From positions 434,001 through 498,000 of the forward strand of contig NZ_JAKIJS010000001.1 in assembly GCF_021608225.1 (NCBI RefSeq): 64,000 nucleotides of DNA, in the 5' to 3' direction. Positions within the stretch are counted from its first letter, which is position 1, and each line of letters opens with the position of its first letter. The stretch comes from Pseudalkalibacillus berkeleyi (GTDB lineage: Bacteria; Bacillota; Bacilli; Bacillales; Fictibacillaceae). The position numbers were made by a program, and so were the translations under genes. The notes under the pieces are model-generated. The model was given only the letters and a program-made list of their open reading frames with translations, did no database searches and was not told the origin of the DNA. Below are positions 1 to 64,000 of the stretch, one piece after another.

Positions 1-25
1 TAAAACGTAACAGGAGGTGTAAATT

Positions 26-1075
26 TTGGAAATACTAGAAAATATTCGCTTGAATGTATCATTACTTCGAAAAAGAGTGCCGAATTTGACGAGTGCTGCC
101 CGGTCGGTTGGTTTGCGTCCAGCAACGGTCTCGAATCTTTGCACTGGAAAGATTCCGGTCGGTCGAGCTGAGGTCAAAACGCTCGTCGCACTCGCATCGC
201 TCGCGGAATGTAGTTTAGATGAACTCATTATTAGAGGGGAGAAGATCGATATGATCGAAACTGGAATCAAGGCGTTAGATTTATTTGCACCACTCGCAAA
301 AGGCGGTACGGTAGGACTCGTTGCAAGACCAGGAATGGGACAGCTCGTCATTTTAGTTGAAACATTCGAACGCTTGAAAAAAGAGGGCTACACCACATTG
401 CTATTAAAACCTGAAGGCGACCACAAAGAGCTCAACGACATTTTAGAATACTTCGAGCACACGACGACGAGCATTGACGAAACGTATGAAAAAATGGCTT
501 CGCTTGGAAAAAAGGACATTTTATTCGCGGCAGATCGTTCGCATGTCTTAACGGGTGAACTCCACGACCTTCAAGAACGCCTGCAAAGCATCGGAATCGA
601 AAATGTGACAACGTTCCTTGTGGACTTAAAAGGAGAAGCAGTTGATGAGGACCTCCCATACGGACCACTAGAAACACTCTGGCAGTTTGACATGGATCTT
701 ACGACTCGACATAAGTTCCCAGCGATCAACCCGCTTTACTCAACATCATCTGTATTAGAAGGCGCTCATTTGGATCAGCATCACCTTACCATCTCACAGC
801 GTGCGCAGAAACTTTTACGAAGATACCGTGAGCTAAGAGCTTTCGTCAATGTAAAAGGAATTGAGAGTGTGCCAGATGCAGAGATGGCAACATATAAACG
901 CGGAGAAAGACTCGAAGCGTACTTGACGCAGCCGTTCTATGTAGCTGAGGCTTTTACCGGCAAAAAAGGCGAAACAGTCAGCCTCAAAACCACACTCAAC
1001 GACGTCCAAAAAATCCTCGACGGATCAGTAGACTCCAAGGAAGTCGATCAGCTCGACTATATTGGAAGTTTATAA
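26..1075 (+). CDS. Helix-turn-helix domain fused to a degenerate ATP-synthase-beta-like core
   Basis: The start is TTG at 26, with AGGAGG eight bases upstream. Residues 10-68 look like an XRE-type helix-turn-helix (AARSVGLRPATVSNL). From residue 78 the protein follows the F1-ATPase beta subunit: ETGIKALDLFAP (78-89), INPLYSTSSVL (234-244, compare the beta-subunit DPLDSTSRIL), QKLLRRYREL (261-270) and TQPFYVAEAFTGK (301-313). The N-terminal beta-barrel is missing and replaced by the HTH. The Walker A site is ruined: where beta has GGAGVGKT this has ARPGMGQL, without the Lys and Thr. The DELSEED stretch is also absent. At 349 aa it is shorter than beta (about 470). I infer a non-catalytic, possibly DNA-binding or regulatory protein; its function is unknown. 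No other ATP synthase gene is nearby. Confidence 0.8.
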   Translation: MEILENIRLNVSLLRKRVPNLTSAARSVGLRPATVSNLCTGKIPVGRAEVKTLVALASLAECSLDELIIRGEKIDMIETGIKALDLFAPLAKGGTVGLVARPGMGQLVILVETFERLKKEGYTTLLLKPEGDHKELNDILEYFEHTTTSIDETYEKMASLGKKDILFAADRSHVLTGELHDLQERLQSIGIENVTTFLVDLKGEAVDEDLPYGPLETLWQFDMDLTTRHKFPAINPLYSTSSVLEGAHLDQHHLTISQRAQKLLRRYRELRAFVNVKGIESVPDAEMATYKRGERLEAYLTQPFYVAEAFTGKKGETVSLKTTLNDVQKILDGSVDSKEVDQLDYIGSL

Positions 1076-1082
1076 GAAAGCA

Positions 1083-1112
1083 AGAGTCCCAATTCTTTTG
1101 GGGCTCTTTTTT
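1083..1112 (+). terminator. Rho-independent terminator of the first gene
   Basis: An AGAGTCCCAA / TTGGGGCTCT stem with a short loop is followed by a run of T. Confidence 0.85.
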
Positions 1113-1201
1113 ATAGAAAAAAGGAGATGTTTAATGGGGAGAGAATTTACATATATAAAAGTTCTTAGGGAGGGATATGAATCAAACGAATCGTACTCGG
1201 C

Positions 1202-1612
1202 TTGGTGGCTTTGGCAGCTGTCTTAATGATGTATGAGGAGGGAGAATCTTCAGAAGGTGCTTTGAACATCATGAACGGTAAGTTGATGATTGAAAATACG
1301 GCTAATGAAAAGCTAGGTGAAGCAGTTCTTGTGGGGAATGAATTACAGATCAAAATACCGAAGGACCACGAAAGTAAATTGTCGCCCGTTATTCAAAAGG
1401 TTGAGATCACTAAGCTTGGCGATACATTCTTTACAGATCCTCAGAGAATCTTTCAGTTTACTCAAGACAATCCGGATAAAAGCGTAGTGAAGAAGCAACT
1501 TGAGGAAGGAAAGTACCGGGTAAATATCGTAATGACGTATGTGCCAAGAAACAGTCATGATCAAGCCCAAAGCGAGTCCTTTGGATTTCCAGTTCATATC
1601 GAAAATCAATGA
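1202..1612 (+). CDS. Hypothetical small exported or membrane-anchored protein
   Basis: I do not recognise this family. The first normal start codon is TTG at 1202, but it lies inside a hydrophobic stretch. Reading the same frame back to a TGA at 1178 gives IKRIVLGLVALAAVLMM, a typical signal or anchor, beginning with ATC at 1181, which is six bases after the strong AGGGAGG site. Either ATC initiates, or the overlapping ATG at 1177 once opened this frame and a small indel separated them. The rest (about 115 aa) is soluble, mixed in charge and ends GFPVHIENQ; it could be a beta-rich extracytoplasmic domain. It is followed 26 bases later by a small coiled-coil gene. Confidence 0.6.
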   Translation: MVALAAVLMMYEEGESSEGALNIMNGKLMIENTANEKLGEAVLVGNELQIKIPKDHESKLSPVIQKVEITKLGDTFFTDPQRIFQFTQDNPDKSVVKKQLEEGKYRVNIVMTYVPRNSHDQAQSESFGFPVHIENQ

Positions 1613-1638
1613 TCTTATGCCTGAAAGGGAGATGTTAG

Positions 1639-1845
1639 ATGAGAAAGATTTATGACCACATTTCTATTGGTGAGAAAATAGAACTTGTTGAAAAGCTAAA
1701 AAAGGATCTTCATAAACTGGAATATGAAGTTACCCAAAACGAAGATTCTATATCTCCTTTCTTACGCGAAACGTTGCGTAGCAAAAGAGATAAATGGAGA
1801 TTAGAAATTGCAGAGTTAGAAGAGGAGATAAAAGTTAAGAAATAA
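1639..1845 (+). CDS. Small hypothetical coiled-coil protein
   Basis: This 68 aa protein starts with ATG after GGGAGATG. It is highly charged, with heptad-like Leu/Ile spacing (KIELVEKLKKDLHKLEYE and then WRLEIAELEEEIK), so two short helices forming a coiled coil are likely. It has no membrane segment or Cys. It may be cotranscribed with the upstream small exported protein. The function is not recognisable. Confidence 0.55.
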   Translation: MRKIYDHISIGEKIELVEKLKKDLHKLEYEVTQNEDSISPFLRETLRSKRDKWRLEIAELEEEIKVKK

Positions 1846-1863
1846 CCTCCCCATTAACTTCTA

Positions 1864-2376
1864 CTAAATCTTATTTTTAGCGTATAACTTAAGCTTTTCT
1901 TCATCACCTGGTAGTTTAACAATTTTTTCAAATGTCATGCCGATCTTTTCTAGGAGCTTTGATGAGGCATGGTTATCTGTAGATGTGATGGCCACAATCC
2001 TTTTAAGTTCTAATTGCTTAATTCCATATTCGAGTGTAGCTGAGGCTGCCTCGTAAGCATAGCCTTTTGCTTGATACTCAGACAGAAATCCAAATCCAAT
2101 ATCTGTGTCTTCAAGTCCATCTCTTTTAATTAATCCACAAAGGCCTAGCGGGATACGGTCCTCTTTTAGTTCTGTTAAATAGAGACAATAACCATATTTT
2201 GAATACATTTGAAGTGGTCCGGACACAATATAATTTTCAGCATCTTCTATCGTTCGAACACCTTTATCTCCAATGAATTTTATCCAAGTAGAATCATTCA
2301 ATAGATTGAGGATAAAAGCAGCATCGTCTTTTGTTACCAATCGCAGTATTAAATTTTCTGTCTCGATAATTTTCAT
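1864..2376 (-). CDS. GNAT family N-acetyltransferase (RimJ/RimL type)
   Basis: ETENLILRLVTKDDAAFILNLLND at the N-terminus and a Gly-rich acetyl-CoA region followed by NHASSKLLEKIGM identify a RimJ/RimL-like acetyltransferase, which moves an acetyl group from acetyl-CoA to an amine. I chose the ATG at 2376 because AGGTG lies eight bases upstream; an earlier in-frame codon at 2391 has no ribosome binding site. The length (170 aa) is normal. The substrate cannot be inferred. It stands alone, opposite in direction to the genes at 1.2-1.8 kb. Confidence 0.85.
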   Translation of the reverse strand: MKIIETENLILRLVTKDDAAFILNLLNDSTWIKFIGDKGVRTIEDAENYIVSGPLQMYSKYGYCLYLTELKEDRIPLGLCGLIKRDGLEDTDIGFGFLSEYQAKGYAYEAASATLEYGIKQLELKRIVAITSTDNHASSKLLEKIGMTFEKIVKLPGDEEKLKLYAKNKI

Positions 2377-2476
2377 GGATAGACACCTCATTAATAATTT
2401 GTATTAGTAAGCTTATACTCTGAAAGAACACTAAGCAACAACAAGTGGTTTTATAATTCCTTAAAAAAATAATGTT

Positions 2477-2507
2477 GGAAACCTTTCGAGGTTTCCTTTC
2501 GTTTTTT
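2477..2507. terminator. Stem-loop with T tracts on both sides
   Basis: A perfect GGAAACCT-TTCG-AGGTTTCC hairpin is followed by a T-rich run on the plus strand and has an A7 run upstream, so it could terminate in either direction. It lies in the 378-base gap between the acetyltransferase and the RND pump. Confidence 0.5.
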
Positions 2508-2545
2508 ATAGTAAGATCGAATTAAAATGTCCGAATGAGTGGCTG

Positions 2546-2643
2546 AAATGTCGAGATTATTCTGGGAAATGTCGAGATTATTCTGGGAAATGTCGAGATT
2601 ATTCTGGGAAATGTCGAGATTATTCTGGGAAATGTCGAGATTA
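2546..2643. repeat. Tandem array, 21 bp period, 4.7 copies
   Basis: Four identical 21-base units (AAATGTCGAGATTATTCTGGG) start at 2546, 2567, 2588 and 2609, and a fifth partial unit runs to 2643. The array is intergenic, downstream of the RND pump terminator. Its ATTAT-TCTGG core resembles the arrays at 12831 and 43011. Confidence 0.95.
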
Positions 2644-2711
2644 CGCAGATAACCGTCCTGATCATCCTCTCAAATGGCGGTCACCCAACTTTCTGACACT
2701 TCTTTCTCAAT

Positions 2712-2741
2712 AAAAAACAGGACTGACATATGTCAGTCCTG
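2712..2741 (-). terminator. Terminator of the RND pump gene
   Basis: A perfect 24-base palindrome (CAGGACTGACAT and its complement) is followed on the minus strand by T6. It sits 14 bases after the RND stop codon. Confidence 0.9.
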
Positions 2742-2754
2742 CATCATCCACCAC

Positions 2755-5700
2755 TTATTCACTTAGTTTGCGCCATTTTCCAACGGCTTTATATAGCACG
2801 GGGACAAATATCAATGTTAGTAGGGTGGATGTGGTGAGTCCACCGATGACTGTGATTGCGAGTCCTTTTGAAATTAGTCCTGATGCTGAATCCGTCGATG
2901 CTAATGGGATTAGAGCAAAAATCGTTGCGAAAGCAGTCATCAAGATCGGGCGCAATCGAGTTGTCGAAGCTTCAACGATTGCTTCCGTCAATTCCATGCC
3001 ATTTCGGCGGTTACTCTCTAATCGATCTAACAACACAACTGCGTTCGTTACGACGATTCCAATTAACATGAGCAACCCAATCATTGCGCTCATCGATAAG
3101 GTTGAACCGCTAATGAGCAGTCCCGTCAACGATCCGATCGGTACAAAGATCAGAGAGGATAGGATGACGATTGGAGTGAGGATACCTCCGAATGTCATGC
3201 TCAACACTAGGAAAACGAGCCCGATTGCGACGCCCATCGCAAGTCCGAGGTCTGCAAATCCTTCAGTGATCATTTCCAGTCCACCGGTAAACTCAACCTC
3301 AACGCCATCTGGTAGTGACAGTGCATCTACATCTGCTTGGATGTCTTTCGTCACTTCTGGCGTGTCATTTCCTTTGACGTTTGCGGTTACTAAGTTCGAA
3401 ATGCGTCCGTCTTGGTGTTTAATCGAACTTGGTACATCAACTTCCTGAATGTCAGCAATTTCACTTAGTTTCTTCTCACCTTGAGCGGTCATAATCGTAA
3501 ATGATTCGATATCTTCTTTTGTTTCGAACTGTTCATCAAACGTTAGTTGTAAGTCCCATTCTTTTCCGTTCAAATTGATTTTACCGCCATTAACCGAATC
3601 CAGGCGCTCGTTCATCGGTTGGATAATTTGATACGGGCTTACGTTCGCTTCTTTACCTTCTTCATTCAGTCCAACACGAAATTTCGTTTGGGTGTCGTCC
3701 ATGTTGTTCTTAATATTTTTCACTCGGTCCTCATTTAAAAGGAGCTCTTCAACTTGAGTGGACGCTTCTTTTAACTGTTCAAGGTCATTGCTGTATAGGT
3801 TCACTTCAACCGTATTACCAGCTGGCGGACCTTCTGTTTGAATTTCCTTGGCAGCTGCTGTTGCATCCGCAGCTTGTTTTTTGGCGATATCAAGAATATC
3901 AGCCTCATACTTTTTCATGGCTTTTTCAACTGATACGTCTTCGTTTACGTTAATGAAAAAGCGTGCGACATTCTCGGGGTTGTTCTGAACAACGCCTGGC
4001 ATTTGTTGCTCAGCTGAAAACCCGATCGATACTTGACTGTAGTCGATGTCATCTTCCTCGGCTAAAGCCTCTTCAACTTCACGAGCCATGTCGCTCGTTT
4101 CCTCTAGCGCCGTTTCATCTGGCATCGTCACTTCAACTTCGAATTTTGTACTCGGTTCAGTCGGTAAGAATGAGGTTCCAATGGCCGGAATCATCGCAAG
4201 TGAACCGAATAACAGTAGACCAGCTGAGACGAAAACAAGTGCTTTCTTTCTTAAAGTAAATCGTAAAATTTTCTCATATATCGTTGCCAGTCGGCTCGGC
4301 TTTGGATCATGATTTACTTTCTTGAAGAAGAATTTACCGAGAACCGGAATGAGCATAATCGCAACGAGCAGTGAGATCGTGATCGAGAAGACGACGGCCA
4401 ACGCGAACGGTCTGAAGAATTCGCCTAAAATTCCACCAACGATTGCAAGCGGTAGAAAGACGATTAAGGTAGCAACTGTTGAAGACGCAACTGCACCCAT
4501 TACTTCTTTCGTCGCTTTTAAAACAACCTCACGCTGTGTTAATTCAGGTCTTTCCTGACGCCATCGGTAAATGTTCTCAATGACGACGATACTATCATCC
4601 ACGATTCGTCCGACAGATACGGCGAGACCTCCGAGTGTCATAATGTTCAAAGTATAACCGAACTGATCGAGTAACGTGATCGTACCGAATATCGAAATCG
4701 GTAGTGAGATGATCGCGATGATTGTCGCTCTGAAATTTCTTAAGAATACTAAAATAACTAAGATCGTAAATAATGCGCCAAGTCCTGCTTCTTTTAAAAG
4801 GGTCGAGAGGGACTTGTTGACTTCCTCACCTTGGTCGAGAAGAGGGAAGAGCTCGTAATCCTTTTCGTCAGCAGCCTTCTGCAACACGGATTTGATTTCA
4901 TCTGTTACATCAACTGTGTTTGCATCTTGCCCTTTAGAGACTTCCAAAAGTAAGCTGTCTTCACCATTGAACCTTGAGATTTCGCTGCGTTCTGTGCTTT
5001 CTTTAACTTCCGCAATTTCTGATAAGGTTACTGATTGTGGTCTTGGCGTTTGCCCTTGTTGGCCAGATGGTGCACCTTGCTGATCTGGTGCTGAAGGCTT
5101 TTGTTGACCAGGGTTAGGCGCAGTTTCTTGCTGACTCAAAGGAATGTCAATTTCCTCAATCGCCTTTGTACCTTTAATGTCTCCGTATATCTCTACTGGA
5201 ATCGAGTTGCCTTCTTGTTTGAGTGTTCCAGCTGGGAGTTTGTAATCGGCTTGTTTAACCGCGTCTTTAATCGCGGAGAGAGACAACCCGTATTCTGCCG
5301 CTTTTTCCTCATCAACGACAATTTCAATTTCTGTTGCTTGATTTCCAACAATATTCACACCAGAAACGCCTTCAATTTTTTCAATCATTGGTGCGATGTT
5401 GTCCTCGACGTCTTTCTGAAGCTTTGTTAAGTCTTCTGCCGAAATGGCGACCTGGTAAATCGGACGTGATGTACTGGAGATCGACCGTGTTTGAGCGTCT
5501 GCATCTTCAGGTAGTTCAATCTTATTAACTGCACTTTCCACATCCGTTTTCGCTTTGTCGATATCCTCACCGAACGGATACAAGATTGTGATGATCGACA
5601 TATTTTCACGCGAGGTGCTCGTTATGGCTTCATAGCCTTCCAAGTTAAGGAGGGAGTCTTCAAGAGGTGTCGTTACATTTTCCTCAATTTCCTCTGTCGA

Positions 5701-5865
5701 TGCACCAGGATATACCGTTTGTACGGTCAGTACCGGAAAAGTCACATCCGGGAAGGTTTCGTTTTTTATTTGAAATGAAGAAAGAACACCGCCGCCAATC
5801 ACTAATGCTGTGAGAATGAGGATCGCGACAGTATTCTTTAAGCTGAGTTTTGTTAACCAGTTCAT
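2755..5865 (-). CDS. RND-family efflux transporter permease (SwrC/AcrB-like)
   Basis: This 1036 aa inner-membrane pump has the HAE-RND layout: TM1 at residues 10-30, a large extracellular loop with FPDVTFPVLTVQTVYPGAS, a TM2-TM6 bundle around residues 360-515 containing GRIVDDSIVVIENIYRW, a second loop, and TM8-TM12 near the C-terminus ending in LIFVPVLYKAVGKWRKLSE. RND pumps use proton motive force to export amphipathic compounds. SwrC of B. subtilis (surfactin self-resistance) has the same size. A Pro/Gln-rich insert (about residues 245-275) lies in the first loop. No periplasmic adaptor or outer-membrane partner is present, as expected for a Gram-positive. The gene lies 80 bases after a histidine kinase gene and is probably controlled by it. 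Confidence 0.93.
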   Translation of the reverse strand: MNWLTKLSLKNTVAILILTALVIGGGVLSSFQIKNETFPDVTFPVLTVQTVYPGASTEEIEENVTTPLEDSLLNLEGYEAITSTSRENMSIITILYPFGEDIDKAKTDVESAVNKIELPEDADAQTRSISSTSRPIYQVAISAEDLTKLQKDVEDNIAPMIEKIEGVSGVNIVGNQATEIEIVVDEEKAAEYGLSLSAIKDAVKQADYKLPAGTLKQEGNSIPVEIYGDIKGTKAIEEIDIPLSQQETAPNPGQQKPSAPDQQGAPSGQQGQTPRPQSVTLSEIAEVKESTERSEISRFNGEDSLLLEVSKGQDANTVDVTDEIKSVLQKAADEKDYELFPLLDQGEEVNKSLSTLLKEAGLGALFTILVILVFLRNFRATIIAIISLPISIFGTITLLDQFGYTLNIMTLGGLAVSVGRIVDDSIVVIENIYRWRQERPELTQREVVLKATKEVMGAVASSTVATLIVFLPLAIVGGILGEFFRPFALAVVFSITISLLVAIMLIPVLGKFFFKKVNHDPKPSRLATIYEKILRFTLRKKALVFVSAGLLLFGSLAMIPAIGTSFLPTEPSTKFEVEVTMPDETALEETSDMAREVEEALAEEDDIDYSQVSIGFSAEQQMPGVVQNNPENVARFFINVNEDVSVEKAMKKYEADILDIAKKQAADATAAAKEIQTEGPPAGNTVEVNLYSNDLEQLKEASTQVEELLLNEDRVKNIKNNMDDTQTKFRVGLNEEGKEANVSPYQIIQPMNERLDSVNGGKINLNGKEWDLQLTFDEQFETKEDIESFTIMTAQGEKKLSEIADIQEVDVPSSIKHQDGRISNLVTANVKGNDTPEVTKDIQADVDALSLPDGVEVEFTGGLEMITEGFADLGLAMGVAIGLVFLVLSMTFGGILTPIVILSSLIFVPIGSLTGLLISGSTLSMSAMIGLLMLIGIVVTNAVVLLDRLESNRRNGMELTEAIVEASTTRLRPILMTAFATIFALIPLASTDSASGLISKGLAITVIGGLTTSTLLTLIFVPVLYKAVGKWRKLSE

Positions 5866-5945
5866 ATGGAATCCCCTTTCGATTATGTTTACAAATCACA
5901 CTATAAAGGGCTTATATGAACTCAGTATGAACAAAACAGTAGAAT

Positions 5946-7283
5946 TTATTTTGGTATTGAAATCGTAAAAGTTGAGCCATTACTAGGTGAACTTTTCACG
6001 TCAATGGCGCCGTTGTGCAGGTCGATGATTTTCTTGACGATCGATAGCCCAAGTCCACTACCGTTTTTCGCCTTCGTCCGGGAGGTGTCTGCTTTATAAA
6101 ATCGCTCGAAAATCCGGGCTAATTCAACTTCCTCCATACCGATTCCTTGATCCTTAAATATAACCTTCACACTTGATGCGTCTTCGGTAACTTGCACGTG
6201 GATCGTTTTATGTTCAGAAGAGTAGTGAATGGCATTACTCATTAGGTTTATCCAAACTTGTTCAAGCATTTCTCGGTCACCATGAATCGTTGTTTCATCC
6301 AAGTCGATATCGATAGTCTGTTCTTTTTGTGACCATTGCGGTTCTAGTGTCATGATCACTTCACGTAATTGTTCGGACAGGTTGTAATCCGTTAGATTTA
6401 CAACTGGTGCATCTGATTCGAGAATCGTTAGCTTGAGTAGGTTTTCACTTAATGAAGAGAGCCTGCGTGCTTCTTTTTCGATAATGTTGATGTACTCTTT
6501 TCTTGTCTCGGGATTGTCCGCCATATCATCTTTCAGTGCCTTTGCAAATCCTTGGATAGACGTGAGCGGAGACTGGATCTCATGAGAAACATCGGAAACA
6601 AACTGCTGCCGCATTTCATCGAGCTGCCGTAAATCGTGGACCATCTTATTAAATGTCGTCGTTAACTGGCCGACCTCATCTTTTCGTTTTGTCGGAATAT
6701 GGATGCCGAAATTACCTTTTGACAATTGTTTAGCTGAGTGAATCAATGTTTTGATAGGGTTTGTGATCCAGCGAGTTGTTGCAATGAATAGGAGACTACC
6801 GATTACAATTACACTAGAAAACAAAATCATCATCACGCGCCTGAGATCATCGATAAAAATATTGAAATCAGGTTTGATGAATATAGCATGGCGTTCACCC
6901 TCAATTTGAAAGGGTAATCCTAAGTGGCTTCTTGGAGGGGGGACGTTATCGCGCACATAAACATCACCGTCCAGCACATTTTCGATGACCTTATCGGAAA
7001 GGTCCCACTCTGCACCTTTCGAATTGTAGACTTCATTTTCTCCACGATACAAAATCAGATCATAGCTAAATGATGACATCGCATTGAGGTACCCCTCGAC
7101 ATCGAGGTCTGGATTATTTTTATATAATTGGATGAAGTCCTTCGTGACATTCTCCATTTGGTTATGGATGTTGTCCTCGATCTGCCCTTCAAAAATATTC
7201 GTGGATATGAAAAAAGTGACGACAATACTGATGATGAGCGCACCTAGGAAACTGAGGATGATTTGGAAATATAAGCTCTTCAT
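5946..7283 (-). CDS. Sensor histidine kinase of a two-component system
   Basis: This 445 aa kinase has TM1 (8-28), an extracellular sensor region (29-150), TM2 (about 151-170), a HAMP linker, a HisKA domain with the phospho-acceptor His234 in SDVSHEIQSPL, and a HATPase domain (Asn350 in WINLMSNAIHY, DQGIGM, GSGLGLSIVKKII). It overlaps the regulator gene by four bases (ATGA), so the two are translationally coupled. The sensor domain recalls HssS-type kinases, but no HrtAB transporter is present. The RND pump directly downstream suggests it senses a pump substrate or envelope stress; that is inference. Confidence 0.92.
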   Translation of the reverse strand: MKSLYFQIILSFLGALIISIVVTFFISTNIFEGQIEDNIHNQMENVTKDFIQLYKNNPDLDVEGYLNAMSSFSYDLILYRGENEVYNSKGAEWDLSDKVIENVLDGDVYVRDNVPPPRSHLGLPFQIEGERHAIFIKPDFNIFIDDLRRVMMILFSSVIVIGSLLFIATTRWITNPIKTLIHSAKQLSKGNFGIHIPTKRKDEVGQLTTTFNKMVHDLRQLDEMRQQFVSDVSHEIQSPLTSIQGFAKALKDDMADNPETRKEYINIIEKEARRLSSLSENLLKLTILESDAPVVNLTDYNLSEQLREVIMTLEPQWSQKEQTIDIDLDETTIHGDREMLEQVWINLMSNAIHYSSEHKTIHVQVTEDASSVKVIFKDQGIGMEEVELARIFERFYKADTSRTKAKNGSGLGLSIVKKIIDLHNGAIDVKSSPSNGSTFTISIPK

Positions 7284-7957
7284 GTTTCAGTAACCTCAAG
7301 CCTATAGCCTAGACCGCGGATCGTTTTGATCGCAACACCTGATTGAAGTGGCTTTAACTTCTCGCGAATCCGTTTAATATGTACGTCGACCGTTCGATCA
7401 TCCCCTGTAAAATCTGCACCCCATACTTTGTCGATCAACTGATTCCTCGTAAAAATTTGATTCGGATAACTCGCGAGCAAGTAGAGGACATCAAATTCTT
7501 TAACCGGAAAATAGATCGGTTGCTTGTTGACCGTTACCTCTTTTTGTTGGAATGACAAGTCGATCTGACCGATTTGGATTCGGCTAGACGATTGGATTTG
7601 GTAGCGTCTGAGCAGCGCCTTAACTCGCATCACAACTTCCATCGGCTCAAATGGTTTCACGACGTAATCATCTGTTCCACTTTCAAAGCCTTTCAGCTTA
7701 TCTTTCTTTTCACCTTTAGCCGTCAGCATTAACGTCGGAATATCGTAAAAGTTCCTAATTTCCTCACATACTTCGTATCCATCTTTCTCAGGCATCATCA
7801 CATCCACTACAGCAAGGTCTACCTTTTCAGTTTCAAGGAGTTTGATCGCTTCATTACCGTTATGTGCTGGAATGACTTTATAGCCTTCTTTTTCTAAATA
7901 AACAGTGATGAGCTTCAATATGCTATCGTCATCATCTGCGACTAATATATGTACCAT
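7280..7957 (-). CDS. OmpR/PhoB-family response regulator
   Basis: A receiver domain (acidic pocket ADDDD at 7-11, phospho-acceptor Asp52 in VVDVMMP, Thr79, Lys101) is followed by a winged-helix Trans_reg_C domain (RTVDVHIKRIREKL and TIRGLGYRLE). I prefer the ATG at 7957, six bases after GGGGG; the TTG at 7969 would leave no ribosome binding site. It is the first gene of the regulator-kinase-RND cluster, so it probably activates the pump. The receiver and wing resemble HssR, but the context differs. Confidence 0.92.
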   Translation of the reverse strand: MVHILVADDDDSILKLITVYLEKEGYKVIPAHNGNEAIKLLETEKVDLAVVDVMMPEKDGYEVCEEIRNFYDIPTLMLTAKGEKKDKLKGFESGTDDYVVKPFEPMEVVMRVKALLRRYQIQSSSRIQIGQIDLSFQQKEVTVNKQPIYFPVKEFDVLYLLASYPNQIFTRNQLIDKVWGADFTGDDRTVDVHIKRIREKLKPLQSGVAIKTIRGLGYRLEVTET

Positions 7958-8076
7958 AATAACCCCCAAAAATTAAAACTTTGACTCTTATTATACGTCA
8001 AACCCCAAATACATTTCAGGTTGGGAACCTTTTTACATTTAAATACGTACATAGAAATAGGAAGAGGTGTAGGTCA

Positions 8077-8634
8077 ATGGAACAAGAAAGATTACTGATA
8101 TTGAGGAAAGCGCAATTATTATATTTAAACATTCATTTAATCGTCGCCATAGTGCTTATATCGTTTGTTTTCGAATCGGTAATGACACTTAATCAACTAT
8201 TTGTATTCGTTGCGGTTATCAACATCGCGCAATCTATTATGATTTTCAAAACGGGTAAACCCATCGGAGCGATGTTATCAGAGAAAATGAAAGAGCTTTA
8301 CGAATATGAAGCTGAGAAAATGGGGGCCGAGTGGAGAGCGCAAAAGAAACTGAATGCTTTTGCATTATTATTTGTAGGATTACTGTTCATCTTTAACGCT
8401 TGGGTCGTTGATAACGATCAACCGATCCACTCATTTGATATGTTTCCGATGATGTTTTTTGTGTTCTTCTTTTTAATTGTCCTGATGAATGTGACTAATC
8501 ACTTACATAGCCGAAAAGTAGATCGTGGATTTGTGAAAAAGGGATATACGAAGAAAATGTTCTTATACAGTCTAGCAATTGGCGTCGTCACTTTTTCAAT
8601 CATGAACTTGATATTGATGGTTGGCGTTAACTAG
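8077..8634 (+). CDS. Hypothetical membrane protein with about five transmembrane segments
   Basis: ATG at 8077 follows GAAGAGGTG; upstream in-frame sequence has no ribosome binding site. The 185 aa protein has hydrophobic segments near residues 18-36, 40-58, 100-120, 130-150 and 165-183, and a charged cytoplasmic loop (EKMKELYEYEAEKMGAEWRAQKK). I do not recognise the family. It is divergent from the two-component system and shares its roughly 120-base upstream region, which holds a short AGGTT-GGG-AACCT palindrome at 8018-8030. Confidence 0.7.
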   Translation: MEQERLLILRKAQLLYLNIHLIVAIVLISFVFESVMTLNQLFVFVAVINIAQSIMIFKTGKPIGAMLSEKMKELYEYEAEKMGAEWRAQKKLNAFALLFVGLLFIFNAWVVDNDQPIHSFDMFPMMFFVFFFLIVLMNVTNHLHSRKVDRGFVKKGYTKKMFLYSLAIGVVTFSIMNLILMVGVN

Positions 8635-8655
8635 GAAGTTAGCGATATCATTAAC

Positions 8656-8689
8656 AAAGAGCAGCACTTTGCCGCTCTTTCTATTTTTT
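8656..8689 (+). terminator. Terminator between convergent genes
   Basis: An AAAGAGCAGC / GCCGCTCTTT stem (one mismatch) is followed by a T-rich tract. It serves the plus-strand membrane protein and overlaps the end of the minus-strand pseudogene. Confidence 0.8.
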
Positions 8690-9179
8690 ATTTTGTTACT
8701 GGAACTAGAATTGTGAACTCAGGGTCAGTGTCGTAAGGGTCTTGTTTCATCGGGTATTGTTCAAAGTGAGTGAGCCCATCTACGTTATTTTCTTGATACC
8801 CCTCGTTTCGAATCCATTCATATAAGTTGTCGTAGGAGTGTTTAACACTTTGTCCTTTATTATGTTCCGTTTGTGCGTATGTAAGTTTAGGGACAGATAG
8901 GGAGACCATGTGGTCAGGAATCTTGTTGATGTTCGCAACTTTTACCGCTGCATAGTGGGTAAAACCTTTTCCACCTAGTTTGGCATGATACGATAATCCG
9001 AGTAAAATTTCTGGACTTACAACGGAAGGTATATCAGATAATCGTCGATGCATTCCCTCTTAAACTTTACGGATTCCTCCAGCAAATGCTTCTTCAAATG
9101 TTCCTTCCCACTTCAAACCAATTGCGTGAAATTCTTCTTTGGAAACGATCTTTACTTCATTTTTCTGTCCAACTGACAT
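8688..9179 (-). pseudogene. GyrI-like effector-binding protein broken by one in-frame stop
   Basis: Reading from ATG at 9179 (GAGGAG eight bases upstream) gives 39 residues containing EFHAIGLKWEGTFEEAFAGGIRKV, then TAA at 9060-9062. The same frame continues EGMHRRLSDIPSVVSPEILLGLSYHAK to 8688. The two halves together (163 codons) match the usual GyrI-like/AraC effector-binding layout, where a Tyr-like residue commonly follows RKV or RAV. A single substitution (TAT or TAC to TAA) explains the break. A 121 aa downstream piece could restart at ATG 9053 after GAGG, but it would lack the first beta-alpha unit of the domain. A sequencing error is also possible. Confidence 0.8.
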
Positions 9180-9234
9180 TGTCCACGCTCCTCTTCGTTT
9201 TTTACGTCTACTTCATTATACAATTTATTACAGT

Positions 9235-9261
9235 TTGACTCATAATATTTTGTGCTATAAT
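9235..9261 (+). promoter_or_regulatory. Likely sigma-A promoter of fabI
   Basis: TTGACT at 9235-9240 and TATAAT at 9256-9261 are separated by 15 bases, with TGTG just before the -10. It lies 47 bases upstream of the fabI start. Confidence 0.6.
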
Positions 9262-9308
9262 GTGGTTGGCAACAGGTATTAATAGCAGGTAATATAACGG
9301 AGGTCATC

Positions 9309-10088
9309 ATGGAAGATTTACTGAAACTAAAAGGCAAGAATATCGTCATCATGGGTGTGGCGAATAAACGCAGTCTCGCTTGGGGAGTCGCGAAATCCTT
9401 ACATCAAGCTGGGGCAAACTTAATTTTCACGTATCGAAAGGATCGTTCTTACGGAAAATTACAACAACTTCTAGAAGAACACAATTTTGAAGCGAAACTT
9501 GCTGTCCAGTGTGACGTGAATGATGATGAAAGCATTCAACAAGCATTCACTCATATCGGGGAGAAGGTTGAAAAGATTCACGGCGTCGTACATTCAATCG
9601 CATTCGCAAACGCTGAGGATTTAAAAGGAAAGTTCGTTGATACTTCAAGAGAAGGATTTGCATTTGCGCAAGATACAAGTGCTTATTCCTTGATAAAAGT
9701 GGCAAAAGAAGCACGTCAGTTCATGACGGAAGGCGGATCGATTGTCGCAATGAGCTACTTAGGGGCAGAACGTGCTGTCGATGGATACAACGTAATGGGT
9801 GTTGCAAAAGCATCCCTTGAAGCAACAGTTCGTTACCTAGCATCCGATCTCGGAAAAGAGAACATTCGCGTAAACGCAATTTCGGCAGGAGCAGTCCGAA
9901 CGCTCGCTGCAAAAGGTGTGCCATCATTCAATGAGATTCTTCATAAAATTGAAGAGACAGCACCGCTCAGACGAAACGTGACACAAGAAGAAGTCGGAGA
10001 CATGACACTCGCAATCATCAGTAATCTCTCAAGAGGGGTAACAGGCGAGATTGTTTATGTGGATTCTGGCTACAATATTATGGGTTAA
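9309..10088 (+). CDS. fabI: Enoyl-[acyl-carrier-protein] reductase, NADH type
   Basis: This 259 aa short-chain dehydrogenase-like enzyme reduces enoyl-ACP, the last step of each fatty-acid elongation round. The start is ATG after GGAGG. Visible marks are the cofactor loop VMGVANKRSLAWGVA-like segment (residues 13-28), HSIAFAN (95-101), the FabI Tyr-x6-Lys signature with Tyr150, Tyr160 and Lys167 (YNVMGVAK), and KENIRVNAISAGAVRTLAAKG. Length and order match B. subtilis FabI closely. It is a single-gene unit with its own promoter and terminator. I saw no convincing FapR operator. Confidence 0.95.
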   Translation: MEDLLKLKGKNIVIMGVANKRSLAWGVAKSLHQAGANLIFTYRKDRSYGKLQQLLEEHNFEAKLAVQCDVNDDESIQQAFTHIGEKVEKIHGVVHSIAFANAEDLKGKFVDTSREGFAFAQDTSAYSLIKVAKEARQFMTEGGSIVAMSYLGAERAVDGYNVMGVAKASLEATVRYLASDLGKENIRVNAISAGAVRTLAAKGVPSFNEILHKIEETAPLRRNVTQEEVGDMTLAIISNLSRGVTGEIVYVDSGYNIMG

Positions 10089-10101
10089 AAAATTTGATAT
10101 T

Positions 10102-10138
10102 AACAGTAATTCCGAAACAGGAATTACTGTTTTTTTTA
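10102..10138 (+). terminator. Strong terminator of fabI
   Basis: A perfect 12-base stem (AACAGTAATTCC) with a six-base loop is followed by T8. Confidence 0.95.
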
Positions 10139-10247
10139 TTTCATCCAAAATATGTTACAGGATGATATTTCTGGTATAATGGCTTTTATGATTTAATTAT
10201 AGTCTGATTTAAAAATAGCTAAATTTACAGTTAGAGGAGAAGTTGTA

Positions 10248-12692
10248 TTGGGGGAAATGGACGCACAATATCATTCTGGCTTAGTCCTATTATCTATAGC
10301 AGTTGCAGTGCTAGCATCGTATATTTCATTAGAAATTGCAGCTCGTTTAAATAATTTAAAGGGAAAAAGTCGAATCACTTGGTTACTGATGGGGAGTCTC
10401 AGTTTAGGTGGTGGGATTTGGTCCATGCATTTCGTGGCGATGCTTGCTTATGATATGGGTATGAGTGTGACGTATGAGCCAGTTTTACTGACCATCAGCA
10501 TTTTGTTTTCCATATTCTCAAGTGGAATGGCATTCTACATTATCAAAAAATCAAACACGCATCTAACACAAATTGCTTCATCGATTTTAATCGGGACGGG
10601 AATTGTCTTAATGCACTATATTGGAATGGAAGCCATGCAGATGCAGGCGGTCATCCAATATGATAATCGAATTGTTGGGCTTTCTGTTGTGATTGCATTG
10701 GTTGCCTCATACGTTGCGATCAGATTGTTTCGTAAGAGTGACAAAGCTTCCAATCGAAAGAGGTGGATTTGGCTCAGTTCCATTGTAATGGGCGCTGCTA
10801 TTTCAGGCATGCATTATACTGGAATGGCGTCTGCAACTTACATCCATGATTCAAGTGTACAAATGACACAAGATGACCCGACAAGCCAGGTGGGACCAAC
10901 AATACTTGGATACTTGGTGGCTATAGGGATCTTAATGATTATTGGTTTTACTTTCATTTTGATTAAATACAAGACTCGAATTGAAGACAGCGACCACCGA
11001 TTGGAAGTCATTGATCGAATGTATCAATCGATAATCGAATCCGCAAATGATGCATTCATCACTACGAATCATAAAGGTGTTATTTTATCTTGGAATCAAG
11101 CTGCTCAAAATATTTTTGGCTACACTTCTTCTGAAATTATTGGAAAGTCTCTTCACCAGATTGTCCCTTCAGATTTTCGAAAAGCACATGAAGAAGGTAT
11201 GGAAAGGTATAATCAAACTAAAGAGAAGAGAGTCATCGGTGAAACGGTTGAATTGACTGGGTTACATAAGTCAGGAACGGTATTCCCAATCGAACTGTCG
11301 TTGTCAACGATTGAAGATGGGGAAAAGACTTATTTTACAGGTATTATTCGAAATATTACCGACAGAGTAGAGAGCCAGGAAAGAATCAAGAAACTTGTCT
11401 ATCGTGATGAGTTGACTGAATTACCCAACCGAAGAATGCTGAAGGAGCATCTATCCTCCTACATAGAACAAGCGAAACTTGATCGTCAATTGATCGCCGT
11501 CCTTTTCTTAGATTTGGATAGGTTCAAACAAATCAATGATGTTTATGGCCACAGTATCGGTGATGCACTGTTAAAGGAAATTGCATCACGTATTCTTGGG
11601 TGCCTGTCTACAAAAGACTTGTTGGCGAGGCAAAGCGGAGATGAATTTGTAATTGTATTGCCGCAAACGAGCCAGTATCAAGCAGGGAACATTGCGAAAA
11701 AGATCATTGAAACAATTTCGGAACCCATCCTAATGGAAGGATTAGAGTTATACACCTCTACTTCGATTGGAATCAGCCTCTATCCAGAGGATGGTGAATC
11801 TGCTGATACGCTTATAAAGCATGCAGATACAGCGATGTATGAAGCGAAAAAAGAAGGCGGAAATCAATACTACTATTTTACAAATGAAATCAATGAAATC
11901 ATCTCAAGGAAAATGCTGTTAGAGACTGGTCTTCGAAAAGCACTGGATCGGGAAGAGTTCGAAGTTTACTATCAACCCCAAGTAGAAGTCAAAACTGAAA
12001 AAATTGTAGGGTTTGAGGCTTTAATCCGATGGAACCACCCTGATTTAGGAATGGTTTCACCAGTAGATTTCATTCCATTAGCGGAAGAGACCAATCTAAT
12101 TATCCCAATGGGTGAATGGATATTACGAGAAGCGTGTAAAGAATTTAAGGAATGGTTGGTTGTTAATTCCGATTTGAGACATGTTTCTGTCAATATTTCC
12201 GCACTACAATTCCGTCAACCGAAATTTTCTGAACTCGTATCTGATATATTGAGAGAAACGGGCTTGGAACCACACTATTTAGAACTTGAGTTAACAGAAA
12301 GTATAGTTCAAGAACCAGCCCGTGCAATTCCTATTATGTCCGAATTAAAATCAATGGGTGTGAAGCTTTCGTTGGACGATTTTGGAACAGGGTATTCTTC
12401 GCTCAGTTATCTGAAAGATTTTCCACTAGATACATTGAAAATTGATAAATCATTCACAAAAGAGATTCATCTGAATATGAAAGATAAAGCGGTAGTGGAA
12501 ACGATCGTTCACATGGCCAACAAACTTGGGCTTAACGTCATTGCTGAAGGCATAGAAACAACCGAGCAATTGACGAGTATCTCAGAAAGTAATTGCAACG
12601 AATTTCAAGGATTCCTATGTAGTCCGCCTTTGCCATATGCTCAAATTTCAGACAAGTTCATAATACCAAAACTGTTGGAACCAAGAGTATAA
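10248..12692 (+). CDS. MHYT-PAS-GGDEF-EAL cyclic-di-GMP signalling protein
   Basis: The TTG start at 10248 lies seven bases after AGAGGAGA; the ATG nine bases later is too far. The N-terminal 230 residues form the MHYT membrane sensor, with the three repeats MHFVAM, MHYIGM and MHYTGM (proposed to bind copper and sense a gas or oxygen). A PAS domain follows (about 250-370), then a diguanylate cyclase domain (about 375-540) with SGDEF at 463-467, an accepted variant of GGDEF, then an EAL phosphodiesterase domain (about 555-800) with EAL at 590-592, NISALQF, LDDFGTGYSSL and KIDKSF. Both catalytic domains look intact, so it could make or degrade c-di-GMP. It is monocistronic. Confidence 0.94.
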   Translation: MGEMDAQYHSGLVLLSIAVAVLASYISLEIAARLNNLKGKSRITWLLMGSLSLGGGIWSMHFVAMLAYDMGMSVTYEPVLLTISILFSIFSSGMAFYIIKKSNTHLTQIASSILIGTGIVLMHYIGMEAMQMQAVIQYDNRIVGLSVVIALVASYVAIRLFRKSDKASNRKRWIWLSSIVMGAAISGMHYTGMASATYIHDSSVQMTQDDPTSQVGPTILGYLVAIGILMIIGFTFILIKYKTRIEDSDHRLEVIDRMYQSIIESANDAFITTNHKGVILSWNQAAQNIFGYTSSEIIGKSLHQIVPSDFRKAHEEGMERYNQTKEKRVIGETVELTGLHKSGTVFPIELSLSTIEDGEKTYFTGIIRNITDRVESQERIKKLVYRDELTELPNRRMLKEHLSSYIEQAKLDRQLIAVLFLDLDRFKQINDVYGHSIGDALLKEIASRILGCLSTKDLLARQSGDEFVIVLPQTSQYQAGNIAKKIIETISEPILMEGLELYTSTSIGISLYPEDGESADTLIKHADTAMYEAKKEGGNQYYYFTNEINEIISRKMLLETGLRKALDREEFEVYYQPQVEVKTEKIVGFEALIRWNHPDLGMVSPVDFIPLAEETNLIIPMGEWILREACKEFKEWLVVNSDLRHVSVNISALQFRQPKFSELVSDILRETGLEPHYLELELTESIVQEPARAIPIMSELKSMGVKLSLDDFGTGYSSLSYLKDFPLDTLKIDKSFTKEIHLNMKDKAVVETIVHMANKLGLNVIAEGIETTEQLTSISESNCNEFQGFLCSPPLPYAQISDKFIIPKLLEPRV

Positions 12693-12702
12693 TATAAAGT
12701 AG

Positions 12703-12736
12703 AGAGCGCTCACCACTTGTTGGTGAGCGCTCTTTT
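12703..12736 (+). terminator. Terminator of the MHYT-GGDEF-EAL gene
   Basis: A 12-13 base stem (AGAGCGCTCACCA) with a short loop is followed by T5. Confidence 0.92.
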
Positions 12737-12830
12737 TACGGAAACATCGTCTATGTGGCGATGTTATGCGGAAACCGGGGAAATCCCCAGTTTTTCTTTT
12801 TAGAGTAAGGTTTTTTGGGTGGGATTTCAG

Positions 12831-12884
12831 TTTATCGATCAAAACTCGGATTTTATCGTGCAAAACTCAGAATTTATCGTGCAT
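12831..12884. repeat. Tandem array, 21 bp period, about 2.6 copies
   Basis: TTTATCG units begin at 12831, 12852 and 12873, exactly 21 bases apart. The first two units match at most positions; the third is partial. It lies between two convergent genes. The TTATCGTGCA core is the reverse complement of the core in the 43011 array. Confidence 0.8.
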
Positions 12885-12890
12885 CGGTCA

Positions 12891-13967
12891 TTAATCCCAA
12901 TTATCCACCAATGATATGCTATGTTTTTCAATCAGATCCTTGAAGGCGGGTCGTTCATTTCCGTCACGTCCTACGACATGATCAGCAGTTGCGAGCACAT
13001 TCAACACAGCTTCCTCGGTCGCTTCGCCAACAGCACGGAACGCAGTGTCCATATCGTCCTCATGAATGGTCGGGATCGAATGAAGTTCAGTTGATTTTTT
13101 ATGCGGAATCTTCGTTGCGGTAGAAAAGCCGATGGCGATCTCTCCGCTACCTTCCGTAATGATAGAGCCTGTTCTGGACAAACCGGCGACAGTTCGCTTA
13201 ATGATCCGGTTCAACTGGCGCTCGGAAACGGGTAGGTTCGTTGCGATGACCATCATAATCGAGCCTTTATCCTTTTCCTCATATTCCTCTAAAATCGCAG
13301 CCTTCAACTCTTCGCCGATAGGTTTACCGTTCACCCTTAAATCACTCAACATTCCGAAATTCGCTAAAACCAAGACCCCAATCGTATATGTACCATGGTC
13401 TAACTCAACCAATCTTGAAGCTGTACCGATGCCTCCCTTTAAAGAGTAGCAAAGCATGCCTCTCCCAGCACCGACAGCTCCTTCTTCAAATTCATTAGAT
13501 GCACTTTCTATTGCTTTAAAAATATGATGCTTCCGAATGTTCCGGGCACGTATGTCATTCAAAAACATGTCGTTACATTCACCAATAATCGGATTTACAG
13601 TGCCTGTTGTTTTTCCTATTTCAGGGGTTTTCTCGAGCATATATTCAATTAATCCATCTGCAGCTGTTCCAACACTAAGTGTATTCGTCAAGATGATCGG
13701 TGTTTCAAGTTTTCCAAGTTCCGCCATTTGGATGGTTCCCATCGTTTTGCCGAAACCGTTAATAACATGACTGGATGCCACTAATTTATCGCGAAAAATA
13801 TTCCCTTGATGCGGAATAATTGCTGTTACGCCAGTCTGGATTTCTCTATCAGCTAATGTCACATGACCGACTGTCACACCTTCAACATCTGTTATTGAAT
13901 TGAGCTTCCCAGGCTGTAAGCGACCGACTTGAACACCATAGTCACGGATTCTTTTTTGTTTAAGCAT
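12891..13967 (-). CDS. P1-family (DmpA-type) aminopeptidase
   Basis: This 358 aa protein fits the DmpA/BapA family of self-cleaving L-aminopeptidase/D-esterases. N-terminal SITDVEGVTVGHVTL, the central GAVGAGRGMLCYSLKGGIGTASR and the cleavage motif DKGSIMMVIATNLPV are present. In DmpA the Ser after Gly in this GS pair becomes the new N-terminus and nucleophile of the beta chain; the pair is intact here. The ATG at 13967 follows GGAGG. It likely trims N-terminal residues from small peptides. No peptide transporter is adjacent. It is cytoplasmic; no signal peptide is seen. Confidence 0.9.
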   Translation of the reverse strand: MLKQKRIRDYGVQVGRLQPGKLNSITDVEGVTVGHVTLADREIQTGVTAIIPHQGNIFRDKLVASSHVINGFGKTMGTIQMAELGKLETPIILTNTLSVGTAADGLIEYMLEKTPEIGKTTGTVNPIIGECNDMFLNDIRARNIRKHHIFKAIESASNEFEEGAVGAGRGMLCYSLKGGIGTASRLVELDHGTYTIGVLVLANFGMLSDLRVNGKPIGEELKAAILEEYEEKDKGSIMMVIATNLPVSERQLNRIIKRTVAGLSRTGSIITEGSGEIAIGFSTATKIPHKKSTELHSIPTIHEDDMDTAFRAVGEATEEAVLNVLATADHVVGRDGNERPAFKDLIEKHSISLVDNWD

Positions 13968-14101
13968 GTATGCCTCCTATGTAAAAAAACTTGATCTCGT
14001 TTAGGTATACGCCAATTTAGACCTGTATTCCTGTTTAGTGAAACTATTTCAATGTTCTATCGTAGTACATACATGAGTGAGCATATTAGAGGGGGTTCGT
14101 T

Positions 14102-15385
14102 ATGTATTTAGCGATTTTTGATGAAATTGTGGATATCTTACATCATGATTATGCAGGACACATAGATAAACAAGGATGGGACAAACCTTACATATATAGA
14201 GAACGGTTAATAGAACTCATAGACCAAGGTGAATGTAACGAACAAACGTTTCTTGAATTGGTGCAGGATTATTTGCTGGATTTCAAAGACTTTCATATGG
14301 GCTTTAGGTTCCAGGGTGATCAAGGTAAAACCCAGGATGTTGGTTTTACAGTTCGAAGATACCAAGAACAACTCCATGTGGTTAGCACTTCTTATGAAGA
14401 AAAAGTAGCGATAGGAGATATCATCCATTCATTAGACGGTGTTCCCGTTAAGCAATTAGTTGGCCAGCATAAACGGATTCTTATTGAAGAAAACCCAGAG
14501 CGTGAAAACTGGGAGTCTGTACTAAAGAAGTATCGAACTGCTCAAATTGTGAAGGGTTCTGGAGAGGTCATTTATCTCGACCTACAGCTTTTTGATAAAA
14601 AATCTTTTAAACCCGAGTATTCATTCCGAAATCTTGATAAAGAAACGAATTTACTCACATGCACAGATTTCATGGACCCTGACGCCATCGCAAAGCTTTT
14701 ACGTGAAAATGAGCACAAAATAACGACAACACCGAACTTGATCATTGATGTACGATTAAATCGTGGTGGCAGCGATCTCGCTTATATGGAAATCTTGCCA
14801 TACTTATTTAATGGTGGATATATCGATGTTAATTCTCTTGCTCAAGAATCGATCTATACACTTTGTACCGAACGAAATGTCGACCTAAGGGTGCAGTTAT
14901 TGAATGAAATACTTGAGCAAACAGATGACACCAATTTGAAACATCAAATAAGTCATTTTATAAGTGAATTGAAAAAGCATAGAGGGAAAGGCTTTGTAGA
15001 ACTTGACTTAGATGAAATTGGAGATAGTCTCTCCTTCTATTGTAAAAATGGACCTCAAAACGTCATTATTCTTACGGATGTGTATTGTGGGAGTTCAGGC
15101 GACGCATTCGTGGAAACATGTAAGAAGTCATCTAAAGTTACTGTAATGGGACGATCAACAAAAGGATTGAACGATTATTCTAACATTGCGCTAAAGAGAT
15201 TCGACAATACGTTCGAATTATATTATCCGACATCAAAATCCTCCAAAGTTGATGATGGAAAAGGTATGAATCTTGTTGGGATCGAACCGCATGTTTATAT
15301 CCCTTGGACACCAGAACATATTACGAAAGATATTGATTTAGAGGAAGCACTTACGCACTTAAAGAAACCTCAGCCTACCACTTAG
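14102..15385 (+). CDS. S41-family peptidase (C-terminal-processing-protease-like)
   Basis: This 427 aa protein has a helical N-terminal region, a degenerate PDZ-like segment around residues 90-150 (VAIGDIIHSLDGVPV), and an S41 catalytic core. The core shows LIIDVRLNRGGSD, then VYCGSSGDAF with the likely nucleophile Ser in GSSGD, and GRSTKGL, where the Lys may be part of the Ser-Lys dyad region. No signal peptide or membrane segment is visible, so it may act in the cytoplasm, unlike CtpA or CtpB. A long insert (about 240-300) separates the two halves of the core. ATG follows GAGGGGG. Confidence 0.85.
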   Translation: MYLAIFDEIVDILHHDYAGHIDKQGWDKPYIYRERLIELIDQGECNEQTFLELVQDYLLDFKDFHMGFRFQGDQGKTQDVGFTVRRYQEQLHVVSTSYEEKVAIGDIIHSLDGVPVKQLVGQHKRILIEENPERENWESVLKKYRTAQIVKGSGEVIYLDLQLFDKKSFKPEYSFRNLDKETNLLTCTDFMDPDAIAKLLRENEHKITTTPNLIIDVRLNRGGSDLAYMEILPYLFNGGYIDVNSLAQESIYTLCTERNVDLRVQLLNEILEQTDDTNLKHQISHFISELKKHRGKGFVELDLDEIGDSLSFYCKNGPQNVIILTDVYCGSSGDAFVETCKKSSKVTVMGRSTKGLNDYSNIALKRFDNTFELYYPTSKSSKVDDGKGMNLVGIEPHVYIPWTPEHITKDIDLEEALTHLKKPQPTT

Positions 15386-15479
15386 GTGTACGAAGTATGG
15401 CTCAAAAAAAGGGTCATACTTCTATTTGTTGAATTAGAGGGTTGGGAGTTATTTAAATTATGGAAAAAGGTTGATGTAA

Positions 15480-15692
15480 ATGAACAAAAATAAACGGTAC
15501 AAAGGCATCTGGAAGTTTTTAATGTGGTTTTCTCTCATTTGGGTGGTAGTTGGTTTCATACTGATTGTCCAACATTTAATAGACGGAAGAGGATTCCATT
15601 GGCAAGCAGCCTACTTAACAATTGGAATGTTACTCATGACATTTACAGCTAAACGTGAGTATAGCAAACTAAACAAAAGTTACGGGGAGTGA
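15480..15692 (+). CDS. Small membrane protein, two transmembrane segments
   Basis: This 70 aa protein starts with ATG after AAAGGTTG. Hydrophobic stretches lie at about 12-33 (FLMWFSLIWVVVGFILIV) and 45-58, with a charged C-terminus. I do not recognise it. A still smaller membrane peptide follows within ten bases of its stop, so the two may be coupled. Confidence 0.65.
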   Translation: MNKNKRYKGIWKFLMWFSLIWVVVGFILIVQHLIDGRGFHWQAAYLTIGMLLMTFTAKREYSKLNKSYGE

Positions 15693-15719
15693 TGACTTAT
15701 TTTTGATAACGCATGGCGT

Positions 15720-15863
15720 ATGTTGTATTTGTTGATTTTAGCGGCTGTTGCATTTTTTACTGGTGAAATTGTGACGTTAATTATGCTGTCGCTCATCTAC
15801 ATGACGTTGGAAAATATTCACACAACACTAAAAAAGATGTTGGCAAAGCAAAATTCTAATTAG
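15720..15863 (+). CDS. Very small membrane peptide (47 aa or a few residues more)
   Basis: The open frame reads MLYLLILAAVAFFTGEIV and then LIMLSLIYMTLENI, giving two hydrophobic stretches and a basic tail (KKMLAKQNSN). ATG at 15720 has no ribosome binding site. Seven codons upstream, ATT at 15699 lies nine bases after GGGGAG and would give a natural N-terminus (xFDNAWRMLYLL). It begins just after the stop of the previous small gene and overlaps the convergent gene by four bases. The function is unknown. Confidence 0.5.
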   Translation: MLYLLILAAVAFFTGEIVTLIMLSLIYMTLENIHTTLKKMLAKQNSN

Positions 15864-16048
15864 TTCTTTATCATCGCACGAATTCTACGAACGTAATGCA
15901 TGATGATATAACCGACGGCAAAGAGTAGAAAAAACAACCCACCGTAAAGGAAGAATGGCAGTAAATTTGTGTATCGTCCAGTAAAAAATGCGAGTGCAAA
16001 TCCGGTCAACATAAATATAGAAATAAATCGCATGAACTTGAGGAACAT
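15860..16048 (-). CDS. Small membrane protein, two transmembrane segments
   Basis: This 62 aa protein starts with ATG at 16048, eight bases after GGAGG; an upstream in-frame codon at 16087 has no such site. Segments at about 6-24 (ISIFMLTGFALAFFTG) and 28-50 are hydrophobic, and the tail is basic (RRIRAMIKN). It overlaps the convergent small gene by four bases. The family is not recognised. Confidence 0.6.
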   Translation of the reverse strand: MFLKFMRFISIFMLTGFALAFFTGRYTNLLPFFLYGGLFFLLFAVGYIIMHYVRRIRAMIKN

Positions 16049-16205
16049 CGTGAACGCCTCCAAAGGTTTAATAATTTTATTGTACACTTTTTGAAAAAAT
16101 TTCTACATCAAAAGTTGTAGGTGTAGTTCAACCAGAGGAAGGTTTTACTACTAATGAAACAACGGTATCATACATGTAGAGACATGAATAGTGGGAGAGA
16201 TGAAG

Positions 16206-17030
16206 ATGAGTAAATTCGTATGTACGACATGTGGCGTCCAATATCCGGAAAGCAATCTACCGCCAGAAAGCTGTCCAATTTGTGTAGAGGAACGTCAATA
16301 CGTCAACCCGAAAGGACAAGAATGGACGACGTTAGGAGAAATGCGTGAGAGTGGAAATTTTACGAATAAGATTGTAAAAGAGGAAGAGAATCTCTATAGC
16401 ATTAAGACAAGTCCAGCGTTTGGCATTGCACAAACAGCCTATTTAATTACTGAGAATGGTTTCAATGTACTATGGGATTGTATTACATATTTAGATGCGC
16501 AAACGGTTGAACAAATCAATCAATTGGGTGGGATCGATGCGATTGCAATGTCTCATCCGCACTATTATTCTACGATTGCAGACTGGGCAGAAACTTTCGA
16601 TGCTCCCATTTACATTCATGGCGATGATCGTCAGTGGGTAATGGAGCCAAGTAATCGTATAGAATTTTGGACGGGAGAGCAGCTTGCGTTAGAGGCAAGT
16701 ATTTCATTACATAGACTGGGTGGACACTTTGCTGGAGGAGCAGTTTTACACTGGCTTGGAGGAAAGGAAGGCTTGGGTATTCTGTTGACTGGCGATATCA
16801 TTCAAGTCGTTGCCGATCAGGATTGGGTAAGCTTCATGTACAGCTATCCGAATCTGATTCCATTACCTGCGAGCAAAGTAGCTGACATTGCAAGTCGAGT
16901 CGAAGGTCTTACATTTGACCGGATCTATAACGCTTTTCATAAAATCGTCTCGCAAAATGCAGGGGAAGCTGTCCAACGATCAGCCAAACGATACATCGAC
17001 GCACTAGAAGGTCGGTTGTTTACAACATAA
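16206..17030 (+). CDS. Metallo-beta-lactamase-fold hydrolase with N-terminal zinc ribbon
   Basis: ATG at 16206 lies six bases after GGGAGAG. Residues 4-30 hold two CxxC pairs (CTTC and CPIC), which look like a rubredoxin or zinc-ribbon knuckle. The rest (about 45-270) is an MBL-fold domain: SHPHYYST for the first metal-ligand motif (shorter than the classic HxHxDH), GGHFAGG and LLTGDIIQV for later ones. Such proteins act as hydrolases on small esters or thioesters; the substrate is unknown. It is monocistronic, with a terminator 25 bases downstream. Confidence 0.85.
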   Translation: MSKFVCTTCGVQYPESNLPPESCPICVEERQYVNPKGQEWTTLGEMRESGNFTNKIVKEEENLYSIKTSPAFGIAQTAYLITENGFNVLWDCITYLDAQTVEQINQLGGIDAIAMSHPHYYSTIADWAETFDAPIYIHGDDRQWVMEPSNRIEFWTGEQLALEASISLHRLGGHFAGGAVLHWLGGKEGLGILLTGDIIQVVADQDWVSFMYSYPNLIPLPASKVADIASRVEGLTFDRIYNAFHKIVSQNAGEAVQRSAKRYIDALEGRLFTT

Positions 17031-17055
17031 CTGAACTTTTTGAGAAAGCATGAGA

Positions 17056-17080
17056 AAAGCGACCGAAGAGGTCGCTTTTT
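17056..17080 (+). terminator. Terminator of the MBL-fold gene
   Basis: A perfect AAAGCGACC stem with a short loop is followed by T5. Confidence 0.9.
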
Positions 17081-17168
17081 GTTAACTAGGTGCACAACAA
17101 TAGTATCGGATGTTGATAATATAGAAGATAGATATTTTATAAGTTTTGAAATGATACTGTTTAAAGCT

Positions 17169-17585
17169 TCAAATAGTGTTTGATTCAACTTTTTTCTCTT
17201 CTCCAGCTGTCATTTCGTCGCTATCTCTTTTTGTGTAGAAAAACTCCCACTCGTTCCCATCCGGATCGGTTACCCAGAATTTATCTTGAATAGCGTAGCA
17301 ACAATTGGTATTCATTTCTTCTCTAGCAAAGAATCCAAGTTCTTTGAGCCTTTCTTTCTGATTCAATACTTCTTCAAGGCTTTCAACTTGAATGCCGAAA
17401 TGACCGACCTGATTCCCTTCGACCACATCCTTAGTATTCAATGTAAAGTTCAACGCAAGATGTTCGGGTAAAAATTTCGCATAATCCTTTTTCACTTTTA
17501 CAGGTGCACTATTGAAGATTTTTGAATAAAAATCAATGGAGGCATCTAGATCTGTTACGTTAAGACCCATATGTGTTCTAATCAT
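17169..17585 (-). CDS. arsI: ArsI/CadI-family dioxygenase (C-As lyase type)
   Basis: This VOC-fold protein (138 aa from ATG 17585, eight bases after GGAG) has the ArsI ligand set: His5 in MIRTHMGLNV, His62 in VGHFGIQV, Glu114 in EWEFFYT, and the vicinal Cys pair 95-96 in NTNCCYA. ArsI cleaves the carbon-arsenic bond of trivalent organoarsenicals using Fe(II) and oxygen. It lies directly downstream of arsR and has its own ArsR-type operator in front. No arsB, acr3 or arsC is in the window, so the cell may resist organic arsenic here and inorganic arsenic elsewhere. Confidence 0.9.
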   Translation of the reverse strand: MIRTHMGLNVTDLDASIDFYSKIFNSAPVKVKKDYAKFLPEHLALNFTLNTKDVVEGNQVGHFGIQVESLEEVLNQKERLKELGFFAREEMNTNCCYAIQDKFWVTDPDGNEWEFFYTKRDSDEMTAGEEKKVESNTI

Positions 17586-17600
17586 GAAAACCACTCCTTA

Positions 17601-17616
17601 ATCAATTTTTTTTGAT
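17601..17616. promoter_or_regulatory. ArsR-type operator before arsI
   Basis: ATCAA-N6-TTGAT lies between arsR and arsI. It is the same pattern as the two copies upstream of arsR, so arsI may be regulated separately. Confidence 0.7.
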
Positions 17617-17631
17617 GTATAGATTAAAAAA

Positions 17632-17961
17632 TTAACACGAATCATTCGTTCGAAACATACAACAAAGTTCTTCAGAAAGTAAGTGATTGACCTCTTGTGG
17701 ATTGAGTTTATAGTAACTCCAAGTTCCCCGCGTTTCTTTCATAAGCAAGTTCGCATCCATTAAAATTTTCAAATGATACGAGAGCTTAGATTGAGGCAAA
17801 TTAAGTTTGTCGGTGAGATCACAAACACATAACTCTCCAGCTTGTGTAAGTTCATACATAATGTGCAATCTTTTATGATCAGAGAGAGCCTTAAACTTCT
17901 TTTCATACGTTTTAAAAGTTTGTTCAAGTTGCTGGTCATACAAAGGAAGATCTAAAGCCAA
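17632..17961 (-). CDS. arsR: ArsR/SmtB-family arsenic-responsive repressor
   Basis: This roughly 109 aa winged-helix protein has FKALSDHKRLHIMYELTQAGELCVCDL, where the ELCVCDL motif holds the As(III)-binding Cys pair of classic ArsR, then the recognition helix LPQSKLSYHLKIL. Three more Cys lie at the C-terminus. I place the start at TTG 17961, six bases after AAGGTG; GTG at 17970 would overlap that site. Two inverted repeats upstream (17979 and 18039) fit autoregulation. It is known for this family that metalloid binding releases DNA. Confidence 0.9.
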   Translation of the reverse strand: MALDLPLYDQQLEQTFKTYEKKFKALSDHKRLHIMYELTQAGELCVCDLTDKLNLPQSKLSYHLKILMDANLLMKETRGTWSYYKLNPQEVNHLLSEELCCMFRTNDSC

Positions 17962-17978
17962 TATAGTCACCTTCTTTC

Positions 17979-17994
17979 ATCAAAGTTTTTTGAT
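17979..17994. promoter_or_regulatory. ArsR-type operator before arsR
   Basis: ATCAAA-GTTT-TTTGAT is a perfect inverted repeat 17 bases upstream of the arsR TTG start. Confidence 0.75.
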
Positions 17995-18038
17995 TAATTG
18001 TAGTTTACGATAAGTTCGGATAAAAGGCAACTTATTTG

Positions 18039-18054
18039 ATCAAATTATTTTGAT
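18039..18054. promoter_or_regulatory. Second ArsR-type operator upstream of arsR
   Basis: ATCAAA-TTAT-TTTGAT is the same pattern, exactly 60 bases from the previous copy, so two dimers could sit near the same helical face. Confidence 0.7.
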
Positions 18055-18161
18055 TAATGATGCACTTGCGTGTACTGAAACCAGCTAATGCAGTTTTTCA
18101 GGGTCTGATTGCATATAATCGCTGCTTACCGGTGCATCATAACGAGATGTTCTACAAATAA

Positions 18162-18189
18162 AAAGGAGGATGCACCTGCATCCTCCTTT
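18162..18189 (-). terminator. Terminator of the SEC-C protein gene
   Basis: A perfect 13-base stem (AAAGGAGGATGCA) with a CC loop is followed on the minus strand by a T-rich run. Confidence 0.9.
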
Positions 18190-18205
18190 CATGTTGTTCC
18201 ATCCA

Positions 18206-19267
18206 TTATGCTGTTTGTGCCAAGTATTCAGTAAAAGCTTTTTTCCTTGTTGAAATTGTACCTGGGGAAACGCCGTATTTATTGGCGAGCTCTTTTTGAG
18301 TCGTTTTCGCCTGAGGGTCTTCACCTTGAAAATGGTGATGTCCAAGGTATTCGAGTGCAGCAGCATACGTTTCAGGTTTCGTGATGACTGGTTTGTGATG
18401 CTCGCAATAACCTGACCATAACGCTGTAACTTTCTGGTGAACCTGCTCTGATAAAGTTTGATTCGTAAGTTTCCGATACACTTCTAGTACAGCCTGTTCT
18501 TCACTAGTAAGTGGCTTGTCTTCATTGTCATTATTGCCTTCACTGTCTTCATAATCTTCATTATAATCTTCTTCATAAGCATATAGTAACTCATAAATAT
18601 AGAAGGTTACTTCAGGATAATAGGTCTCTAACGCTTGGTTTGGAGACTGTTCATTTCGAAGGGATTCTATTTTGTTCACGACATCATCCAACAATTCAAA
18701 CGTGATAAATTGGGGGAGACCACTTAGGAAAGATTGGTGTTCTCCAGGTAATAAACTATTTAATAAATAAGTGCTTCCGTCAGTGATTTCCTCAGGTAAG
18801 TCTCCCATCTTCACAATTCTTTCTTCATTTGACCAAAAGTCAGTCAAATGTGTATAACCGTTTGATTGATGTGTAATACGAAAAATAGAAGGCAATTCTG
18901 TCTTCCATTTAAGAAGCAATTCTAGCTGGTTTTTAGGTATTCTTCGTTTGGTAATGTACGATTCAAATGGTGTTTCCCCGTTACTTGCCAACGGAAGATT
19001 GAAAATGCCCCATTGAAAAATAGGCGGCATGATATATTCTAAGTATTGTTGTTCGGTGTTAATGATTTCAGGCAGACGTTCAGCCATTTTGCTTTCAAAA
19101 GAACGCTGGTAATGTTTTGCTGAATACTTAATTAAGTCTGAAAGAATAGGAGCTACAAGTTCCTCTTCTTTTTGCATTCCAATCAGTATGTTATCCTTCT
19201 TAAGACAACATTTCTTGTATTTTTTCCCACTTCCACAGTTGCATTGATCATTTCTTCCGAGTTTCAT
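18206..19267 (-). CDS. SEC-C metal-binding-motif protein with C-terminal helix-turn-helix
   Basis: The N-terminus is a SEC-C zinc motif (NDQCNCGSGKKYKKCC, residues 5-20), as found at the C-terminus of SecA and in many stand-alone proteins. A long, mainly helical region follows, with an acidic stretch of Asp/Glu/Asn near residues 240-255. The last 40 residues (TQKELANKYGVSPGTISTRKK) look like an HTH. ATG follows GGAGG. The combination suggests a nucleic-acid-binding or adaptor role, but no function is established. It is monocistronic with its own terminator. Confidence 0.75.
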   Translation of the reverse strand: MKLGRNDQCNCGSGKKYKKCCLKKDNILIGMQKEEELVAPILSDLIKYSAKHYQRSFESKMAERLPEIINTEQQYLEYIMPPIFQWGIFNLPLASNGETPFESYITKRRIPKNQLELLLKWKTELPSIFRITHQSNGYTHLTDFWSNEERIVKMGDLPEEITDGSTYLLNSLLPGEHQSFLSGLPQFITFELLDDVVNKIESLRNEQSPNQALETYYPEVTFYIYELLYAYEEDYNEDYEDSEGNNDNEDKPLTSEEQAVLEVYRKLTNQTLSEQVHQKVTALWSGYCEHHKPVITKPETYAAALEYLGHHHFQGEDPQAKTTQKELANKYGVSPGTISTRKKAFTEYLAQTA

Positions 19268-19432
19268 TTCTTTGGTACCTCCAAATCTGTTCTAGTAGTA
19301 TCCTAGCATACATGTCAAATTTCAAGAAAACTTCACACTTATAGCGTATTGATGCCTTGTTCGTTTATGAGTTTTCTAATAGGGTTATGATAGATACTGT
19401 TTTATATTGTAAAAATGAAAAGAGGGATACAT

Positions 19433-19858
19433 ATGGCTAAATTAAAAATATTTTTGCCGCTATTTGTGTTAGTTCTCCTATTAGCTGCTTGTGGGGAAGA
19501 GAAGGATCAAGACAATCACGATGGTCATAACGAAAATAACGAACCGTCAATGGAAGCTTTAGAAGTGAAGCTTGAAGGACCTGAAGAAGTGAAGCAAGGT
19601 GAGTCTGTTACGTTCAGCGCAATGGTGACACAAGGTGAAGAGAAGGTGTCAGATGCAGATGAAGTCATGTTTGAAATCTGGAAAGAAGGCGCGAAGAAGG
19701 ATAGTATGATGATGAAAGCTGAGAGTGATGGGGAAGGGAAATATTCCGTGAAAACGACTTTTGAAGAAGATGGCAATTATATTGTTCAGTCCCATGTCAC
19801 AGCCCGAAGCATGCATACAATGCCGAAACAACAAGTGACTGTAACGAAATCCGAATAA
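19433..19858 (+). CDS. YtkA-like (FixH-like) lipoprotein
   Basis: ATG at 19433 follows AGAGGG; the upstream in-frame ATG at 19415 lacks a site. The signal peptide ends in a lipobox (LLLAACG), so the mature protein is attached to the outer face of the membrane. A His/Asp/Asn linker (DNHDGHNENN) may bind metal. The C-terminal domain (LEGPEEVKQGESVTFSA, then EDGNYIVQSHVTA) matches the YtkA-like fold. It is followed by sco and ctaG, which suggests a role in copper or haem-copper oxidase maturation. Confidence 0.85.
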   Translation: MAKLKIFLPLFVLVLLLAACGEEKDQDNHDGHNENNEPSMEALEVKLEGPEEVKQGESVTFSAMVTQGEEKVSDADEVMFEIWKEGAKKDSMMMKAESDGEGKYSVKTTFEEDGNYIVQSHVTARSMHTMPKQQVTVTKSE

Positions 19859-19947
19859 ACTGTCACTGCATTGTACGATTCTAGACTTGAATCAACCTCA
19901 TACTCATAGGTACAATAACAATAGTGATGTTAGAGAGGTGCATTTCT

Positions 19948-20538
19948 TTGAAAAAAATATTTGGGACCCTCAGTCTCATAATGGTGCTCGTGTTACTATC
20001 AGCTTGTGGACAAAAGCTTGACAAGCCAGATGATTATGATTTTGAAGTGCAAAACTTTACTTATACAAACCAGGATGGCAAGTCTGTCAGTCTGAAGGAT
20101 CTTGAAGGGAAGGTTTGGATTGCGGATTTTATTTTTACGAATTGTGAAACCGTTTGTCCGCCTATGACCAATCATATGTCAAGCCTCCAAGACAACATGA
20201 AAGAAGCAGGTTTAGAAAATGTTGAGATCGTTTCCTTTAGTGTTGATCCAACGGTGGACAAACCGGCTACACTCAAAAAGTTCGGCCAGAAGTTTGACGC
20301 TGATTTTTCAAATTGGCATTTCTTAACGGGATACAAGCAGTCTGAGATTGAAGAGTTTGCAAAAACGAGCTTTAAGACGATTGTTCAGAAGCCTAAGGAT
20401 GATGACCAAGTCACTCACGGAACAGCCTTTTACCTTGTCGATCAAGAAGGCATTGTACGTACGCGTTATGATGGTGTAAACCGCTCAAACGATGCTGATG
20501 AAAAAGTCATCGAAGATATTAAAGCGCTACAACAGTAA
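19948..20538 (+). CDS. Sco-family cytochrome c oxidase copper chaperone
   Basis: TTG at 19948 lies six bases after GAGAGGTG. The lipobox is LLSAC (Cys20). The thioredoxin-like Sco domain carries the copper-binding CxxxC (Cys66 and Cys70 in NCETVC) and the third ligand His157 in THGTAFYL. Sco proteins deliver copper to the CuA site of cytochrome oxidase on the outside of the membrane; the B. subtilis equivalent is YpmQ (BsSco). It lies between the YtkA-like lipoprotein and ctaG, with 34 bases to ctaG, so the three are probably one transcript. Confidence 0.93.
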   Translation: MKKIFGTLSLIMVLVLLSACGQKLDKPDDYDFEVQNFTYTNQDGKSVSLKDLEGKVWIADFIFTNCETVCPPMTNHMSSLQDNMKEAGLENVEIVSFSVDPTVDKPATLKKFGQKFDADFSNWHFLTGYKQSEIEEFAKTSFKTIVQKPKDDDQVTHGTAFYLVDQEGIVRTRYDGVNRSNDADEKVIEDIKALQQ

Positions 20539-20572
20539 TTGATGTAGGGCGAAAAAAAGAAGGTGTAATTGT

Positions 20573-21490
20573 ATGTGGGAACAAATCACAACCAACTTCA
20601 GCTTTAGCCATTTGTGGAGCCCGTTTTTCTTAGTGGGCACCCTCATTGTCATATTCCTATATATCATGTTTACAGGGCCTTGGCGTAGTAAGATAGCCAA
20701 TTCTGAGCCAGTCATTTGGAAAAAGAAAGCTTCGTTTATCGCTGGAGCGATTTTCTTTTATGTTGGGTTCGGTGGACCGCTATATCTGATTTCTCACCTC
20801 ATGTTCAGCATACATATGGTGCAGATGGCAGTCTGTTTCTTATTAGTGCCACCGTTGTTACTTTACGGAACGCCGGGTTGGATGCTGAAGCCACTCTTGG
20901 CACGCGGTGGATTTTGGAAGCCAGTAAAAGTACTAACGAAACCACTTGTTGCTCTCGTACTTTTCAACATGTTGTTCTCGTTTTACCATTTTCCGCTCGT
21001 ATTTGATTATTTAATGACCAACTACGTTGAGCATATCGCATTCCTCGTAATTTTATTTATATCATCGCTTATCATGTGGTGGCCGATGGTTTGTCCGATC
21101 CCTGAGTGGGATACGATGTTTGGCTTGAAAAAGGTCGCATATATTTTCGGGAACGGTGTATTGCTGACCCCGGCCTGTGCCTTGATCATTTTTGCGGATT
21201 CAATGCTTTATGACACATACAGCAATCCAGCAACTTGGTCTTATGCACTCGGACTTTGCTTACAGCTCGGTGGGCCTGTTTCCCCTGAACTATACAGCCA
21301 GTTCGTACCGATGGCGCCACTTGAAGATCAAAAGCTTGGTGGAATTATCATGAAAGTGATGCAGGAAATCATTTATGGTGCTGTATTAGGCTATGTATTC
21401 TTCCAATGGGTACGTAAAGAGCGCTTGAAGGATGACGAAGAGGTTAATCGCCTGCTCTCATCAACTCGACCAGCAACACGATTAGAATAG
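20573..21490 (+). CDS. ctaG: Cytochrome c oxidase assembly factor CtaG
   Basis: This 305 aa polytopic protein has about seven membrane segments and the caa3_CtaG features: FGGPLYLISHLMFSIHMVQM with conserved His residues, PPLLLYGTPGWML, and FYHFPLVFDYLM. B. subtilis CtaG is needed for CuA formation in cytochrome caa3. ATG at 20573 follows AGAAGGTG. It is the third gene of the lipoprotein-sco-ctaG unit. The oxidase subunits are not in this window. Confidence 0.93.
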   Translation: MWEQITTNFSFSHLWSPFFLVGTLIVIFLYIMFTGPWRSKIANSEPVIWKKKASFIAGAIFFYVGFGGPLYLISHLMFSIHMVQMAVCFLLVPPLLLYGTPGWMLKPLLARGGFWKPVKVLTKPLVALVLFNMLFSFYHFPLVFDYLMTNYVEHIAFLVILFISSLIMWWPMVCPIPEWDTMFGLKKVAYIFGNGVLLTPACALIIFADSMLYDTYSNPATWSYALGLCLQLGGPVSPELYSQFVPMAPLEDQKLGGIIMKVMQEIIYGAVLGYVFFQWVRKERLKDDEEVNRLLSSTRPATRLE

Positions 21491-21503
21491 AATCATTAAT
21501 ATT

Positions 21504-21541
21504 AAGAGGCAGATCACTTCTTCATAGAGGGGTCTGCTCTT
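21504..21541 (+). terminator. Terminator of the sco-ctaG unit
   Basis: AAGAG-GCAGATC pairs with GGTCTGC-TCTT; the downstream tract is only moderately T-rich. Confidence 0.65.
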
Positions 21542-21568
21542 GCTTTTGTATAGAAAGGAAGTTCATCA

Positions 21569-22087
21569 TTGTACACAATCCGTGAAGAAATGTCTCAAGA
21601 TAAACATAAAATTACTGCAGTCAATGACCTCGCTTTCGGTCAGAAGAATGAAGGAGAATTAATTGAAGCGCTGCGCAGCTCTGAGGCGTTCATTCCAGCG
21701 CTTTCTCTCGTTGCAGAAACGGAGCACCAAGATATTATCGGGCACATCTTATTTAGTCGAATTCAGATTGCGACGGAAACAGGTGATGTACCGTCACTTG
21801 CTCTAGCTCCAATGGCTGTGAGCCCTGCTAGTCAAAACAAAGGGATAGGTGCAGCACTTGTAAAAGAAGGACTACAACGCGCAAAAGGTCTAGGGTTCCA
21901 ATCTGTCGTCGTACTCGGTCATCCAGAATATTATCCAATGTTCGGATTCACGCCAGCACATGAGAAGAAAATTAGAGCCCCATTTGAAGTACCACCTGAA
22001 GCATTTATGGTCCTTGAACTTGAAAATAACGCGCTCGACAACATTGAAGGAACCGTCCGATACCCAAAACCATTCATGAACGTATAA
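21569..22087 (+). CDS. GNAT family N-acetyltransferase (YhbS-like)
   Basis: This 172 aa protein starts with TTG at 21569 after GGAAG. VAETEHQDIIGHILFS, LAPMAVSPASQNKGIGAALVKEGL (acetyl-CoA site, QNKGIG) and VLGHPEYYPMFGF match the YhbS-type acetyltransferases. The substrate is unknown. It is a single gene with a hairpin directly downstream. Confidence 0.88.
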   Translation: MYTIREEMSQDKHKITAVNDLAFGQKNEGELIEALRSSEAFIPALSLVAETEHQDIIGHILFSRIQIATETGDVPSLALAPMAVSPASQNKGIGAALVKEGLQRAKGLGFQSVVVLGHPEYYPMFGFTPAHEKKIRAPFEVPPEAFMVLELENNALDNIEGTVRYPKPFMNV

Positions 22088-22103
22088 ATAAACGGAATAG
22101 CAC

Positions 22104-22142
22104 AATGCACTGGATTTCACTCAGAAATTACAGTGCATTTTT
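22104..22142 (+). terminator. Terminator of the GCACTG hairpin family (copy A)
   Basis: AATGCACTG pairs with CAGTGCATT around an inner GATTTC / GAAAT-like region, followed by T6. It resembles the hairpins at 38604 and 60968. Confidence 0.85.
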
Positions 22143-22160
22143 TATTGATAAAGGAGACTA

Positions 22161-22697
22161 TTGGATATTTATGTTATTATCAAAGTGATAAAAACTAATA
22201 GAAAATGGAGAGAAGGGATTACGTTTATTGAGCTTAAAAATGAAGTGGTAAGGCATCATTTGGATATGATTGAATGGTCCCAGTCTTTAAATCATCTTTC
22301 TAGTGATCAGTGGAACCGTCCTATTAAAGAAAACAAGTGGAGTATAGCTGAGATTTTAAGTCATTTTCTGCCTTGGGATGAATTCATTATAAATCAGAGA
22401 ATACCTTATCTTATCTCTAGCAAATCCTTACCTAAGCCTCCCAATAAAGAAACAATGAATGATAAAGCTGCTAAAGAGGGAAGATGTACAGAAAAATCGG
22501 TCACCATAAATAGATTCATTGATTCAAGAAGAAATCTACTAATGTGTATCGAAAGTTTAGATGAAAATTTGTGGGATAAAACATTTAAAATCGGTGAAAC
22601 AGAACTGACCTTATATCAATATTTCAGTGGGCTTGCAAAGCATGATCTTCATCATAAAAAGCAAATACATGAGTCACTTTATAACACCTCAACATAA
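22161..22697 (+). CDS. DinB-family protein
   Basis: The core reads LDMIEWSQSL, KWSIAEILSHFLPWDEFI and LAKHDLHHKKQIHESL, the four-helix DinB/YfiT-like fold with His residues placed to bind a metal. The start is uncertain. TTG at 22161 is four bases after AAGGAG but seems to sit in a promoter-like region (TTGATA at 22145). ATT at 22227, about nine bases after GAAGGG, would give the N-terminus xELKNEVVRHHLDMIEW that is typical of the family. DinB-like proteins are often thiol-dependent metalloenzymes; the function here is unknown. Confidence 0.8.
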   Translation: MDIYVIIKVIKTNRKWREGITFIELKNEVVRHHLDMIEWSQSLNHLSSDQWNRPIKENKWSIAEILSHFLPWDEFIINQRIPYLISSKSLPKPPNKETMNDKAAKEGRCTEKSVTINRFIDSRRNLLMCIESLDENLWDKTFKIGETELTLYQYFSGLAKHDLHHKKQIHESLYNTST

Positions 22698-22699
22698 AG

Positions 22700-22731
22700 A
22701 GGAACCCCAATGGTTTTGGAGTTCCTTTTAT
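22700..22731 (+). terminator. Terminator of the DinB-like gene
   Basis: AGGAACCCCAA pairs with TTTGGAGTTCCT and is followed by TTTTATTG. Confidence 0.75.
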
Positions 22732-22764
22732 TGTTGAATATCGACTATTGTATGCTTAACAAGT

Positions 22765-23391
22765 TTAATTGGGCTTTTCCAATGCTAACTTTATTCCAAA
22801 ACCTATCATGATCAATCCTGTCGTTCCTTCAATCATAGCTTTTGTTTTTGGCTTTTTCATAAATGCTCTTATGTGATTCATAAGGGAGACATAGAGTAAA
22901 AACCAAAGAGCTGTCAAAGCGGTAAATGTAATCCCCATTATTAGAAAGGGGCCTAGTGTATCGCTCCCAGCATGAACGAATTGAGGTAAAAAGGTTAAGA
23001 AAAACACTGCCACTTTTGGGTTTAAGATATTGGTAAGAAACCCTTGTTTAAAACTAGAACGATTCTTATACTGACTACCTGTGTCTAATGCTTCTGTATT
23101 TTCTTCCTTATTCCTCAATGCCAATAATGTCTTTATGCCTAGATAAATTAAGTAGACTGCGCCTACATATTTAAAGACTGAAAACAATAGCGCTGATTTT
23201 ACAATAATGGCGGACAGTCCTAGTACAGCTGCTGACGTATGGATCAGAATGGCACTACAAATCCCCAAGGCTGTTTGGAATCCTCCACTCCTACCGTTCG
23301 ATAGCGTATTTTTTGTAGCGATGGCTATATCGGGACCGGGTAAAATAATGAGAAAAATACTCATTAATACAAATAAATAAAAGTTTTCCAT
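22765..23391 (-). CDS. LysE/RhtB-family amino-acid exporter
   Basis: This 208 aa protein has six predicted membrane helices and the family signatures LPGPDIAIATKNTLSNGRSGG (residues 18-38), GVYLIYLGIK-like AVYLIYLGIKTL, and GFLTNILNPKVAVFFLTFLPQF. LysE/RhtB proteins export amino acids or related metabolites. ATG at 23391 follows AGGGGG. The substrate cannot be told from sequence. It stands alone, convergent with the DinB gene. Confidence 0.92.
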   Translation of the reverse strand: MENFYLFVLMSIFLIILPGPDIAIATKNTLSNGRSGGFQTALGICSAILIHTSAAVLGLSAIIVKSALLFSVFKYVGAVYLIYLGIKTLLALRNKEENTEALDTGSQYKNRSSFKQGFLTNILNPKVAVFFLTFLPQFVHAGSDTLGPFLIMGITFTALTALWFLLYVSLMNHIRAFMKKPKTKAMIEGTTGLIMIGFGIKLALEKPN

Positions 23392-23580
23392 GTCATATCC
23401 CCCTAATATAATAATGTTAATTTAATCAACTCACCGAAAAACTGAAATCATTTCAAGAAGGAATAACGATTCATTATGTATAATACAGCATTGTAACATA
23501 TTGCAAAGGGATTATTTAATGAGGTTAATGTGAGGTCTTCTGGATTTATCGATTGTTGAGAGGAGGGGGACGTTGTTAAG

Positions 23581-23868
23581 TTGCGAATTAGATTTGCTAT
23601 CGTTATTTTCTTAATCGTTTTGTGTACAGCATCTATTTTGACTAACCCTTCCACTGAATCCTACCTTCAATTTAGCGAGGAGAAATCGGGAGTCATGAAA
23701 CCTGCTGAAGTTGAGGTGGAGCGGATTAACTTTTTCCTGTTTTCGACTTATGCACCTAAGGGACCGATGGATCATTATGGAATTGTACATCTCGGTTTTA
23801 TGAATCGCTTTTACCAAATCTCAGAAGGGCAATATGACTATCCAGTTTGGCTGGAATTTTTCCATTAG
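23581..23868 (+). CDS. Small exported or membrane-anchored protein (DUF4359-like)
   Basis: TTG at 23581 follows AGGAGGGGG at an 11-base spacing. Residues 1-20 (RIRFAIVIFLIVLCTASI) form a signal or anchor. LTNPSTESYLQF followed by INFFLFSTYAP resembles DUF4359 proteins, in which NPS motifs follow the anchor; I am only moderately sure. The gene ends 16 bases before a 52 bp repeat array. Confidence 0.6.
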   Translation: MRIRFAIVIFLIVLCTASILTNPSTESYLQFSEEKSGVMKPAEVEVERINFFLFSTYAPKGPMDHYGIVHLGFMNRFYQISEGQYDYPVWLEFFH

Positions 23869-23883
23869 GCATAAATTTGCGCT

Positions 23884-24080
23884 TTACCGTTGTGAGAAAT
23901 CGCCTCTTACTGTCCGCGGTATCATCGTTTTAGCTCTACCGCGGCTAGAAAAGGCCTCTTACTGTCCGCCGTATCTCCGTTTCTGCTCTACCGCGGCTAG
24001 AAAAAGCCTCTTACTGTCCGCCGTATGTGCGTTTTTGTTCTACCGCGGCTAGAAAAGCCCCCTTTTATCCGCGCACGTTC
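23884..24080. repeat. Tandem array, 52 bp period, three full copies plus partials
   Basis: GCCTCTTACTGTCCGC recurs at 23902, 23954 and 24006, exactly 52 bases apart, with degenerate half-units on both flanks. Each unit holds an inverted repeat, CCGCGGTA ... TACCGCGG (perfect in copy 1, one mismatch in copies 2 and 3). It occupies most of the 334-base gap before the DUF1206 gene. Confidence 0.95.
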
Positions 24081-24135
24081 ACTTTACTTTTCAAGCGTTT
24101 AAAGGTACTCAACATAGATCCGTTGAAAAATAAAA

Positions 24136-24160
24136 GTTTCTTTTTCAAAGTTATGGGGAA
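24136..24160 (+). promoter_or_regulatory. Possible sigma-B-type promoter
   Basis: GTTTCT and GGGGAA are separated by 13 bases, weakly matching the sigma-B pattern GTTTAA-N13-15-GGGTAA, 43 bases before the DUF1206 gene. Confidence 0.25.
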
Positions 24161-24202
24161 TCTTTAAGGAAGTGGTTTGAGACGTGAAGGGAGCCTTATC
24201 TG

Positions 24203-25051
24203 ATGATGGATATAATAACAGATAAATTAAAGAACAGTAAAAGGGCAAAGGAAGCACAGAATGATGTAACACCTTGGATCAGATGGGCAGCAAGATTCGG
24301 TTATTTTTCAAAAGGGTCTGTTTATATATTAATCGGCATTCTTTCCATGATGGCTGCAGCTGGAATCGGAGGGAAGACAACAGATTCTAGTGGCGCTTTC
24401 GCATCCGTTGCGAGTAAGCCTTTTGGTGAAGTACTCCTATGGATTGTTGCGATTGGATTGATTGCATATGTGGGCTGGAGGTTGATCCAAACTTTCTGGG
24501 ATCCTGAGAATAAAGGATTCAGTCCAAAGGGACTCGTCATCCGCATCGGTTATTTAATTAGTGGTGCGATTTATGGAGGGCTTGCTTTCAAAGCTTTCCA
24601 GATTGCTTCGCATGCACAAAGCTCAGGGTCTTCAAAGCAAACGTATACCGCAAAATTAATGAGCCAACCGTACGGTACTTGGGTTGTAGGTATCGTTGGA
24701 ATCATCATCATCGTTTTTGGATTAAAGCAAATGTTCAATGGATATAAGGAAAAATTCGCTAAGAAATTCAAAATGAGTGAAATGAGCTCACATGAGTTTG
24801 CAGTTGGTAAAAAAATCGGAAAACTTGGGTTAATTGCACGAGGAATTACGTTTGCAATCATCGGATATTTTTTGACCCAAACAGCGATTACATCAGATTC
24901 TGATAAAGTGATTGGGTTAGATGGTGCACTTGCGAAAATTGCTCAACAGCCTTTCGGTCAATTCATGCTCGGTGCCGTTGCTATCGGACTTTTCTTATAT
25001 GGAGTTTTTCAGCTTTTAAAAGGGAAGAACCGTCACATGGGTGGTTTATAA
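24203..25051 (+). CDS. DUF1206 membrane protein
   Basis: This 282 aa protein is made of three similar units of two membrane helices each. Each unit has RFGY/RIGY/RGIT-type starts and a GALA-QPFG or FASVASKPFG motif before the second helix, which is the DUF1206 pattern. Six helices in total are predicted. The function is unknown; the family is often seen with stress genes, and here a peroxiredoxin follows 69 bases downstream. ATG follows AGGGAG. Confidence 0.88.
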   Translation: MMDIITDKLKNSKRAKEAQNDVTPWIRWAARFGYFSKGSVYILIGILSMMAAAGIGGKTTDSSGAFASVASKPFGEVLLWIVAIGLIAYVGWRLIQTFWDPENKGFSPKGLVIRIGYLISGAIYGGLAFKAFQIASHAQSSGSSKQTYTAKLMSQPYGTWVVGIVGIIIIVFGLKQMFNGYKEKFAKKFKMSEMSSHEFAVGKKIGKLGLIARGITFAIIGYFLTQTAITSDSDKVIGLDGALAKIAQQPFGQFMLGAVAIGLFLYGVFQLLKGKNRHMGGL

Positions 25052-25120
25052 TAGGGCATGTTTTACAAGAAAGCAAGGCGGGAAAAACATGAATATCTTC
25101 ACTTATAGGAGGTATTTTGA

Positions 25121-25780
25121 ATGGTAGATTTGAAAGAAGAAACCGAACAAACTACTTTACCTAGGTTAGGATCGACTGCACCAGATTTTTCTGCAAAAAG
25201 CAGTCAGGGACCGATAAAGCTTTCTGGATATCGAGGGAAGTGGGTTGTCATGTTTTCCCATCCAGCCGACTTTACACCTGTATGCACAACGGAGTTTGTC
25301 GCATTCCAAGATATTTATAGTGAACTTAAAGAAATGAATACAGAGCTAATCGGTTTAAGCGTTGATAGTGTGTCTTCACATATCGCTTGGATCCGTAATA
25401 TTGAAGAGAAATTTGATACGAAGATAGAATTCCCTGTGATTGCGGACCTTGACCGGAATGTCTCGACGAAATATGGGATGATCATGCCTGATGAAAGTCA
25501 GACAGAAACAACAAGAGCTGTATTTGTCATTGACACACAACAGAAGGTTCGATCAATCATCTACTATCCACTGACAACAGGGCGAAATATGCAAGAGATT
25601 TTACGACTTGTCAAAGCACTTCAAACAACTGAAGATCAAGGCGTTCCTACCCCTGCAAACTGGAAACCGGGTGAAGATGTATTAGTTCCACCACCTAAAA
25701 CACAGGAAGAAGCAGACGAACGAGAGCATAATGATGATTACGAATGTATAGATTGGTATCTTTGTAAGAAAAAAGCGTAA
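25121..25780 (+). CDS. Peroxiredoxin, Prx6 (1-Cys) type
   Basis: This 219 aa protein has the AhpC/TSA core with peroxidatic Cys55 in PADFTPVCTTEF, an invariant context, and the extended C-terminal domain typical of Prx6 (NWKPGEDVLVPPP). Cys209 and Cys215 in ECIDWYLC at the tail could resolve the sulfenic acid, as in archaeal Prx6-like enzymes. It reduces hydrogen peroxide or organic hydroperoxides in the cytoplasm. ATG follows GGAGG. It may be cotranscribed with the DUF1206 gene. Confidence 0.93.
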   Translation: MVDLKEETEQTTLPRLGSTAPDFSAKSSQGPIKLSGYRGKWVVMFSHPADFTPVCTTEFVAFQDIYSELKEMNTELIGLSVDSVSSHIAWIRNIEEKFDTKIEFPVIADLDRNVSTKYGMIMPDESQTETTRAVFVIDTQQKVRSIIYYPLTTGRNMQEILRLVKALQTTEDQGVPTPANWKPGEDVLVPPPKTQEEADEREHNDDYECIDWYLCKKKA

Positions 25781-25788
25781 GTGAAGAA

Positions 25789-25820
25789 CATGCTGCATGT
25801 AAAGGTGCAGCATGTTTTTT
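25789..25820 (+). terminator. Terminator of the peroxiredoxin gene
   Basis: A perfect CATGCTGCA stem with an eight-base loop is followed by T6. Confidence 0.92.
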
Positions 25821-25845
25821 GATTTGTAGAATTTAGTTTATCGCG

Positions 25846-26295
25846 TTAATTACGAAACCCCTCAACTTTCATATGTGGGCTTCGCTTCTTTAGTTCCGAT
25901 ATAAAACGGTCTTGTTCTCTTGGTGATACTTTCACACTACCTAGCAATCCAGAATGATAATGGATTTCGATTGCATCCATTGATGTTAGCAAACGATATC
26001 CCGAGAGGATTTGTCTTGTCGGTGATACTTTTGTGATGTCTTCATAAGCGATGCGGCTTCTAATTGGACCAGCTTTTACAAAAAGGTGATTTTCTCTGAA
26101 CACATATTGAATGGATATAAGCGTCCATAATAGCAAGCCGACAGTTAGGATGAATAGAGATAGTACAATCAGTGTGTTATAAGGTTTTCTACCACTTTCA
26201 AAAAATAGTGGGAGTAAGAAAGACACTAATATGATGATAAAAGTAATGGAAATGATTACCCTAAATGTTTTATCATATTTTGTTTTAAATTTCAT
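25846..26295 (-). CDS. PH-domain membrane protein (SunI/YyaB-like)
   Basis: Two membrane helices (about residues 12-30 and 40-63) precede a bacterial PH-like domain, with the pattern YVFRENHLFVKAGPIRSRIAYEDITKVSPTRQ followed by DAIEIHY. This matches small Bacillus PH-domain proteins such as SunI relatives. The role is unknown; SunI gives immunity to sublancin, but that should not be transferred here. ATG follows GGAGG. Confidence 0.78.
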   Translation of the reverse strand: MKFKTKYDKTFRVIISITFIIILVSFLLPLFFESGRKPYNTLIVLSLFILTVGLLLWTLISIQYVFRENHLFVKAGPIRSRIAYEDITKVSPTRQILSGYRLLTSMDAIEIHYHSGLLGSVKVSPREQDRFISELKKRSPHMKVEGFRN

Positions 26296-26426
26296 ATGAA
26301 CACCTCCAATGATTAGCTCTTCATTCTATTATAGGGAAGTTTATCCAATAGTGAAAAGAGGAATAGTCATAACGTGAGGCTTTTCGCTTATACATATACT
26401 TGAGAAAGGTTATAAAAATTTCTAGA

Positions 26427-26441
26427 TTAAAATTATTATAA
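26427..26441. promoter_or_regulatory. PerR box upstream of catalase
   Basis: TTAAAATTATTATAA matches the PerR consensus TTATAATNATTATAA at all but one defined position. It overlaps the -10 of a possible promoter (TTGAGA at 26400, 17 bases, TAGATT at 26423), which would suit peroxide-relieved repression. Confidence 0.8.
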
Positions 26442-26514
26442 AAAGATATTGATTTTTAAATGAGAAGTGATATCATTGGTTTTGTACTAAATAAAAACAC
26501 GAGGTGATGTGTAA

Positions 26515-27972
26515 ATGGATTCAAAAAAGAAGTTGACGACAAGCTGGGGTGCGCCAGTTGGGGACAACCAGAACTCGATTACAGCAGGTTCTCGCGGTCC
26601 GACACTTATTCAAGATGTACACCTCTTAGAGAAGCTCGCACATTTTAACCGTGAACGTGTTCCTGAGCGTGTTGTTCATGCGAAGGGTGCCGGTGCACAC
26701 GGATACTTTGAAGTAACGAATGATGTTTCGAAATATACGAAAGCAGATTTCCTATCAAAAGTAGGTAAACGTACGCCAATGTTCGCCCGTTTTTCAACGG
26801 TCGCTGGTGAAAATGGATCTGCAGATTCTGTACGTGATCCTCGTGGGTTTGCTTTGAAATTTTACACAGAGGAAGGAAACTATGATCTCGTAGGAAATAA
26901 TACGCCGGTATTCTTTATCCGAGATGCGATCAAGTTCCCAGATTTCATCCATACACAAAAGCGTCATCCGAAAACACACTTGAAGAACCCGAATGCAGTT
27001 TGGGATTTCTGGTCACTTTCTCCAGAATCACTTCATCAGGTGACTATCTTGATGTCTGACCGAGGTATTCCAGCTACATTCCGTCATATGCACGGTTTTG
27101 GAAGCCACACCTTCAAATGGGTGAACCAAGATGGGGACGGTGTTTGGATCAAGTATCATATCAAGACACAGCAAGGAATCAAAAACCTAACAGAAGAAGT
27201 CGGTACGAAAATTGCGGGTGAAAATCCGGATTATCATACAGAAGATCTTTTCAATGCGATTGAAAAAGGTGACTACCCTGAATGGAAGGTTTACGTACAG
27301 ATTATGCCTTTAGAAGATGCGGATACATATAAGTGGGATCCGTTTGATGTTACGAAGGTCTGGTCTCAGAAGGATTATCCTTTGATTGAAGTTGGTAAAA
27401 TGGTGCTTGATCGCAACCCTGAGAACTACTTTGCGGAAGTAGAGCAAGCGACGTTCTCACCAGGGGCACTCGTACCTGGTATTGATGTGTCACCAGATAA
27501 GATGCTTCAAGGTCGGTTGTTTGCTTATGCGGATGCACACCGTTACCGTGTTGGTGCAAACCATAATGCGTTACCAATCAACCGTCCGAAAAATGAAGTG
27601 AACACATATCAGCGCGATGGGCAAATGCGTTTCGACGACAATGGTGGTGGCTCTTCTTACTATGAGCCAAACAGCCTCGGGGGTCCAGAGGAAACGGAAG
27701 AAGCAAAGCAAGCTGCCTATCCGGTTTCGGGCGTCGCTGAAAGTGTAGGTTATGATCATAATGATCACTATACACAAGCAGGTGATTTGTACAGATTAAT
27801 GGATGAGGGCGAGCGTGAACGTACAGTACAAAACATCGTCGGTGCGATGATGCCAGTTGAATCAGACGACATCAAGCTCCGTCAAATCCAACATTTCTAT
27901 AAAGCAGACCCTGAGTTTGGTGAAAAGGTCGCTAAAGGGCTTGGACTGTCTGTACCACAAGAAGCTCGATAA
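26515..27972 (+). CDS. katA: Monofunctional haem catalase
   Basis: This 485 aa enzyme, a normal length for small-subunit clade 3 catalases, converts hydrogen peroxide to water and oxygen. The distal His lies in [16 protein letters not shown], the Asn in [12 protein letters not shown]'s neighbourhood (VGNNTPVFF), and the proximal haem-ligand Tyr in [14 protein letters not shown]. The RFSTV and [11 protein letters not shown] motifs are present. ATG follows GAGGTG. The PerR box 74 bases upstream points to control by peroxide. It is monocistronic with a strong terminator. Confidence 0.96.
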
Positions 27973-27991
27973 ATATTAGGAAGCTATATAC

Positions 27992-28026
27992 ACTCAGCGC
28001 TATGAATCCGTAGCGCTGAGTTTTTT
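27992..28026 (+). terminator. Terminator of katA
   Basis: A perfect 11-base stem (ACTCAGCGCTA) with an eight-base loop is followed by T6. Confidence 0.93.
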
Positions 28027-28076
28027 GATTGATCGTTATTGTAGACAACGAATGAACGAGCGCTGTTATAATAACT

Positions 28077-28427
28077 TTAGACATGACAAAGTATGTTGAT
28101 GAGTTTTCCATATGGGTCCCTTACATAGAAACGTTTGACCCCCCAGGGTTCTACGACTGGTCCATACTCTATTTGAAAACCGGCATTTTTCATTTGTTTA
28201 AATGCCTCATCTAAATCATCAACCTCAATGGATAGATCAGGAGTCGGTGTGTCAGACCCACCTTGAATGGCGAAACTGACTTGTATTTGTGATTGACCTT
28301 CTGTACCATATGTTGCAATCCACCCATGGTTCATCAGTTGGGTAAGTCCCAGTACGTCCTCATAAAAGGAATCTGCTTTTGTAATATCCTGTGTTTCAAT
28401 GTTGGGGACAATCCTTAAAACTTTCAT
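28077..28427 (-). CDS. VOC (glyoxalase/bleomycin-resistance fold) family protein
   Basis: This 116 aa single-domain protein has the VOC pattern: VPNIETQDITKADSFYEDVLGL at the start, a central WIATYG strand, and EPWGVKRFYVRDPYGKLINILCH at the end, where Glu and Asp fit metal-ligand positions. Substrates in the family range from methylglyoxal adducts to antibiotics; none can be inferred here. ATG follows AAAGGAG. Confidence 0.85.
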   Translation of the reverse strand: MKVLRIVPNIETQDITKADSFYEDVLGLTQLMNHGWIATYGTEGQSQIQVSFAIQGGSDTPTPDLSIEVDDLDEAFKQMKNAGFQIEYGPVVEPWGVKRFYVRDPYGKLINILCHV

Positions 28428-28459
28428 TATGACGCACTCCTTTAACTTTAATTTTGTAA

Positions 28460-28491
28460 AAAGAGCGATCGCTTTACGGCGAACGCCCTTT
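28460..28491 (-). terminator. Terminator of the class D beta-lactamase gene
   Basis: On the minus strand, GGGCGTTCGC pairs with GCGATCGCTC (one mismatch, one G-U) and is followed by TTTTTAC. Confidence 0.7.
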
Positions 28492-28499
28492 TGGTTTTA

Positions 28500-29306
28500 C
28501 TAATCTTGAATGATTTTCATTTCTTTGAGAATTTCGTATGTGATGTTTGAGGCTGTTGTTCCAGAAGCATTGATGTTCGTGACGAAAACATAAGCTCCTT
28601 GTTTGTTTTCCACGAAACCTACAAACCAACCTAAACCAAAATCAGATAACCTAGTGCCTGTTTTCCCATAAACCACATAGTTGTCTTCATCCTTTTGGAT
28701 CATCATCCGTTTTACAGTTTTCATGTTTTTCTTTGTGAAAGGTAGTTCTTCCTTATATAGCTGTTCCATGAAATCAGCTTGTTGGAACGGCGTCAGTTCA
28801 AGTGAACTATTTAACCAGAATTGATCGATTCCACCAGAGATATCCTCATTTCCATAGGAAAGATTACTTATCCAAGTTTGCATATTTTCGTTTCCGATAT
28901 CTCTTGCCATTGCTTGATAATACCAGATGACTGAATACCGCATTCCTGATCCTAGCGTGTGATCTTCATTCCAAATTTCAAATTGTCTTTCGATGCCATC
29001 CCATCTCTTTACATCGTATTCGTCACGAACAGCGCCAACCTCCAGTCCAATTAGTGCATTGGGAACTTTAAAAGTAGATTCAGGAGTAAAAAGGGTATCT
29101 GCTCTTTCACTGTTATAAACATACATTTTGTTATTATTGAGCTTCTTTAATATGAAGGTTCCATCGTGATGGCTGAAAAAGTGGCTTAGATCAATCTCTT
29201 TCGTTTTTTGATCCCCGTTGGTGCTCGTTTTGGCATTCGTCTGAGGTGTTGTACTTAGAATACTGATTAGGAAAAATGTAACGATAAACCATATCATTTT
29301 TTTCAT
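28500..29306 (-). CDS. Class D beta-lactamase (Bacillus YbxI/BPU-like)
   Basis: ATG at 29306 lies eight bases after GGTGGAGG. A signal peptide (about residues 1-25) leads to a penicilloyl-serine transferase domain with Ser77-x-x-Lys80 in PESTFKVPN, YSVIWYYQ for the second motif, YGNEDISGG for the third, and YGKTGTRLSD for the KTG box. Trp and Gly residues around FGLGWFVGF complete the class D fold. Chromosomal class D enzymes in Bacillus hydrolyse penicillins weakly to moderately. The protein could be released or membrane-associated. No BlaR/BlaI regulator is adjacent. Confidence 0.93.
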   Translation of the reverse strand: MKKMIWFIVTFFLISILSTTPQTNAKTSTNGDQKTKEIDLSHFFSHHDGTFILKKLNNNKMYVYNSERADTLFTPESTFKVPNALIGLEVGAVRDEYDVKRWDGIERQFEIWNEDHTLGSGMRYSVIWYYQAMARDIGNENMQTWISNLSYGNEDISGGIDQFWLNSSLELTPFQQADFMEQLYKEELPFTKKNMKTVKRMMIQKDEDNYVVYGKTGTRLSDFGLGWFVGFVENKQGAYVFVTNINASGTTASNITYEILKEMKIIQD

Positions 29307-29495
29307 TTTACTCGCCTCCACCTACCATATTAATAAGTGGGAGTGAATATAGAAAAAGGCAAATCTCCTATTTATCTAGCTCGAAGGAAAAACACATAGA
29401 CATAAAGTCACGATCGCCGATTAACATGGATAAATATTATGAGGAGAGAATAAGCATAATGAGGTGTATTCTTTATCGAAAGGAGATGATGGAGT

Positions 29496-29669
29496 ATGCC
29501 TTTTTGGGGTTGGATCATTCTCATTATTGGTTTGTTGCTCCTGTTTGGATTCATCTACGACAAACGGTCAAAGCACAAAAGAAACATAGGCCACTACAGC
29601 ATGAATGAGGATACTAAGAATAAAGCTCAACTCTATAAGGAAAAAAATCATTTTAATCATTTTTTCTAA
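29496..29669 (+). CDS. Small single-pass membrane protein (57 aa)
   Basis: ATG at 29496 follows AAGGAG nine bases upstream. The frame reads PFWGWIILIIGLLLLFGFIYDKR, one membrane helix, then a basic and polar tail rich in Lys, His and Asn ending HFNHFF. A different reading frame over the same bases lacks this character. It is followed immediately by a strong hairpin. The function is unknown. Confidence 0.6.
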   Translation: MPFWGWIILIIGLLLLFGFIYDKRSKHKRNIGHYSMNEDTKNKAQLYKEKNHFNHFF

Positions 29670-29674
29670 GTAAT

Positions 29675-29704
29675 AGAGCGATTACTTGACGAAGTAATCG
29701 CTCT
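29675..29704. terminator. Bidirectional terminator between convergent genes
   Basis: A perfect 13-base stem (AGAGCGATTACTT) with a GACG loop lies between the 57 aa gene and the DUF2332 gene. Confidence 0.85.
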
Positions 29705-29713
29705 TGTTGTTTG

Positions 29714-30751
29714 TTACACTAGGGTTTTCTGTAAATTCCACTCAAACCATCTGCCGTGTCCGTCTGTTTCCCCAATTGTATTCGTATATTCTTTCCCATC
29801 CAAATAGTAATCGAGATGAAGTTGACGATCCCACATATTGTTGTGGAGATGGAAGACGTCTCGTTCCTGTCCAATTGCCTTGATTTTTTCTTCAAGGGCA
29901 CGCTTTGAATCTTCCGGAATTTGATTGGCAACGTGCGTGTGGAAGATACAGATAGGTGTATCCTTTGGAAGCGAATCAATCACCTCAGGTAGTAGTGCGA
30001 TACCGTCCCCCTCAATCAGTTTGACTGGATCTTCGTTAAAGCGTTTCGCAGCATTTTCAAAAAGGTCCAAACGCTCTTGGTGCTCAGGCCATATGAGTGA
30101 TTTCAGCCACAAATAATCGTCTGTATCACCTAAGTCGCTAATATGTAAGTCCAATCCGACCTTTGAGACAACTGGCGGACTTTTTTTAAGGAATGAAGGA
30201 TTGTGCTCACCTTTAATTTCAGAGGTGATATGGACATCGGATTGTGTATCTCCATAAATTTCATCCGTCCCATAGGAATATTGATATTTGTCCCATAAAA
30301 GTTGGAGGCCTGCACTAGATCCTATCTCAATCATTGAAAGTGGTTTCTGGACTTGTTCATAGATATAGCAAAAAATCGGATAAAGGTATGCACAACGGCG
30401 AACTTCATTCGTCTGTACCAATCTTTGCTGTAGGATGGTAATCATCTCATCCCTATGTAATTCACAAAAATCCTTCAATTGATCAAAAGATCCTTCAAGT
30501 CCTTTCGGTTTATCCGTTACACTTGGATAATAGTCTTTAAGTGGATGATTACTTCCTTTTAACAAGAGGTAATGAACCGCACCTAAGATGAGGTTAGGAA
30601 CAGGTTGACCTTCTTGAGCGTAAGAGGATAGTTCAAGCATTTCATCATCTTCGGAAATTTTAATTGAAAGATATTCATACAGTGCGCTTGATCCGCTACA
30701 CTCCATGCTCGCAAAGTTCTTGAATCGTTCTGATAGTTGAGCAGTATTCAT
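29714..30751 (-). CDS. DUF2332 family protein
   Basis: This 345 aa cytoplasmic protein matches DUF2332: FASMECSGSSALYEYLS near the start, EVRRCAYLYPIF, IEIGSSAGLQLLWDKY (a Gly-rich loop like a methyltransferase motif I), and ICIFHTHVANQIPED. The fold is probably Rossmann-like and related to class I methyltransferases, but no reaction is known. ATG follows AAGGAGG. Confidence 0.85.
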   Translation of the reverse strand: MNTAQLSERFKNFASMECSGSSALYEYLSIKISEDDEMLELSSYAQEGQPVPNLILGAVHYLLLKGSNHPLKDYYPSVTDKPKGLEGSFDQLKDFCELHRDEMITILQQRLVQTNEVRRCAYLYPIFCYIYEQVQKPLSMIEIGSSAGLQLLWDKYQYSYGTDEIYGDTQSDVHITSEIKGEHNPSFLKKSPPVVSKVGLDLHISDLGDTDDYLWLKSLIWPEHQERLDLFENAAKRFNEDPVKLIEGDGIALLPEVIDSLPKDTPICIFHTHVANQIPEDSKRALEEKIKAIGQERDVFHLHNNMWDRQLHLDYYLDGKEYTNTIGETDGHGRWFEWNLQKTLV

Positions 30752-30989
30752 GAAAGTCCTCCTTGTAGTACCAGATATGATAAATAAAGACAGCCTCTGT
30801 ATAGATTACATAGTCACGTGACGAATTCCTGCTCGTTCATTTTATTGCTGTTCATGTACTTTCAAATAAGTTTCGATTTCTTTGTTACGTAATTTTACCA
30901 TTTCGTCATTTAATGTTTAACTCTAGGCATTTAGGTGAAAACGTAGGTTACGAGCGTGTACAAAAAACTAAGATGAGTGGGGACAAGCT

Positions 30990-31562
30990 ATGTTTGAATT
31001 TGTAGTTGAGTTTATAAAAGAATATGGGGTCTGGGGCTTACTTATTAGTGTTGCATTGGAAGCTTCTTCATTACCTTTTCCAGGGGGACTCGTCACGTTG
31101 ACGTTCGGCTATTTCTTGAACCCTAGTATCAGTGAACTTTTCAGTTACGGACTCTTAGCGAGCGGTGTATATACAATATTTAGTTTCATACCTTATGGGA
31201 TTGGCTTTAAGCTTGAGCATAAATTAAAAGAAAAGACGAATACACGAAAAATTGAAAAGGCTCAAAACTGGTTTAAGAAATACGGCAGCTGGAGCATTGC
31301 GCTCACCCGACCAATAGGATTAGGAAACTATATTTCATACTTAGCTGGTGGTAGTCGCGTGAAGGCATGGAAATTCGGTCTATTAACATTTGTTGGGATC
31401 TTTCCATGGACGGTTACGATGCTCTGGTTAGGGAACAGTGGTAACCTTAAGGCTGTCACGAGCTTCTTAGGAGATATTCAAGTTTACTTGTTAATTGGAC
31501 TTGCGGTGGTTCTAATCGGTTACTTCTTTTATCGATATAAGAAAACGCAACAGGCAAATTAA
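30990..31562 (+). CDS. DedA/VTT-family membrane protein
   Basis: This 190 aa protein has the DedA (VTT) layout: a re-entrant region with EASSLPFPGGLVTLTFGYF near the start, then TRPIGLGNYISYLAGGSRVKAWKFGLLTFVGIFPWT, and a final membrane helix with a basic tail. Conserved Arg and Gly in the second motif fit the family. DedA proteins include undecaprenyl-phosphate and phospholipid flippases; which lipid is used here is unknown. ATG follows a GGGG-type site. The 238 bases upstream hold only short unassigned frames. Confidence 0.88.
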   Translation: MFEFVVEFIKEYGVWGLLISVALEASSLPFPGGLVTLTFGYFLNPSISELFSYGLLASGVYTIFSFIPYGIGFKLEHKLKEKTNTRKIEKAQNWFKKYGSWSIALTRPIGLGNYISYLAGGSRVKAWKFGLLTFVGIFPWTVTMLWLGNSGNLKAVTSFLGDIQVYLLIGLAVVLIGYFFYRYKKTQQAN

Positions 31563-31563
31563 T

Positions 31564-31592
31564 AAAGAGTGACCAGTGGAGGTCACTCTTTT
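31564..31592. terminator. Bidirectional terminator between dedA-like gene and glutaminase
   Basis: A perfect AAAGAGTGACC stem with a six-base loop is followed by TT; it overlaps the last bases of the convergent glutaminase gene. Confidence 0.85.
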
Positions 31593-32530
31593 CGGATTAC
31601 AGAAAAAATATTTAAATCAAGATGCCGAGAAATCCGTTGAAGTAGTTCTCCACCAGCAGTGCTGTTTCCTTTCTTGTTAATTGCGGGACCAATGATTCCA
31701 ATGCCAAGTCGACCTGGAACCGATCCTACAATACATCCACTTACGCCACTTTTAATGGGAAAACCGACCTCTACCGCATACTTTCCAGCTTCGTTATACA
31801 TACCTGAAGTCATCATGATCGCTTCGATCGTGTTAATGTGGTCCATTGGAATGAGCTGTTCTCCAGTTTTCAAAGAACGTCCTCCATTCGCAAAGAAAGC
31901 ACCAATCTTAGCAAGGTCTGCCGTCGTTACTTCAATAGAATTAATACGAAAATAGAGGTCAAGCGATTCTTCAATATCATGTGCAATGGCACCTGTACTT
32001 TTCATAAAATATGCAAGTGATCGATTTCTGTCGCCTTTCAACTTTTCTGATTCATAGACGTCCTCATTTATCTTCAATGAATTGTTATGCGTGATCTGTC
32101 TCAAACGTTTTAAAATTCGCTGGAATTTATCATCTAGATTTTTCCCTTTAATCATGGCCGATACTGCAATCGCTCCTGCGTTAACCATTGGATTAAAAGG
32201 CTTCTTCACGTCATGCGATTCGAGATGGCTAATCGAGTTATAAAAGTCACCCATCGGTTCCATGCCAACATTTTGAAACACTTCATCCTTCCCAAAATCA
32301 TCAAGTGCCATCATTAAACTGACAATCTTGGATGCACTCTGAATGGTAAACCGCATGTCCGTATCTCCTGCTGAATACACGTTGTTATTCAAGTCGATCA
32401 TACAAACGCCTAGCTTATTTTGATCGGCGGGACTTTGCCCTGGTATATCCTTCACAACTTCACCATCTCTAGAGTAAGGTCTGCATTCTGTTACAAGCTC
32501 CTCAAGAAATTCGTTTGTCAGTTTTTCCAC
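31583..32530 (-). CDS. glsA: Glutaminase
   Basis: This 315 aa enzyme converts glutamine to glutamate and ammonia. The beta-lactamase-like fold shows the nucleophile Ser in FTIQSASKIVSLM (SxxK), MVNAGAIAVSAMI, the Tyr/Asn positions in RNRSLAYFMKSTG, and GFPIKSGVSGCIVGSVPGRLGIG near the end. The GTG start at 32530 follows GAGGGTG. Length and motifs match YbgJ/YlaM-type Bacillus glutaminases. No glutamine transporter is adjacent. Confidence 0.95.
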   Translation of the reverse strand: MEKLTNEFLEELVTECRPYSRDGEVVKDIPGQSPADQNKLGVCMIDLNNNVYSAGDTDMRFTIQSASKIVSLMMALDDFGKDEVFQNVGMEPMGDFYNSISHLESHDVKKPFNPMVNAGAIAVSAMIKGKNLDDKFQRILKRLRQITHNNSLKINEDVYESEKLKGDRNRSLAYFMKSTGAIAHDIEESLDLYFRINSIEVTTADLAKIGAFFANGGRSLKTGEQLIPMDHINTIEAIMMTSGMYNEAGKYAVEVGFPIKSGVSGCIVGSVPGRLGIGIIGPAINKKGNSTAGGELLQRISRHLDLNIFSVIRKE

Positions 32531-32705
32531 AAAAACACCCTCAGTCTAATAGAATCCTTAACAAATAGGATTCCACTTTAACTGCAGTTTGAAACTATAG
32601 ATTCCTATCATTGTTCCAGCGATTTATGGAATAAAAAGTAACTTCTCGATAGGAAATTGCCTTCATCTTACAGAAGTATATGAAGCGTAGAAAAAGAGGT
32701 GGAGT

Positions 32706-33194
32706 ATGAAAAAGAACAAGATACCTGTTTGGCTCGCCATGCTAGTTACAGGAGCTGTCTATTTCGGGGATTGGTATGTGAATCGTGAGGTAGTAGATCG
32801 CACTGATTTTCAGGAGGTGGTTGAGTACCAGAGTAATAAAGCTGAGATCATTCAAATGAATGCATATGATCAATATGGTTTTGTGATTACCGAGCATAAT
32901 GGAACAAAGAATCAGTCTATATTTGAGAGAACGAATGACCACTGGAATCTCAAGGCAACTGCTGAATTGAAAGATGGAATGTGGGGCATTTCAAATACAG
33001 AAGATGGCTGGCTTTATTTTGGAATGGTTTACGATTCCTCCGTTACTAAGGTGTTCGTTGGAGAAGAGAAAGCTGAACTTTTCAATGCAGCTGGTCCAAC
33101 GAAATACTGGCTTTACTTAGAACCGAACAAATATAATTATCCGATAAAAGCAGTAAGAGAAATTGGTAAAGACATCATCATTAAAGATAAATAG
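32706..33194 (+). CDS. Hypothetical exported protein
   Basis: This 162 aa protein begins with a short anchor (IPVWLAMLVTGAVYFGDWYV). The rest is beta-rich, with alternating aromatic residues (GMWGISNTEDGWLYFGMVYDSS). No Cys is present. I do not recognise the family. ATG follows AAGAGGTGGAG. It is 12 bases upstream of a methyltransferase gene and may start a long transcript to 36.96 kb. Confidence 0.6.
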   Translation: MKKNKIPVWLAMLVTGAVYFGDWYVNREVVDRTDFQEVVEYQSNKAEIIQMNAYDQYGFVITEHNGTKNQSIFERTNDHWNLKATAELKDGMWGISNTEDGWLYFGMVYDSSVTKVFVGEEKAELFNAAGPTKYWLYLEPNKYNYPIKAVREIGKDIIIKDK

Positions 33195-33206
33195 GTGGGG
33201 ATTTAA

Positions 33207-33917
33207 GTGAAAACAGAAACGATACATAGTACAGACGATGTGTTGAAGATGCTCGACTCCATGCTTCGAGATGAAGCAGCGTTTTGGGATTCTTTTTATG
33301 AAAACCGCGAGAAGGAAATTCCTTTCTTCGTCAACGTGCCAGATGAAAATCTCGTAGAATATTTTGAGCGAGGATTGATAAAGCCAGGGAAGGTGCTCGA
33401 ACTTGGTGGTGGACCTGGTCGCAATTCAATTTACTTTGCTGAACAAGGATGCGAAGTTGACGCGGTCGATTTATCGGAAACAGCGATTAATTGGGCAAAG
33501 GAACGGGCCATAGAAAAAAAGGTGGATATCCGTTTTACGAAAGGTAGCCTTTACGATTTTGAGTTTGAAGAAGATAGCTATGATATCATTTATGATTCTG
33601 GGTGCTTCCATCATATCCCACCCCATAGAAGGATGACATTTTTAAATTTGATCGAAAAAGCGCTGAAACCTGAAGGCAAATTTGTAATTACTTGTTTTGC
33701 AGCAGGTGATATGGGTGCTGAAATTTCAGATTGGGAGGTTTACAGACAACGCAGTATGAAGGGGGGTCTCGGGTATACAGATGACCAGCTTAAGCAAATT
33801 TTCAGTAATCTAGAATTAATAGAAATGCGTAAAATGAAAGAGGTTAAACAACCAGCAGATACGTTCGGCGTTCCGTTTTTGTGGACAGGTTTGTTTAAGA
33901 AGCGTGGAGTAAAATAA
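33207..33917 (+). CDS. Class I SAM-dependent methyltransferase
   Basis: This 236 aa protein has motif I VLELGGGPGRNSIYFAEQG, the acidic post-I residue in VDAVDLSE, and motif IV-like YDIIYDSGCFHHIPPHRR. The SAM-binding core is complete. The C-terminal region is short, so the substrate is probably a small molecule. GTG at 33207 follows GGTGGGG. It abuts the next gene (TAA then ATG). Confidence 0.88.
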   Translation: MKTETIHSTDDVLKMLDSMLRDEAAFWDSFYENREKEIPFFVNVPDENLVEYFERGLIKPGKVLELGGGPGRNSIYFAEQGCEVDAVDLSETAINWAKERAIEKKVDIRFTKGSLYDFEFEEDSYDIIYDSGCFHHIPPHRRMTFLNLIEKALKPEGKFVITCFAAGDMGAEISDWEVYRQRSMKGGLGYTDDQLKQIFSNLELIEMRKMKEVKQPADTFGVPFLWTGLFKKRGVK

Positions 33918-34424
33918 ATGAAGATCCGTCCTATTAAAGAGCGAGATGCAAAATCTTTTCTCAATTTAGCCAAGCAACTAGATAGCGAAACAGAATTCAT
34001 GCTTTTCGATAAAGAGGAACGAAAAACGAGTGTGGAAGAACAAAGAATGAAGATAAAAGGCATTATTCATGACCCTTTTTCCACCATCTTTGTCGTTGAA
34101 AAGGATGATCGTCTCATCGGCTACCTAGGTGCAATGGGGAATACTGCAAAACGGAAGAGACATTCTGTTTATATTGCTATTGGAATTTTGCAGGATTGGG
34201 TCGGTCAAGGGATTGGGATGCAGCTCTTCCAAGAACTTGAGCGATGGGCGAATGAACAACATATGCACCGGCTTGAATTAACCGTGATGACCAGTAATGA
34301 AGCAGGTCTTGCTTTGTATAAAAAAGCTGGATTTGAAGTCGAAGGGGTTAAACGAGATTCTATGAGGGTTCGGGATCGATATGTGGATGAGTATTATATG
34401 GCAAAATTGATTGACCAGAGGTGA
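33918..34424 (+). CDS. GNAT family N-acetyltransferase
   Basis: This 168 aa protein has the acetyl-CoA loop QDWVGQGIGMQLFQELERWA and the late motif MTSNEAGLALYKKAGFEVEG, matching ribosomal-protein-type or general GNAT enzymes. ATG at 33918 directly follows the methyltransferase stop codon, so translation is likely coupled. The substrate is unknown. Confidence 0.9.
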   Translation: MKIRPIKERDAKSFLNLAKQLDSETEFMLFDKEERKTSVEEQRMKIKGIIHDPFSTIFVVEKDDRLIGYLGAMGNTAKRKRHSVYIAIGILQDWVGQGIGMQLFQELERWANEQHMHRLELTVMTSNEAGLALYKKAGFEVEGVKRDSMRVRDRYVDEYYMAKLIDQR

Positions 34425-34430
34425 ACATAA

Positions 34431-34898
34431 ATGACAATCAACTACAAAATATGGACGGTTTGCATGATACAAGATGGAGATAAAATTCTATTGATGGATA
34501 GGCAAAAGGATGATTTTAAAGGATTCATTCCACCAGGCGGAAGTGTGGAATTTCCTGAATCATTCATGCAGTGTGCCATTCGAGAAGTAAAGGAAGAGAC
34601 AGGACTGACTGTTCGTAATCTCGAGTTTAAAGGCCTCAACGAATATGTGAACCCGACGACAAACGATCGTTACATGATCTTCAATTACTTAACGCAGGAC
34701 TTTGAAGGGGAGCTGTTAGAAAACCCGCCAGAAGGAAAGCTGTACTGGGTACCGATTAATGAGGCACAACAACTTCCTATGCAAAAGTCTTTTGAACGGA
34801 GGTTTCCGCTGTTTTTTGAAGACGGGACGTTTGAGATCCATGTGGAATGGGACCACGAGCGTGATGAGGAAGCAAGGGTGACGATTAATAAAACATAA
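34431..34898 (+). CDS. Nudix hydrolase
   Basis: This 155 aa protein has a complete Nudix box, GGSVEFPESFMQCAIREVKEE followed by TGL, starting near residue 36. The family hydrolyses nucleoside diphosphates linked to other groups, using Mg2+ held by the Glu residues. Its relatives include 8-oxo-dGTP pyrophosphatases, but the substrate is not determined. ATG lies eight bases after GAGGTG, and the gene follows the GNAT gene by six bases. Confidence 0.9.
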   Translation: MTINYKIWTVCMIQDGDKILLMDRQKDDFKGFIPPGGSVEFPESFMQCAIREVKEETGLTVRNLEFKGLNEYVNPTTNDRYMIFNYLTQDFEGELLENPPEGKLYWVPINEAQQLPMQKSFERRFPLFFEDGTFEIHVEWDHERDEEARVTINKT

Positions 34899-34913
34899 TA
34901 GGTGGGAAACAAT

Positions 34914-35810
34914 TTGATTTACATAAACTTAATTTTATTTGTCATAGTTGCTCTTGTATTGAGGAGCTTTTACAAAAAGAGAGAAGAGGTTGAAGCGCAT
35001 TTAGGGTGGAAAATCGTAGGATATTACATGCTAGGAATCTTTTCTCTTACGCTGAACGAATGGGCAATCCCTGTTGGTTTCATCGGATTCTTAATCTTCT
35101 TCAAACCAACGTTAAATAAAAAAATTAAAACGTACTCAGCCTACACTGGACTTGCCATGTTTGCTTTATCGTTCTTCATCCTCCCTTACTTGGAAGAATC
35201 CATTTACGAGTTTCCAAGAAAAGTAGAAGCGAATGGAAGCAATATTTACAGTTTTGAGTTTGAAGAAAACTGGCAGCAGATTAGGGATGAATTTGATATT
35301 AACTTCGCTGTACTTAATGGCATTAAATTGGAATACACGAGTGCAGGGAAAATCGAGAATATGCGAGTTGAAGCAGTTGATCAGAGTAATGGTGTGGATC
35401 GAATCTATTATTGGATTACACGTAGCGGAGATGGTCAATTTAAAGTGAATCGGTCCCGTTCTGAGTATCAAATAGATCCATACTGGCAACAAGGAATTGA
35501 ACAAATGACTGTGATGAATTTTTTCCGAATGCTTGATGAGGTTGATTTTCGTGATTTAAGACCAAATCCAGACTCAGAACGGTTTGAGTTATCATCGCAT
35601 GACTTTATGAAGACGTCTTATGCGGTGAAAGGAAATGAAAAGTTTGCGATTAATGGTAGTGAGGTCGTTGAGATTTCAAATGATCAATTACCAGTATACG
35701 GATATATGGTAGACATATGTGAAAATGATGGTACCGAAAAAGGATGTACAGAGCACACCCAATACATATTTGATGCAGAGTTGAATTGGCGAGAAGAGAA
35801 CCATGAGTAA
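34914..35810 (+). CDS. Hypothetical membrane protein with extracytoplasmic domain
   Basis: TTG at 34914 lies seven bases after GGTGGG. The first 100 residues hold about four hydrophobic helices (IYINLILFVIVALVL and others). The remaining 200 are soluble and beta-rich, with DICENDGTEKGCTEHTQ, where two Cys could form a disulfide. I do not recognise the family. It overlaps the next gene by eight bases. Confidence 0.65.
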   Translation: MIYINLILFVIVALVLRSFYKKREEVEAHLGWKIVGYYMLGIFSLTLNEWAIPVGFIGFLIFFKPTLNKKIKTYSAYTGLAMFALSFFILPYLEESIYEFPRKVEANGSNIYSFEFEENWQQIRDEFDINFAVLNGIKLEYTSAGKIENMRVEAVDQSNGVDRIYYWITRSGDGQFKVNRSRSEYQIDPYWQQGIEQMTVMNFFRMLDEVDFRDLRPNPDSERFELSSHDFMKTSYAVKGNEKFAINGSEVVEISNDQLPVYGYMVDICENDGTEKGCTEHTQYIFDAELNWREENHE

Positions 35811-36315
35811 AATTCATATTATCGGTTCAGTTGGGAGTGGGAAAACGACCTTTGCCCGTAAACTATCAAAACGGTTAAACCTACCATTTTACGAGATTGA
35901 TAATTTTGTTTGGGACAGGTCTGGTAAAAAAGATGTTCGGTATCCAGAAGAGATGAGAAATCACCAATTTTATGAGGTGATAGCAAAGGATGAATGGATC
36001 ATTGAAGGCGCACAGCATATTTGGACGGGAGAAGGGTTTAAACGTGCTGATCAAATTCTAATGCTGTATCCGCATTTGTGGGTGCGGAACTACCGGATTT
36101 TAAGACGCTTTGTCCGTCAAAAAATAGGACTTGAACAGTTGAACTACAAGCAAACCTTTCCTCATCTCATGAAGTTGTACAAGTGGAATTATCAATTTGA
36201 AAATCAAACGAAAGATGAGTTGCTTGAGCTATTTGAACCTTATAAAGAGAAACTAGTCATCATAAGGAACAATTGGGAGTTAAATTGTTATTTCTATGCA
36301 AAGTGTAAACGATGA
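35803..36315 (+). CDS. P-loop NTPase, adenylate-kinase-like (FlaR/topology-modulation type)
   Basis: This 170 aa protein has Walker A IIGSVGSGKTTFARKL at residues 5-20, followed by FYEIDNFVWDR and WIIEGAQHIW, the pattern of the small kinases annotated as DNA topology modulation or FlaR proteins. The reaction is probably a nucleotide or small-molecule phosphorylation. It overlaps both neighbours by a few bases, so the run is translationally coupled. Confidence 0.87.
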   Translation: MSKIHIIGSVGSGKTTFARKLSKRLNLPFYEIDNFVWDRSGKKDVRYPEEMRNHQFYEVIAKDEWIIEGAQHIWTGEGFKRADQILMLYPHLWVRNYRILRRFVRQKIGLEQLNYKQTFPHLMKLYKWNYQFENQTKDELLELFEPYKEKLVIIRNNWELNCYFYAKCKR

Positions 36316-36551
36316 ATTTTATTCCAGCGGCAATAGTTGCACTCAGATTACCGATTCTCATTGATATTCTCGTGTTCATCGACATGTATAAAAGATTTGT
36401 TAAGAAGGTCAACATCACTGCATTCTACACGCCATTTGATGAGATTATGGGCCAAACGGAAGTTAAGTTTCATGAAGAACAACAGTATGTTTATAAAGAA
36501 GATGAAGAACAAGGTGACGATAAAGATAAAAATAAAAAGCTTTTTAAATAG
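36312..36551 (+). CDS. Small hypothetical protein with one membrane segment and acidic tail
   Basis: ATG at 36312 overlaps the stop of the kinase gene (ATGA). The 79 aa protein begins hydrophobic (FIPAAIVALRLPILIDILVFI) and ends with a highly charged, Asp/Glu/Lys-rich tail. I do not recognise it. A longer frame in another phase over the same bases is not supported, because it has no ribosome binding site. Confidence 0.6.
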   Translation: MNFIPAAIVALRLPILIDILVFIDMYKRFVKKVNITAFYTPFDEIMGQTEVKFHEEQQYVYKEDEEQGDDKDKNKKLFK

Positions 36552-36582
36552 GGTTAGGATTAGGTTTGAAAAGGAGTATGGG

Positions 36583-36960
36583 ATGAAGAGAGCGCTCATT
36601 ATTCTTATGTTAGTGGCTTTGTTAGGCTGTAGTGGTGAGGAAGTGATGCAACCCGACACACCTGTAAAAGCGTCAACTTTAATGAAGCACAGCATGGATA
36701 TTCAAAACTACGAAGCATTTCAACGATTGTTTTTTGAAGAAGCGAAAGGAACAATTTCTAAAGAGGAATTCGAAAAGCTTGGAGGTCTCACAGCCGAAGC
36801 GACAGACTACCGTGAGCATATGCTGCTTACTTTTTCGAATGGCGAAATGGTATTAGTAGAATTCGCTCCCAAGCTTGAAGAAAAAGAAGATTATCAAATC
36901 GTGAATGTCATTCCAGTACCTGAAGACGTAAAGGCATTCTTTAATTCGTATCGAAAGTGA
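36583..36960 (+). CDS. Small lipoprotein
   Basis: ATG at 36583 lies six bases after AAGGAG. The signal peptide ends in a lipobox (LVALLGCSGEE), so the 125 aa protein is probably lipid-anchored at Cys16. The mature part (LMKHSMDIQNYEAFQRLFFEE) is helical and charged, recalling small NTF2-like Bacillus lipoproteins. It is the last gene before a 52 bp array. Confidence 0.75.
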   Translation: MKRALIILMLVALLGCSGEEVMQPDTPVKASTLMKHSMDIQNYEAFQRLFFEEAKGTISKEEFEKLGGLTAEATDYREHMLLTFSNGEMVLVEFAPKLEEKEDYQIVNVIPVPEDVKAFFNSYRK

Positions 36961-36990
36961 GATGTGGTGAAAGCACTTTGGGAGCATTGA

Positions 36991-37310
36991 GTGCTCGGTA
37001 GTGAGGATATTGGTATACGGAGCACCTAAAGAGGTTCAATGAGTGCTCGGTAGTGAGGATATTGGTATACGGAGCACCCATAGAGGTTCAATGAGTGCTC
37101 GGTGGCGAGGATATTGATTTACGGAGCACCCATAGAGGTTCAATGAGTGCTCGGTGGCGAGGATATTGATTTACGGAGCACCCATAGAGGTTCAATGAGT
37201 GCTCGGTATCGAGGAAATTGATTTGAGGAGCACCTAAAGAGGTTGAATGGGTGCTCGGTATCGAGGAAGTTGATTTACGGAGCACCTAAATAGGTTCAAT
37301 GTGTGCTGGG
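36991..37310. repeat. Tandem array, 52 bp period, six full copies plus a partial
   Basis: GTGCTCGG begins at 36991, 37043, 37095, 37147, 37199 and 37251, and a partial copy (GTGCTGGG) at 37303: exactly 52 bases every time. Each unit has an inverted repeat GTGCTC-N23-GAGCAC joined by a linker with AAAGAGGTTCAATGA. It fills most of the 450-base gap between the lipoprotein and the aminopeptidase. Confidence 0.97.
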
Positions 37311-37410
37311 GTATTAGAGGAAAACGATTTGACTGAAATAAAAAGGAATTCCCTACCAGTTAGCGAACATAACAGACAGGCTATAAATATCGCGTTTAGG
37401 AGATGAAAGA

Positions 37411-38544
37411 ATGAGAGATGAAAGATTAATTCAATTAGCAAAGACACTTGTGAATCACTCGATCGAGTTAAAAGAAAATGAAAGAGTCATGATTACAGGT
37501 AGTGTGCAGGCAAAGCCATTAATGAAAGAAATCATAAGAGAAGTACATCGTGTAGGTGCAGAGCCTTTCTTGGATTTAAGAGATGATGAACTAATGGTTG
37601 AGGTAGTTAAGAAGTCGACAAAATCTTCTGCCGAAATTCAACGGAACTGGTTAGAACGAAAACTAGAAGACCTTGATGCATTCATTTTCGTTCGGGCTGT
37701 TGAAAATGATGCTGAAATGTCCGGCGTACCCTCTGATATTTTACAAGAATACGGAAAAGTTATTCGCAGTGTAAATACGGTCATTATGAACGAGCGCAAA
37801 TGGGTACTGCTCAACTATCCGACACCTGCCGCTGCTCAAAAAGCGAAGATGGGTACAGAACAATACGAGGATTACTTGCTTGAGGTATGTAGTGTTGATT
37901 ATAAAAAGTTGGCTGAAAAGCAAAAGCCTCTCGTTGAATTGTTAGAGCGAACAGACAAAGTACGCTTGGTTGCTCCAAATACAGATTTAGCATTTTCAAT
38001 TAAGGATATTCCAGTTATCGCAAGTCATGGAAAGCGGAATATTCCAGATGGTGAAGTATTCACCTCTCCAGTAATAGATAGTGTAAATGGAATGATCAGC
38101 TTCAATACCCCATGCCCTTATAGAGGGATTACGTTCAACAACGTATCACTCACGTTCAAAGACGGAAAGATCATTGATGCGACGAGTGACAACACGGAAA
38201 AATTAAATGAAATACTCGATTCTGATGAAGGAGCACGTTATGTAGGTGAGTTTGCAATCGGACTTAATCCACTTATCAATGATCCAGTTGGAGATATTTT
38301 GTTTGATGAAAAGATTAATGGAAGCATTCACTTCACACCAGGACAAGCTTATGAAGATGCGGATAACGGCAACCGTTCTATGGTCCATTGGGACATGGTA
38401 CTGATCATGAAAAAAGCATTCGGTGGTGGAGAAATCTACTTCGACGATCAACTTATCCAGAAAGATGGGATCTTCCAACCAGCAGAGCTCCAAGGACTGA
38501 ACCCAGAACAACTCTTGAAAAAAGAAGAAGAAGTAAAAGTATAA
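37411..38544 (+). CDS. M29-family metallo-aminopeptidase (AmpS/PepS-like)
   Basis: This 377 aa cytoplasmic peptidase has the thermophilic aminopeptidase (M29) pattern: NIPDGEVFTSPVIDSVNG, then GARYVGEFAIGLNPLIN, INGSIHFTPGQAYEDA and SMVHWDMV. The Glu and His residues in these blocks are the metal ligands of the family. It releases N-terminal amino acids from peptides. The length is slightly below the usual 400-410 aa, but all blocks are present. ATG follows GGAG. Confidence 0.92.
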   Translation: MRDERLIQLAKTLVNHSIELKENERVMITGSVQAKPLMKEIIREVHRVGAEPFLDLRDDELMVEVVKKSTKSSAEIQRNWLERKLEDLDAFIFVRAVENDAEMSGVPSDILQEYGKVIRSVNTVIMNERKWVLLNYPTPAAAQKAKMGTEQYEDYLLEVCSVDYKKLAEKQKPLVELLERTDKVRLVAPNTDLAFSIKDIPVIASHGKRNIPDGEVFTSPVIDSVNGMISFNTPCPYRGITFNNVSLTFKDGKIIDATSDNTEKLNEILDSDEGARYVGEFAIGLNPLINDPVGDILFDEKINGSIHFTPGQAYEDADNGNRSMVHWDMVLIMKKAFGGGEIYFDDQLIQKDGIFQPAELQGLNPEQLLKKEEEVKV

Positions 38545-38603
38545 TCATCAGATAAAAATACAATAAAGTTGCCTTAACAGTTTTACTGCAGAGGTCAAAG
38601 CGA

Positions 38604-38644
38604 AACGCACTGAATTTCTCAAATGAAATTCACAGTGCGTTTTT
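38604..38644 (+). terminator. Terminator of the GCACTG hairpin family (copy B)
   Basis: AACGCACTG pairs with CAGTGCGTT, with an inner AATTTC / GAAATT stem and a small CA bulge, then T5. It probably ends the aminopeptidase transcript. Confidence 0.88.
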
Positions 38645-38720
38645 AATTGTTATATCAAAGATTCCTTAGATATTGATGATAAATAGCATATTCGTACCGT
38701 GAAAATGGCGAAAACCAATT

Positions 38721-38897
38721 ATGACGGATAGAAAGAAGCTGCTAACAACAACTTTTAGCAATGTTATAACATGCTTGGAAGAAAATAGTGAAATTGAAGA
38801 TGATGACTTATTTGTAGGATTATCAGCAACATCTTACGTAATAGGGCTGAACCATTTGCTGGTTCAGCCCCTTTTATATTGCATTGATATCGATTAG
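38721..38897 (+). CDS. Orphan 58-codon frame, possibly a gene remnant
   Basis: The frame MTDRKKLLTTTFSNVITCLEE continues to TAG at 38895. It has no good ribosome binding site, and a terminator hairpin lies inside its 3' part. That suggests the decayed 5' end of a gene whose remainder was lost, or a chance frame. The 466-base gap between 38544 and 39011 holds only this and two hairpins. Confidence 0.25.
   Translation: MTDRKKLLTTTFSNVITCLEENSEIEDDDLFVGLSATSYVIGLNHLLVQPLLYCIDID
38844..38875 (+). terminator. Terminator-like hairpin
   Basis: A perfect GGGCTGAACCA stem with a five-base loop is followed by CTTTTAT. No firm gene precedes it. Confidence 0.75.
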
Positions 38898-39010
38898 CGT
38901 ACAATGTAAAATATGGAAAAATCATTTTCGTGGGTTATATGTAGCACTATTCTAGGATAAAGACCGGCTACTTTATTATTTGTTCCAATAAGAAGTGAAA
39001 GTAGGTACAT

Positions 39011-39313
39011 ATGAAAAAAATACTTATAATCGGTTTCACTCTTTTTATCGTTACTAGCATTTTATTATTTGGACCTTATCAATTATACCCAGAAATCAAT
39101 GAGGAAAAAGCTCTTAAGGAGTTTATTTCAAAAGACCACAAGTTTAAGGGGCATAAGGTGATAGATATTGACTACAAGGGAAGCGATACCTATTTTGTTC
39201 AAACTAGAGCAGGGGAGCAAATTAAGAGCTTTATTGTGATGAGATACGAATCTTCTGTAATGAATGGTCATTGGAAGGTATTTGAAGAAACATCTAAGGA
39301 ACAGTATTATTAA
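39011..39313 (+). CDS. Small hypothetical exported protein
   Basis: This 100 aa protein has an N-terminal hydrophobic segment (ILIIGFTLFIVTSILLF) and a soluble rest (KVIDIDYKGSDTYFVQTRAG). It may be anchored outside the membrane. It is the first of six closely spaced small genes. The function is unknown. Confidence 0.6.
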   Translation: MKKILIIGFTLFIVTSILLFGPYQLYPEINEEKALKEFISKDHKFKGHKVIDIDYKGSDTYFVQTRAGEQIKSFIVMRYESSVMNGHWKVFEETSKEQYY

Positions 39314-39342
39314 ACTTACCGTTATAAAGAAAGGAGAAATCT

Positions 39343-39600
39343 ATGAAACTTCTTGCTGCAATTCTATTGCTTGTTAATTCAACCATTTTCGCGCTTTGGT
39401 TGATGAATGCACAATATTTATTTTCATTTTGGGGTGTCGTTGTTTGGGTGACATCTATAATTGTAGGGATTTTGGTTTATAAACGCCTAATAGGTTCAAC
39501 AACTCTTTTAAAAAGAGTCTTAATAGCGTCAAATTATCTTATGATTTTTTTATTCGCTTTAACGATTGCCATTCAATTCATTACAAGTTCTATGCCATAG
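39343..39600 (+). CDS. Small membrane protein, three transmembrane segments
   Basis: ATG follows AAAGGAG. The 85 aa protein is nearly all hydrophobic, with segments near 3-20, 27-46 and 60-80 separated by YKRLIGSTTLLKR. The family is not recognised. The gap to the next gene is 13 bases. Confidence 0.62.
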   Translation: MKLLAAILLLVNSTIFALWLMNAQYLFSFWGVVVWVTSIIVGILVYKRLIGSTTLLKRVLIASNYLMIFLFALTIAIQFITSSMP

Positions 39601-39613
39601 ATGAGGAGGAGAC

Positions 39614-39940
39614 ATGTTAATACTCGAATTGATATCTAATCCTGCCTTTATTATCACATTAATCATCGTGACGATTATATCTTCTATTCAAACTTATAGA
39701 TATAAGAATAGGGAAAAAATAGATGAGGGATTCTCATTAATTTATTATAAGCTCAGTTATCGACGCAAGTTGAAACGTTCGATTTGGACTAATAGTATCA
39801 TTGCGTTGTTATTTACTATTACTGCGCTAACTTTGGACATGGATTTAACATCATTCTTACTCATCTTGTTTTTGATCTTTCTTCTATCTTCTGTTGAAAT
39901 AGCTTATAACTATCGGATGTGGAGACGGAAAGAACAATAG
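39614..39940 (+). CDS. Small membrane protein, three transmembrane segments
   Basis: ATG follows GAGGAGGAG. The 108 aa protein has a first helix (residues 9-27), a basic loop (YRRKLKRSIW), two further helices and a basic tail (RMWRRKEQ). It is not similar enough to its neighbours to call a duplication. The function is unknown. Confidence 0.62.
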   Translation: MLILELISNPAFIITLIIVTIISSIQTYRYKNREKIDEGFSLIYYKLSYRRKLKRSIWTNSIIALLFTITALTLDMDLTSFLLILFLIFLLSSVEIAYNYRMWRRKEQ

Positions 39941-39972
39941 AAATATTATAAACGAGTGAGAGGAGCATAGTT

Positions 39973-40101
39973 TTGATACAAATCGTCTTTTTAATTATTC
40001 TAATTATTTCTTTAAGTATGATTATTAAGAATCAGCGAACGATGAAACACCAAAATGAATACATCATTGAACTTTTGGAAGAGTTTAAGTACAAGAGATA
40101 G
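39973..40101 (+). CDS. Very small single-pass membrane peptide (42 aa)
   Basis: TTG at 39973 lies eight bases after GAGAGGAG. It reads IQIVFLIILIISLSMIIKNQR, one membrane helix, then a charged helix (HQNEYIIELLEEFKYKR). The layout matches the 60 aa gene at 48736: an N-terminal helix followed by a charged coiled coil. It is too short for usual gene-calling cut-offs. Confidence 0.5.
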   Translation: MIQIVFLIILIISLSMIIKNQRTMKHQNEYIIELLEEFKYKR

Positions 40102-40114
40102 GGAGATAGAGAAC

Positions 40115-40429
40115 ATGTATACATATGAATCTTTTGAAATATTAGGGGCTTTTACGTTGCTACGACCGGTATTCATCACATTTTTAGTAATCTCACTCCT
40201 GTTATTTGTAACCGTCTTATTACCTAAACCAAAGACAAAATTTCTGAACTTATTTACGGTCATTTCAATTTCAATCATTTCTTTAATTGTTTCTACGCAA
40301 GTTCTTTATTATGATGCGATTATTGTGGATGAGATTGGACTTGGTGGAGACGAAGTGACCACTTATATGTACATTATAGTTGCGGTATTTAGTATTATTA
40401 ACCCGCTCATTTACTTCGTTCGGAAATAA
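40115..40429 (+). CDS. Small membrane protein, three transmembrane segments
   Basis: ATG at 40115 is preceded by AGGGAG; the longer in-frame version would overlap the previous peptide. The 104 aa protein has segments near 12-40 (including a KPKTK break), 50-68 and 80-100. It follows the 42 aa peptide by 13 bases. The family is unknown. Confidence 0.62.
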   Translation: MYTYESFEILGAFTLLRPVFITFLVISLLLFVTVLLPKPKTKFLNLFTVISISIISLIVSTQVLYYDAIIVDEIGLGGDEVTTYMYIIVAVFSIINPLIYFVRK

Positions 40430-40444
40430 TGAAGGAGTTTTTAG

Positions 40445-40642
40445 ATGAAGAAAAGCACGAAGATCAGCTTTACAGTCATTTATATCATTTTAATTGTCGG
40501 GATCATTCAATTTAATTTTGATGAAAATTATCTAAACGATTATATTGGATCGTATTTAATGCTCGTCTTGATGTTGGTCACAGCTGTACATACAATTATG
40601 AGAGAGCGCTCAGAAGGTAAAAAGAAAAATCTCTATATTTGA
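40445..40642 (+). CDS. Small membrane protein, possibly frameshifted
   Basis: This 65 aa protein starts with ATG after AAGGAG and has two membrane helices (about residues 9-23 and 36-50), ending RERSEGKKKNLYI. An open tail in another frame runs on to TAG at 40707-40709 and reads ISIFDALYLVAVVGLIIWSS, a clear membrane helix after a basic stretch. A one-base change in the GAGAGAG run near 40600 would join them into a three-helix protein. I treat the frameshift as likely but unproven. Confidence 0.55.
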   Translation: MKKSTKISFTVIYIILIVGIIQFNFDENYLNDYIGSYLMLVLMLVTAVHTIMRERSEGKKKNLYI

Positions 40643-40753
40643 TGCATTATATTTAGTAGCTGTCGTTGGTCTAATCATTTGGTCAAGTATTAAGTTCTAT
40701 TCGATGTAGGTGAGAGACTACTTATTTTTATGCATAAGAAAGAGGGGGTTAAA

Positions 40754-41173
40754 ATGAAGCGGGTCGATGTTGTTTATTCGCTTATTTATGATGAGAAAAG
40801 GAACAGTGTGTTAATGGTACAAAATAGTAAGCGAAACGATTGGTCATTACCTGGTGGAGCAGTTGAGGAAGGGGAAACACTTACAGAAGCAGCAGTTAGA
40901 GAGTGTAAGGAAGAAACAGGTTTAACAATTGAAGTAGGGAATATCGTGAGTGTGAATGAAGCATTCATGAAAAAAGAGAGCCATCATGCGTTATTCATTA
41001 CATTCGAAGCGAAAATCATTTCTGGTGAAGTCTTGATTCAAGATACAGAAACGATCTCAGATGTACAATGGATGGATGTTGAAAAGGCGAATGAGTTGAT
41101 GCCTTATCATGAAAATGGCATAAAGGAACTGCTAAGTTCATCCATTCGATATGAATTCGAAGGCTTGAAATAA
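40754..41173 (+). CDS. Nudix hydrolase
   Basis: ATG at 40754 follows GAGGGGG. The 139 aa protein has a full Nudix box: GGAVEEGETLTEAAVRECKEE then TGL. It is shorter than average but complete. It is one of four Nudix proteins in the window (also 34.4, 49.0 and 53.7 kb), which are not close copies of each other. The substrate is unknown. Confidence 0.9.
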   Translation: MKRVDVVYSLIYDEKRNSVLMVQNSKRNDWSLPGGAVEEGETLTEAAVRECKEETGLTIEVGNIVSVNEAFMKKESHHALFITFEAKIISGEVLIQDTETISDVQWMDVEKANELMPYHENGIKELLSSSIRYEFEGLK

Positions 41174-41292
41174 AGGAAATCGTGCAACGTATTCTCCACA
41201 CCTAACAGGGATTTATGGAAATGAATCGAATGTAGTATTAAGCTTTAGTATTACATTTCGGATCAACTCAATTGGGGAGGGGAATTCTTTTC

Positions 41293-41574
41293 ATGATAGA
41301 ATTATTAGCTCTCATATTATTCTTAGGTAGTTGGATCCTGTTTTATCGGAATAAAATGAATAACCGACCAAATTTGAAGCTTGGGCTTACGATGGTTGGT
41401 GTTTCGATCTTTTATTATTTCGCCGGCATTGGATGGGCGTTCTTTCAAAAAAGTAATGAAATCGCTACGGGGGCAATTATTTTTTCACTAGGACTCCTCG
41501 GTAGTAGCTTCATCATGCTAATTTCTCACTATGTAACTACGACTGTTAGGAAGAGAGGATCGAAGTACTTTTGA
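41293..41574 (+). CDS. Small membrane protein, three transmembrane segments
   Basis: ATG at 41293 lies ten bases after GGGGAGGGG. The 93 aa protein has helices near 3-17, 30-50 and 60-80, with basic loops (YRNKMNNRPNLKLG) and a basic tail (RKRGSKYF). The function is unknown. Confidence 0.6.
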   Translation: MIELLALILFLGSWILFYRNKMNNRPNLKLGLTMVGVSIFYYFAGIGWAFFQKSNEIATGAIIFSLGLLGSSFIMLISHYVTTTVRKRGSKYF

Positions 41575-41632
41575 TCTTTTCACCTATTGGACTAAAGACT
41601 ACTCTAAACGCACTATTTATATCATTTCTCCA

Positions 41633-41656
41633 AACACGACATATGTCGTGTTTTTT
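41633..41656 (+). terminator. Terminator before the carboxypeptidase gene
   Basis: A perfect AACACGACATATGTCGTGTT palindrome is followed by T6. Confidence 0.9.
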
Positions 41657-41724
41657 CGTTATGGAAAGGAGTTCGATTTTTGAAAAAGAATGTAAGAAAA
41701 GAGAAATATTACAGGAGGGATATT

Positions 41725-42936
41725 ATGCGAAGCAAGAAGAAAATAGCGATGTTGTGCAGTACCGTTCTATTGTCAGCAGGTTTAATTAGTCCCACCTTTG
41801 CTGATTCTCCAAATAAAGGCGCGCAAGCTTCGGAGAACAAAAATTATTCTACCTCTGCTTTTATTAGTCACGATGAGTTAAGCAGGAGTCTCGAACAAAT
41901 CGAGAAAACGAGTAAAGGGACAGTTGAGGTTGAGGTAGCTGGTCATTCCAATCAAGGAAGGGAAATTTACACGGCCACAGTTGGAACGGGTGACAAAGTG
42001 TTATTACTACAAAGTGAAATACACGGGAACGAAAAAACAGGAACAAGAGCATTGTTGAACATTCTTAAGCATTTAGGATCCAACAATTCCCCAGAAGCGG
42101 AATATATACGAGAAAATGTAACGATTGTTGCCATGCCAATGATTAATCCCGATGCAACTGAATTGAATCGTAGAGGAAATGATCTGTCATGGAGTGAAGT
42201 GGAGGAAGCATTCCCTCAATTAAATGGTGTCACACCATCTTGGAATTACTATACTTATCAAAATGAATACTGGGACTATGCATCGAATCCAGGATTTGAT
42301 GTAAACCGTGATTTTAACCCTAATCTTGACTACATGCCTCAGCCAGAGGATTTTCCAGGCAAATCTGAAAAACCGGGTTGGTACATAACGCCGGAAGCGC
42401 AGACTGTTCGTGATGTGTACAAAGATCTTAAGGAACAGTTTGGAACAGTAGATGTATTCGTTGATCTGCATCACCAAGGTGTTTATCAAATTGAAGGTAG
42501 TGGTGAGCCGGTAACACTATCTCTATCAGGACAATTTGTTCCCGACTCGGAAGCGACAGAAGGTGGGAAATACGCTGAATATGCAGATCAATATAACATC
42601 GATCTATCTAAACAATTAAGCGTAGCTGCCTATGATGCTTTACAAGAGATGGGAAATTCTCCATTCGCTAATATTTCCTTGTATCCGCAAGAATTAGATC
42701 TTCCAGGTACAGCACTCGGTGCATTCGCATTAAATGGGAGCGGAACAGTTTTGTTTGAGGTTACTGGACAAACACAAAGCTACGGGCAAAAAAGAATAGG
42801 ACAACTCGTGAAAGCGGTAGAAACGGGGCTGTATGGAATTATAAACGGAGTAGCATCTGATGGTGTATATGAAATCAACACGGACAGATACGACGACATC
42901 CCACTTACAGACCGCAGCCAACAATACGGACATTAA
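41725..42936 (+). CDS. Secreted M14-family zinc carboxypeptidase
   Basis: I chose ATG 41725, which follows CAGGAGGG; an in-frame TTG at 41680 also has AAGGAG and would add 15 residues before the signal peptide. The signal ends near ISPTFADS. The M14 domain has the zinc motif HGNE in SEIHGNEKTGT, the third ligand in FVDLHHQGV, and the catalytic Glu in VLFEVTGQ. NPDATELNRRGN and GFDVNRDFNPN also fit. It should trim C-terminal residues from extracellular peptides. With the S8 proteases nearby this suggests a secreted peptide-degrading set. Confidence 0.92.
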   Translation: MRSKKKIAMLCSTVLLSAGLISPTFADSPNKGAQASENKNYSTSAFISHDELSRSLEQIEKTSKGTVEVEVAGHSNQGREIYTATVGTGDKVLLLQSEIHGNEKTGTRALLNILKHLGSNNSPEAEYIRENVTIVAMPMINPDATELNRRGNDLSWSEVEEAFPQLNGVTPSWNYYTYQNEYWDYASNPGFDVNRDFNPNLDYMPQPEDFPGKSEKPGWYITPEAQTVRDVYKDLKEQFGTVDVFVDLHHQGVYQIEGSGEPVTLSLSGQFVPDSEATEGGKYAEYADQYNIDLSKQLSVAAYDALQEMGNSPFANISLYPQELDLPGTALGAFALNGSGTVLFEVTGQTQSYGQKRIGQLVKAVETGLYGIINGVASDGVYEINTDRYDDIPLTDRSQQYGH

Positions 42937-42948
42937 TATGGAAAAAGG

Positions 42949-42988
42949 AGCTCCCCAAGATGACTTTAATAGTTCACTATTGGGTGCT
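42949..42988 (+). terminator. Terminator of the carboxypeptidase gene
   Basis: GAGC-CCCAA pairs imperfectly with TTGGG-GCTC and is followed by T7. Confidence 0.75.
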
Positions 42989-43010
42989 CTTTTTTTATTA
43001 ACTCCTGTTA

Positions 43011-43120
43011 TGCACAATAAAATCGATATATGCACGATAATCTTGATATATGCACGATAATCTTGATATATGCAAGATAATCTTGATTTATGCACAATAA
43101 ATTCGGTATATGCACGATAA
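43011..43120. repeat. Tandem array, 20 bp period, 5.5 copies
   Basis: Units of TGCACGATAATCTTGATATA or close variants start at 43011, 43031, 43051, 43071, 43091 and 43111. The reverse complement (ATTATCGTGCA...) aligns with the units at 2546 and 12831. It lies in the 315-base gap before the GyrI-like gene. Confidence 0.95.
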
Positions 43121-43251
43121 TAAACAATTTTCAACTAAACAAGTTTATCCTAAGGAAACCAAATCCAGGAAAGCTGTTTAAAAAAAAGAAGGTTTTAGCT
43201 GGGAATGTATTGAAGGATTTGGGATGACCTCAATCCTATTTAAAGGAGATA

Positions 43252-43734
43252 ATGACCTTGAATCCTAGAATAGAAGTTTTACCTGAAAAGAAATTGGTTG
43301 GTATGAACATGGAGATGTCATTCAATCAGGATCGAACGCCTGAACTTTGGGGATTGTTCATGCCGAAGCGTAGGTACGTTCAAAACCGAGTAGATGATAA
43401 GTTTTACTCTATGCAAATATACGATGGTTTATTTCGTTTCAAGCAATCTGATCCAAACCGTGCATTCCAAAAGTGGGCTGCGGTTGAGGTCACTGATTTT
43501 ACAAGTGTGGAGAATGACTTTGATACATATCTTTTACAAGGCGGAAAGTATGCTGTCTTTATCCATAATGGTCCTGCGCATGCGTTCATGAAGACTTTCT
43601 CATATATATTTGAAACATGGTTACCAGCATCGGAATATGAACTCGACAACCGTGAACATTTTGAGTGCATGACGGAAGACTATCATCCTGCTGATCCTAA
43701 CGCTACAGAGGAAGTTTGGATTCCGATTAAATAA
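43252..43734 (+). CDS. GyrI-like effector-binding-domain protein
   Basis: This 160 aa protein fits the GyrI-like/AraC effector-binding fold: PRIEVLPEKKLVGMNMEMS at the start, GGKYAVFIHNGPAHAFMKTFSYIFETWLP in the middle, and a C-terminal EEVWIPIK strand. The start is ATG 43252 or, with better spacing after AAAGGAG, TTG 43258. Such domains bind drug-like ligands. It is distinct from the broken GyrI-like gene at 8.7 kb. Confidence 0.82.
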   Translation: MTLNPRIEVLPEKKLVGMNMEMSFNQDRTPELWGLFMPKRRYVQNRVDDKFYSMQIYDGLFRFKQSDPNRAFQKWAAVEVTDFTSVENDFDTYLLQGGKYAVFIHNGPAHAFMKTFSYIFETWLPASEYELDNREHFECMTEDYHPADPNATEEVWIPIK

Positions 43735-43759
43735 TTTTACACGTAAAAAGGAGTTTTGT

Positions 43760-44008
43760 ATGAAGTTAATCAAGCAATCTATTATTGGATCCGTTGTCTT
43801 ACATATCATTTATTTTGTAGGTATGATGATCATCGGGTATTTTAAAACGGTAAATGTACAACCGAATAGTGAGAGCGCGATTGCACTAGAGAATGAGGTA
43901 GCATTTGGAGCTACTATTGCTCCATCATTTTATCTGGTTACATTTATTAGTGCTGCTGTTCTTTGTGGTGTATTATTGTTTTCATATCAACGTTTTTTAA
44001 AGCGATAA
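43760..44008 (+). CDS. Small membrane protein, two transmembrane segments
   Basis: ATG at 43760 follows AAAAGGAG. The 82 aa protein has helices at about 6-27 and 53-75 separated by a polar loop (TVNVQPNSESAIALENE). The family is not recognised. It lies between the GyrI-like and tautomerase genes. Confidence 0.62.
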   Translation: MKLIKQSIIGSVVLHIIYFVGMMIIGYFKTVNVQPNSESAIALENEVAFGATIAPSFYLVTFISAAVLCGVLLFSYQRFLKR

Positions 44009-44040
44009 ATGACAATCTAATATAAGGGAGACCAAAGCTC

Positions 44041-44241
44041 ATGCCGTACATTAATGTTCAGATTACTAAAGGTGCAACTCGCGATCAGAAGGAACAGATC
44101 GTGAAAGAGTTTACGGATACGATGGTAAATGTCCTTGGTAAAAATCCAGCGCACACTCACATTGTAATCCAAGAAATAGAAGAGGAGAACTGGGGCTTTT
44201 CAGGAATGCTAACGGATAATTTTAGAAAGAACGCAAAGTGA
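44041..44241 (+). CDS. 4-oxalocrotonate tautomerase family enzyme
   Basis: This 66 aa protein has the catalytic N-terminal Pro after Met removal (MPYINVQITKGATRDQKEQIV) and the conserved Arg position is plausible near residues 13-14. VQITKGATRDQK and HTHIVIQEIEEENWG match the small tautomerases that interconvert 2-hydroxymuconate and 2-oxo-3-hexenedioate. The physiological substrate in Bacillus is usually unknown. ATG follows AGGGAG. Confidence 0.9.
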   Translation: MPYINVQITKGATRDQKEQIVKEFTDTMVNVLGKNPAHTHIVIQEIEEENWGFSGMLTDNFRKNAK

Positions 44242-44254
44242 ATAATGAAATAGA

Positions 44255-44288
44255 AAATGTTACTCCTATTAGAGGGGTAACATTTTTT
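44255..44288 (+). terminator. Terminator of the tautomerase gene
   Basis: An AATGTTACTCC / GGGGTAACATT stem is followed by T6. Confidence 0.88.
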
Positions 44289-44412
44289 ACATATTAATGA
44301 GCGATATGCGAATTAAGGTTTTTAGGAATACCCGCTTAGGGTATAAAGTGATTAGGGTGCAATTGAATGAATACATAGCGATTGTTTGAGAACTTATATA
44401 ATTGAGGTGATT

Positions 44413-45714
44413 ATGGTGAGCGACTATAAAGAAAACAGCTTAACCCTGCCTGGAGCGATCGGTTTAGGTACTGGCGTCATGATCAGTGCTGGTATTTTTG
44501 CATTACTTGGACAAGTAGCAGAACTTGCTGGGATTTGGTTCCCTCTCATTTTTATCGCAGGTGGAATCGTAACCGGATTCAGTGCTTACTCTTACGTGAA
44601 AATGAGTAATGAGTATCCATCTGCCGGTGGTATAGGGATGTTTCTGGCAAAAGCTTACGGAAAAGGTACAATAACAGCATCAGCAGCAATGTTGATGGCG
44701 ATATCGATGGTGATTAACCAAAGTTTGGTTGCAAGAACCTTTGGGACCTATACATTGCAGATTTTTGATGGTGATCAGCCTGGTTATTTAGTGCCTTTAC
44801 TTGGAGTAGGTTTATTGACTTTTGCTTTCCTAGTCAATATTTCAGGGAACAGCTTCATTCAGACTTTTACATCTATTGTTTCCTTATTAAAAATAGTAGG
44901 GTTAGTGGTATTTGCAATTGGAGGATTGTGGGCTGCAGGTTTCTCCTTTACTCCTGCTGAAGGAAGTGGAAGTACACCAGACACCACTGTTGCAGGAATC
45001 ATCGCAGCCGTGGCATTGACGATATTATCCTTTAAAGGATTTACCACAATAACGAATAGTGGCTCGGAAATTGTTGAACCAAAAAAGAATGTAGGTCGTG
45101 CAATCATTGTTTCAATATTAATCAGTTTAGTTGTTTACTTAATCCTAGCGTGGACCGTCTCAACCAGCCTTCCATTAAGCAGGATTATTGAAGCTAGAGA
45201 CTATTCTTTAGCTGAAGCAGCTAGACCCGCATTTGGGGATTACGGTGTTTGGTTCACAGTAGCGATAGCAATCATTGCAACTATCTCTGGAATTATAGCA
45301 AGTGTGTTTGCGGTATCACGAATGCTTGCGATGCTCACAAATATGAAACTGATTCCACATAGCCACTTCGGTATGCCTGGAAAAATTCAAAAGCATACGC
45401 TTGTTTATACGATTGTACTAGCGATGGTGTTGACCGTGGTCTTTGATTTAAGCCGAATCGCATCTGTAGGAGCTATTTTATATTTAGTAATGGACATGAT
45501 TATACATTGGGGTGTTTTCAAGAAACTAAGAGGAAAAGTGAAAGCCAACAAAGGAATTGTACTGACGGCTCTTATACTTGATGCCATTGTGTTGTCTGCT
45601 TTCCTTTGGATAAAAGCCAAAACTGATCTATTAATTGTCGGTGTTTCAATTCTATTCATTATAGTGGTCTTTATCGGTGAGCATTTCTTCTTAAGAAGAA
45701 CCACCCAAGAATAG
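44413..45714 (+). CDS. APC-family amino acid permease
   Basis: ATG at 44413 is five bases after GAGG. The 433 aa protein has about 12 membrane helices and the APC start GAIGLGTGVMISAGIFALLGQVAELAG (helix 1, substrate-binding Gly-rich break) and FKGFTTITNSGSEIVEPKKNVGRAI between helices 6 and 7, both typical of the YfnA/CAT-like branch. It probably imports an amino acid by proton symport. The substrate is unknown. It sits between the M14 and S8 protease genes. Confidence 0.92.
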   Translation: MVSDYKENSLTLPGAIGLGTGVMISAGIFALLGQVAELAGIWFPLIFIAGGIVTGFSAYSYVKMSNEYPSAGGIGMFLAKAYGKGTITASAAMLMAISMVINQSLVARTFGTYTLQIFDGDQPGYLVPLLGVGLLTFAFLVNISGNSFIQTFTSIVSLLKIVGLVVFAIGGLWAAGFSFTPAEGSGSTPDTTVAGIIAAVALTILSFKGFTTITNSGSEIVEPKKNVGRAIIVSILISLVVYLILAWTVSTSLPLSRIIEARDYSLAEAARPAFGDYGVWFTVAIAIIATISGIIASVFAVSRMLAMLTNMKLIPHSHFGMPGKIQKHTLVYTIVLAMVLTVVFDLSRIASVGAILYLVMDMIIHWGVFKKLRGKVKANKGIVLTALILDAIVLSAFLWIKAKTDLLIVGVSILFIIVVFIGEHFFLRRTTQE

Positions 45715-45726
45715 CATAGGTATATT

Positions 45727-45762
45727 AAAAAAGACGCTTTTCTAAATAGAAGGCGTCTTTTG
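45727..45762 (+). terminator. Terminator of the permease gene
   Basis: AAAAGACGC pairs with GCGTCTTTT around an inner TTTTCT / AGAA pairing. Confidence 0.88.
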
Positions 45763-45910
45763 TTCGTTCACTACACCTTACGTACTAGCATGATTTACTA
45801 CTTTATTTCCCTGAATATATACCATTCTCATGATAGATTCGCTTTACTCCTAGTGCGATAATTTTATTAGGATGAAATCTGAAATTTCAGTAAAAGGAGA
45901 GTGGGAAAAT

Positions 45911-48319
45911 ATGAAGCGTGATAGAAACTTATTTTCGATAGTGATGGCGATGGTACTTTTGATAGGTTTACTTTTGCCAAACAGTCAAGTTAGTGCGACA
46001 ACTACGGACGGAACTGCAACAATGGATCAGCACTTACTAGAGGAAATGAAACAAAATACGAGCCTGATCAATGTCATTGTTACATTTCATGGTGAAGGTG
46101 CTCCGACAAACGAAAACGTAGCATTGTTAAAAACACTAGGTATTAACACTGGGGTTACAATGCAATCCCTTCCAATAGCGGGCGTGTTAGCAACATCACA
46201 ACAAATTGAGGCTCTTTCAAAAAGGGAAGATGTGCGTTCTCTCTACTTGAACCGAAAAGTAGAGATGTACAACGGCAACGCAACTGAATTAACGGGCGTC
46301 AACAAAGTACGAACTGATCAAGAAATGCAAAAAGCGAACGGTGGCTTGCCGGTTTCAGGTAAAGGAGTTGGCGTTGTCGTCAATGACAGTGGCGTAGATG
46401 GCACACACCCTGATATGAAATTAGGTAAAAACCTCGTTCAAAATGTGTTAGGTACGACGAATATGGCGAAAACAACTGGACTCACTCCGATTGTTTATCA
46501 AGAAGATGTAGTTAACACGGATACGAACTCTGGTCACGGCACCCATGTCGCGGGTACGGTCGGAGGAACGGGTGCTGCTTCATCTGGTCAATATGAAGGT
46601 GTTGCACCTGGTGCAGATTTAATTGGTTACGGATCAGGTGGAGGCGTATTAATTTTAGATTTAGTAGGTGGCTTCGATTATGCCATCACAAACCAAAACG
46701 AGTACAACATTCGGATCATTACGAACTCATGGGGATCGAATGATGATTTCTTTGCGGATGATCCAGTAAACGTAGCGACAAAAGACTGCTATGACCGTGG
46801 CATTACAGTGCTTTTTGCAGCAGGTAATGCAGGTCCTGATGAAGATACACACAATCCTTATGCAAAAGCACCTTGGGTCATTTCAGTAGCAGCTGGTAAA
46901 AAAGACGGAACTTTGGCAGACTTCTCTTCACGTGGAACGAGAGGTGTTGGTGAAACGTTTGAAGTGGATGGCCAAACCTGGACGTGGAAGGATCAACCGA
47001 CTGTAACAGCTCCAGGTGTTGATATCATTTCTGCGCGAACGTTATCTCCAGTCGGTGTCATCAGTACGCATAAAGACAAAGATAACATCCCAGCAGCTTA
47101 CCTTCCTTACTATACGATGTTGAATGGAACTTCAATGGCAACGCCTCATATAGCAGGTGTGGTTGCATTACTTTTTGATGCAGAACCGACATTATCACCT
47201 AATGAAGTGAAGGAAATTATTAGTCAAACAGCAACAAACATGCCAGGGCGTGAGGCATATGAGGTTGGAGCAGGATATGTCAATGCTTACGGAGCAGTAG
47301 ACCTTGCGATGAATCCGAGCAAAAAGTACGGAGCAACCGTCAATAAGGAACAAACCTTTAATGCGCAAAGCTCGATGGAAGTGATCCGTGAGAATTACGC
47401 AATGGACTACAATCCAACTTCTGAAAATGAAACGACTTTTACCGTACAAGATAATCAAGCTCAGCTTGTCGCAAAAATGTATGCTGATGGAGATACTTTT
47501 ACTGAAGAGGGTGGGAATCCACTCGTCTTCACGATTACAAATCCAAACGGTGAAGTTTACGAATCTGGATTCAATCCAACATACAGTATTGATCTCGTCA
47601 ATACAATAACGGTTGAAAACCCGGTTGCAGGAGAGTGGAAGCTGAATGTAAATGCTTATCCAGGTGTTGCTGTACCTGAAAAAGTAGTCGGAACATTGAC
47701 TCAGAAGACGGCAAGCACGATGAATGGATTGACCGATATTGAGGGACATCCAGCTGCAGACGCAATCAGGCTTGGCATTACAGAGCGGCTTTTTGATGCA
47801 AAATCAGGAGGAGACTTTTACGCAGACAATTTGTTAACACGAGGCGATCTTGCAAGCTATTTAATAATGGGTGCAGGTATTCGTCAGGTTGAGCAAATAA
47901 CGGATGATGCGGCAATGGATGCAGTATTTACGAAAGGTGCTGCGTTAAAAGGTGAGTACAGCAACGATGGAGTCATGAGGTCTGAAGAAAGTAATTCAGA
48001 TTACGTAACCAGAGCAGAACTAGCTTATTCCCTCGTACAAAGTTTAGGACTTCAAGATGAAGCCCGAAGCTTTGAAGGAGAATTGACAGTAGCGTATAAA
48101 GGTGAACGACTGGCGATTGAAGATGCAGGTGAGATTCCATCTGAGCTGATGGGTTACGTCCAACTAGCAATCGATTTAGGCATTTTCAATGTAAAGTACA
48201 CGTCAACTCAAGAACCATATGACTTAGAGCCAACGATTCATGCAACATTCCAACCAGAAGAAAAAGTCACACGAGGTGATTTTGCGGTCGCGATGACACG
48301 TTTTATTAACAACTATTAA
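45911..48319 (+). CDS. Secreted S8 (subtilisin-like) protease with C-terminal SLH-like repeats
   Basis: ATG at 45911 follows AAAGGAGAG. The 802 aa protein has a signal peptide (cleaved near VSA-TT, residue 29), a propeptide-like region (40-125), and an S8 domain with Asp159 in VVVNDSGVD, His209 in [10 protein letters not shown] and Ser408 in NGTSMATPHIAG. A beta-rich region (about 500-600) resembles a P/proprotein-like or CARDB-like domain. The last 200 residues hold three SLH-like motifs (LTRGDLASYLIMG, VTRAELAYSLVQ, VTRGDFAVAMTRF) that may hold it on the cell wall polymer. An extracellular, cell-bound protease is likely. Confidence 0.93.
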   Translation: MKRDRNLFSIVMAMVLLIGLLLPNSQVSATTTDGTATMDQHLLEEMKQNTSLINVIVTFHGEGAPTNENVALLKTLGINTGVTMQSLPIAGVLATSQQIEALSKREDVRSLYLNRKVEMYNGNATELTGVNKVRTDQEMQKANGGLPVSGKGVGVVVNDSGVDGTHPDMKLGKNLVQNVLGTTNMAKTTGLTPIVYQEDVVNTDTNSGHGTHVAGTVGGTGAASSGQYEGVAPGADLIGYGSGGGVLILDLVGGFDYAITNQNEYNIRIITNSWGSNDDFFADDPVNVATKDCYDRGITVLFAAGNAGPDEDTHNPYAKAPWVISVAAGKKDGTLADFSSRGTRGVGETFEVDGQTWTWKDQPTVTAPGVDIISARTLSPVGVISTHKDKDNIPAAYLPYYTMLNGTSMATPHIAGVVALLFDAEPTLSPNEVKEIISQTATNMPGREAYEVGAGYVNAYGAVDLAMNPSKKYGATVNKEQTFNAQSSMEVIRENYAMDYNPTSENETTFTVQDNQAQLVAKMYADGDTFTEEGGNPLVFTITNPNGEVYESGFNPTYSIDLVNTITVENPVAGEWKLNVNAYPGVAVPEKVVGTLTQKTASTMNGLTDIEGHPAADAIRLGITERLFDAKSGGDFYADNLLTRGDLASYLIMGAGIRQVEQITDDAAMDAVFTKGAALKGEYSNDGVMRSEESNSDYVTRAELAYSLVQSLGLQDEARSFEGELTVAYKGERLAIEDAGEIPSELMGYVQLAIDLGIFNVKYTSTQEPYDLEPTIHATFQPEEKVTRGDFAVAMTRFINNY

Positions 48320-48328
48320 AAGGAAACG

Positions 48329-48372
48329 AAGCTGACTTAAGAGGATATTTATTCTTCTGAGTCAGCTTTTTT
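48329..48372 (+). terminator. Terminator of the S8-SLH protease gene
   Basis: AAGCTGACT pairs with AGTCAGCTT and is followed by T6. Confidence 0.88.
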
Positions 48373-48457
48373 AATATAGTAAGATCTATTTACAAAATAT
48401 GCTAAAATGGACGTATACATATCTTTCTAGAAATTGAGGCGGTGAAAGGAGTTATCT

Positions 48458-48739
48458 ATGAATTCATTAAGGGGCTGGATTTTACCTGTGGTCTTTTTAA
48501 CGGTTTCAATATTACTAGTAATGAAAGGTCTTGAGTTACGTTCATTGGGATCAGATGTAGATGGCTCAGGAATGGGTGTATATTTTCTATTTATGGAAAT
48601 CAATGATCGGGTACCTGAGCAAATTGTTCCATCATATGCTATGGGTTTCTTGATTGCTAGTTTCGTAACTTTCCTAATTACAGTGGGGTTGTTTTTACGG
48701 ACCTATTTAAGACCAAGAAGAGTTCAGGTGTTTAAATGA
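48458..48739 (+). CDS. Small membrane protein, two transmembrane segments
   Basis: ATG follows AAAGGAG. The 93 aa protein has helices at about 7-24 and 62-82 with a polar loop between, and a basic tail (RTYLRPRRVQVFK). It overlaps the next gene by four bases (ATGA), so the two are coupled. The function is unknown. Confidence 0.65.
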   Translation: MNSLRGWILPVVFLTVSILLVMKGLELRSLGSDVDGSGMGVYFLFMEINDRVPEQIVPSYAMGFLIASFVTFLITVGLFLRTYLRPRRVQVFK

Positions 48740-48918
48740 TTGCAACTATATTTGGGATTGTAAATCTATTGATAGTTATATATGTCATATTCAGCCTTTC
48801 TACAATCAAACATCAATTAAATTTAATTTCGAAACAAATAAACATTAATGAGGAAATGATACAAACCGTAAGTAACGAAGAAATTGAAAAGGAACTAGAA
48901 GAAGATCTGAAAAAGTAA
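48736..48918 (+). CDS. Small single-pass membrane protein with coiled-coil tail
   Basis: ATG overlaps the previous stop codon. The 60 aa protein has one helix (IFGIVNLLIVIYVIFSL) and a charged helical tail rich in Glu and Lys. Its layout parallels the 42 aa peptide at 39973. The function is unknown. Confidence 0.6.
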   Translation: MIATIFGIVNLLIVIYVIFSLSTIKHQLNLISKQININEEMIQTVSNEEIEKELEEDLKK

Positions 48919-48959
48919 GTGTTTAACTAAAAACTACGTACAGAATGGAGCAATATCTC

Positions 48960-49397
48960 TTGGTACCAAAACAAAACATGAAAGATACATATTCACCACC
49001 TAAACATATTGTTTCTGCAGCAACTATTGTCATTAATGATCAGAATGAACTTCTATTAATAAAGGGTCCACGAAGAGGCTGGGAAATGCCTGGTGGCCAA
49101 GTTGAAGAAGGTGAGTCATTAAAAGAAGCTGCTATTAGGGAAACAAAAGAAGAAACGGGTATTGATGTTGAAGTTATTCAATTTTGCGGGGTATTCCAGA
49201 ATGTGAACAAATCCATATGTAATACGCTATTCTTAGCTAAACCAATTGGAGGTTCCTTTACAACTTCTCCTGAAAGCTTGGAGGTAGGATTTTACCCTGT
49301 TGAAGAAGCTTTACAATTGGTAACTTGGAAAAGCTTTAGACAAAGGATCGAGTACTGTTTAAACAAAAACATGCAACCATTTTATGTGGAATTTTAG
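48960..49397 (+). CDS. Nudix hydrolase
   Basis: TTG at 48960 lies nine bases after GGAG; the ATG at 48945 has no site. The Nudix box is GGQVEEGESLKEAAIRETKEE then TGI. The family hydrolyses nucleoside-diphosphate derivatives using Mg2+ and Glu residues. Its substrate is unknown. It is followed by a 52 bp repeat array. Confidence 0.9.
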   Translation: MVPKQNMKDTYSPPKHIVSAATIVINDQNELLLIKGPRRGWEMPGGQVEEGESLKEAAIRETKEETGIDVEVIQFCGVFQNVNKSICNTLFLAKPIGGSFTTSPESLEVGFYPVEEALQLVTWKSFRQRIEYCLNKNMQPFYVEF

Positions 49398-49458
49398 GAA
49401 TGATTGTCCGGATAAAAAAGATATAACGATATTGAGTTATTTGGTAGTCGACAAATCG

Positions 49459-49565
49459 CAAAGGCCTCTTGCGTACCCTCAAATCGAGGATGAGCAAATT
49501 TCAGTACCTTCAAAGGCCTCGCCCGTACCCTCAAATCGAGGATGAGCTGATTTCAGTACCCGCAA
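49459..49565. repeat. Tandem array, 52 bp period, two copies
   Basis: CAAAGGCCTC begins at 49459 and 49511, 52 bases apart, and the two units match at most positions. Each has CCTC-AAAT-CGAGG and is bounded by GTAC...GTAC. The AAAGGCCTCTT block also occurs in the 23884 array. Confidence 0.9.
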
Positions 49566-49680
49566 GAGTGATTTTGGGGTTAAACCCATGGCACTTTACA
49601 ACCAAAAATAAAACACATGCCTTAAACTCATGAGGTGCGGAATTGTTCTGGTCTGAACTCCAGAAAGGAAACGTGAAGAA

Positions 49681-49956
49681 ATGAGTCAAAATAAACTTGC
49701 TATTTACCATGCTATTATCTTTGCCATCATTTTGGTTCTTACACTTTCCATGATCGATCATTCAATCTTAAACAGTCAACCTAAGAAACATACGATAATT
49801 TTTGCTGAATTATTTTTTGTTGTTAAGGGTTTTGAAGATTTTGTATTTCATAAGTTAGGGTATACATTTCGGGGGTTTGGTATTAAGAACATGATCATCC
49901 TTAATCTAATAGGTTTGCTCATGTTTACCATTTGGCATATATCACTGGTCGTTTGA
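49681..49956 (+). CDS. Small membrane protein
   Basis: ATG at 49681 follows AAAGGAAACG. The 91 aa protein has helices at about 7-24 and 70-88 and an amphipathic middle (FFVVKGFEDFVFHKLGYTFRGFG). I do not recognise it. Confidence 0.55.
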   Translation: MSQNKLAIYHAIIFAIILVLTLSMIDHSILNSQPKKHTIIFAELFFVVKGFEDFVFHKLGYTFRGFGIKNMIILNLIGLLMFTIWHISLVV

Positions 49957-50042
49957 GTTCTTACAAAATTAAGGGGATCACCTTATTAATTTAGTAGTTT
50001 ATGGTAAAATAGCGTTAGTTGAATAATATAGGAGGGTTCCCG

Positions 50043-50078
50043 ATGGTGAAAAAAATTTCTTGTACATTTACTTTCTAA
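50043..50078 (+). CDS. Leader peptide (11 aa) before the CD3324-like gene
   Basis: ATG at 50043 is six bases after GGAGGG, a strong site. The peptide is MVKKISCTFTF and ends with TAA. A 9-bp hairpin arm starts two bases after the stop. Such short, well-initiated leaders before alternative hairpins are known from erm- and cat-type attenuators; the role here is inferred. Confidence 0.55.
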   Translation: MVKKISCTFTF

Positions 50079-50080
50079 AT

Positions 50081-50138
50081 AGCAAAGACGAATACATTTA
50101 TGGTCTTTGCTGATCTGATTTATAAGGAGAGCAAAGAT
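50081..50138 (+). promoter_or_regulatory. Alternative-hairpin translational attenuator (predicted)
   Basis: AGCAAAGAC (50081-50089) pairs perfectly with GTCTTTGCT (50103-50111). The same GTCTTTGCT can instead pair with AGCAAAGAT (50130-50138), directly before the ATG at 50139, placing the AAGGAG site in the loop. The two pairings exclude each other. Confidence 0.55.
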
Positions 50139-50402
50139 ATGGGATATGTTAAAGCCAATAAGGTACTACCCTCTGAATTATTACATATTATCCAAGAATA
50201 TGTGGGTGGAGATTATCTCTATATACCGAGAAAGAAAGGTCATGAAAAGTCTTGGGGAGAGAAAAGTGGTACTAAACATTCACTGAAAAAAAGAGATGAA
50301 GATATTTACCATCAGTATAGGAATGGCAAAACGATTCAACAACTAGCGGAAGAATATTATCTTTCTACTAAAAGTATTGAACGGATCATATACAAAAAAT
50401 AA
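50139..50402 (+). CDS. CD3324-family protein (Mor-activator-like HTH)
   Basis: ATG at 50139 lies nine bases after AAGGAG. The 87 aa protein (MGYVKANKVLPSELLHIIQEYV ... GDYLYIPRKKGHEKSWG) and the C-terminal HTH (TIQQLAEEYYLSTKSIERII) match the CD3324 family, small DNA-binding proteins related to Mor-type activators. The target is unknown. A leader peptide and competing hairpins precede it. A terminator follows. Confidence 0.82.
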   Translation: MGYVKANKVLPSELLHIIQEYVGGDYLYIPRKKGHEKSWGEKSGTKHSLKKRDEDIYHQYRNGKTIQQLAEEYYLSTKSIERIIYKK

Positions 50403-50405
50403 ATT

Positions 50406-50432
50406 GAAAGTCTCCTGTTAAAGGAGGCTTTC
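50406..50432 (+). terminator. Terminator of the CD3324-like gene
   Basis: GAAAGTCTCCT pairs with AGGAGGCTTTC (one G-U), followed by TTTCTT. Confidence 0.7.
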
Positions 50433-50535
50433 TTTCTTACTAAACAATAATACATAACCATTTATGAGGAACTACTTCATAACGAAATGAAGTATGATTG
50501 TGTTGAATAGAGAATCAATATTAAAGGAGACAACA

Positions 50536-51666
50536 ATGAATCAATCTACATACAAACTAGACCAGATTACAGACTATATTCAGGATATGTTACAAAAGCA
50601 TGAGGGAGTTGGAGTGAGCGTAGCAATCGTCAAAGATTTTGATATGATCTATTCCGAAGGTTTTGGACATGCTCAAATTCACCAGGCAAACATCCCAATC
50701 AATGCGGATACATTGATGAGCATCCAAAGTGTGTCGAAAAATTTTATGGCTGTTTCTATCATGCAGCTTGTTGAACAAAACGTCATTTCTTTGGATGATC
50801 CAGTTGTTCTTCATTTGCCTTACTTCAGAACGAAAAATAAACAACAAAGTGATGCCATTACGGTACGGCATTTGTTATCCCATACGGCAGGTTTCTCTTC
50901 TGAAATTGGGATTGCCAATATGACTGCTCCGAATGTAAGAGAAATTTTTTCAGATACGCCTACAGAATTTCAAGAAGCATTAGACCATTATCAATTGACA
51001 GAAGAAGAGATTGCGAGCATACAAACCCGAGAAGACATAACGAAGTGGTTTGAAAAAGTAGAGCTAGAGTACTCTGCGGGGAACGATTGGAATTATTGCA
51101 CGGATGCGTATGTGATCCTCGCTGATTTGTTTGAGAAAGTGACTGGTTCCAACTGGGAAACACACCTGAAAGATAACGTCCTTACCCAATTGAATATGAA
51201 TCGTACAACGAGTGATCCAAATCAAGTCGAAAATGATGAGAACAGTGCGAGATATTATTTAGGCAAGGAGAAGACGGAAACACCATTTCCTAAAAACACA
51301 ATTTCAGCTCCCATTGGTTATTTGTATTCAACGGCAAATGACTTAGGAAAATATTTAGCCTTTCACTTAAACAAATCTACAAATGTTTTAAGACCAGATT
51401 TGATAGATGAAATGCAAAACCCTGTTCATCTAGTCAGTGAGGAATGGCGGTTCGGTAGTGAAGTCAGAAGCTATGGACTTGCATGGTTTACTGATACGTA
51501 TAAGGGACATCGCATCGTGGAACACGGCGGTGGTCAAATGGCTGTAAGATCCCTGATGACAATGGTACCCGAACTCAATTTAGGTGTCGTCGTTTTACTG
51601 AACTTCGACGGGACTCTACATCATGATATATGTGACAAGATCATTGATACGTTCATTGATTCATAA
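50536..51666 (+). CDS. Serine hydrolase of the class C beta-lactamase/DD-peptidase fold
   Basis: ATG at 50536 follows AAAGGAG. The 376 aa protein has the SxxK motif SVSK (in SIQSVSKNFM), a YxN-like position occupied by Tyr-Cys-Thr (NYCTDAY), and HGGG in RIVEHGGGQM in place of KTG, which is usual for esterase-like members. No signal peptide is visible, so it is probably cytoplasmic. Esterase or D-amino-acid peptidase activity is more likely than antibiotic hydrolysis. It is monocistronic. Confidence 0.87.
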   Translation: MNQSTYKLDQITDYIQDMLQKHEGVGVSVAIVKDFDMIYSEGFGHAQIHQANIPINADTLMSIQSVSKNFMAVSIMQLVEQNVISLDDPVVLHLPYFRTKNKQQSDAITVRHLLSHTAGFSSEIGIANMTAPNVREIFSDTPTEFQEALDHYQLTEEEIASIQTREDITKWFEKVELEYSAGNDWNYCTDAYVILADLFEKVTGSNWETHLKDNVLTQLNMNRTTSDPNQVENDENSARYYLGKEKTETPFPKNTISAPIGYLYSTANDLGKYLAFHLNKSTNVLRPDLIDEMQNPVHLVSEEWRFGSEVRSYGLAWFTDTYKGHRIVEHGGGQMAVRSLMTMVPELNLGVVVLLNFDGTLHHDICDKIIDTFIDS

Positions 51667-51681
51667 ATAAGAGATTGTGAG

Positions 51682-51718
51682 AAATGCGTAGCTCTCAATG
51701 GGGGTTACGTATTTTTTT
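51682..51718 (+). terminator. Terminator of the serine hydrolase gene
   Basis: AAATGCGTAGC pairs with GTTACGTATTT (two G-U pairs), followed by T4 or more. Confidence 0.75.
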
Positions 51719-51844
51719 ATCATTGCTTATTGAAACCGAGACTATCATCCTGCTTATCTGTAGATTGGGATATTCAATTAAAATGGTACATACAATGAAT
51801 CATTTACAGTTTCCTTTTTTATACAATTGAGAGGGTGACTCGTG

Positions 51845-53311
51845 ATGAGCAATTACCTTCATCCATACTTAACCCCTACATTGTTAAAGTCTATAGTCGA
51901 TCACGGTTTACGAAAAGTCACTAATCCGAAAAAAGTAATCGTTGTCGGTGCTGGAATGAGTGGATTGGTTTCTGCTTCACTTCTGAAACAAGCAGGACAT
52001 AATGTGACGGTTATCGAATCAAGAGAACGAGTAGGGGGTCGTGTTTATACAATGCGACATCCGTTTATGAATGGACAATACGTTGAAGCGGGCGCAATGA
52101 GAATACCGAATACGCATTATTTAACGCTAAGTTATATAAAGAAATTTGGTCTGAAGGTCAATCCATTTGTAAATGCTACACCAAATGATCTTATTTTCGT
52201 CAATGATAGGAAGGCTCGCTTTCATCAATACAATCAAAATCCTGATTTTCTAGGTTACCCTGTCTTAGCTCACGAAAAAGGGAAAACAGCAGCGACTTTA
52301 ATTCAAGTTGCAATTCAACCGATCGTTGATTTTGTGAATAAAAACCCTTTGAGGAATTGGCCAATTGTCATACGAGAATTTGAGAAATATTCACTTTCAA
52401 CTTTTCTTAGGCATAATCCTCTTGGGCATTCATTGTCTCCTGGCGCGATTGAAAAAGTGTATGTATTTTCTGGTGTAGAAGGACTTCCAGAGCTATCTCT
52501 GCTTGAAATCATAAGGGAATTTATCATATTGCTGAACAATAATATAAAGTTTTATGAAATCATTGGTGGAAATGATCAATTGCCCCAAGCTTTTGTACCT
52601 GATTTGAAACAAAATCTCAGGTTTTCTCAAAAAATGACGAAGATTCGTCAGAATGATTCATCTGTAACCATACAAACTGTGCATACAAAAACCTTAGAAC
52701 ATCATAGCTATCAAGCAGATGTTACGATCGTGACTTTGCCTCTAGGGCTCATGCAATTTATTGAAGTAGAGCCTCGTAATAGTTTGTCTCATTATAAGTG
52801 GCGGGCGATCAGAGAACTCCATTCCGTTCCGTCCACCAAAATAGGATTACAATTCAAGCATCGGTTTTGGGAGAAGCATGGTCATTTCGGTGGTCAAATG
52901 GTAACTGATTTACCGATTCGTAATGCGTACTTCCCGAGTCATGATTTCGGATCTGAAACAGGTGTGTTATTAGGAAGCTATACGTGGGAAGATGATGCGA
53001 TGGTATGGGTATCGATGTCGAAGGAACGACGTTTGCAATATGCGTTGAAAAATCTCGCTAAAATTTATGGCGAGGAAATTTTACATGAATATGTAGCTGG
53101 GGCTGTGCATAGCTGGGGAGCAGATCCTTACGCAGCCGGAGCTTATACGATGTTTAAACCAAACCAAGAAAGTGAACTGTTTCCGCACTTAGCCACCCCT
53201 GAAGGGCGATTACATTTTGCAGGAGAGCATACGAGTGTACCGCATGGCTGGATACAGGGGGCTATAGAATCAGGGATCCGAGCAGCCATAGAGGTCAATG
53301 AAAGAAAGTAA
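51845..53311 (+). CDS. Flavin-containing amine oxidase
   Basis: ATG at 51845 follows GAGGGTGA. The 488 aa protein has an N-terminal FAD motif (VIVVGAGMSGLVSASLLKQAG with GxGxxG), the ERVGGRVYT segment after it, and the C-terminal FAGEHTSVPHGWIQGAIESG that contacts FAD. This matches monoamine or L-amino-acid oxidases, which make an imine plus hydrogen peroxide. The N-terminal 30 residues (YLHPYLTPTLLKSIVDHGL) precede the FAD fold. The substrate is unknown. It is followed by an ABM-family gene 33 bases away. Confidence 0.92.
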   Translation: MSNYLHPYLTPTLLKSIVDHGLRKVTNPKKVIVVGAGMSGLVSASLLKQAGHNVTVIESRERVGGRVYTMRHPFMNGQYVEAGAMRIPNTHYLTLSYIKKFGLKVNPFVNATPNDLIFVNDRKARFHQYNQNPDFLGYPVLAHEKGKTAATLIQVAIQPIVDFVNKNPLRNWPIVIREFEKYSLSTFLRHNPLGHSLSPGAIEKVYVFSGVEGLPELSLLEIIREFIILLNNNIKFYEIIGGNDQLPQAFVPDLKQNLRFSQKMTKIRQNDSSVTIQTVHTKTLEHHSYQADVTIVTLPLGLMQFIEVEPRNSLSHYKWRAIRELHSVPSTKIGLQFKHRFWEKHGHFGGQMVTDLPIRNAYFPSHDFGSETGVLLGSYTWEDDAMVWVSMSKERRLQYALKNLAKIYGEEILHEYVAGAVHSWGADPYAAGAYTMFKPNQESELFPHLATPEGRLHFAGEHTSVPHGWIQGAIESGIRAAIEVNERK

Positions 53312-53344
53312 TAGGCGTTTATCTTAAATGAGAGGATAAAAATC

Positions 53345-53674
53345 ATGAGTAGAATCGCAAAAACATTAAGGAAACCTCCTTACTATGCTGTCATATTTTC
53401 TTCTCAACGAACAGAAGGGGATCAAGGCTATCAAAATATGGCGGAGAAAATGGTGGAGTTAGCCACTCAGCAGAAAGGATTTCTTGGAATTGAAAGTACG
53501 AATGATGATGAATTAGGGATTACAATTTCATATTGGGATTCCTTAGAGGCTATACAGAGTTGGAAGGAACATAGCGCACATCAGATAGCGCAACGGAAAG
53601 GGAAAAGTGAATGGTATAAACAATTTGCGCTCACAGTATGTAAGGTGGAAAGAGACAACTTTTTTGAAATGTAA
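53345..53674 (+). CDS. ABM (antibiotic biosynthesis monooxygenase-like) family protein
   Basis: This 109 aa protein has the dimeric ferredoxin-like ABM pattern: YYAVIFSSQRTEGDQGY, QQKGFLGIESTNDDELGITISYWDSLEAIQSWKEHSAH. His and Trp in the last block are typical. Members include haem-degrading and quinone-forming enzymes as well as proteins of unknown role. ATG follows GAGAGGAT. It may be cotranscribed with the amine oxidase. Confidence 0.85.
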   Translation: MSRIAKTLRKPPYYAVIFSSQRTEGDQGYQNMAEKMVELATQQKGFLGIESTNDDELGITISYWDSLEAIQSWKEHSAHQIAQRKGKSEWYKQFALTVCKVERDNFFEM

Positions 53675-53707
53675 TGGTTTGAAAAATATAGATTAAGGTG
53701 TGATTGG

Positions 53708-54166
53708 TTGAGCTACCATATGAGAGTTCGTGCAGGAGCGATTATAATAGAAGATAACAAGATTTTGTTAACGGAGTATGACAATCCGATAAGGGGTAAA
53801 GTCTATGATTTTCCTGCAGGTGGGACAGAGCCAAATGAGACGATTTCAGAAGCAGTCATGCGCGAAGCTTTAGAAGAGGCATGTATAGAAGTAAAAGTCG
53901 GATCGCTTGCATTTGTGTATGAATATGCCCCGCATCTTAACCAAAATAAATTCGGGGATACTCATACACTAACACTGCTGTTTGATTGTGAAAGAAGAAA
54001 GGATACTATTCCTCGTTTGCCGGATACCTTCGATGCGAATCAATCTGGAGTGAAATGGGTGCCATTATCAGAACTAGAGAACATAGAAATGTACGCAAAT
54101 ATACAGGATCAATTGAAGGATTACATATGGACGAACAGAAATATTGTTCTTATAGAAGAGCGCTAA
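53708..54166 (+). CDS. Nudix hydrolase (ADP-ribose pyrophosphatase-like)
   Basis: TTG at 53708 follows AAGGTG. The 152 aa protein has a Nudix box GGTEPNETISEAVMREALEEA, where the terminal Gly of the motif is replaced (EEACIEV). The catalytic Glu residues are intact. WVPLSELENIEMYANIQDQ resembles ADP-sugar pyrophosphatases, but this is weak. Substrate unknown. Confidence 0.88.
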   Translation: MSYHMRVRAGAIIIEDNKILLTEYDNPIRGKVYDFPAGGTEPNETISEAVMREALEEACIEVKVGSLAFVYEYAPHLNQNKFGDTHTLTLLFDCERRKDTIPRLPDTFDANQSGVKWVPLSELENIEMYANIQDQLKDYIWTNRNIVLIEER

Positions 54167-54202
54167 TGAATATAATAATTCATCTACGATAGGAGGTCTT
54201 GT

Positions 54203-55090
54203 TTGGACCCTATAAGAAAAGGATATATATTGAACTTTATGTCAGTCATTATTATGGCGATTGGTCCCCTTGTCGCTAAATTTGGTCTTTTACATATATC
54301 TGCATCTAAAGCGGCAGTGATTAATACAATGACAGTCATTTTTGTCAGTTACATCTGGGGAAGAATTTCCAAGAATAAAGTGCAACTGTTTCTTGAAAAG
54401 AAGATGATTTTGCTTGCGTTGTTTAATGGCTTAGGTGTGATCTTCTTGTTTATTAGTATGGATTTATTGTCTCCTGTTGAGATTGGATTTTTAGGTAGAT
54501 TTTATACGGTTTTTGCGGTGCTATTATCCGTCATATTGTTAGGGGAAAGATTGACGAAAATAGAAATGACGTTCATTGTAGCTGCAATTTTAGGTGCATT
54601 TCTTTTTGTTAATAAAGGTGGAGACTTTCATTCATCGGTATTAGGCAGTGTCTTTGCGTTACTTTATACCTTTTTCTTTGCTCTCACCAATGTGTATATT
54701 AAGAAGGCTGTATCAAAGGATAAAAACTCAAACTCTATCATTTTTACAAATAGCTGTGTGAGCCTCATTTTCATCATTTTGTATGCGATAGTTGTTGGAG
54801 ATTTATTTAATGGTGCGTATACATTTGAGGGGATATCACTCATTGCACTTTCCTCTATGCTATCTGGGTTTATCGGTACAATCTTATTATATGAAGCGCT
54901 CAAGTATTTAAGATTCTCGATTGCGAATGTGTCTAGAGCATTAAGTCCACTACTGCTGGCGGCAATATCTTTTCCATTCTTTCCGGTAAAACTAACTGCA
55001 CTCAACATTACGGGAGCAGTATTACTGATGGTTTCGATCTTATTGTTAACGTTCGGGGATCAGAGGACAAGAAAGCCAAGTGAAAATTAA
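54203..55090 (+). CDS. EamA/DMT-family transporter
   Basis: TTG at 54203 lies six bases after AGGAGG. The 295 aa protein has ten predicted helices in two EamA halves; the second begins near LGSVFALLYTFFFALTNVYIKK. ILLGERLTKIEM and LSPLLLAAISFPFF, at the ends of the two halves, are typical. Family members export amino acids or metabolites. The substrate is unknown. Confidence 0.9.
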   Translation: MDPIRKGYILNFMSVIIMAIGPLVAKFGLLHISASKAAVINTMTVIFVSYIWGRISKNKVQLFLEKKMILLALFNGLGVIFLFISMDLLSPVEIGFLGRFYTVFAVLLSVILLGERLTKIEMTFIVAAILGAFLFVNKGGDFHSSVLGSVFALLYTFFFALTNVYIKKAVSKDKNSNSIIFTNSCVSLIFIILYAIVVGDLFNGAYTFEGISLIALSSMLSGFIGTILLYEALKYLRFSIANVSRALSPLLLAAISFPFFPVKLTALNITGAVLLMVSILLLTFGDQRTRKPSEN

Positions 55091-55107
55091 AAAGAAAAGG
55101 TGAGAAA

Positions 55108-55875
55108 ATGGAGACTTCAATTAGGTTGAACAATAAGAAAGTTGATATTGGTAATTTGATGCTGAATTATAACTATTATGGTGTAGATGATACTTCTCCA
55201 ACGGTAATCTTAGAAGCTGGATATGGCATGGGATCTGAGGTTTGGGGAGATTTAGTTAGTGAACTTTCAACTATCGTAAATGTTCTTGTCTACGACCGTG
55301 CTGGAATCGGTAAAAGTGAAGCCGGTACTAAGCCTCATCATAGTAAGCAGGTTGTTGAAAATTTAAAAACGCTTTTACAAATTGAAGAGATCAAGCCACC
55401 TTATCTTCTTGTTGGGCATTCTATTGGAGGAATCCATATCCGACAATTTGCTTATACCTATCCCGAGCTAGTTTCCGGGTTGATTTTAGTAGATTCAGCA
55501 CATGAGGATCAAAACGATCTAATGGTTCCTCATTTCTCGGATGATGTCCAGGAGATGTATTACGGACAATTTGTCGTAGAAGGCGGATTGGCGGATTTTA
55601 ATAGCAGTTTAAACCAAGTTCGAAGTGCTAGAAGACCATTAAAGGATCTTCCCGTACATGTTTTGTCAGCAGGTGTGAAGGACGACTACCATTCCGAAAA
55701 AACATATCAAATTTGGATGCGCCTACAAGACGACTTATTATCTCTTTCTAACAATACGAAGCAAGTAATCGCTAAGAAAAGTAATCATTTCATTCAAAAT
55801 CATGAGCCGAAGCTGATTGTTAATAGTGTTAGAGATATATTGGACCAAATTAGGGAAGAAGGCGCAAATGAGTAA
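55108..55875 (+). CDS. Alpha/beta hydrolase
   Basis: ATG follows AAAGGTGAG. The 255 aa protein has the nucleophile elbow VGHSIGGIH (GxSxG), an upstream YDRAGIGKSE block, and SNHFIQNHEPK for the catalytic His. The Asp is plausible in LPVHVLSAGVKDDYH. The oxyanion HG motif is EAGYG. The substrate is unknown. It overlaps the next gene by eight bases. Confidence 0.9.
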   Translation: METSIRLNNKKVDIGNLMLNYNYYGVDDTSPTVILEAGYGMGSEVWGDLVSELSTIVNVLVYDRAGIGKSEAGTKPHHSKQVVENLKTLLQIEEIKPPYLLVGHSIGGIHIRQFAYTYPELVSGLILVDSAHEDQNDLMVPHFSDDVQEMYYGQFVVEGGLADFNSSLNQVRSARRPLKDLPVHVLSAGVKDDYHSEKTYQIWMRLQDDLLSLSNNTKQVIAKKSNHFIQNHEPKLIVNSVRDILDQIREEGANE

Positions 55876-56098
55876 CATAGATAAAAACAATCGATTAGAT
55901 GAGAATCCGTTTAGTTATCGCTCATCTAAAAATAATACAATCTTCATAGACTACTACGGAAAACAAGTTAAAATCGTAAAAGGAAAAGAAGCTGACAAAC
56001 TATTGAATAAACTAGCGAGCGCGGGAACTGATAAAGAAGAACAGCTCATCCTAGCTAAAATCACTGGGAATTTTAAAAGAGGAAATGAAAAATCATAA
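55868..56098 (+). CDS. Small hypothetical protein
   Basis: ATG at 55868 overlaps the hydrolase stop. The 76 aa soluble protein includes NPFSYRSSKNNTIFIDYYGK and KIVKGKEADKLLNKL, similar in style to small conserved Bacillus proteins of unknown function. It has no Cys and is strongly basic. Confidence 0.62.
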   Translation: MSNIDKNNRLDENPFSYRSSKNNTIFIDYYGKQVKIVKGKEADKLLNKLASAGTDKEEQLILAKITGNFKRGNEKS

Positions 56099-56118
56099 GC
56101 GCTTGAAGGAGACAGATA

Positions 56119-56289
56119 ATGTACGACATCACGGTGACCTTTATATTCACACTTTTAGTTGTACTTGTCATCAATATTATTGGACAAGTACTCATTTTAA
56201 ACAAAGGAATGTTTCTTAAACGGAAGACTGTATTCGTTTTACTAGTCCAGAGTATATTTATTACCATTTTGTTAGGTTTTGTTTTGTAA
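56119..56289 (+). CDS. Very small membrane protein (56 aa)
   Basis: ATG at 56119 follows GAAGGAGA. It reads YDITVTFIFTLLVVLVINIIG, a helix, then KRKTVFVLLVQSIFITILLGF, a second helix. It is too short for normal cut-offs but has a clear ribosome binding site. The function is unknown. Confidence 0.55.
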   Translation: MYDITVTFIFTLLVVLVINIIGQVLILNKGMFLKRKTVFVLLVQSIFITILLGFVL

Positions 56290-56326
56290 ATTAACTTGTA
56301 ATTAATGGGATGATTTGTTAATCTTT

Positions 56327-56351
56327 AACTATGTTGTTTTGCAACATAGTT
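56327..56351. promoter_or_regulatory. Palindrome upstream of padR (operator and/or terminator)
   Basis: A perfect ten-base inverted repeat, AACTATGTTG-TTTTG-CAACATAGTT, is followed by ATTTTTTG, so it may end the previous transcript. Its shape also matches the next palindrome. Confidence 0.6.
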
Positions 56352-56364
56352 ATTTTTTGTCTTT

Positions 56365-56385
56365 CTATCTTGTTTAACAAGGTAG
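56365..56385. promoter_or_regulatory. Likely PadR operator
   Basis: CTATCTTG-TTTAA-CAAGGTAG is an imperfect inverted repeat with the same CTAT-TTG...CAA-TAG plan as the palindrome 36 bases upstream. It lies 27 bases before the padR start, near its promoter region. Confidence 0.6.
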
Positions 56386-56412
56386 TTTTTAGTATAGAAG
56401 GAGGAGATCCAT

Positions 56413-56742
56413 TTGTCCTCGAGTCAGATTTTAAAGGGGATATTAGAAGGGTGTTTATTAGCCATCATCTCTAAAGGTGAAACGTATGGATATGAGATGA
56501 TTGAAAAATTAACGAAATATGGTTTTACGATGGTGAAGGAAGGTAGCATCTATCCTTTATTACTTAGGATGAAAAAAGAAGGTCTTGTAAGAACGACTCA
56601 GAAATCACTTCCATCAGGGGGACCTAAACGAAAGTATTACTCGCTAACACATGAAGGGGAAAAAGCATTAGCAGAATTCAACCTGACATGGAAGGTCATT
56701 TCATCAAGCGTGAACGATTTATTGAAGGAGGAAAATTACTAA
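56413..56742 (+). CDS. PadR-family transcriptional regulator
   Basis: TTG at 56413 follows GGAGGAG. The 109 aa winged-helix protein has LEGCLLAIISKGETYGYEMIEKL and the wing signature GSIYPLLLRMKKEGLV with GPKRKYYSLTHEG, typical of PadR subfamily 2. Its stop overlaps the ATG of a HAAS protein, the standard PadR-HAAS pairing. It probably represses its own unit through the palindromes upstream. The effector is unknown. Confidence 0.92.
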   Translation: MSSSQILKGILEGCLLAIISKGETYGYEMIEKLTKYGFTMVKEGSIYPLLLRMKKEGLVRTTQKSLPSGGPKRKYYSLTHEGEKALAEFNLTWKVISSSVNDLLKEENY

Positions 56743-57506
56743 TGGGACTGTCAAAGAAAAGCCAAGACTTTCTGGAGAATTTAAGGCTTTACCTCGTGAC
56801 GGGAGGTAAGAAAGAACACGAGATTGAAGAAATCATAAGTGAACTTGAAGATCATTTAACAGAAGCAGAAATGGCTGGGAAAGACGTTGAAGATATAGTT
56901 GAAAAATCACCAAAAGAATATATGCAACAACTTTCTAATGAAATTAGTCTCGATGTACCAACAGTTGCGAAGTATGGTCTGTTAATTTTGCTTGGCGCAT
57001 TTTCATATATAGTATTTGGAGATGTTCTTCGTGGGGGAATAGAATACTCGTTCATTCAAATAATCGGCTATCCTCTGGTAATTCTGCTGAACCTTGGACT
57101 AGTTGTAGCTACATTTAGATATATTGCAAGTTCAGGTGCTAAGAAGACGAAACAATGGATTTTATTTGGAATGCTTGGATCAGTTCCAATCCTTCTGTTT
57201 TTAGCTGTGCTCTTCTTAGATCAATATATTAATACAACAACGATTAAGTTTGGGACAGCAGGCAATATTGCTGCGGGTATTTTATCATTAGGTGTGTTTA
57301 TCGGAATGGCAATTTGGTCGAGAACTTGGGTGATGATCTTATTTCCCATTTTCATGTTTGGGCCTGAGTTAGTATTGAAATATTCAAATTTTGGTGAGGA
57401 AGCAAAATTAATAGGTTCTTCCTTCATTATGTTCGTTCTCATTGGCGTCTATTTATTATTCGTTTGGAGAAAAGAGTTAAGAAAAAATAAAGCAGAAACT
57501 AGTTAA
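56742..57506 (+). CDS. HAAS-domain membrane protein
   Basis: ATG at 56742 overlaps the padR stop by one base. The N-terminal 80 residues (SQDFLENLRLYLVTGGKKEHEIEEIISELEDHLTEAEMAGKD) are a HAAS helical domain. Six or so membrane helices follow. Such proteins are encoded with PadR regulators and are thought to transmit or buffer their signals at the membrane. The function is not established. The length, 254 aa, is usual. Confidence 0.88.
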   Translation: MGLSKKSQDFLENLRLYLVTGGKKEHEIEEIISELEDHLTEAEMAGKDVEDIVEKSPKEYMQQLSNEISLDVPTVAKYGLLILLGAFSYIVFGDVLRGGIEYSFIQIIGYPLVILLNLGLVVATFRYIASSGAKKTKQWILFGMLGSVPILLFLAVLFLDQYINTTTIKFGTAGNIAAGILSLGVFIGMAIWSRTWVMILFPIFMFGPELVLKYSNFGEEAKLIGSSFIMFVLIGVYLLFVWRKELRKNKAETS

Positions 57507-57552
57507 ATCCTCTTGTTATAGAGGTTATTATTTCGAGCAACGAAGAAGGAAA

Positions 57553-57612
57553 ATGATTGGTATTAAAAGAAGTGTACACCTAGTGATTGAAAATTTTGTT
57601 GAAAGCTAGGTG
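57553..57612 (+). promoter_or_regulatory. Upstream frame and hairpin over the SnoaL-like gene's ribosome site
   Basis: CACCTAG (57577-57583) is perfectly complementary to CTAGGTG (57606-57612), which carries the ribosome site AGGTG of the gene at 57619. An 18-codon frame (ATG 57553, preceded by GAAGAAGGA) runs through the first arm and stops at TAG 57607, inside the second. Translating it would open the hairpin, so coupling is possible; chance is not excluded. Confidence 0.35.
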
Positions 57613-57618
57613 AACAAG

Positions 57619-58050
57619 ATGAATAAGAAAGCGGTAGTGGAGAAATGGTTTAATGAGGTTTTTACTAAAGGGGATGTAAATAGTCTTAGAGAGATTACTG
57701 CGCCAGATTTCATTGGTCACGTCCCAAACCATGCATTTGAAGGACAAGATGCATTCATCCATGAATTCATGGAGTGGTTTAGAGAGGTATTTGTTGATGA
57801 TGAGTGGGTAATCAATGACTATTTGGAATCTGAAGATCAAGCAGCCGTTCGTTACACTGGCCATATGACTTACAAAGGTGGCTGGTTCGGCATTCCATCA
57901 ACAGACCAGAGGGTGACTGAAACGGGCATGATGATGATTAATTTTGAAAATGGACTTATTAAAGAGTTTTGGTGTGAAATGAGCGATCTCCATGTACTTG
58001 ATCAGCTGAGCCCACTGAACGAGGCATTCAAAGAGAAAGCGCGTCCTTAA
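57619..58050 (+). CDS. SnoaL-like ester-cyclase-type protein
   Basis: ATG at 57619 lies six bases after AGGTG. The 143 aa protein has the SnoaL/NTF2-like pattern: VEKWFNEVFTKGDVNSLREITAPDFIGH, HEFMEWFREVFVDDEWVINDYLES, and MMMINFENGLIKEFWCEMSDLHVLDQL. His and Asp residues line the expected pocket. SnoaL enzymes cyclise polyketides, but most bacterial copies are uncharacterised. It forms a possible pair with the GNAT gene downstream. Confidence 0.87.
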   Translation: MNKKAVVEKWFNEVFTKGDVNSLREITAPDFIGHVPNHAFEGQDAFIHEFMEWFREVFVDDEWVINDYLESEDQAAVRYTGHMTYKGGWFGIPSTDQRVTETGMMMINFENGLIKEFWCEMSDLHVLDQLSPLNEAFKEKARP

Positions 58051-58075
58051 TAAAGAAAGTGAAAGAGTGAAAAAA

Positions 58076-58615
58076 ATGAACTTACATATGAAAGAAATGA
58101 ACGAAAGCTTAGCAACTGAAATACTTAGCTGGACGTATGAACCGCCTTATGACTTTTACAATAATGAAATAACAGATGAGAATCTGGCTGAAAAGTTGGA
58201 TGGTACTTACAATGCGCTTTTGAATGAGCAAGATGAGTTAGTTGGGTTCTACTGTGTTGGTGAAGCTGCCAAGGTTCCGGTAGGCTATAAACAGGGTGTC
58301 TATACTGAAGACTTAATTGATATAGGGCTTGGTATGAACCCTCGTATTGTCGGAACCGGGAAAGGATACGATTTTTGTTCTTATATTTTAAGACAGGTTA
58401 TGAAGAGAAACGATGATATGCCGATCCGTCTATCAGTGGCAACCTTCAATGAACGGGCTGTTCACCTGTATGAAAAGCTCGGTTTTGTCAAAAAGGATGA
58501 CTTCAAAACAGATGCTGCACAATTTATTACGATGGTAAAAGAAGGAGAAAGTCTAGGTTTTATCGATCACGGTGACCGATTTGGTAAAGAAATGGCTGTC
58601 GTTAAATCAATCTAA
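58076..58615 (+). CDS. GNAT family N-acetyltransferase
   Basis: ATG at 58076 follows GAAAGAG; a GTG nine bases earlier is less likely. The 179 aa protein has IDIGLGMNPRIVGTGKGYDFCSYILRQV (acetyl-CoA loop) and ATFNERAVHLYEKLGFVKKDDF. The substrate is unknown. The spacing to the previous gene is 25 bases. Confidence 0.87.
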   Translation: MNLHMKEMNESLATEILSWTYEPPYDFYNNEITDENLAEKLDGTYNALLNEQDELVGFYCVGEAAKVPVGYKQGVYTEDLIDIGLGMNPRIVGTGKGYDFCSYILRQVMKRNDDMPIRLSVATFNERAVHLYEKLGFVKKDDFKTDAAQFITMVKEGESLGFIDHGDRFGKEMAVVKSI

Positions 58616-58751
58616 TTATTGAGTAAAGAGTGTATGAGGTGATGCTGTGTAAGTCTGGCGTTACCTTTTTTCTGTAGGGAATTTAAGGGAGGAAAACCAC
58701 CTTATTCCTCGAAAGAAATATATATCCTCGTTTAAAGGAGATGATATCAAT

Positions 58752-59600
58752 ATGGCAGAATCTATTACAAAAAACATTTCAAATGTAAACGGGATTTCTT
58801 TAATAGATACATCTGAGGTTGATCTTCCTGTTGTTGTTTTCTTACATGGATTAGGAGAAACGAAAGAATCATTTGAAGAGATGTTTGAACAGTTCGCAGG
58901 GAAATACCGTTGTGTCGCTTTGGACTTTAGAGGACATGGCGATACGTTAATGAAAGGTCCTTATACGATTAAACAAGCATCCAACGATTTATTAACGGTT
59001 CTTGATGAACTAAACATCAGATATGCTTCCATCGTTGCTGCGTCGTATTCATGCTGGATTGCCCAACATTTTGCAGTGGAATATCAAGAACGAGTTGACC
59101 ATCTTATCCTACTTGATGGTGGATTTTATGAAGTCGATTCTGTAAGTGAGGATCTGTCCCAGCCTACGTTTAATTCGGAGAAAGCATTGGATCACCATTT
59201 GAGTGAACATATTCAGGAGTTAGAGGACAATGGTGTTGACCTAACAGATGATATCATTCCTAAAATTAAAGATGCATTTAAGGTTTGTTATATGAAAAAT
59301 GAAGAGGGCATCTACGAACATCGAACACCGATAGAAGCATTTAAAGGCTATTTACAAGACATTGCTTCTTTAGACTTTAATAAGGAGATTGCTTCTAAGC
59401 TCAATGTACCCGTTATGTTAATATTAGCGGATCATTCGTTGCTCCCCCAAGAATTTCAAGCTACGAACGAAATTGATTTAGTTGAATTTAAAAGAACCGT
59501 GAAAAACCTTTACGTAACAAGAATCGATAAGTCCGATCATCTGCTTATGCTGTCGCATCCTATTGAAACAAGCCTACTCGTACGATCGTTTCTTAAATAG
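58752..59600 (+). CDS. Alpha/beta hydrolase with altered nucleophile elbow
   Basis: ATG follows AAAGGAG. The 282 aa protein has the fold's HGLG oxyanion block (VVVFLHGLGETKESF), a VALDFRGHGDT segment, and a late KSDHLLMLSHP for the catalytic His. The elbow, normally GxSxG, reads AASYSCW: both Gly are replaced (Ala and Ser), although the central Ser remains. It may be a hydrolase with different constraints or a non-catalytic relative. Confidence 0.85.
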   Translation: MAESITKNISNVNGISLIDTSEVDLPVVVFLHGLGETKESFEEMFEQFAGKYRCVALDFRGHGDTLMKGPYTIKQASNDLLTVLDELNIRYASIVAASYSCWIAQHFAVEYQERVDHLILLDGGFYEVDSVSEDLSQPTFNSEKALDHHLSEHIQELEDNGVDLTDDIIPKIKDAFKVCYMKNEEGIYEHRTPIEAFKGYLQDIASLDFNKEIASKLNVPVMLILADHSLLPQEFQATNEIDLVEFKRTVKNLYVTRIDKSDHLLMLSHPIETSLLVRSFLK

Positions 59601-59617
59601 AATTTTCTATAAAATTA

Positions 59618-59643
59618 GGGCATCAAGTATTTGATGTCCTTTT
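59618..59643 (+). terminator. Terminator of the hydrolase gene
   Basis: GGGCATCAA pairs with TTGATGTCC (one G-U) around GTAT and is followed by T4. Confidence 0.85.
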
Positions 59644-59655
59644 AACATGTAAGTG

Positions 59656-59684
59656 TTGACAAAAGAAGGAATACATTATACAAT
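59656..59684 (+). promoter_or_regulatory. Sigma-A promoter of the pirin-DoxX unit
   Basis: TTGACA and TACAAT are separated by exactly 17 bases, a near-consensus promoter. Confidence 0.88.
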
Positions 59685-59704
59685 ATATCTCGAATTCAAG
59701 ATAT
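59685..59704. promoter_or_regulatory. MhqR-like operator 1
   Basis: ATATCTCGAATTC-AAGATAT is an inverted repeat with one mismatched pair, directly downstream of the -10. It matches the B. subtilis MhqR box pattern ATCTCGAATTCGAGAT. Confidence 0.8.
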
Positions 59705-59743
59705 TTTTACGTAATCATCATTGCTATTATTTTTTTTGAATAA

Positions 59744-59763
59744 ATATCTCGAAATCAAGATAA
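59744..59763. promoter_or_regulatory. MhqR-like operator 2
   Basis: ATATCTCGAAATC-AAGATAA is a second copy in the 5' untranslated region, 59 bases downstream of the first. Confidence 0.75.
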
Positions 59764-59787
59764 ATACATCTTAAGGAGGATTTAACA

Positions 59788-60492
59788 ATGATAAATGTTT
59801 ACCCAGCAACAACACGATATACTGCTGATCATGGTTGGCTTAAGAGTAATTTTAGCTTTTCGTTCGCTGAATATTTCGACCCTATGAATATGAATTTTGG
59901 CCCGATGAGAGTTCTCAATGATGATGTTGTCGCTCCAAATAGAGGATTTGGTGCACATCCACATAAAGAGATGGAAATTGTATCAATTGTACTCGATGGA
60001 TATTTAAAGCATGAAGACAGCGGAGGGCACGATGCTACCACTACCTTTGGTGGTGTTCAACGTATGTCAGCAGGTACAGGGGTTGTACACTCTGAAATGA
60101 ATCCCTCAACAACTGAACCCGTCAATTTCCTGCAAATGTGGTTTGAGCCTATGAAACCAGGGGTTACGCCATCATATGAACAAACAAAATTTGACGTTGA
60201 AAAAATGAAGAATGCTTTACTTCCAGTCGTAAGTAACGACCGTACTTCTGATGAAATAGCGGACATCAATCAAGACATGACAATCTACCTATCTGATCTT
60301 GAACAGGGGAAAGATTTGACTTTTGCACAAGGGAAAAATCGTCGTATCTTCCTATTTGTAATTGAAGGAGATCTGTCATTGAATAAGGAAGTACTTTTAA
60401 ATAAGCGAGATTCTGCTCGTATTACGGATACGACAGAACTTCATATAGCATCTGAATCTGGCTCACGGTACTTGTTGATTGATTTACCATAA
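59788..60492 (+). CDS. Pirin-family protein
   Basis: ATG follows AAGGAGGA. The 234 aa double cupin has the pirin motif GFGAHPHKEMEIVSIVLDGYLKHEDS and GTGVVHSEMN, whose His and Glu bind iron or another metal. Bacterial pirins such as YhhW act as quercetin 2,3-dioxygenases. The two MhqR-like boxes upstream suggest induction by quinones or other electrophiles. The length is typical. It is followed by a doxX-like gene after 20 bases. Confidence 0.93.
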   Translation: MINVYPATTRYTADHGWLKSNFSFSFAEYFDPMNMNFGPMRVLNDDVVAPNRGFGAHPHKEMEIVSIVLDGYLKHEDSGGHDATTTFGGVQRMSAGTGVVHSEMNPSTTEPVNFLQMWFEPMKPGVTPSYEQTKFDVEKMKNALLPVVSNDRTSDEIADINQDMTIYLSDLEQGKDLTFAQGKNRRIFLFVIEGDLSLNKEVLLNKRDSARITDTTELHIASESGSRYLLIDLP

Positions 60493-60512
60493 AAAATGAG
60501 GAGGAATAGCAA

Positions 60513-60938
60513 ATGGTTATGAAAAATGAAATCGGTGCACTCGTATTACGTATCGCATTAGGAATTATTTTCTTCGTGCATGGATTAAGCAAGTTCCAAG
60601 GTGGCATTGAAAATGTTGCTGGCTGGTTCAGTAGTATCGGATTACCAGGGTTCTTAGCATACGCAGTTGCGATTGTTGAGTTAGTTGGGGGAATTGCATT
60701 AATTCTCGGACTTGGCACGAGAGTCGTTTCCGCTATGCTTGGGATTATCATGTTAGTTGCCATCTTTAAAGTGAAGCTTGCTGCCGGATTCATGGGCAAT
60801 GGAGAAATGGCTGGTTATGAATTTGATCTAGCACTGTTAGCTATGTCAGTTTATCTTACTGCAGCAGGCAGCAAATTGTTTGCTGTAGATGAAATGCTTT
60901 TCAACAAGGAGAAAAGCGAACTGAAGGAAACCGCATAA
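60513..60938 (+). CDS. DoxX-family membrane protein (MhqP-like)
   Basis: ATG follows GAGGAGGA. The 141 aa protein has four helices and the DoxX block GIIFFVHGLSKFQGGIENVAGWF followed by AVAIVELVGGIALILGLGTRV. In B. subtilis MhqP is a DoxX protein of the quinone-responsive mhqNOP operon, which fits the upstream boxes. Its biochemical role is uncertain. It probably forms a two-gene unit with the pirin. Confidence 0.92.
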   Translation: MVMKNEIGALVLRIALGIIFFVHGLSKFQGGIENVAGWFSSIGLPGFLAYAVAIVELVGGIALILGLGTRVVSAMLGIIMLVAIFKVKLAAGFMGNGEMAGYEFDLALLAMSVYLTAAGSKLFAVDEMLFNKEKSELKETA

Positions 60939-60967
60939 ACCAATAACAACCGAGGCATAAATAGAAC

Positions 60968-61007
60968 AAAACGCACTGGATTTCGCAATGAAATCACAGT
61001 GCGTTTT
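60968..61007 (+). terminator. Terminator of the GCACTG hairpin family (copy C)
   Basis: AAACGCACTG pairs with CAGTGCGTTT with an inner GATTTC / GAAATC pairing and a five-base loop. The downstream T tract is short. Confidence 0.8.
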
Positions 61008-61101
61008 GTTGGTATTCTTATCAAATTTAACCGATGGAAGCTAGGAAATGTTAATATATAGAAACGAAACACTGATGAATGTTATTCGATAAAAGGGAGG
61101 A

Positions 61102-61473
61102 TTGTTCATTATTGGTTTTTCAATTGTGTTTTTATTGGTTTTAGGAACTATTGCATTCTTTACGTTAATATTTACTCCAATTATAGCTGTTAGAAAATAT
61201 GAAAAAGGAAGACCACCACGAAAAATCTCTTTTGTAGTATTAGGGCTGTTGGTTGTGCATTGGATATTTTTCTTATCAAGTGGTTACGCTTTATTACCAA
61301 TGAGTATTGCAGATGCCATATTTATGCCTGTATGGGTAGTGTTATGTTTTGCAGGATTCTGTATAGCTATATATGAATTTAAAAACAACAAAGGTTTTTC
61401 CATCCCAGTTGCTGGTTTAACAACCATCAGTTTATTATTTAGCATCTTTATTCAAGGAATATCGAATATGTAA
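61102..61473 (+). CDS. Small membrane protein, four transmembrane segments
   Basis: The 123 aa protein has helices at about 3-27, 45-63, 68-88 and 100-120, and a conserved-looking basic loop (RKYEKGRPPRK). The first normal start is TTG 61102, but it is only one base after the GGGAGG site. ATT at 61108 lies seven bases after it and gives xIGFSIVFLLVL. I do not recognise the family. Confidence 0.62.
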   Translation: MFIIGFSIVFLLVLGTIAFFTLIFTPIIAVRKYEKGRPPRKISFVVLGLLVVHWIFFLSSGYALLPMSIADAIFMPVWVVLCFAGFCIAIYEFKNNKGFSIPVAGLTTISLLFSIFIQGISNM

Positions 61474-61591
61474 ATATCGCTTACTATTCGATTAACTCGG
61501 AACAATAACTAAATACCGTTTGTAGTTATTCAGCTTATATATTCTAATAAATAGTTGATTGAAACTTTCAATTGAGATTGGAGACTTTAGG

Positions 61592-61747
61592 GTGCAATTA
61601 ATATTTAATGCTATAAAAAATATGTTTTTAGATTTAATTTCAATGGCTAGAGGTTTTACATATGGGTTTTTAATGGTCGGCTTTTTTATTTTAGTTGTTG
61701 GTGCTTTATTCTATGGTATTTTATTTCTTGAAAATATCGTGTTTTGA
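61592..61747 (+). CDS. Very small membrane protein (51 aa)
   Basis: GTG at 61592 follows GGAG; an earlier in-frame TTG at 61559 has no site. The peptide has an amphipathic start (LIFNAIKNMFLDLISMARG) and one strong helix (FLMVGFFILVVGALFYGILF). The function is unknown. Confidence 0.5.
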   Translation: MQLIFNAIKNMFLDLISMARGFTYGFLMVGFFILVVGALFYGILFLENIVF

Positions 61748-61840
61748 AAAGGAAACTTAGAAATAACGGTTAATTTTTGCTTAATACTAGGAAATCAGCA
61801 GATTGTATGAAAGAAATTTTTATTGGAGGGAGAGGTATTA

Positions 61841-62008
61841 ATGAAAGAACTAAGTTTACAAATTATATTTATTTCTGGAATTTTATATGGTTTCATTACG
61901 TTTTTTATTGCAATGAGAAAGAAAGAAAAAAAAGAAGTAAGCCAGTTAGCATTATCGATTTCATTAATAGGTGTGTGTGCTGCATCATTTCTAATGACAA
62001 TTAATTAG
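61841..62008 (+). CDS. Very small membrane protein (55 aa)
   Basis: ATG at 61841 follows GGAGGGAGAGG. It has helices at about 6-25 and 35-53 separated by MRKKEKKEVSQ. A 75-codon frame in another phase over the same bases is an artefact. Confidence 0.58.
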   Translation: MKELSLQIIFISGILYGFITFFIAMRKKEKKEVSQLALSISLIGVCAASFLMTIN

Positions 62009-62041
62009 AGGGAATTTGCTACTAAATAGATATTTATCTGA

Positions 62042-62272
62042 GTGGATGTGAATCTAAATGAGGTGGAATTTATTTTAAGGTCTCTACAAGTATTAAACTT
62101 TATTGGCAACTTTATTATTTTTCATAAAATACTTGGATACATATATTTTAATAGTGCACCAGTAGATTACTTTTTAATTAGTTTAGTAGGATACATATTG
62201 GTTTTCGTACTTGCATTAACCACTACAATTTTTACGTTTTACTATGCTAAAAAGATATATTCTGCCGCTTAG
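62042..62272 (+). CDS. Small membrane protein, two transmembrane segments
   Basis: The frame opens at GTG 62042, which lacks a ribosome site. ATT at 62072 lies five bases after GAGGTGG and would give xLRSLQVLNFIGNF. Helices are at about 16-30 and 45-68. The function is unknown. Confidence 0.5.
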   Translation: MDVNLNEVEFILRSLQVLNFIGNFIIFHKILGYIYFNSAPVDYFLISLVGYILVFVLALTTTIFTFYYAKKIYSAA

Positions 62273-62324
62273 TCAGACTAAATGATTAGAAAGTGGATGA
62301 ATGATAGTCGAGGGAGGGGTCAAA

Positions 62325-62876
62325 ATGACACAAAAAGCATTTATTTTTGTAGCATTACGCATTTTTGCTGTTTATATTTTAATACAATCATTTATGGATT
62401 TATCTCGAATTGTGAATTATTATTTGATACCTATTTACTATGAGGAGATGCAAGAACTTAGTCAAGTCAATTTGTTAATTCATTTAGGTCCTTTTTTAGT
62501 TCAACTAATAATAAGCATAGTCCTCTGGCTATATGCTGAAAAATTATGCCGCTTATTTATTCCTAAATACAATGACGCTGTAAACCAGGTAGAGCCTACA
62601 GAAAACCAGATGTCATTATCTGTTTATCAGTTTCAAGTTGCTTCTGTTTCAATTGTAGGTCTGGTTTTAATAGTACATACCTTGCCGTCTTTTTTACCTG
62701 TATTACAAGATTGGTTGAATATTAAAGAAATAGGAGTGTATTATGCTGATCCAAGAATGAAAGGAGAAGTATTGTTTGCTTTTTTAGAGAAATTACTTCG
62801 ATTAATTTTTGGCATAATATTGTTTTTCGGAAGCAAAGGTCTTGTTGGATTACTTAAGAGAATTCGAGAACTATAG
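62325..62876 (+). CDS. Membrane protein, four transmembrane segments
   Basis: ATG at 62325 follows GAGGGAGGGG. The 183 aa protein has helices near 5-25, 45-70, 100-125 and 150-172, and ends in a basic tail (LLKRIREL). I do not recognise it. It ends the second cluster of small membrane genes. Confidence 0.65.
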   Translation: MTQKAFIFVALRIFAVYILIQSFMDLSRIVNYYLIPIYYEEMQELSQVNLLIHLGPFLVQLIISIVLWLYAEKLCRLFIPKYNDAVNQVEPTENQMSLSVYQFQVASVSIVGLVLIVHTLPSFLPVLQDWLNIKEIGVYYADPRMKGEVLFAFLEKLLRLIFGIILFFGSKGLVGLLKRIREL

Positions 62877-62900
62877 TTTAGGTGTGAAGGAGATAATAAA

Positions 62901-62937
62901 AAAGCATGAATCGTACTATACACCGATTCATGCTTTT
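62901..62937. terminator. Bidirectional terminator
   Basis: AAAGCATGAATCG pairs perfectly with CGATTCATGCTTT around a ten-base loop; T and A runs lie on both sides, between two convergent genes. Confidence 0.88.
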
Positions 62938-62946
62938 ACTTATTTA

Positions 62947-64000
62947 TTATCTTGTCGCTGCGTACACATCGATTACGCCGTTACCATAATAGAAAGAATC
63001 TCCAAGTGGTATGGCGGTATCATTGAGTTTTTGACGAACATCAACATTAGATAACCCTGGGTTCCCTGCAATGATTAGAGCAGCTGCTCCAGCCACGTGA
63101 GGGGAAGCCATAGACGTTCCATTATAGCTGTCGTAGCTATTACCAGGAACGGAGCTTAATATGTTAACACCTGGTGCCATTACTTCAAGCTCAGATCCTA
63201 CGCTTGAGAACGATGCACGGTTATTGCTTGAATCTACCGCACCAACTGCCATTACAGAATCATACTTTGCTGGATATCCGATTGTGTTCTTTTTGCCTCT
63301 TGTTCCAGAATTTCCAGCTGCCGCAACAACTAACACCCCTGCGTTGTAGGCATTGTCATTAGCATCTTTAAGTGCAGTAGAACCGGAGCTACCACCTAAA
63401 CTCATATTGATTACATCCATGTTGTTGGCAACTGCCCACTCGATTCCTTGTATGATTCCGCTGTATGTTCCGCTACCAGAACTGTCTAATACTTTTACAG
63501 CATATAGACTTGCTGAATGCGCAACACCAATCACGCCAACGGAGTTATTTAGTCCGGCAACTGTTCCTGCAACGTGGGTACCATGGCCATTGCCGTCTGA
63601 AAAGGCATCAGGCTCACTAGAAACGAAGCTCGCGCCACCACTCACGTTAAGGTCTTCGTGGCTAGCGTCGATTCCTGTATCTAAAACAGCAACTTTAACA
63701 CCAGAGCCAGTGTTTCCAGTCGCATGAACTTGATCTGCGTTTATGTGGGGAATGCCCCATGGTGTTGTTTGTCCAATCGCATATGCCATTTGGTCTTCTT
63801 CTACATAAGACACATTAGGGTTCTTCTTAAGAGCCTCCGCTGCTTTTTCGGGCAAGGAAATAAGCATAGTATCCATGAATTTATACTGATGCTTAACCTG
63901 TCCTCCTAATTTTTTTACGTTATTAATCTGAGCTGTTTTGATATTTGATTTAAAACCAACGAGGAAGTCTTTCGGTCCGTTGTCCACCGATGCAGCAGAT
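62947..64000 (-). CDS. Subtilisin-type S8 serine protease, 5' end beyond the window
   Basis: The frame is open to the window edge ([17 protein letters not shown]), so the signal peptide lies outside. A subtilisin propeptide (I9, [10 protein letters not shown] ... [12 protein letters not shown]) leads to the catalytic domain: Asp in [12 protein letters not shown], His in [14 protein letters not shown] and Ser in [24 protein letters not shown] at the mature start is typical of alkaline subtilisins. It is secreted and acts outside the cell. It has no C-terminal extension, unlike the S8-SLH protease at 45.9 kb. Confidence 0.94.

Follow-up and report, generated by a model that had tools for sequence, protein, structure and literature searches.

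Three tandem arrays in a 64-kb window (the whole stretch of DNA analyzed) of a Rossellomorea-group genome repeat at a period of exactly 52 bp. With a confidence just short of even, they are read here as inverted half-sites of a putative DNA-binding protein, lined up in phase with the helix in an element that would act at the DNA level (Table 1). The 52-base interval had been proposed from a sequence-only reading and proved real: Tandem Repeats Finder returned period 52 with 0% indels in arrays 1, 2, and 3 (3.3, 6.2, and 2.0 copies), and scanning the entire window at lags 20 to 199 found lag 52 in these arrays only. The same scan revealed further separate arrays at lags 20/40 and 21 and weak single matches at lags 60 and 198. 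The proposal of a genome-wide family was also borne out by a genome-wide search, with ~30 such 52-bp loci in this genome, including relatives of the half-sites of array 1 (F1) and array 2 (F2); genomes G002, G005, and G007 contain further such arrays with different half-sites. BLAST of the array consensus units against the window located a solitary divergent unit, with, for example, 80% identity over 50 bases to unit L050_1486; an exact-pattern search of eight genus genomes gave a single copy here and another in G005.

Table 1. Coordinates of the 52-bp arrays and related features in the window
Feature	Position	Strand	Period and copies	Half-sites or sequence
Array 1	23895..24064	+	52, ~3.3 copies	F1, CTRTCCGC / GCGGAYAG type
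Array 1, first half-site pair	23910-23921 and 23937-23948	+		
Array 2	36988..37307	-	52, ~6.2 copies	F2, GTGCTC / GAGCAC
Array 3	49459..49560	+ (assigned from linker; uncertain)	52, ~2 copies	GTACCCTCAAAT / ATTTCAGTAC
Solitary divergent unit (BLAST)	38686..38739	-		F1-related, CTATCCGTCA ... CGGTACGAAT

The inverted arms originally described for each unit were only partly upheld. In array 1, the perfect pair CCGCGGTA/TACCGCGG is confined to copy 1, and copies 2 and 3 read CCGCCGTA, with C opposite C. Array 2 also places C opposite C, as in F1. The GTAC/GTAC arms of array 3 are present, but the bases directly after them are unpaired. The third array had been described as reversed; the orientation check identified array 2 as the reversed one.

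The spacing is far more constant than the sequence. Copy-to-copy steps were 52 in 170 of 173 cases (one 51, two 53) in 44 of 49 arrays, and the same 44 arrays carry 925 substitutions in 8268 compared columns (11%). The suggestion that 52 bases approximate five helical turns was strengthened by a motif-free period scan, which makes five turns the likely reason for the period. Across 2.4 Mb, the scan returned 72 non-coding tandem arrays with periods of 15 to 70, and 68 of them lay near whole turns, deviating by no more than 1.65 bp from a multiple of 10.4. This tolerance was set after the list was seen, and 30% of periods in that range would satisfy it. Periods fell into classes of 20-21, 40-43, 51-53, and 61-63, with a best repeat of 10.4-10.5 bp and a resultant length of 0.82 for the 72 arrays. 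Counting one array per genome and period left 30 of 33 near whole turns (resultant 0.74, peak at 10.4), and 16 coding-like arrays were not quantized (resultant length 0.27). Other periods being equally common had been named as a refuting outcome, and this was borne out in part: 52 was the commonest single period (26/72), but 20 and 21 together reached 24/72. The 20- and 40-bp arrays are strand-neutral and quantized too, with no inverted half-sites seen. An order-wide search for the CCTCTT pattern, limited to periods 42-62, gave 30 clusters of at least two matches, of which 24 fell at 51-53, four at 42, and one each at 50.25 and 60; all 77 clusters included 45 at 51-53, 10 at 42, and 9 at 43-50.5, against null shares of 22%, 0.2%, and 38%, respectively. 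Control matches were also common in that search.

Because the unit repeats every 52 bp (five turns of 10.4 bp), all copies of a site would face the same side of the helix. What docks along this face could be a DNA-binding protein with sequence specificity, or else a wrapping enzyme or nucleoid protein (gyrase, for example). It would bend or anchor the DNA at the ends of genes, chiefly where two convergent genes meet and transcription would drive in positive supercoils. The presence of several half-site families in one genome counts against this reading. A 10.4-bp periodicity of A/T steps inside the units was seen in part. For AA/TT steps, harmonic 5 (10.4 bp) gave z scores of 9.2 (G000), 5.3 (G002), 8.2 (G005), and 6.0 (G007), and harmonic 7 (7.4 bp) rivals it at 6.7 (G000), 6.9 (G002), and 10.3 (G005); for A+T in G000, harmonic 5 reached only 1.8 versus 6.8 for harmonic 7. 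Harmonic 5 was weak in the 16 arrays that belong to other families (A+T 2.7, AA/TT 1.3). Curvature predicted from a wedge model was raised in the genus arrays (mean percentile 0.81; above the 90th in 20/49 and below the 10th in 0/49) and was not raised in 18 other arrays (percentile 0.56; two above the 90th, two below the 10th). Harmonic 7, the weak harmonic 5 of other families, the restriction of raised curvature to the genus arrays, the quantized 20- and 40-bp arrays in which no inverted half-sites were seen, and the array-free orthologous sites described below count against phased docking.

The arrays lie at gene ends, close to stop codons and often between convergent genes. Genes flanking 49 arrays were convergent in 19 cases, co-directional in 25, and divergent in 5, with a background of 70/590 convergent; the sampled set showed a convergent excess of 7/22 (p 0.011). 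Among the 25 co-directional cases, 11 arrays were oriented with transcription and 14 against it, so there is no direction bias. The 20/21- and 40-bp arrays occupy the same kinds of places (8/23 convergent, 0 divergent).

Dispersed arrays of one family share half-sites and linker, with unrelated spacers. In four G007 arrays with different spacers, the distance from CTGTCC to GGACAG was 23 bp in 15/15 cases and that from GGACAG to CTGTCC was 29 bp in 15/15. The linker occupies the short gap in two of these arrays and the long gap in the remaining two. In one locus (L026), F2 arm 1 is joined in register to an unmatched arm 2. C was opposite C in 14/14 consensus units classed F1 or F2, in a table whose F1 group included L032 of G002, whose F2 group included L012 (an F1 array), and from which F1/F2 arrays with their best stem at another center were left out. 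The CCTCTT linker, noted as shared by the three arrays, holds as a mark of this species and of R. aquimaris, though not of the wider class. A control pattern scored 3 versus 30 for the CCTCTT pattern in G000 and 0 versus 9 in G005, against 12 versus 7 in G002, 32 versus 12 in G007, and 33 versus 1 in G006; on these control scores, CCTCTT was rejected as a class-defining mark. Bacterial minisatellites (VNTR, MIRU) likewise consist of tandem non-coding repeats and differ from one relative to another. Unlike them, the dispersed loci described here share half-sites and one period, with different spacers. Spacers are duplicated along with the arms within an array, unlike the unique spacers and constant repeats of CRISPR.

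Variable arms with a conserved linker and spacing had been taken to imply selection for structure, not sequence, with a lack of arm covariation named as the refuting result, and the covariation count overturned this. Where both sides varied within a family, with families assigned by arm position and four informative pair positions, 12 of 41 combinations were Watson-Crick pairs versus 19.3 by shuffling: fewer, not more. As few as 12/41 arose in 0.6% of permutations, and with wobble the values were 32 versus 35.7. Grouping the F1 array L012 into F2 instead gave 35/67 Watson-Crick versus 35.9 permuted and, with wobble, 56 versus 51.7 (P 0.038). Within arrays, 54 cells at arm pairs deviated, and in 50 of them only one side had changed. 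The arms vary independently within families, so base pairing is not the property that is kept; they differ between families and are common to the dispersed arrays of one, which points to sequence recognition.

These counts bear directly on an RNA reading, in which transcription of the arrays would give mRNA 3' ends a row of hairpins that serve in stability or termination or as RNase substrates. Proximity to stop codons would suit such a role, as would the excess of G.T (277) over A.C (143) in stems on the CCTCTT strand, which is T-rich; the excess is expected from strand-specific folding and to that extent counts against docking on DNA. An RNA role is nevertheless very improbable given the independent arms, the even split of co-directional arrays, a scan of the window in which no Rfam family reached gathering threshold, and a helical quantization that has no reason at the RNA level. 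The hairpin was dropped as the leading reading after the covariation, strand-bias, and Rfam tests, and the anatomy of the arrays fits sites for a one-face DNA binder better than RNA hairpins. It is somewhat unlikely that the arrays are a mutational by-product, in which duplication or expansion, through slippage or template switching where DNA is looped or bound by protein, favors whole turns and functionless arrays persist at gene ends because they are harmless there. The unrelated 20/21- and 40-bp arrays, similarly placed and quantized, argue for this origin. So do the orthologous sites: that of array 2 was array-free in 4/4 relatives examined (G005, G003, G004, and G007), and that of array 3, behind the homologous upstream gene, was array-free in G007, the one relative examined. 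Absence at 5/5 sites means that no single array is essential. Conservation of arms and linker, but not spacers, across dispersed arrays argues the other way, as do 3 off-length steps in 173 versus 925 substitutions, although homogenization inside arrays would remove indels too.

Non-autonomous mobile palindromes of the REP/BIME or MITE type, which a transposase would recognize as single-stranded hairpins and which would be multiplied in tandem, are an unlikely reading. In its favor, the palindrome is imperfect, with C opposite C as a fixed feature of F1 and F2; the sequences are species-specific; the arrays lie at gene ends, several of them directly 3' of a terminator-like T-run; and solitary divergent units occur here and in G005. 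Y1-transposase domains occur in 8/8 genus genomes, and in G006 the 20-bp array L251 adjoins a RAYT gene. The repeats beside RAYT genes are nevertheless different ones. A different palindrome (GTGGGTCGAGGGACCTGTCCC...) flanks the RAYT of this genome, GGGGACGGTTCT repeats flank one in G005, and those of G002, G003, G004, and one of G007 lie in regions with 48-bp repeats, of which the G002 palindrome (GTGTCAGGCACC) was read. These RAYT-flanking repeats are likewise palindromic and tandem in the same genomes, but have period 48 and a sequence unlike the 52-bp arrays. BLAST of array units against 11 RAYT regions (of 15 domain matches, three in G001 and one in G004 being left out) gave one 15-base match only, and RAYT was rejected as the driver. 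The lack of arm covariation and the finding of all strict F1 matches (35/35) inside arrays also speak against mobility, as does one F1 array without a match in 72,556 plasmid records. Mobile carriage was not retained as an explanation. The exact CCTCTT pattern also turned up in 2 viral contigs, of which one is a 13-bp repeat; the other, L337, carries a genuine short run of 52-bp copies, about three in number, whose half-sites differ.

Should the helical repeat determine the period, tens of genome places would each mark a face-specific interaction, and the arrays would offer both a sequence-independent way to find such elements and a handle on supercoiling at gene ends in these bacteria. It is possible, though doubtful, that non-coding arrays in Rossellomorea, and perhaps in much of Bacillales, form one undescribed class with a quantized period (2, 4, 5, or 6 turns) and a sequence rewritten between species, serving as docking rails at gene ends for an architectural or topological system whose specificity changes quickly. 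No non-coding arrays were found in 17 loci (213 kb) of other Bacilli. The seven found in 62 loci (676 kb) of other groups had periods of 17, 21, 38, 52, 59, 66, and 111, with no evident quantization. We know of no described Gram-positive equivalent of the BIME-gyrase system, and no report of such arrays in Bacillales was found in the open-access literature of PMC.

On the best reading, the arrays would work like E. coli BIME-2, which bind gyrase (PMC1525189, PMC2817692). As described there for enterobacteria and others, BIME-2/REP elements resemble the arrays in being extragenic rows of imperfect palindromes in many copies per genome, often between convergent genes and species-specific. The length of inter-REP segments varies substantially (PMC2817692), unlike the rigid 52-bp period at whole helical turns seen here. 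The arrays would nevertheless fall outside this family in two respects. No RAYT flanked by the array palindrome was seen in the 11 regions read, and the four informative arm pairs lacked the compensatory or complementary mutations expected of structured RNA and of REP/BIME; in Stenotrophomonas, palindromic features are preserved via complementary mutations (PMC2817692). Intrastrand triplex motifs, compared by description, are also short, abundant bacterial repeats with possible non-B DNA, and are G/C-rich; the abstract of the source (PMC4666352) does not describe them as tandem or helically phased. As a post hoc observation, known array places leave 0.6-1.3 and 1.65-2.15 Mb empty. The skew of sampled stretches puts the chromosome terminus near 1.3 Mb of contig 1.

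The three tandem arrays of the window have a period of exactly 52 bp, and a scan of lags 20-199 returned lag 52 in the window only at these places. In the genome containing the window (G000; 3.5 Mb, 8 contigs), array searches, the sample and a pattern search together gave about 30 such loci; the queries were the three window arrays and a further member of F1, the half-site family of array 1, located on contig 1 at 176.7 kb. All scanned G000 loci had period 52, and several loci (e.g., 1618, 2797, and 2961 kb of contig 1) are known from search matches alone. The stretches 0.6-1.3 Mb and 1.65-2.15 Mb of this contig are without any known 52-bp place. The 464 kb sampled from G000 contained 8 lag-52 arrays (3 of these in the window), and 400 kb from each of three genus relatives contained 5 (G002), 7 (G005), and 0 (G006); additional to these were one lag-51 array each in G000, G002, and G005 and one lag-104 array in G005.

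Units of F1 and of F2, the family of array 2, have a common geometry. With the linker CCTCTT as base 0, base i lies opposite base 52-i, arm 1 occupies positions 7-14 and arm 2 positions 38-45, C stands opposite C at 15/37, and GTA/TAC follows this C/C pair in most units. The arms read CTRTCCGC/GCGGAYAG in F1 and are centered on GTGCTC/GAGCAC in F2; a third type of unit, built on GTAC, occurs in array 3 and at locus L029. At L014, ten rows of F1 type are succeeded by three of F2 type, offset by one base, and L026 combines an F2-like arm 1 with a non-matching arm 2. Among relatives, the arms were CTRTCC(T/C)(T/C)/GAGGAYAG-like in G005, GGGACAG/CTGTCCC in G007, and of several other types in G002 (e.g., TGCCCCGAAA/TTTCGGGGCA). 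Units within one array are similar along their entire length; arrays of the same family have arms and linker in common and differ in the spacer.

The spacing set comprised 49 arrays: those of G000, G002, and G005, plus a single G007 array and a weak pair from G006. The step count left out five arrays with only two copies; in the remaining 44 the step between copies was 52 in 170 of 173 cases, 53 in two, and 51 in one, whereas the 8268 columns compared contained 925 substitutions. Four arrays of G007 have unlike spacers; in these, CTGTCC preceded GGACAG by 23 bp (15/15) and GGACAG preceded CTGTCC by 29 bp (15/15). L253 and L256 carry CCTCTT in the short gap, L254 and L255 in the long one. The value of 52 is thus preserved despite a shift of the linker relative to the sites.

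The sequence-only reading had proposed selection for structure, with covariation of the arms as the test. Where both arm sides vary within a family, 12 of 41 cells were Watson-Crick pairs, compared to a permuted mean of 19.3, and counts as low as this arose in 0.6% of permutations; inclusion of wobble pairs gave 32/41 vs. 35.7. Covariation of the arms was thus not observed in this small set, whose informative pair positions were 9/43 (F1) and 9/43, 13/39, and 14/38 (G005/G002 family). Deviating arm cells within arrays were one-sided in 50/54, and the arms do not preserve a paired structure. The best stems contained more G.T than A.C (277 vs. 143), contrary to an absence of pairing constraint, but this excess carries little weight, given the T-richness of the strand and the dependence among cells of the same array.

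A motif-free scan for lags 15-130 covered two sets. The genus set (1.744 Mb) consisted of the window, 80 evenly placed 20-kb stretches from G000, G002, G005, and G006, and one or two stretches of G001, G003, and G004. The set from other families (0.64 Mb) consisted of 32 stretches from 14 genomes, a non-random choice, since the CCTCTT search had pointed to these genomes or had given many matches in them. Non-coding arrays numbered 63 and 17, respectively. Periods of 15-70 were found in 72 of them: 24 at 20/21, 1 at 27, 13 at 40-43, 3 at 47, 29 at 51-53, and 2 at 61/63. In 68 of the 72, the period differs from a multiple of 10.4 by no more than 1.65 (expected share of periods, 30%), a tolerance chosen post hoc with the list already seen, and the 40s are in part doubled 20s. 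The best-fitting repeat was 10.5 for all arrays and 10.4 after reduction to a single array for each combination of genome and period (30/33); formal Rayleigh testing, which ignores array kinship, gave 1e-21 for the full set and 2e-8 after the reduction. Coding-like arrays (n = 16) showed no clustering at multiples of 10.4. The order-wide CCTCTT search of 397 genomes listed 150 places in 77 clusters from 50 genomes. Among the 30 clusters with at least two matches, 24 were at 51-53 and 4 at 42; all 77 clusters gave 45 at 51-53, 10 at 42, and 9 at 43-50.5 (null shares 22%, 0.2%, and 38%), and the clusters with one match are partly coding repeats or chance, which probably explains many of the nine clusters at exactly 51. 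Among genomes of other families, G155 (268 matches), G393, G371, and G335 were rich in CCTCTT-phased matches in this search. The window also contains two non-coding tandem arrays with shorter periods, each of two helical turns (Table); the 20-bp array has relatives at more than 10 other places in the genome, and 20-bp arrays in other species have different cores.

Inside the unit, AA/TT steps across 69 units (the 49 and a further 20) gave harmonic 5 (10.4 bp) the top score (z = 12.7), followed by harmonic 7 (z = 11.7). By source, AA/TT harmonic 5 was high in G000, G002, G005, and G007; harmonic 7 exceeded it in G002 and G005 and was absent from G007 and from the 16 other-family arrays, in which harmonic 5 was weak as well (2.7 for A+T, 1.3 for AA/TT). 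A+T harmonic 5 in G000 was only 1.8, and the group labeled G000-F1 included most F2 arrays. A wedge model predicted more bending in genus units than in shuffled units, and no such excess in 18 other arrays.

According to a crude ORF caller, 19 of the 49 arrays lie between convergent genes, 5 between divergent genes, and 25 between co-directional genes (11 along transcription, 14 opposite). Among background intergenic regions with a minimum length of 80 bp, taken from G000, G002, and G005, 70/590 were convergent. The convergent excess gave p = 1.4e-6 for the 49 arrays, a set with many related members recovered through similarity; for the sampled arrays (7/22), p was 0.011. The 20/40-bp arrays are similar in setting (8/23 convergent, 0 divergent). 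Arrays were missing at 5/5 relatives' sites examined: that of array 2 in G003, G004, G005, and G007, and that of array 3 in G007.

We place the 52-bp arrays among the intergenic palindromic repeat arrays, an established kind of element; no report of such arrays in Bacillales was found in the literature searched, and helical quantisation across the whole class may be novel. The arrays are dispersed, with common arms, free spacers, and whole-turn spacing, and with neither a pairing constraint nor a transcription strand, which is how sites of a putative DNA-binding protein on one helix face would look. In our reading, an array would work like BIME-2, the enterobacterial REP arrays, for which PMC2817692 describes strong gyrase binding and PMC1525189 a supercoiling argument; 52-bp arrays likewise occur between convergent genes. 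They are kept apart from REP/BIME because tests for a link to RAYT (REP-associated transposase) genes and for complementary mutations were negative. The main rival to a protein-binding role is a duplication process with its own preference for whole turns. A mobile-element origin becomes slightly more probable because of a 20-bp array beside a RAYT gene in G006 and a short 52-bp run in one viral contig (Table).

Table. Positions of arrays and associated features
Feature	Location	Remarks
Array 1	window 23895-24064	F1
Array 2	window 36988-37307	F2
Array 3	window 49459-49560	GTAC type
21-bp tandem array	window 2545-2676	non-coding
20-bp tandem array	window 43009-43121	non-coding
Terminator-like hairpin stretch	window 38595-38690	AACGCACTGAATTT...AAATTCACAGTGCGTT
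RAYT gene	L242 (G000:C1:2638001-2642500)	four surrounding copies of own palindrome, GTGGGTCGAGGGACCTGTCCC type; typical REPtron
20-bp tandem array	L251 (G006:C1:3826001-3830500), 2677-2953	adjoins RAYT gene; L111 shows same array
About three 52-bp copies	L337, 8700-9000	viral contig; CCTCTT, different half-sites

At five loci (L032, L039, L041, L042, and L043), arrays read in their own orientation start right behind the T-run of a hairpin that resembles a terminator. Partial copies (~60-90 bases) of the hairpin stretch in the window occur elsewhere in G000 and in G002, G005, G006, and G007.
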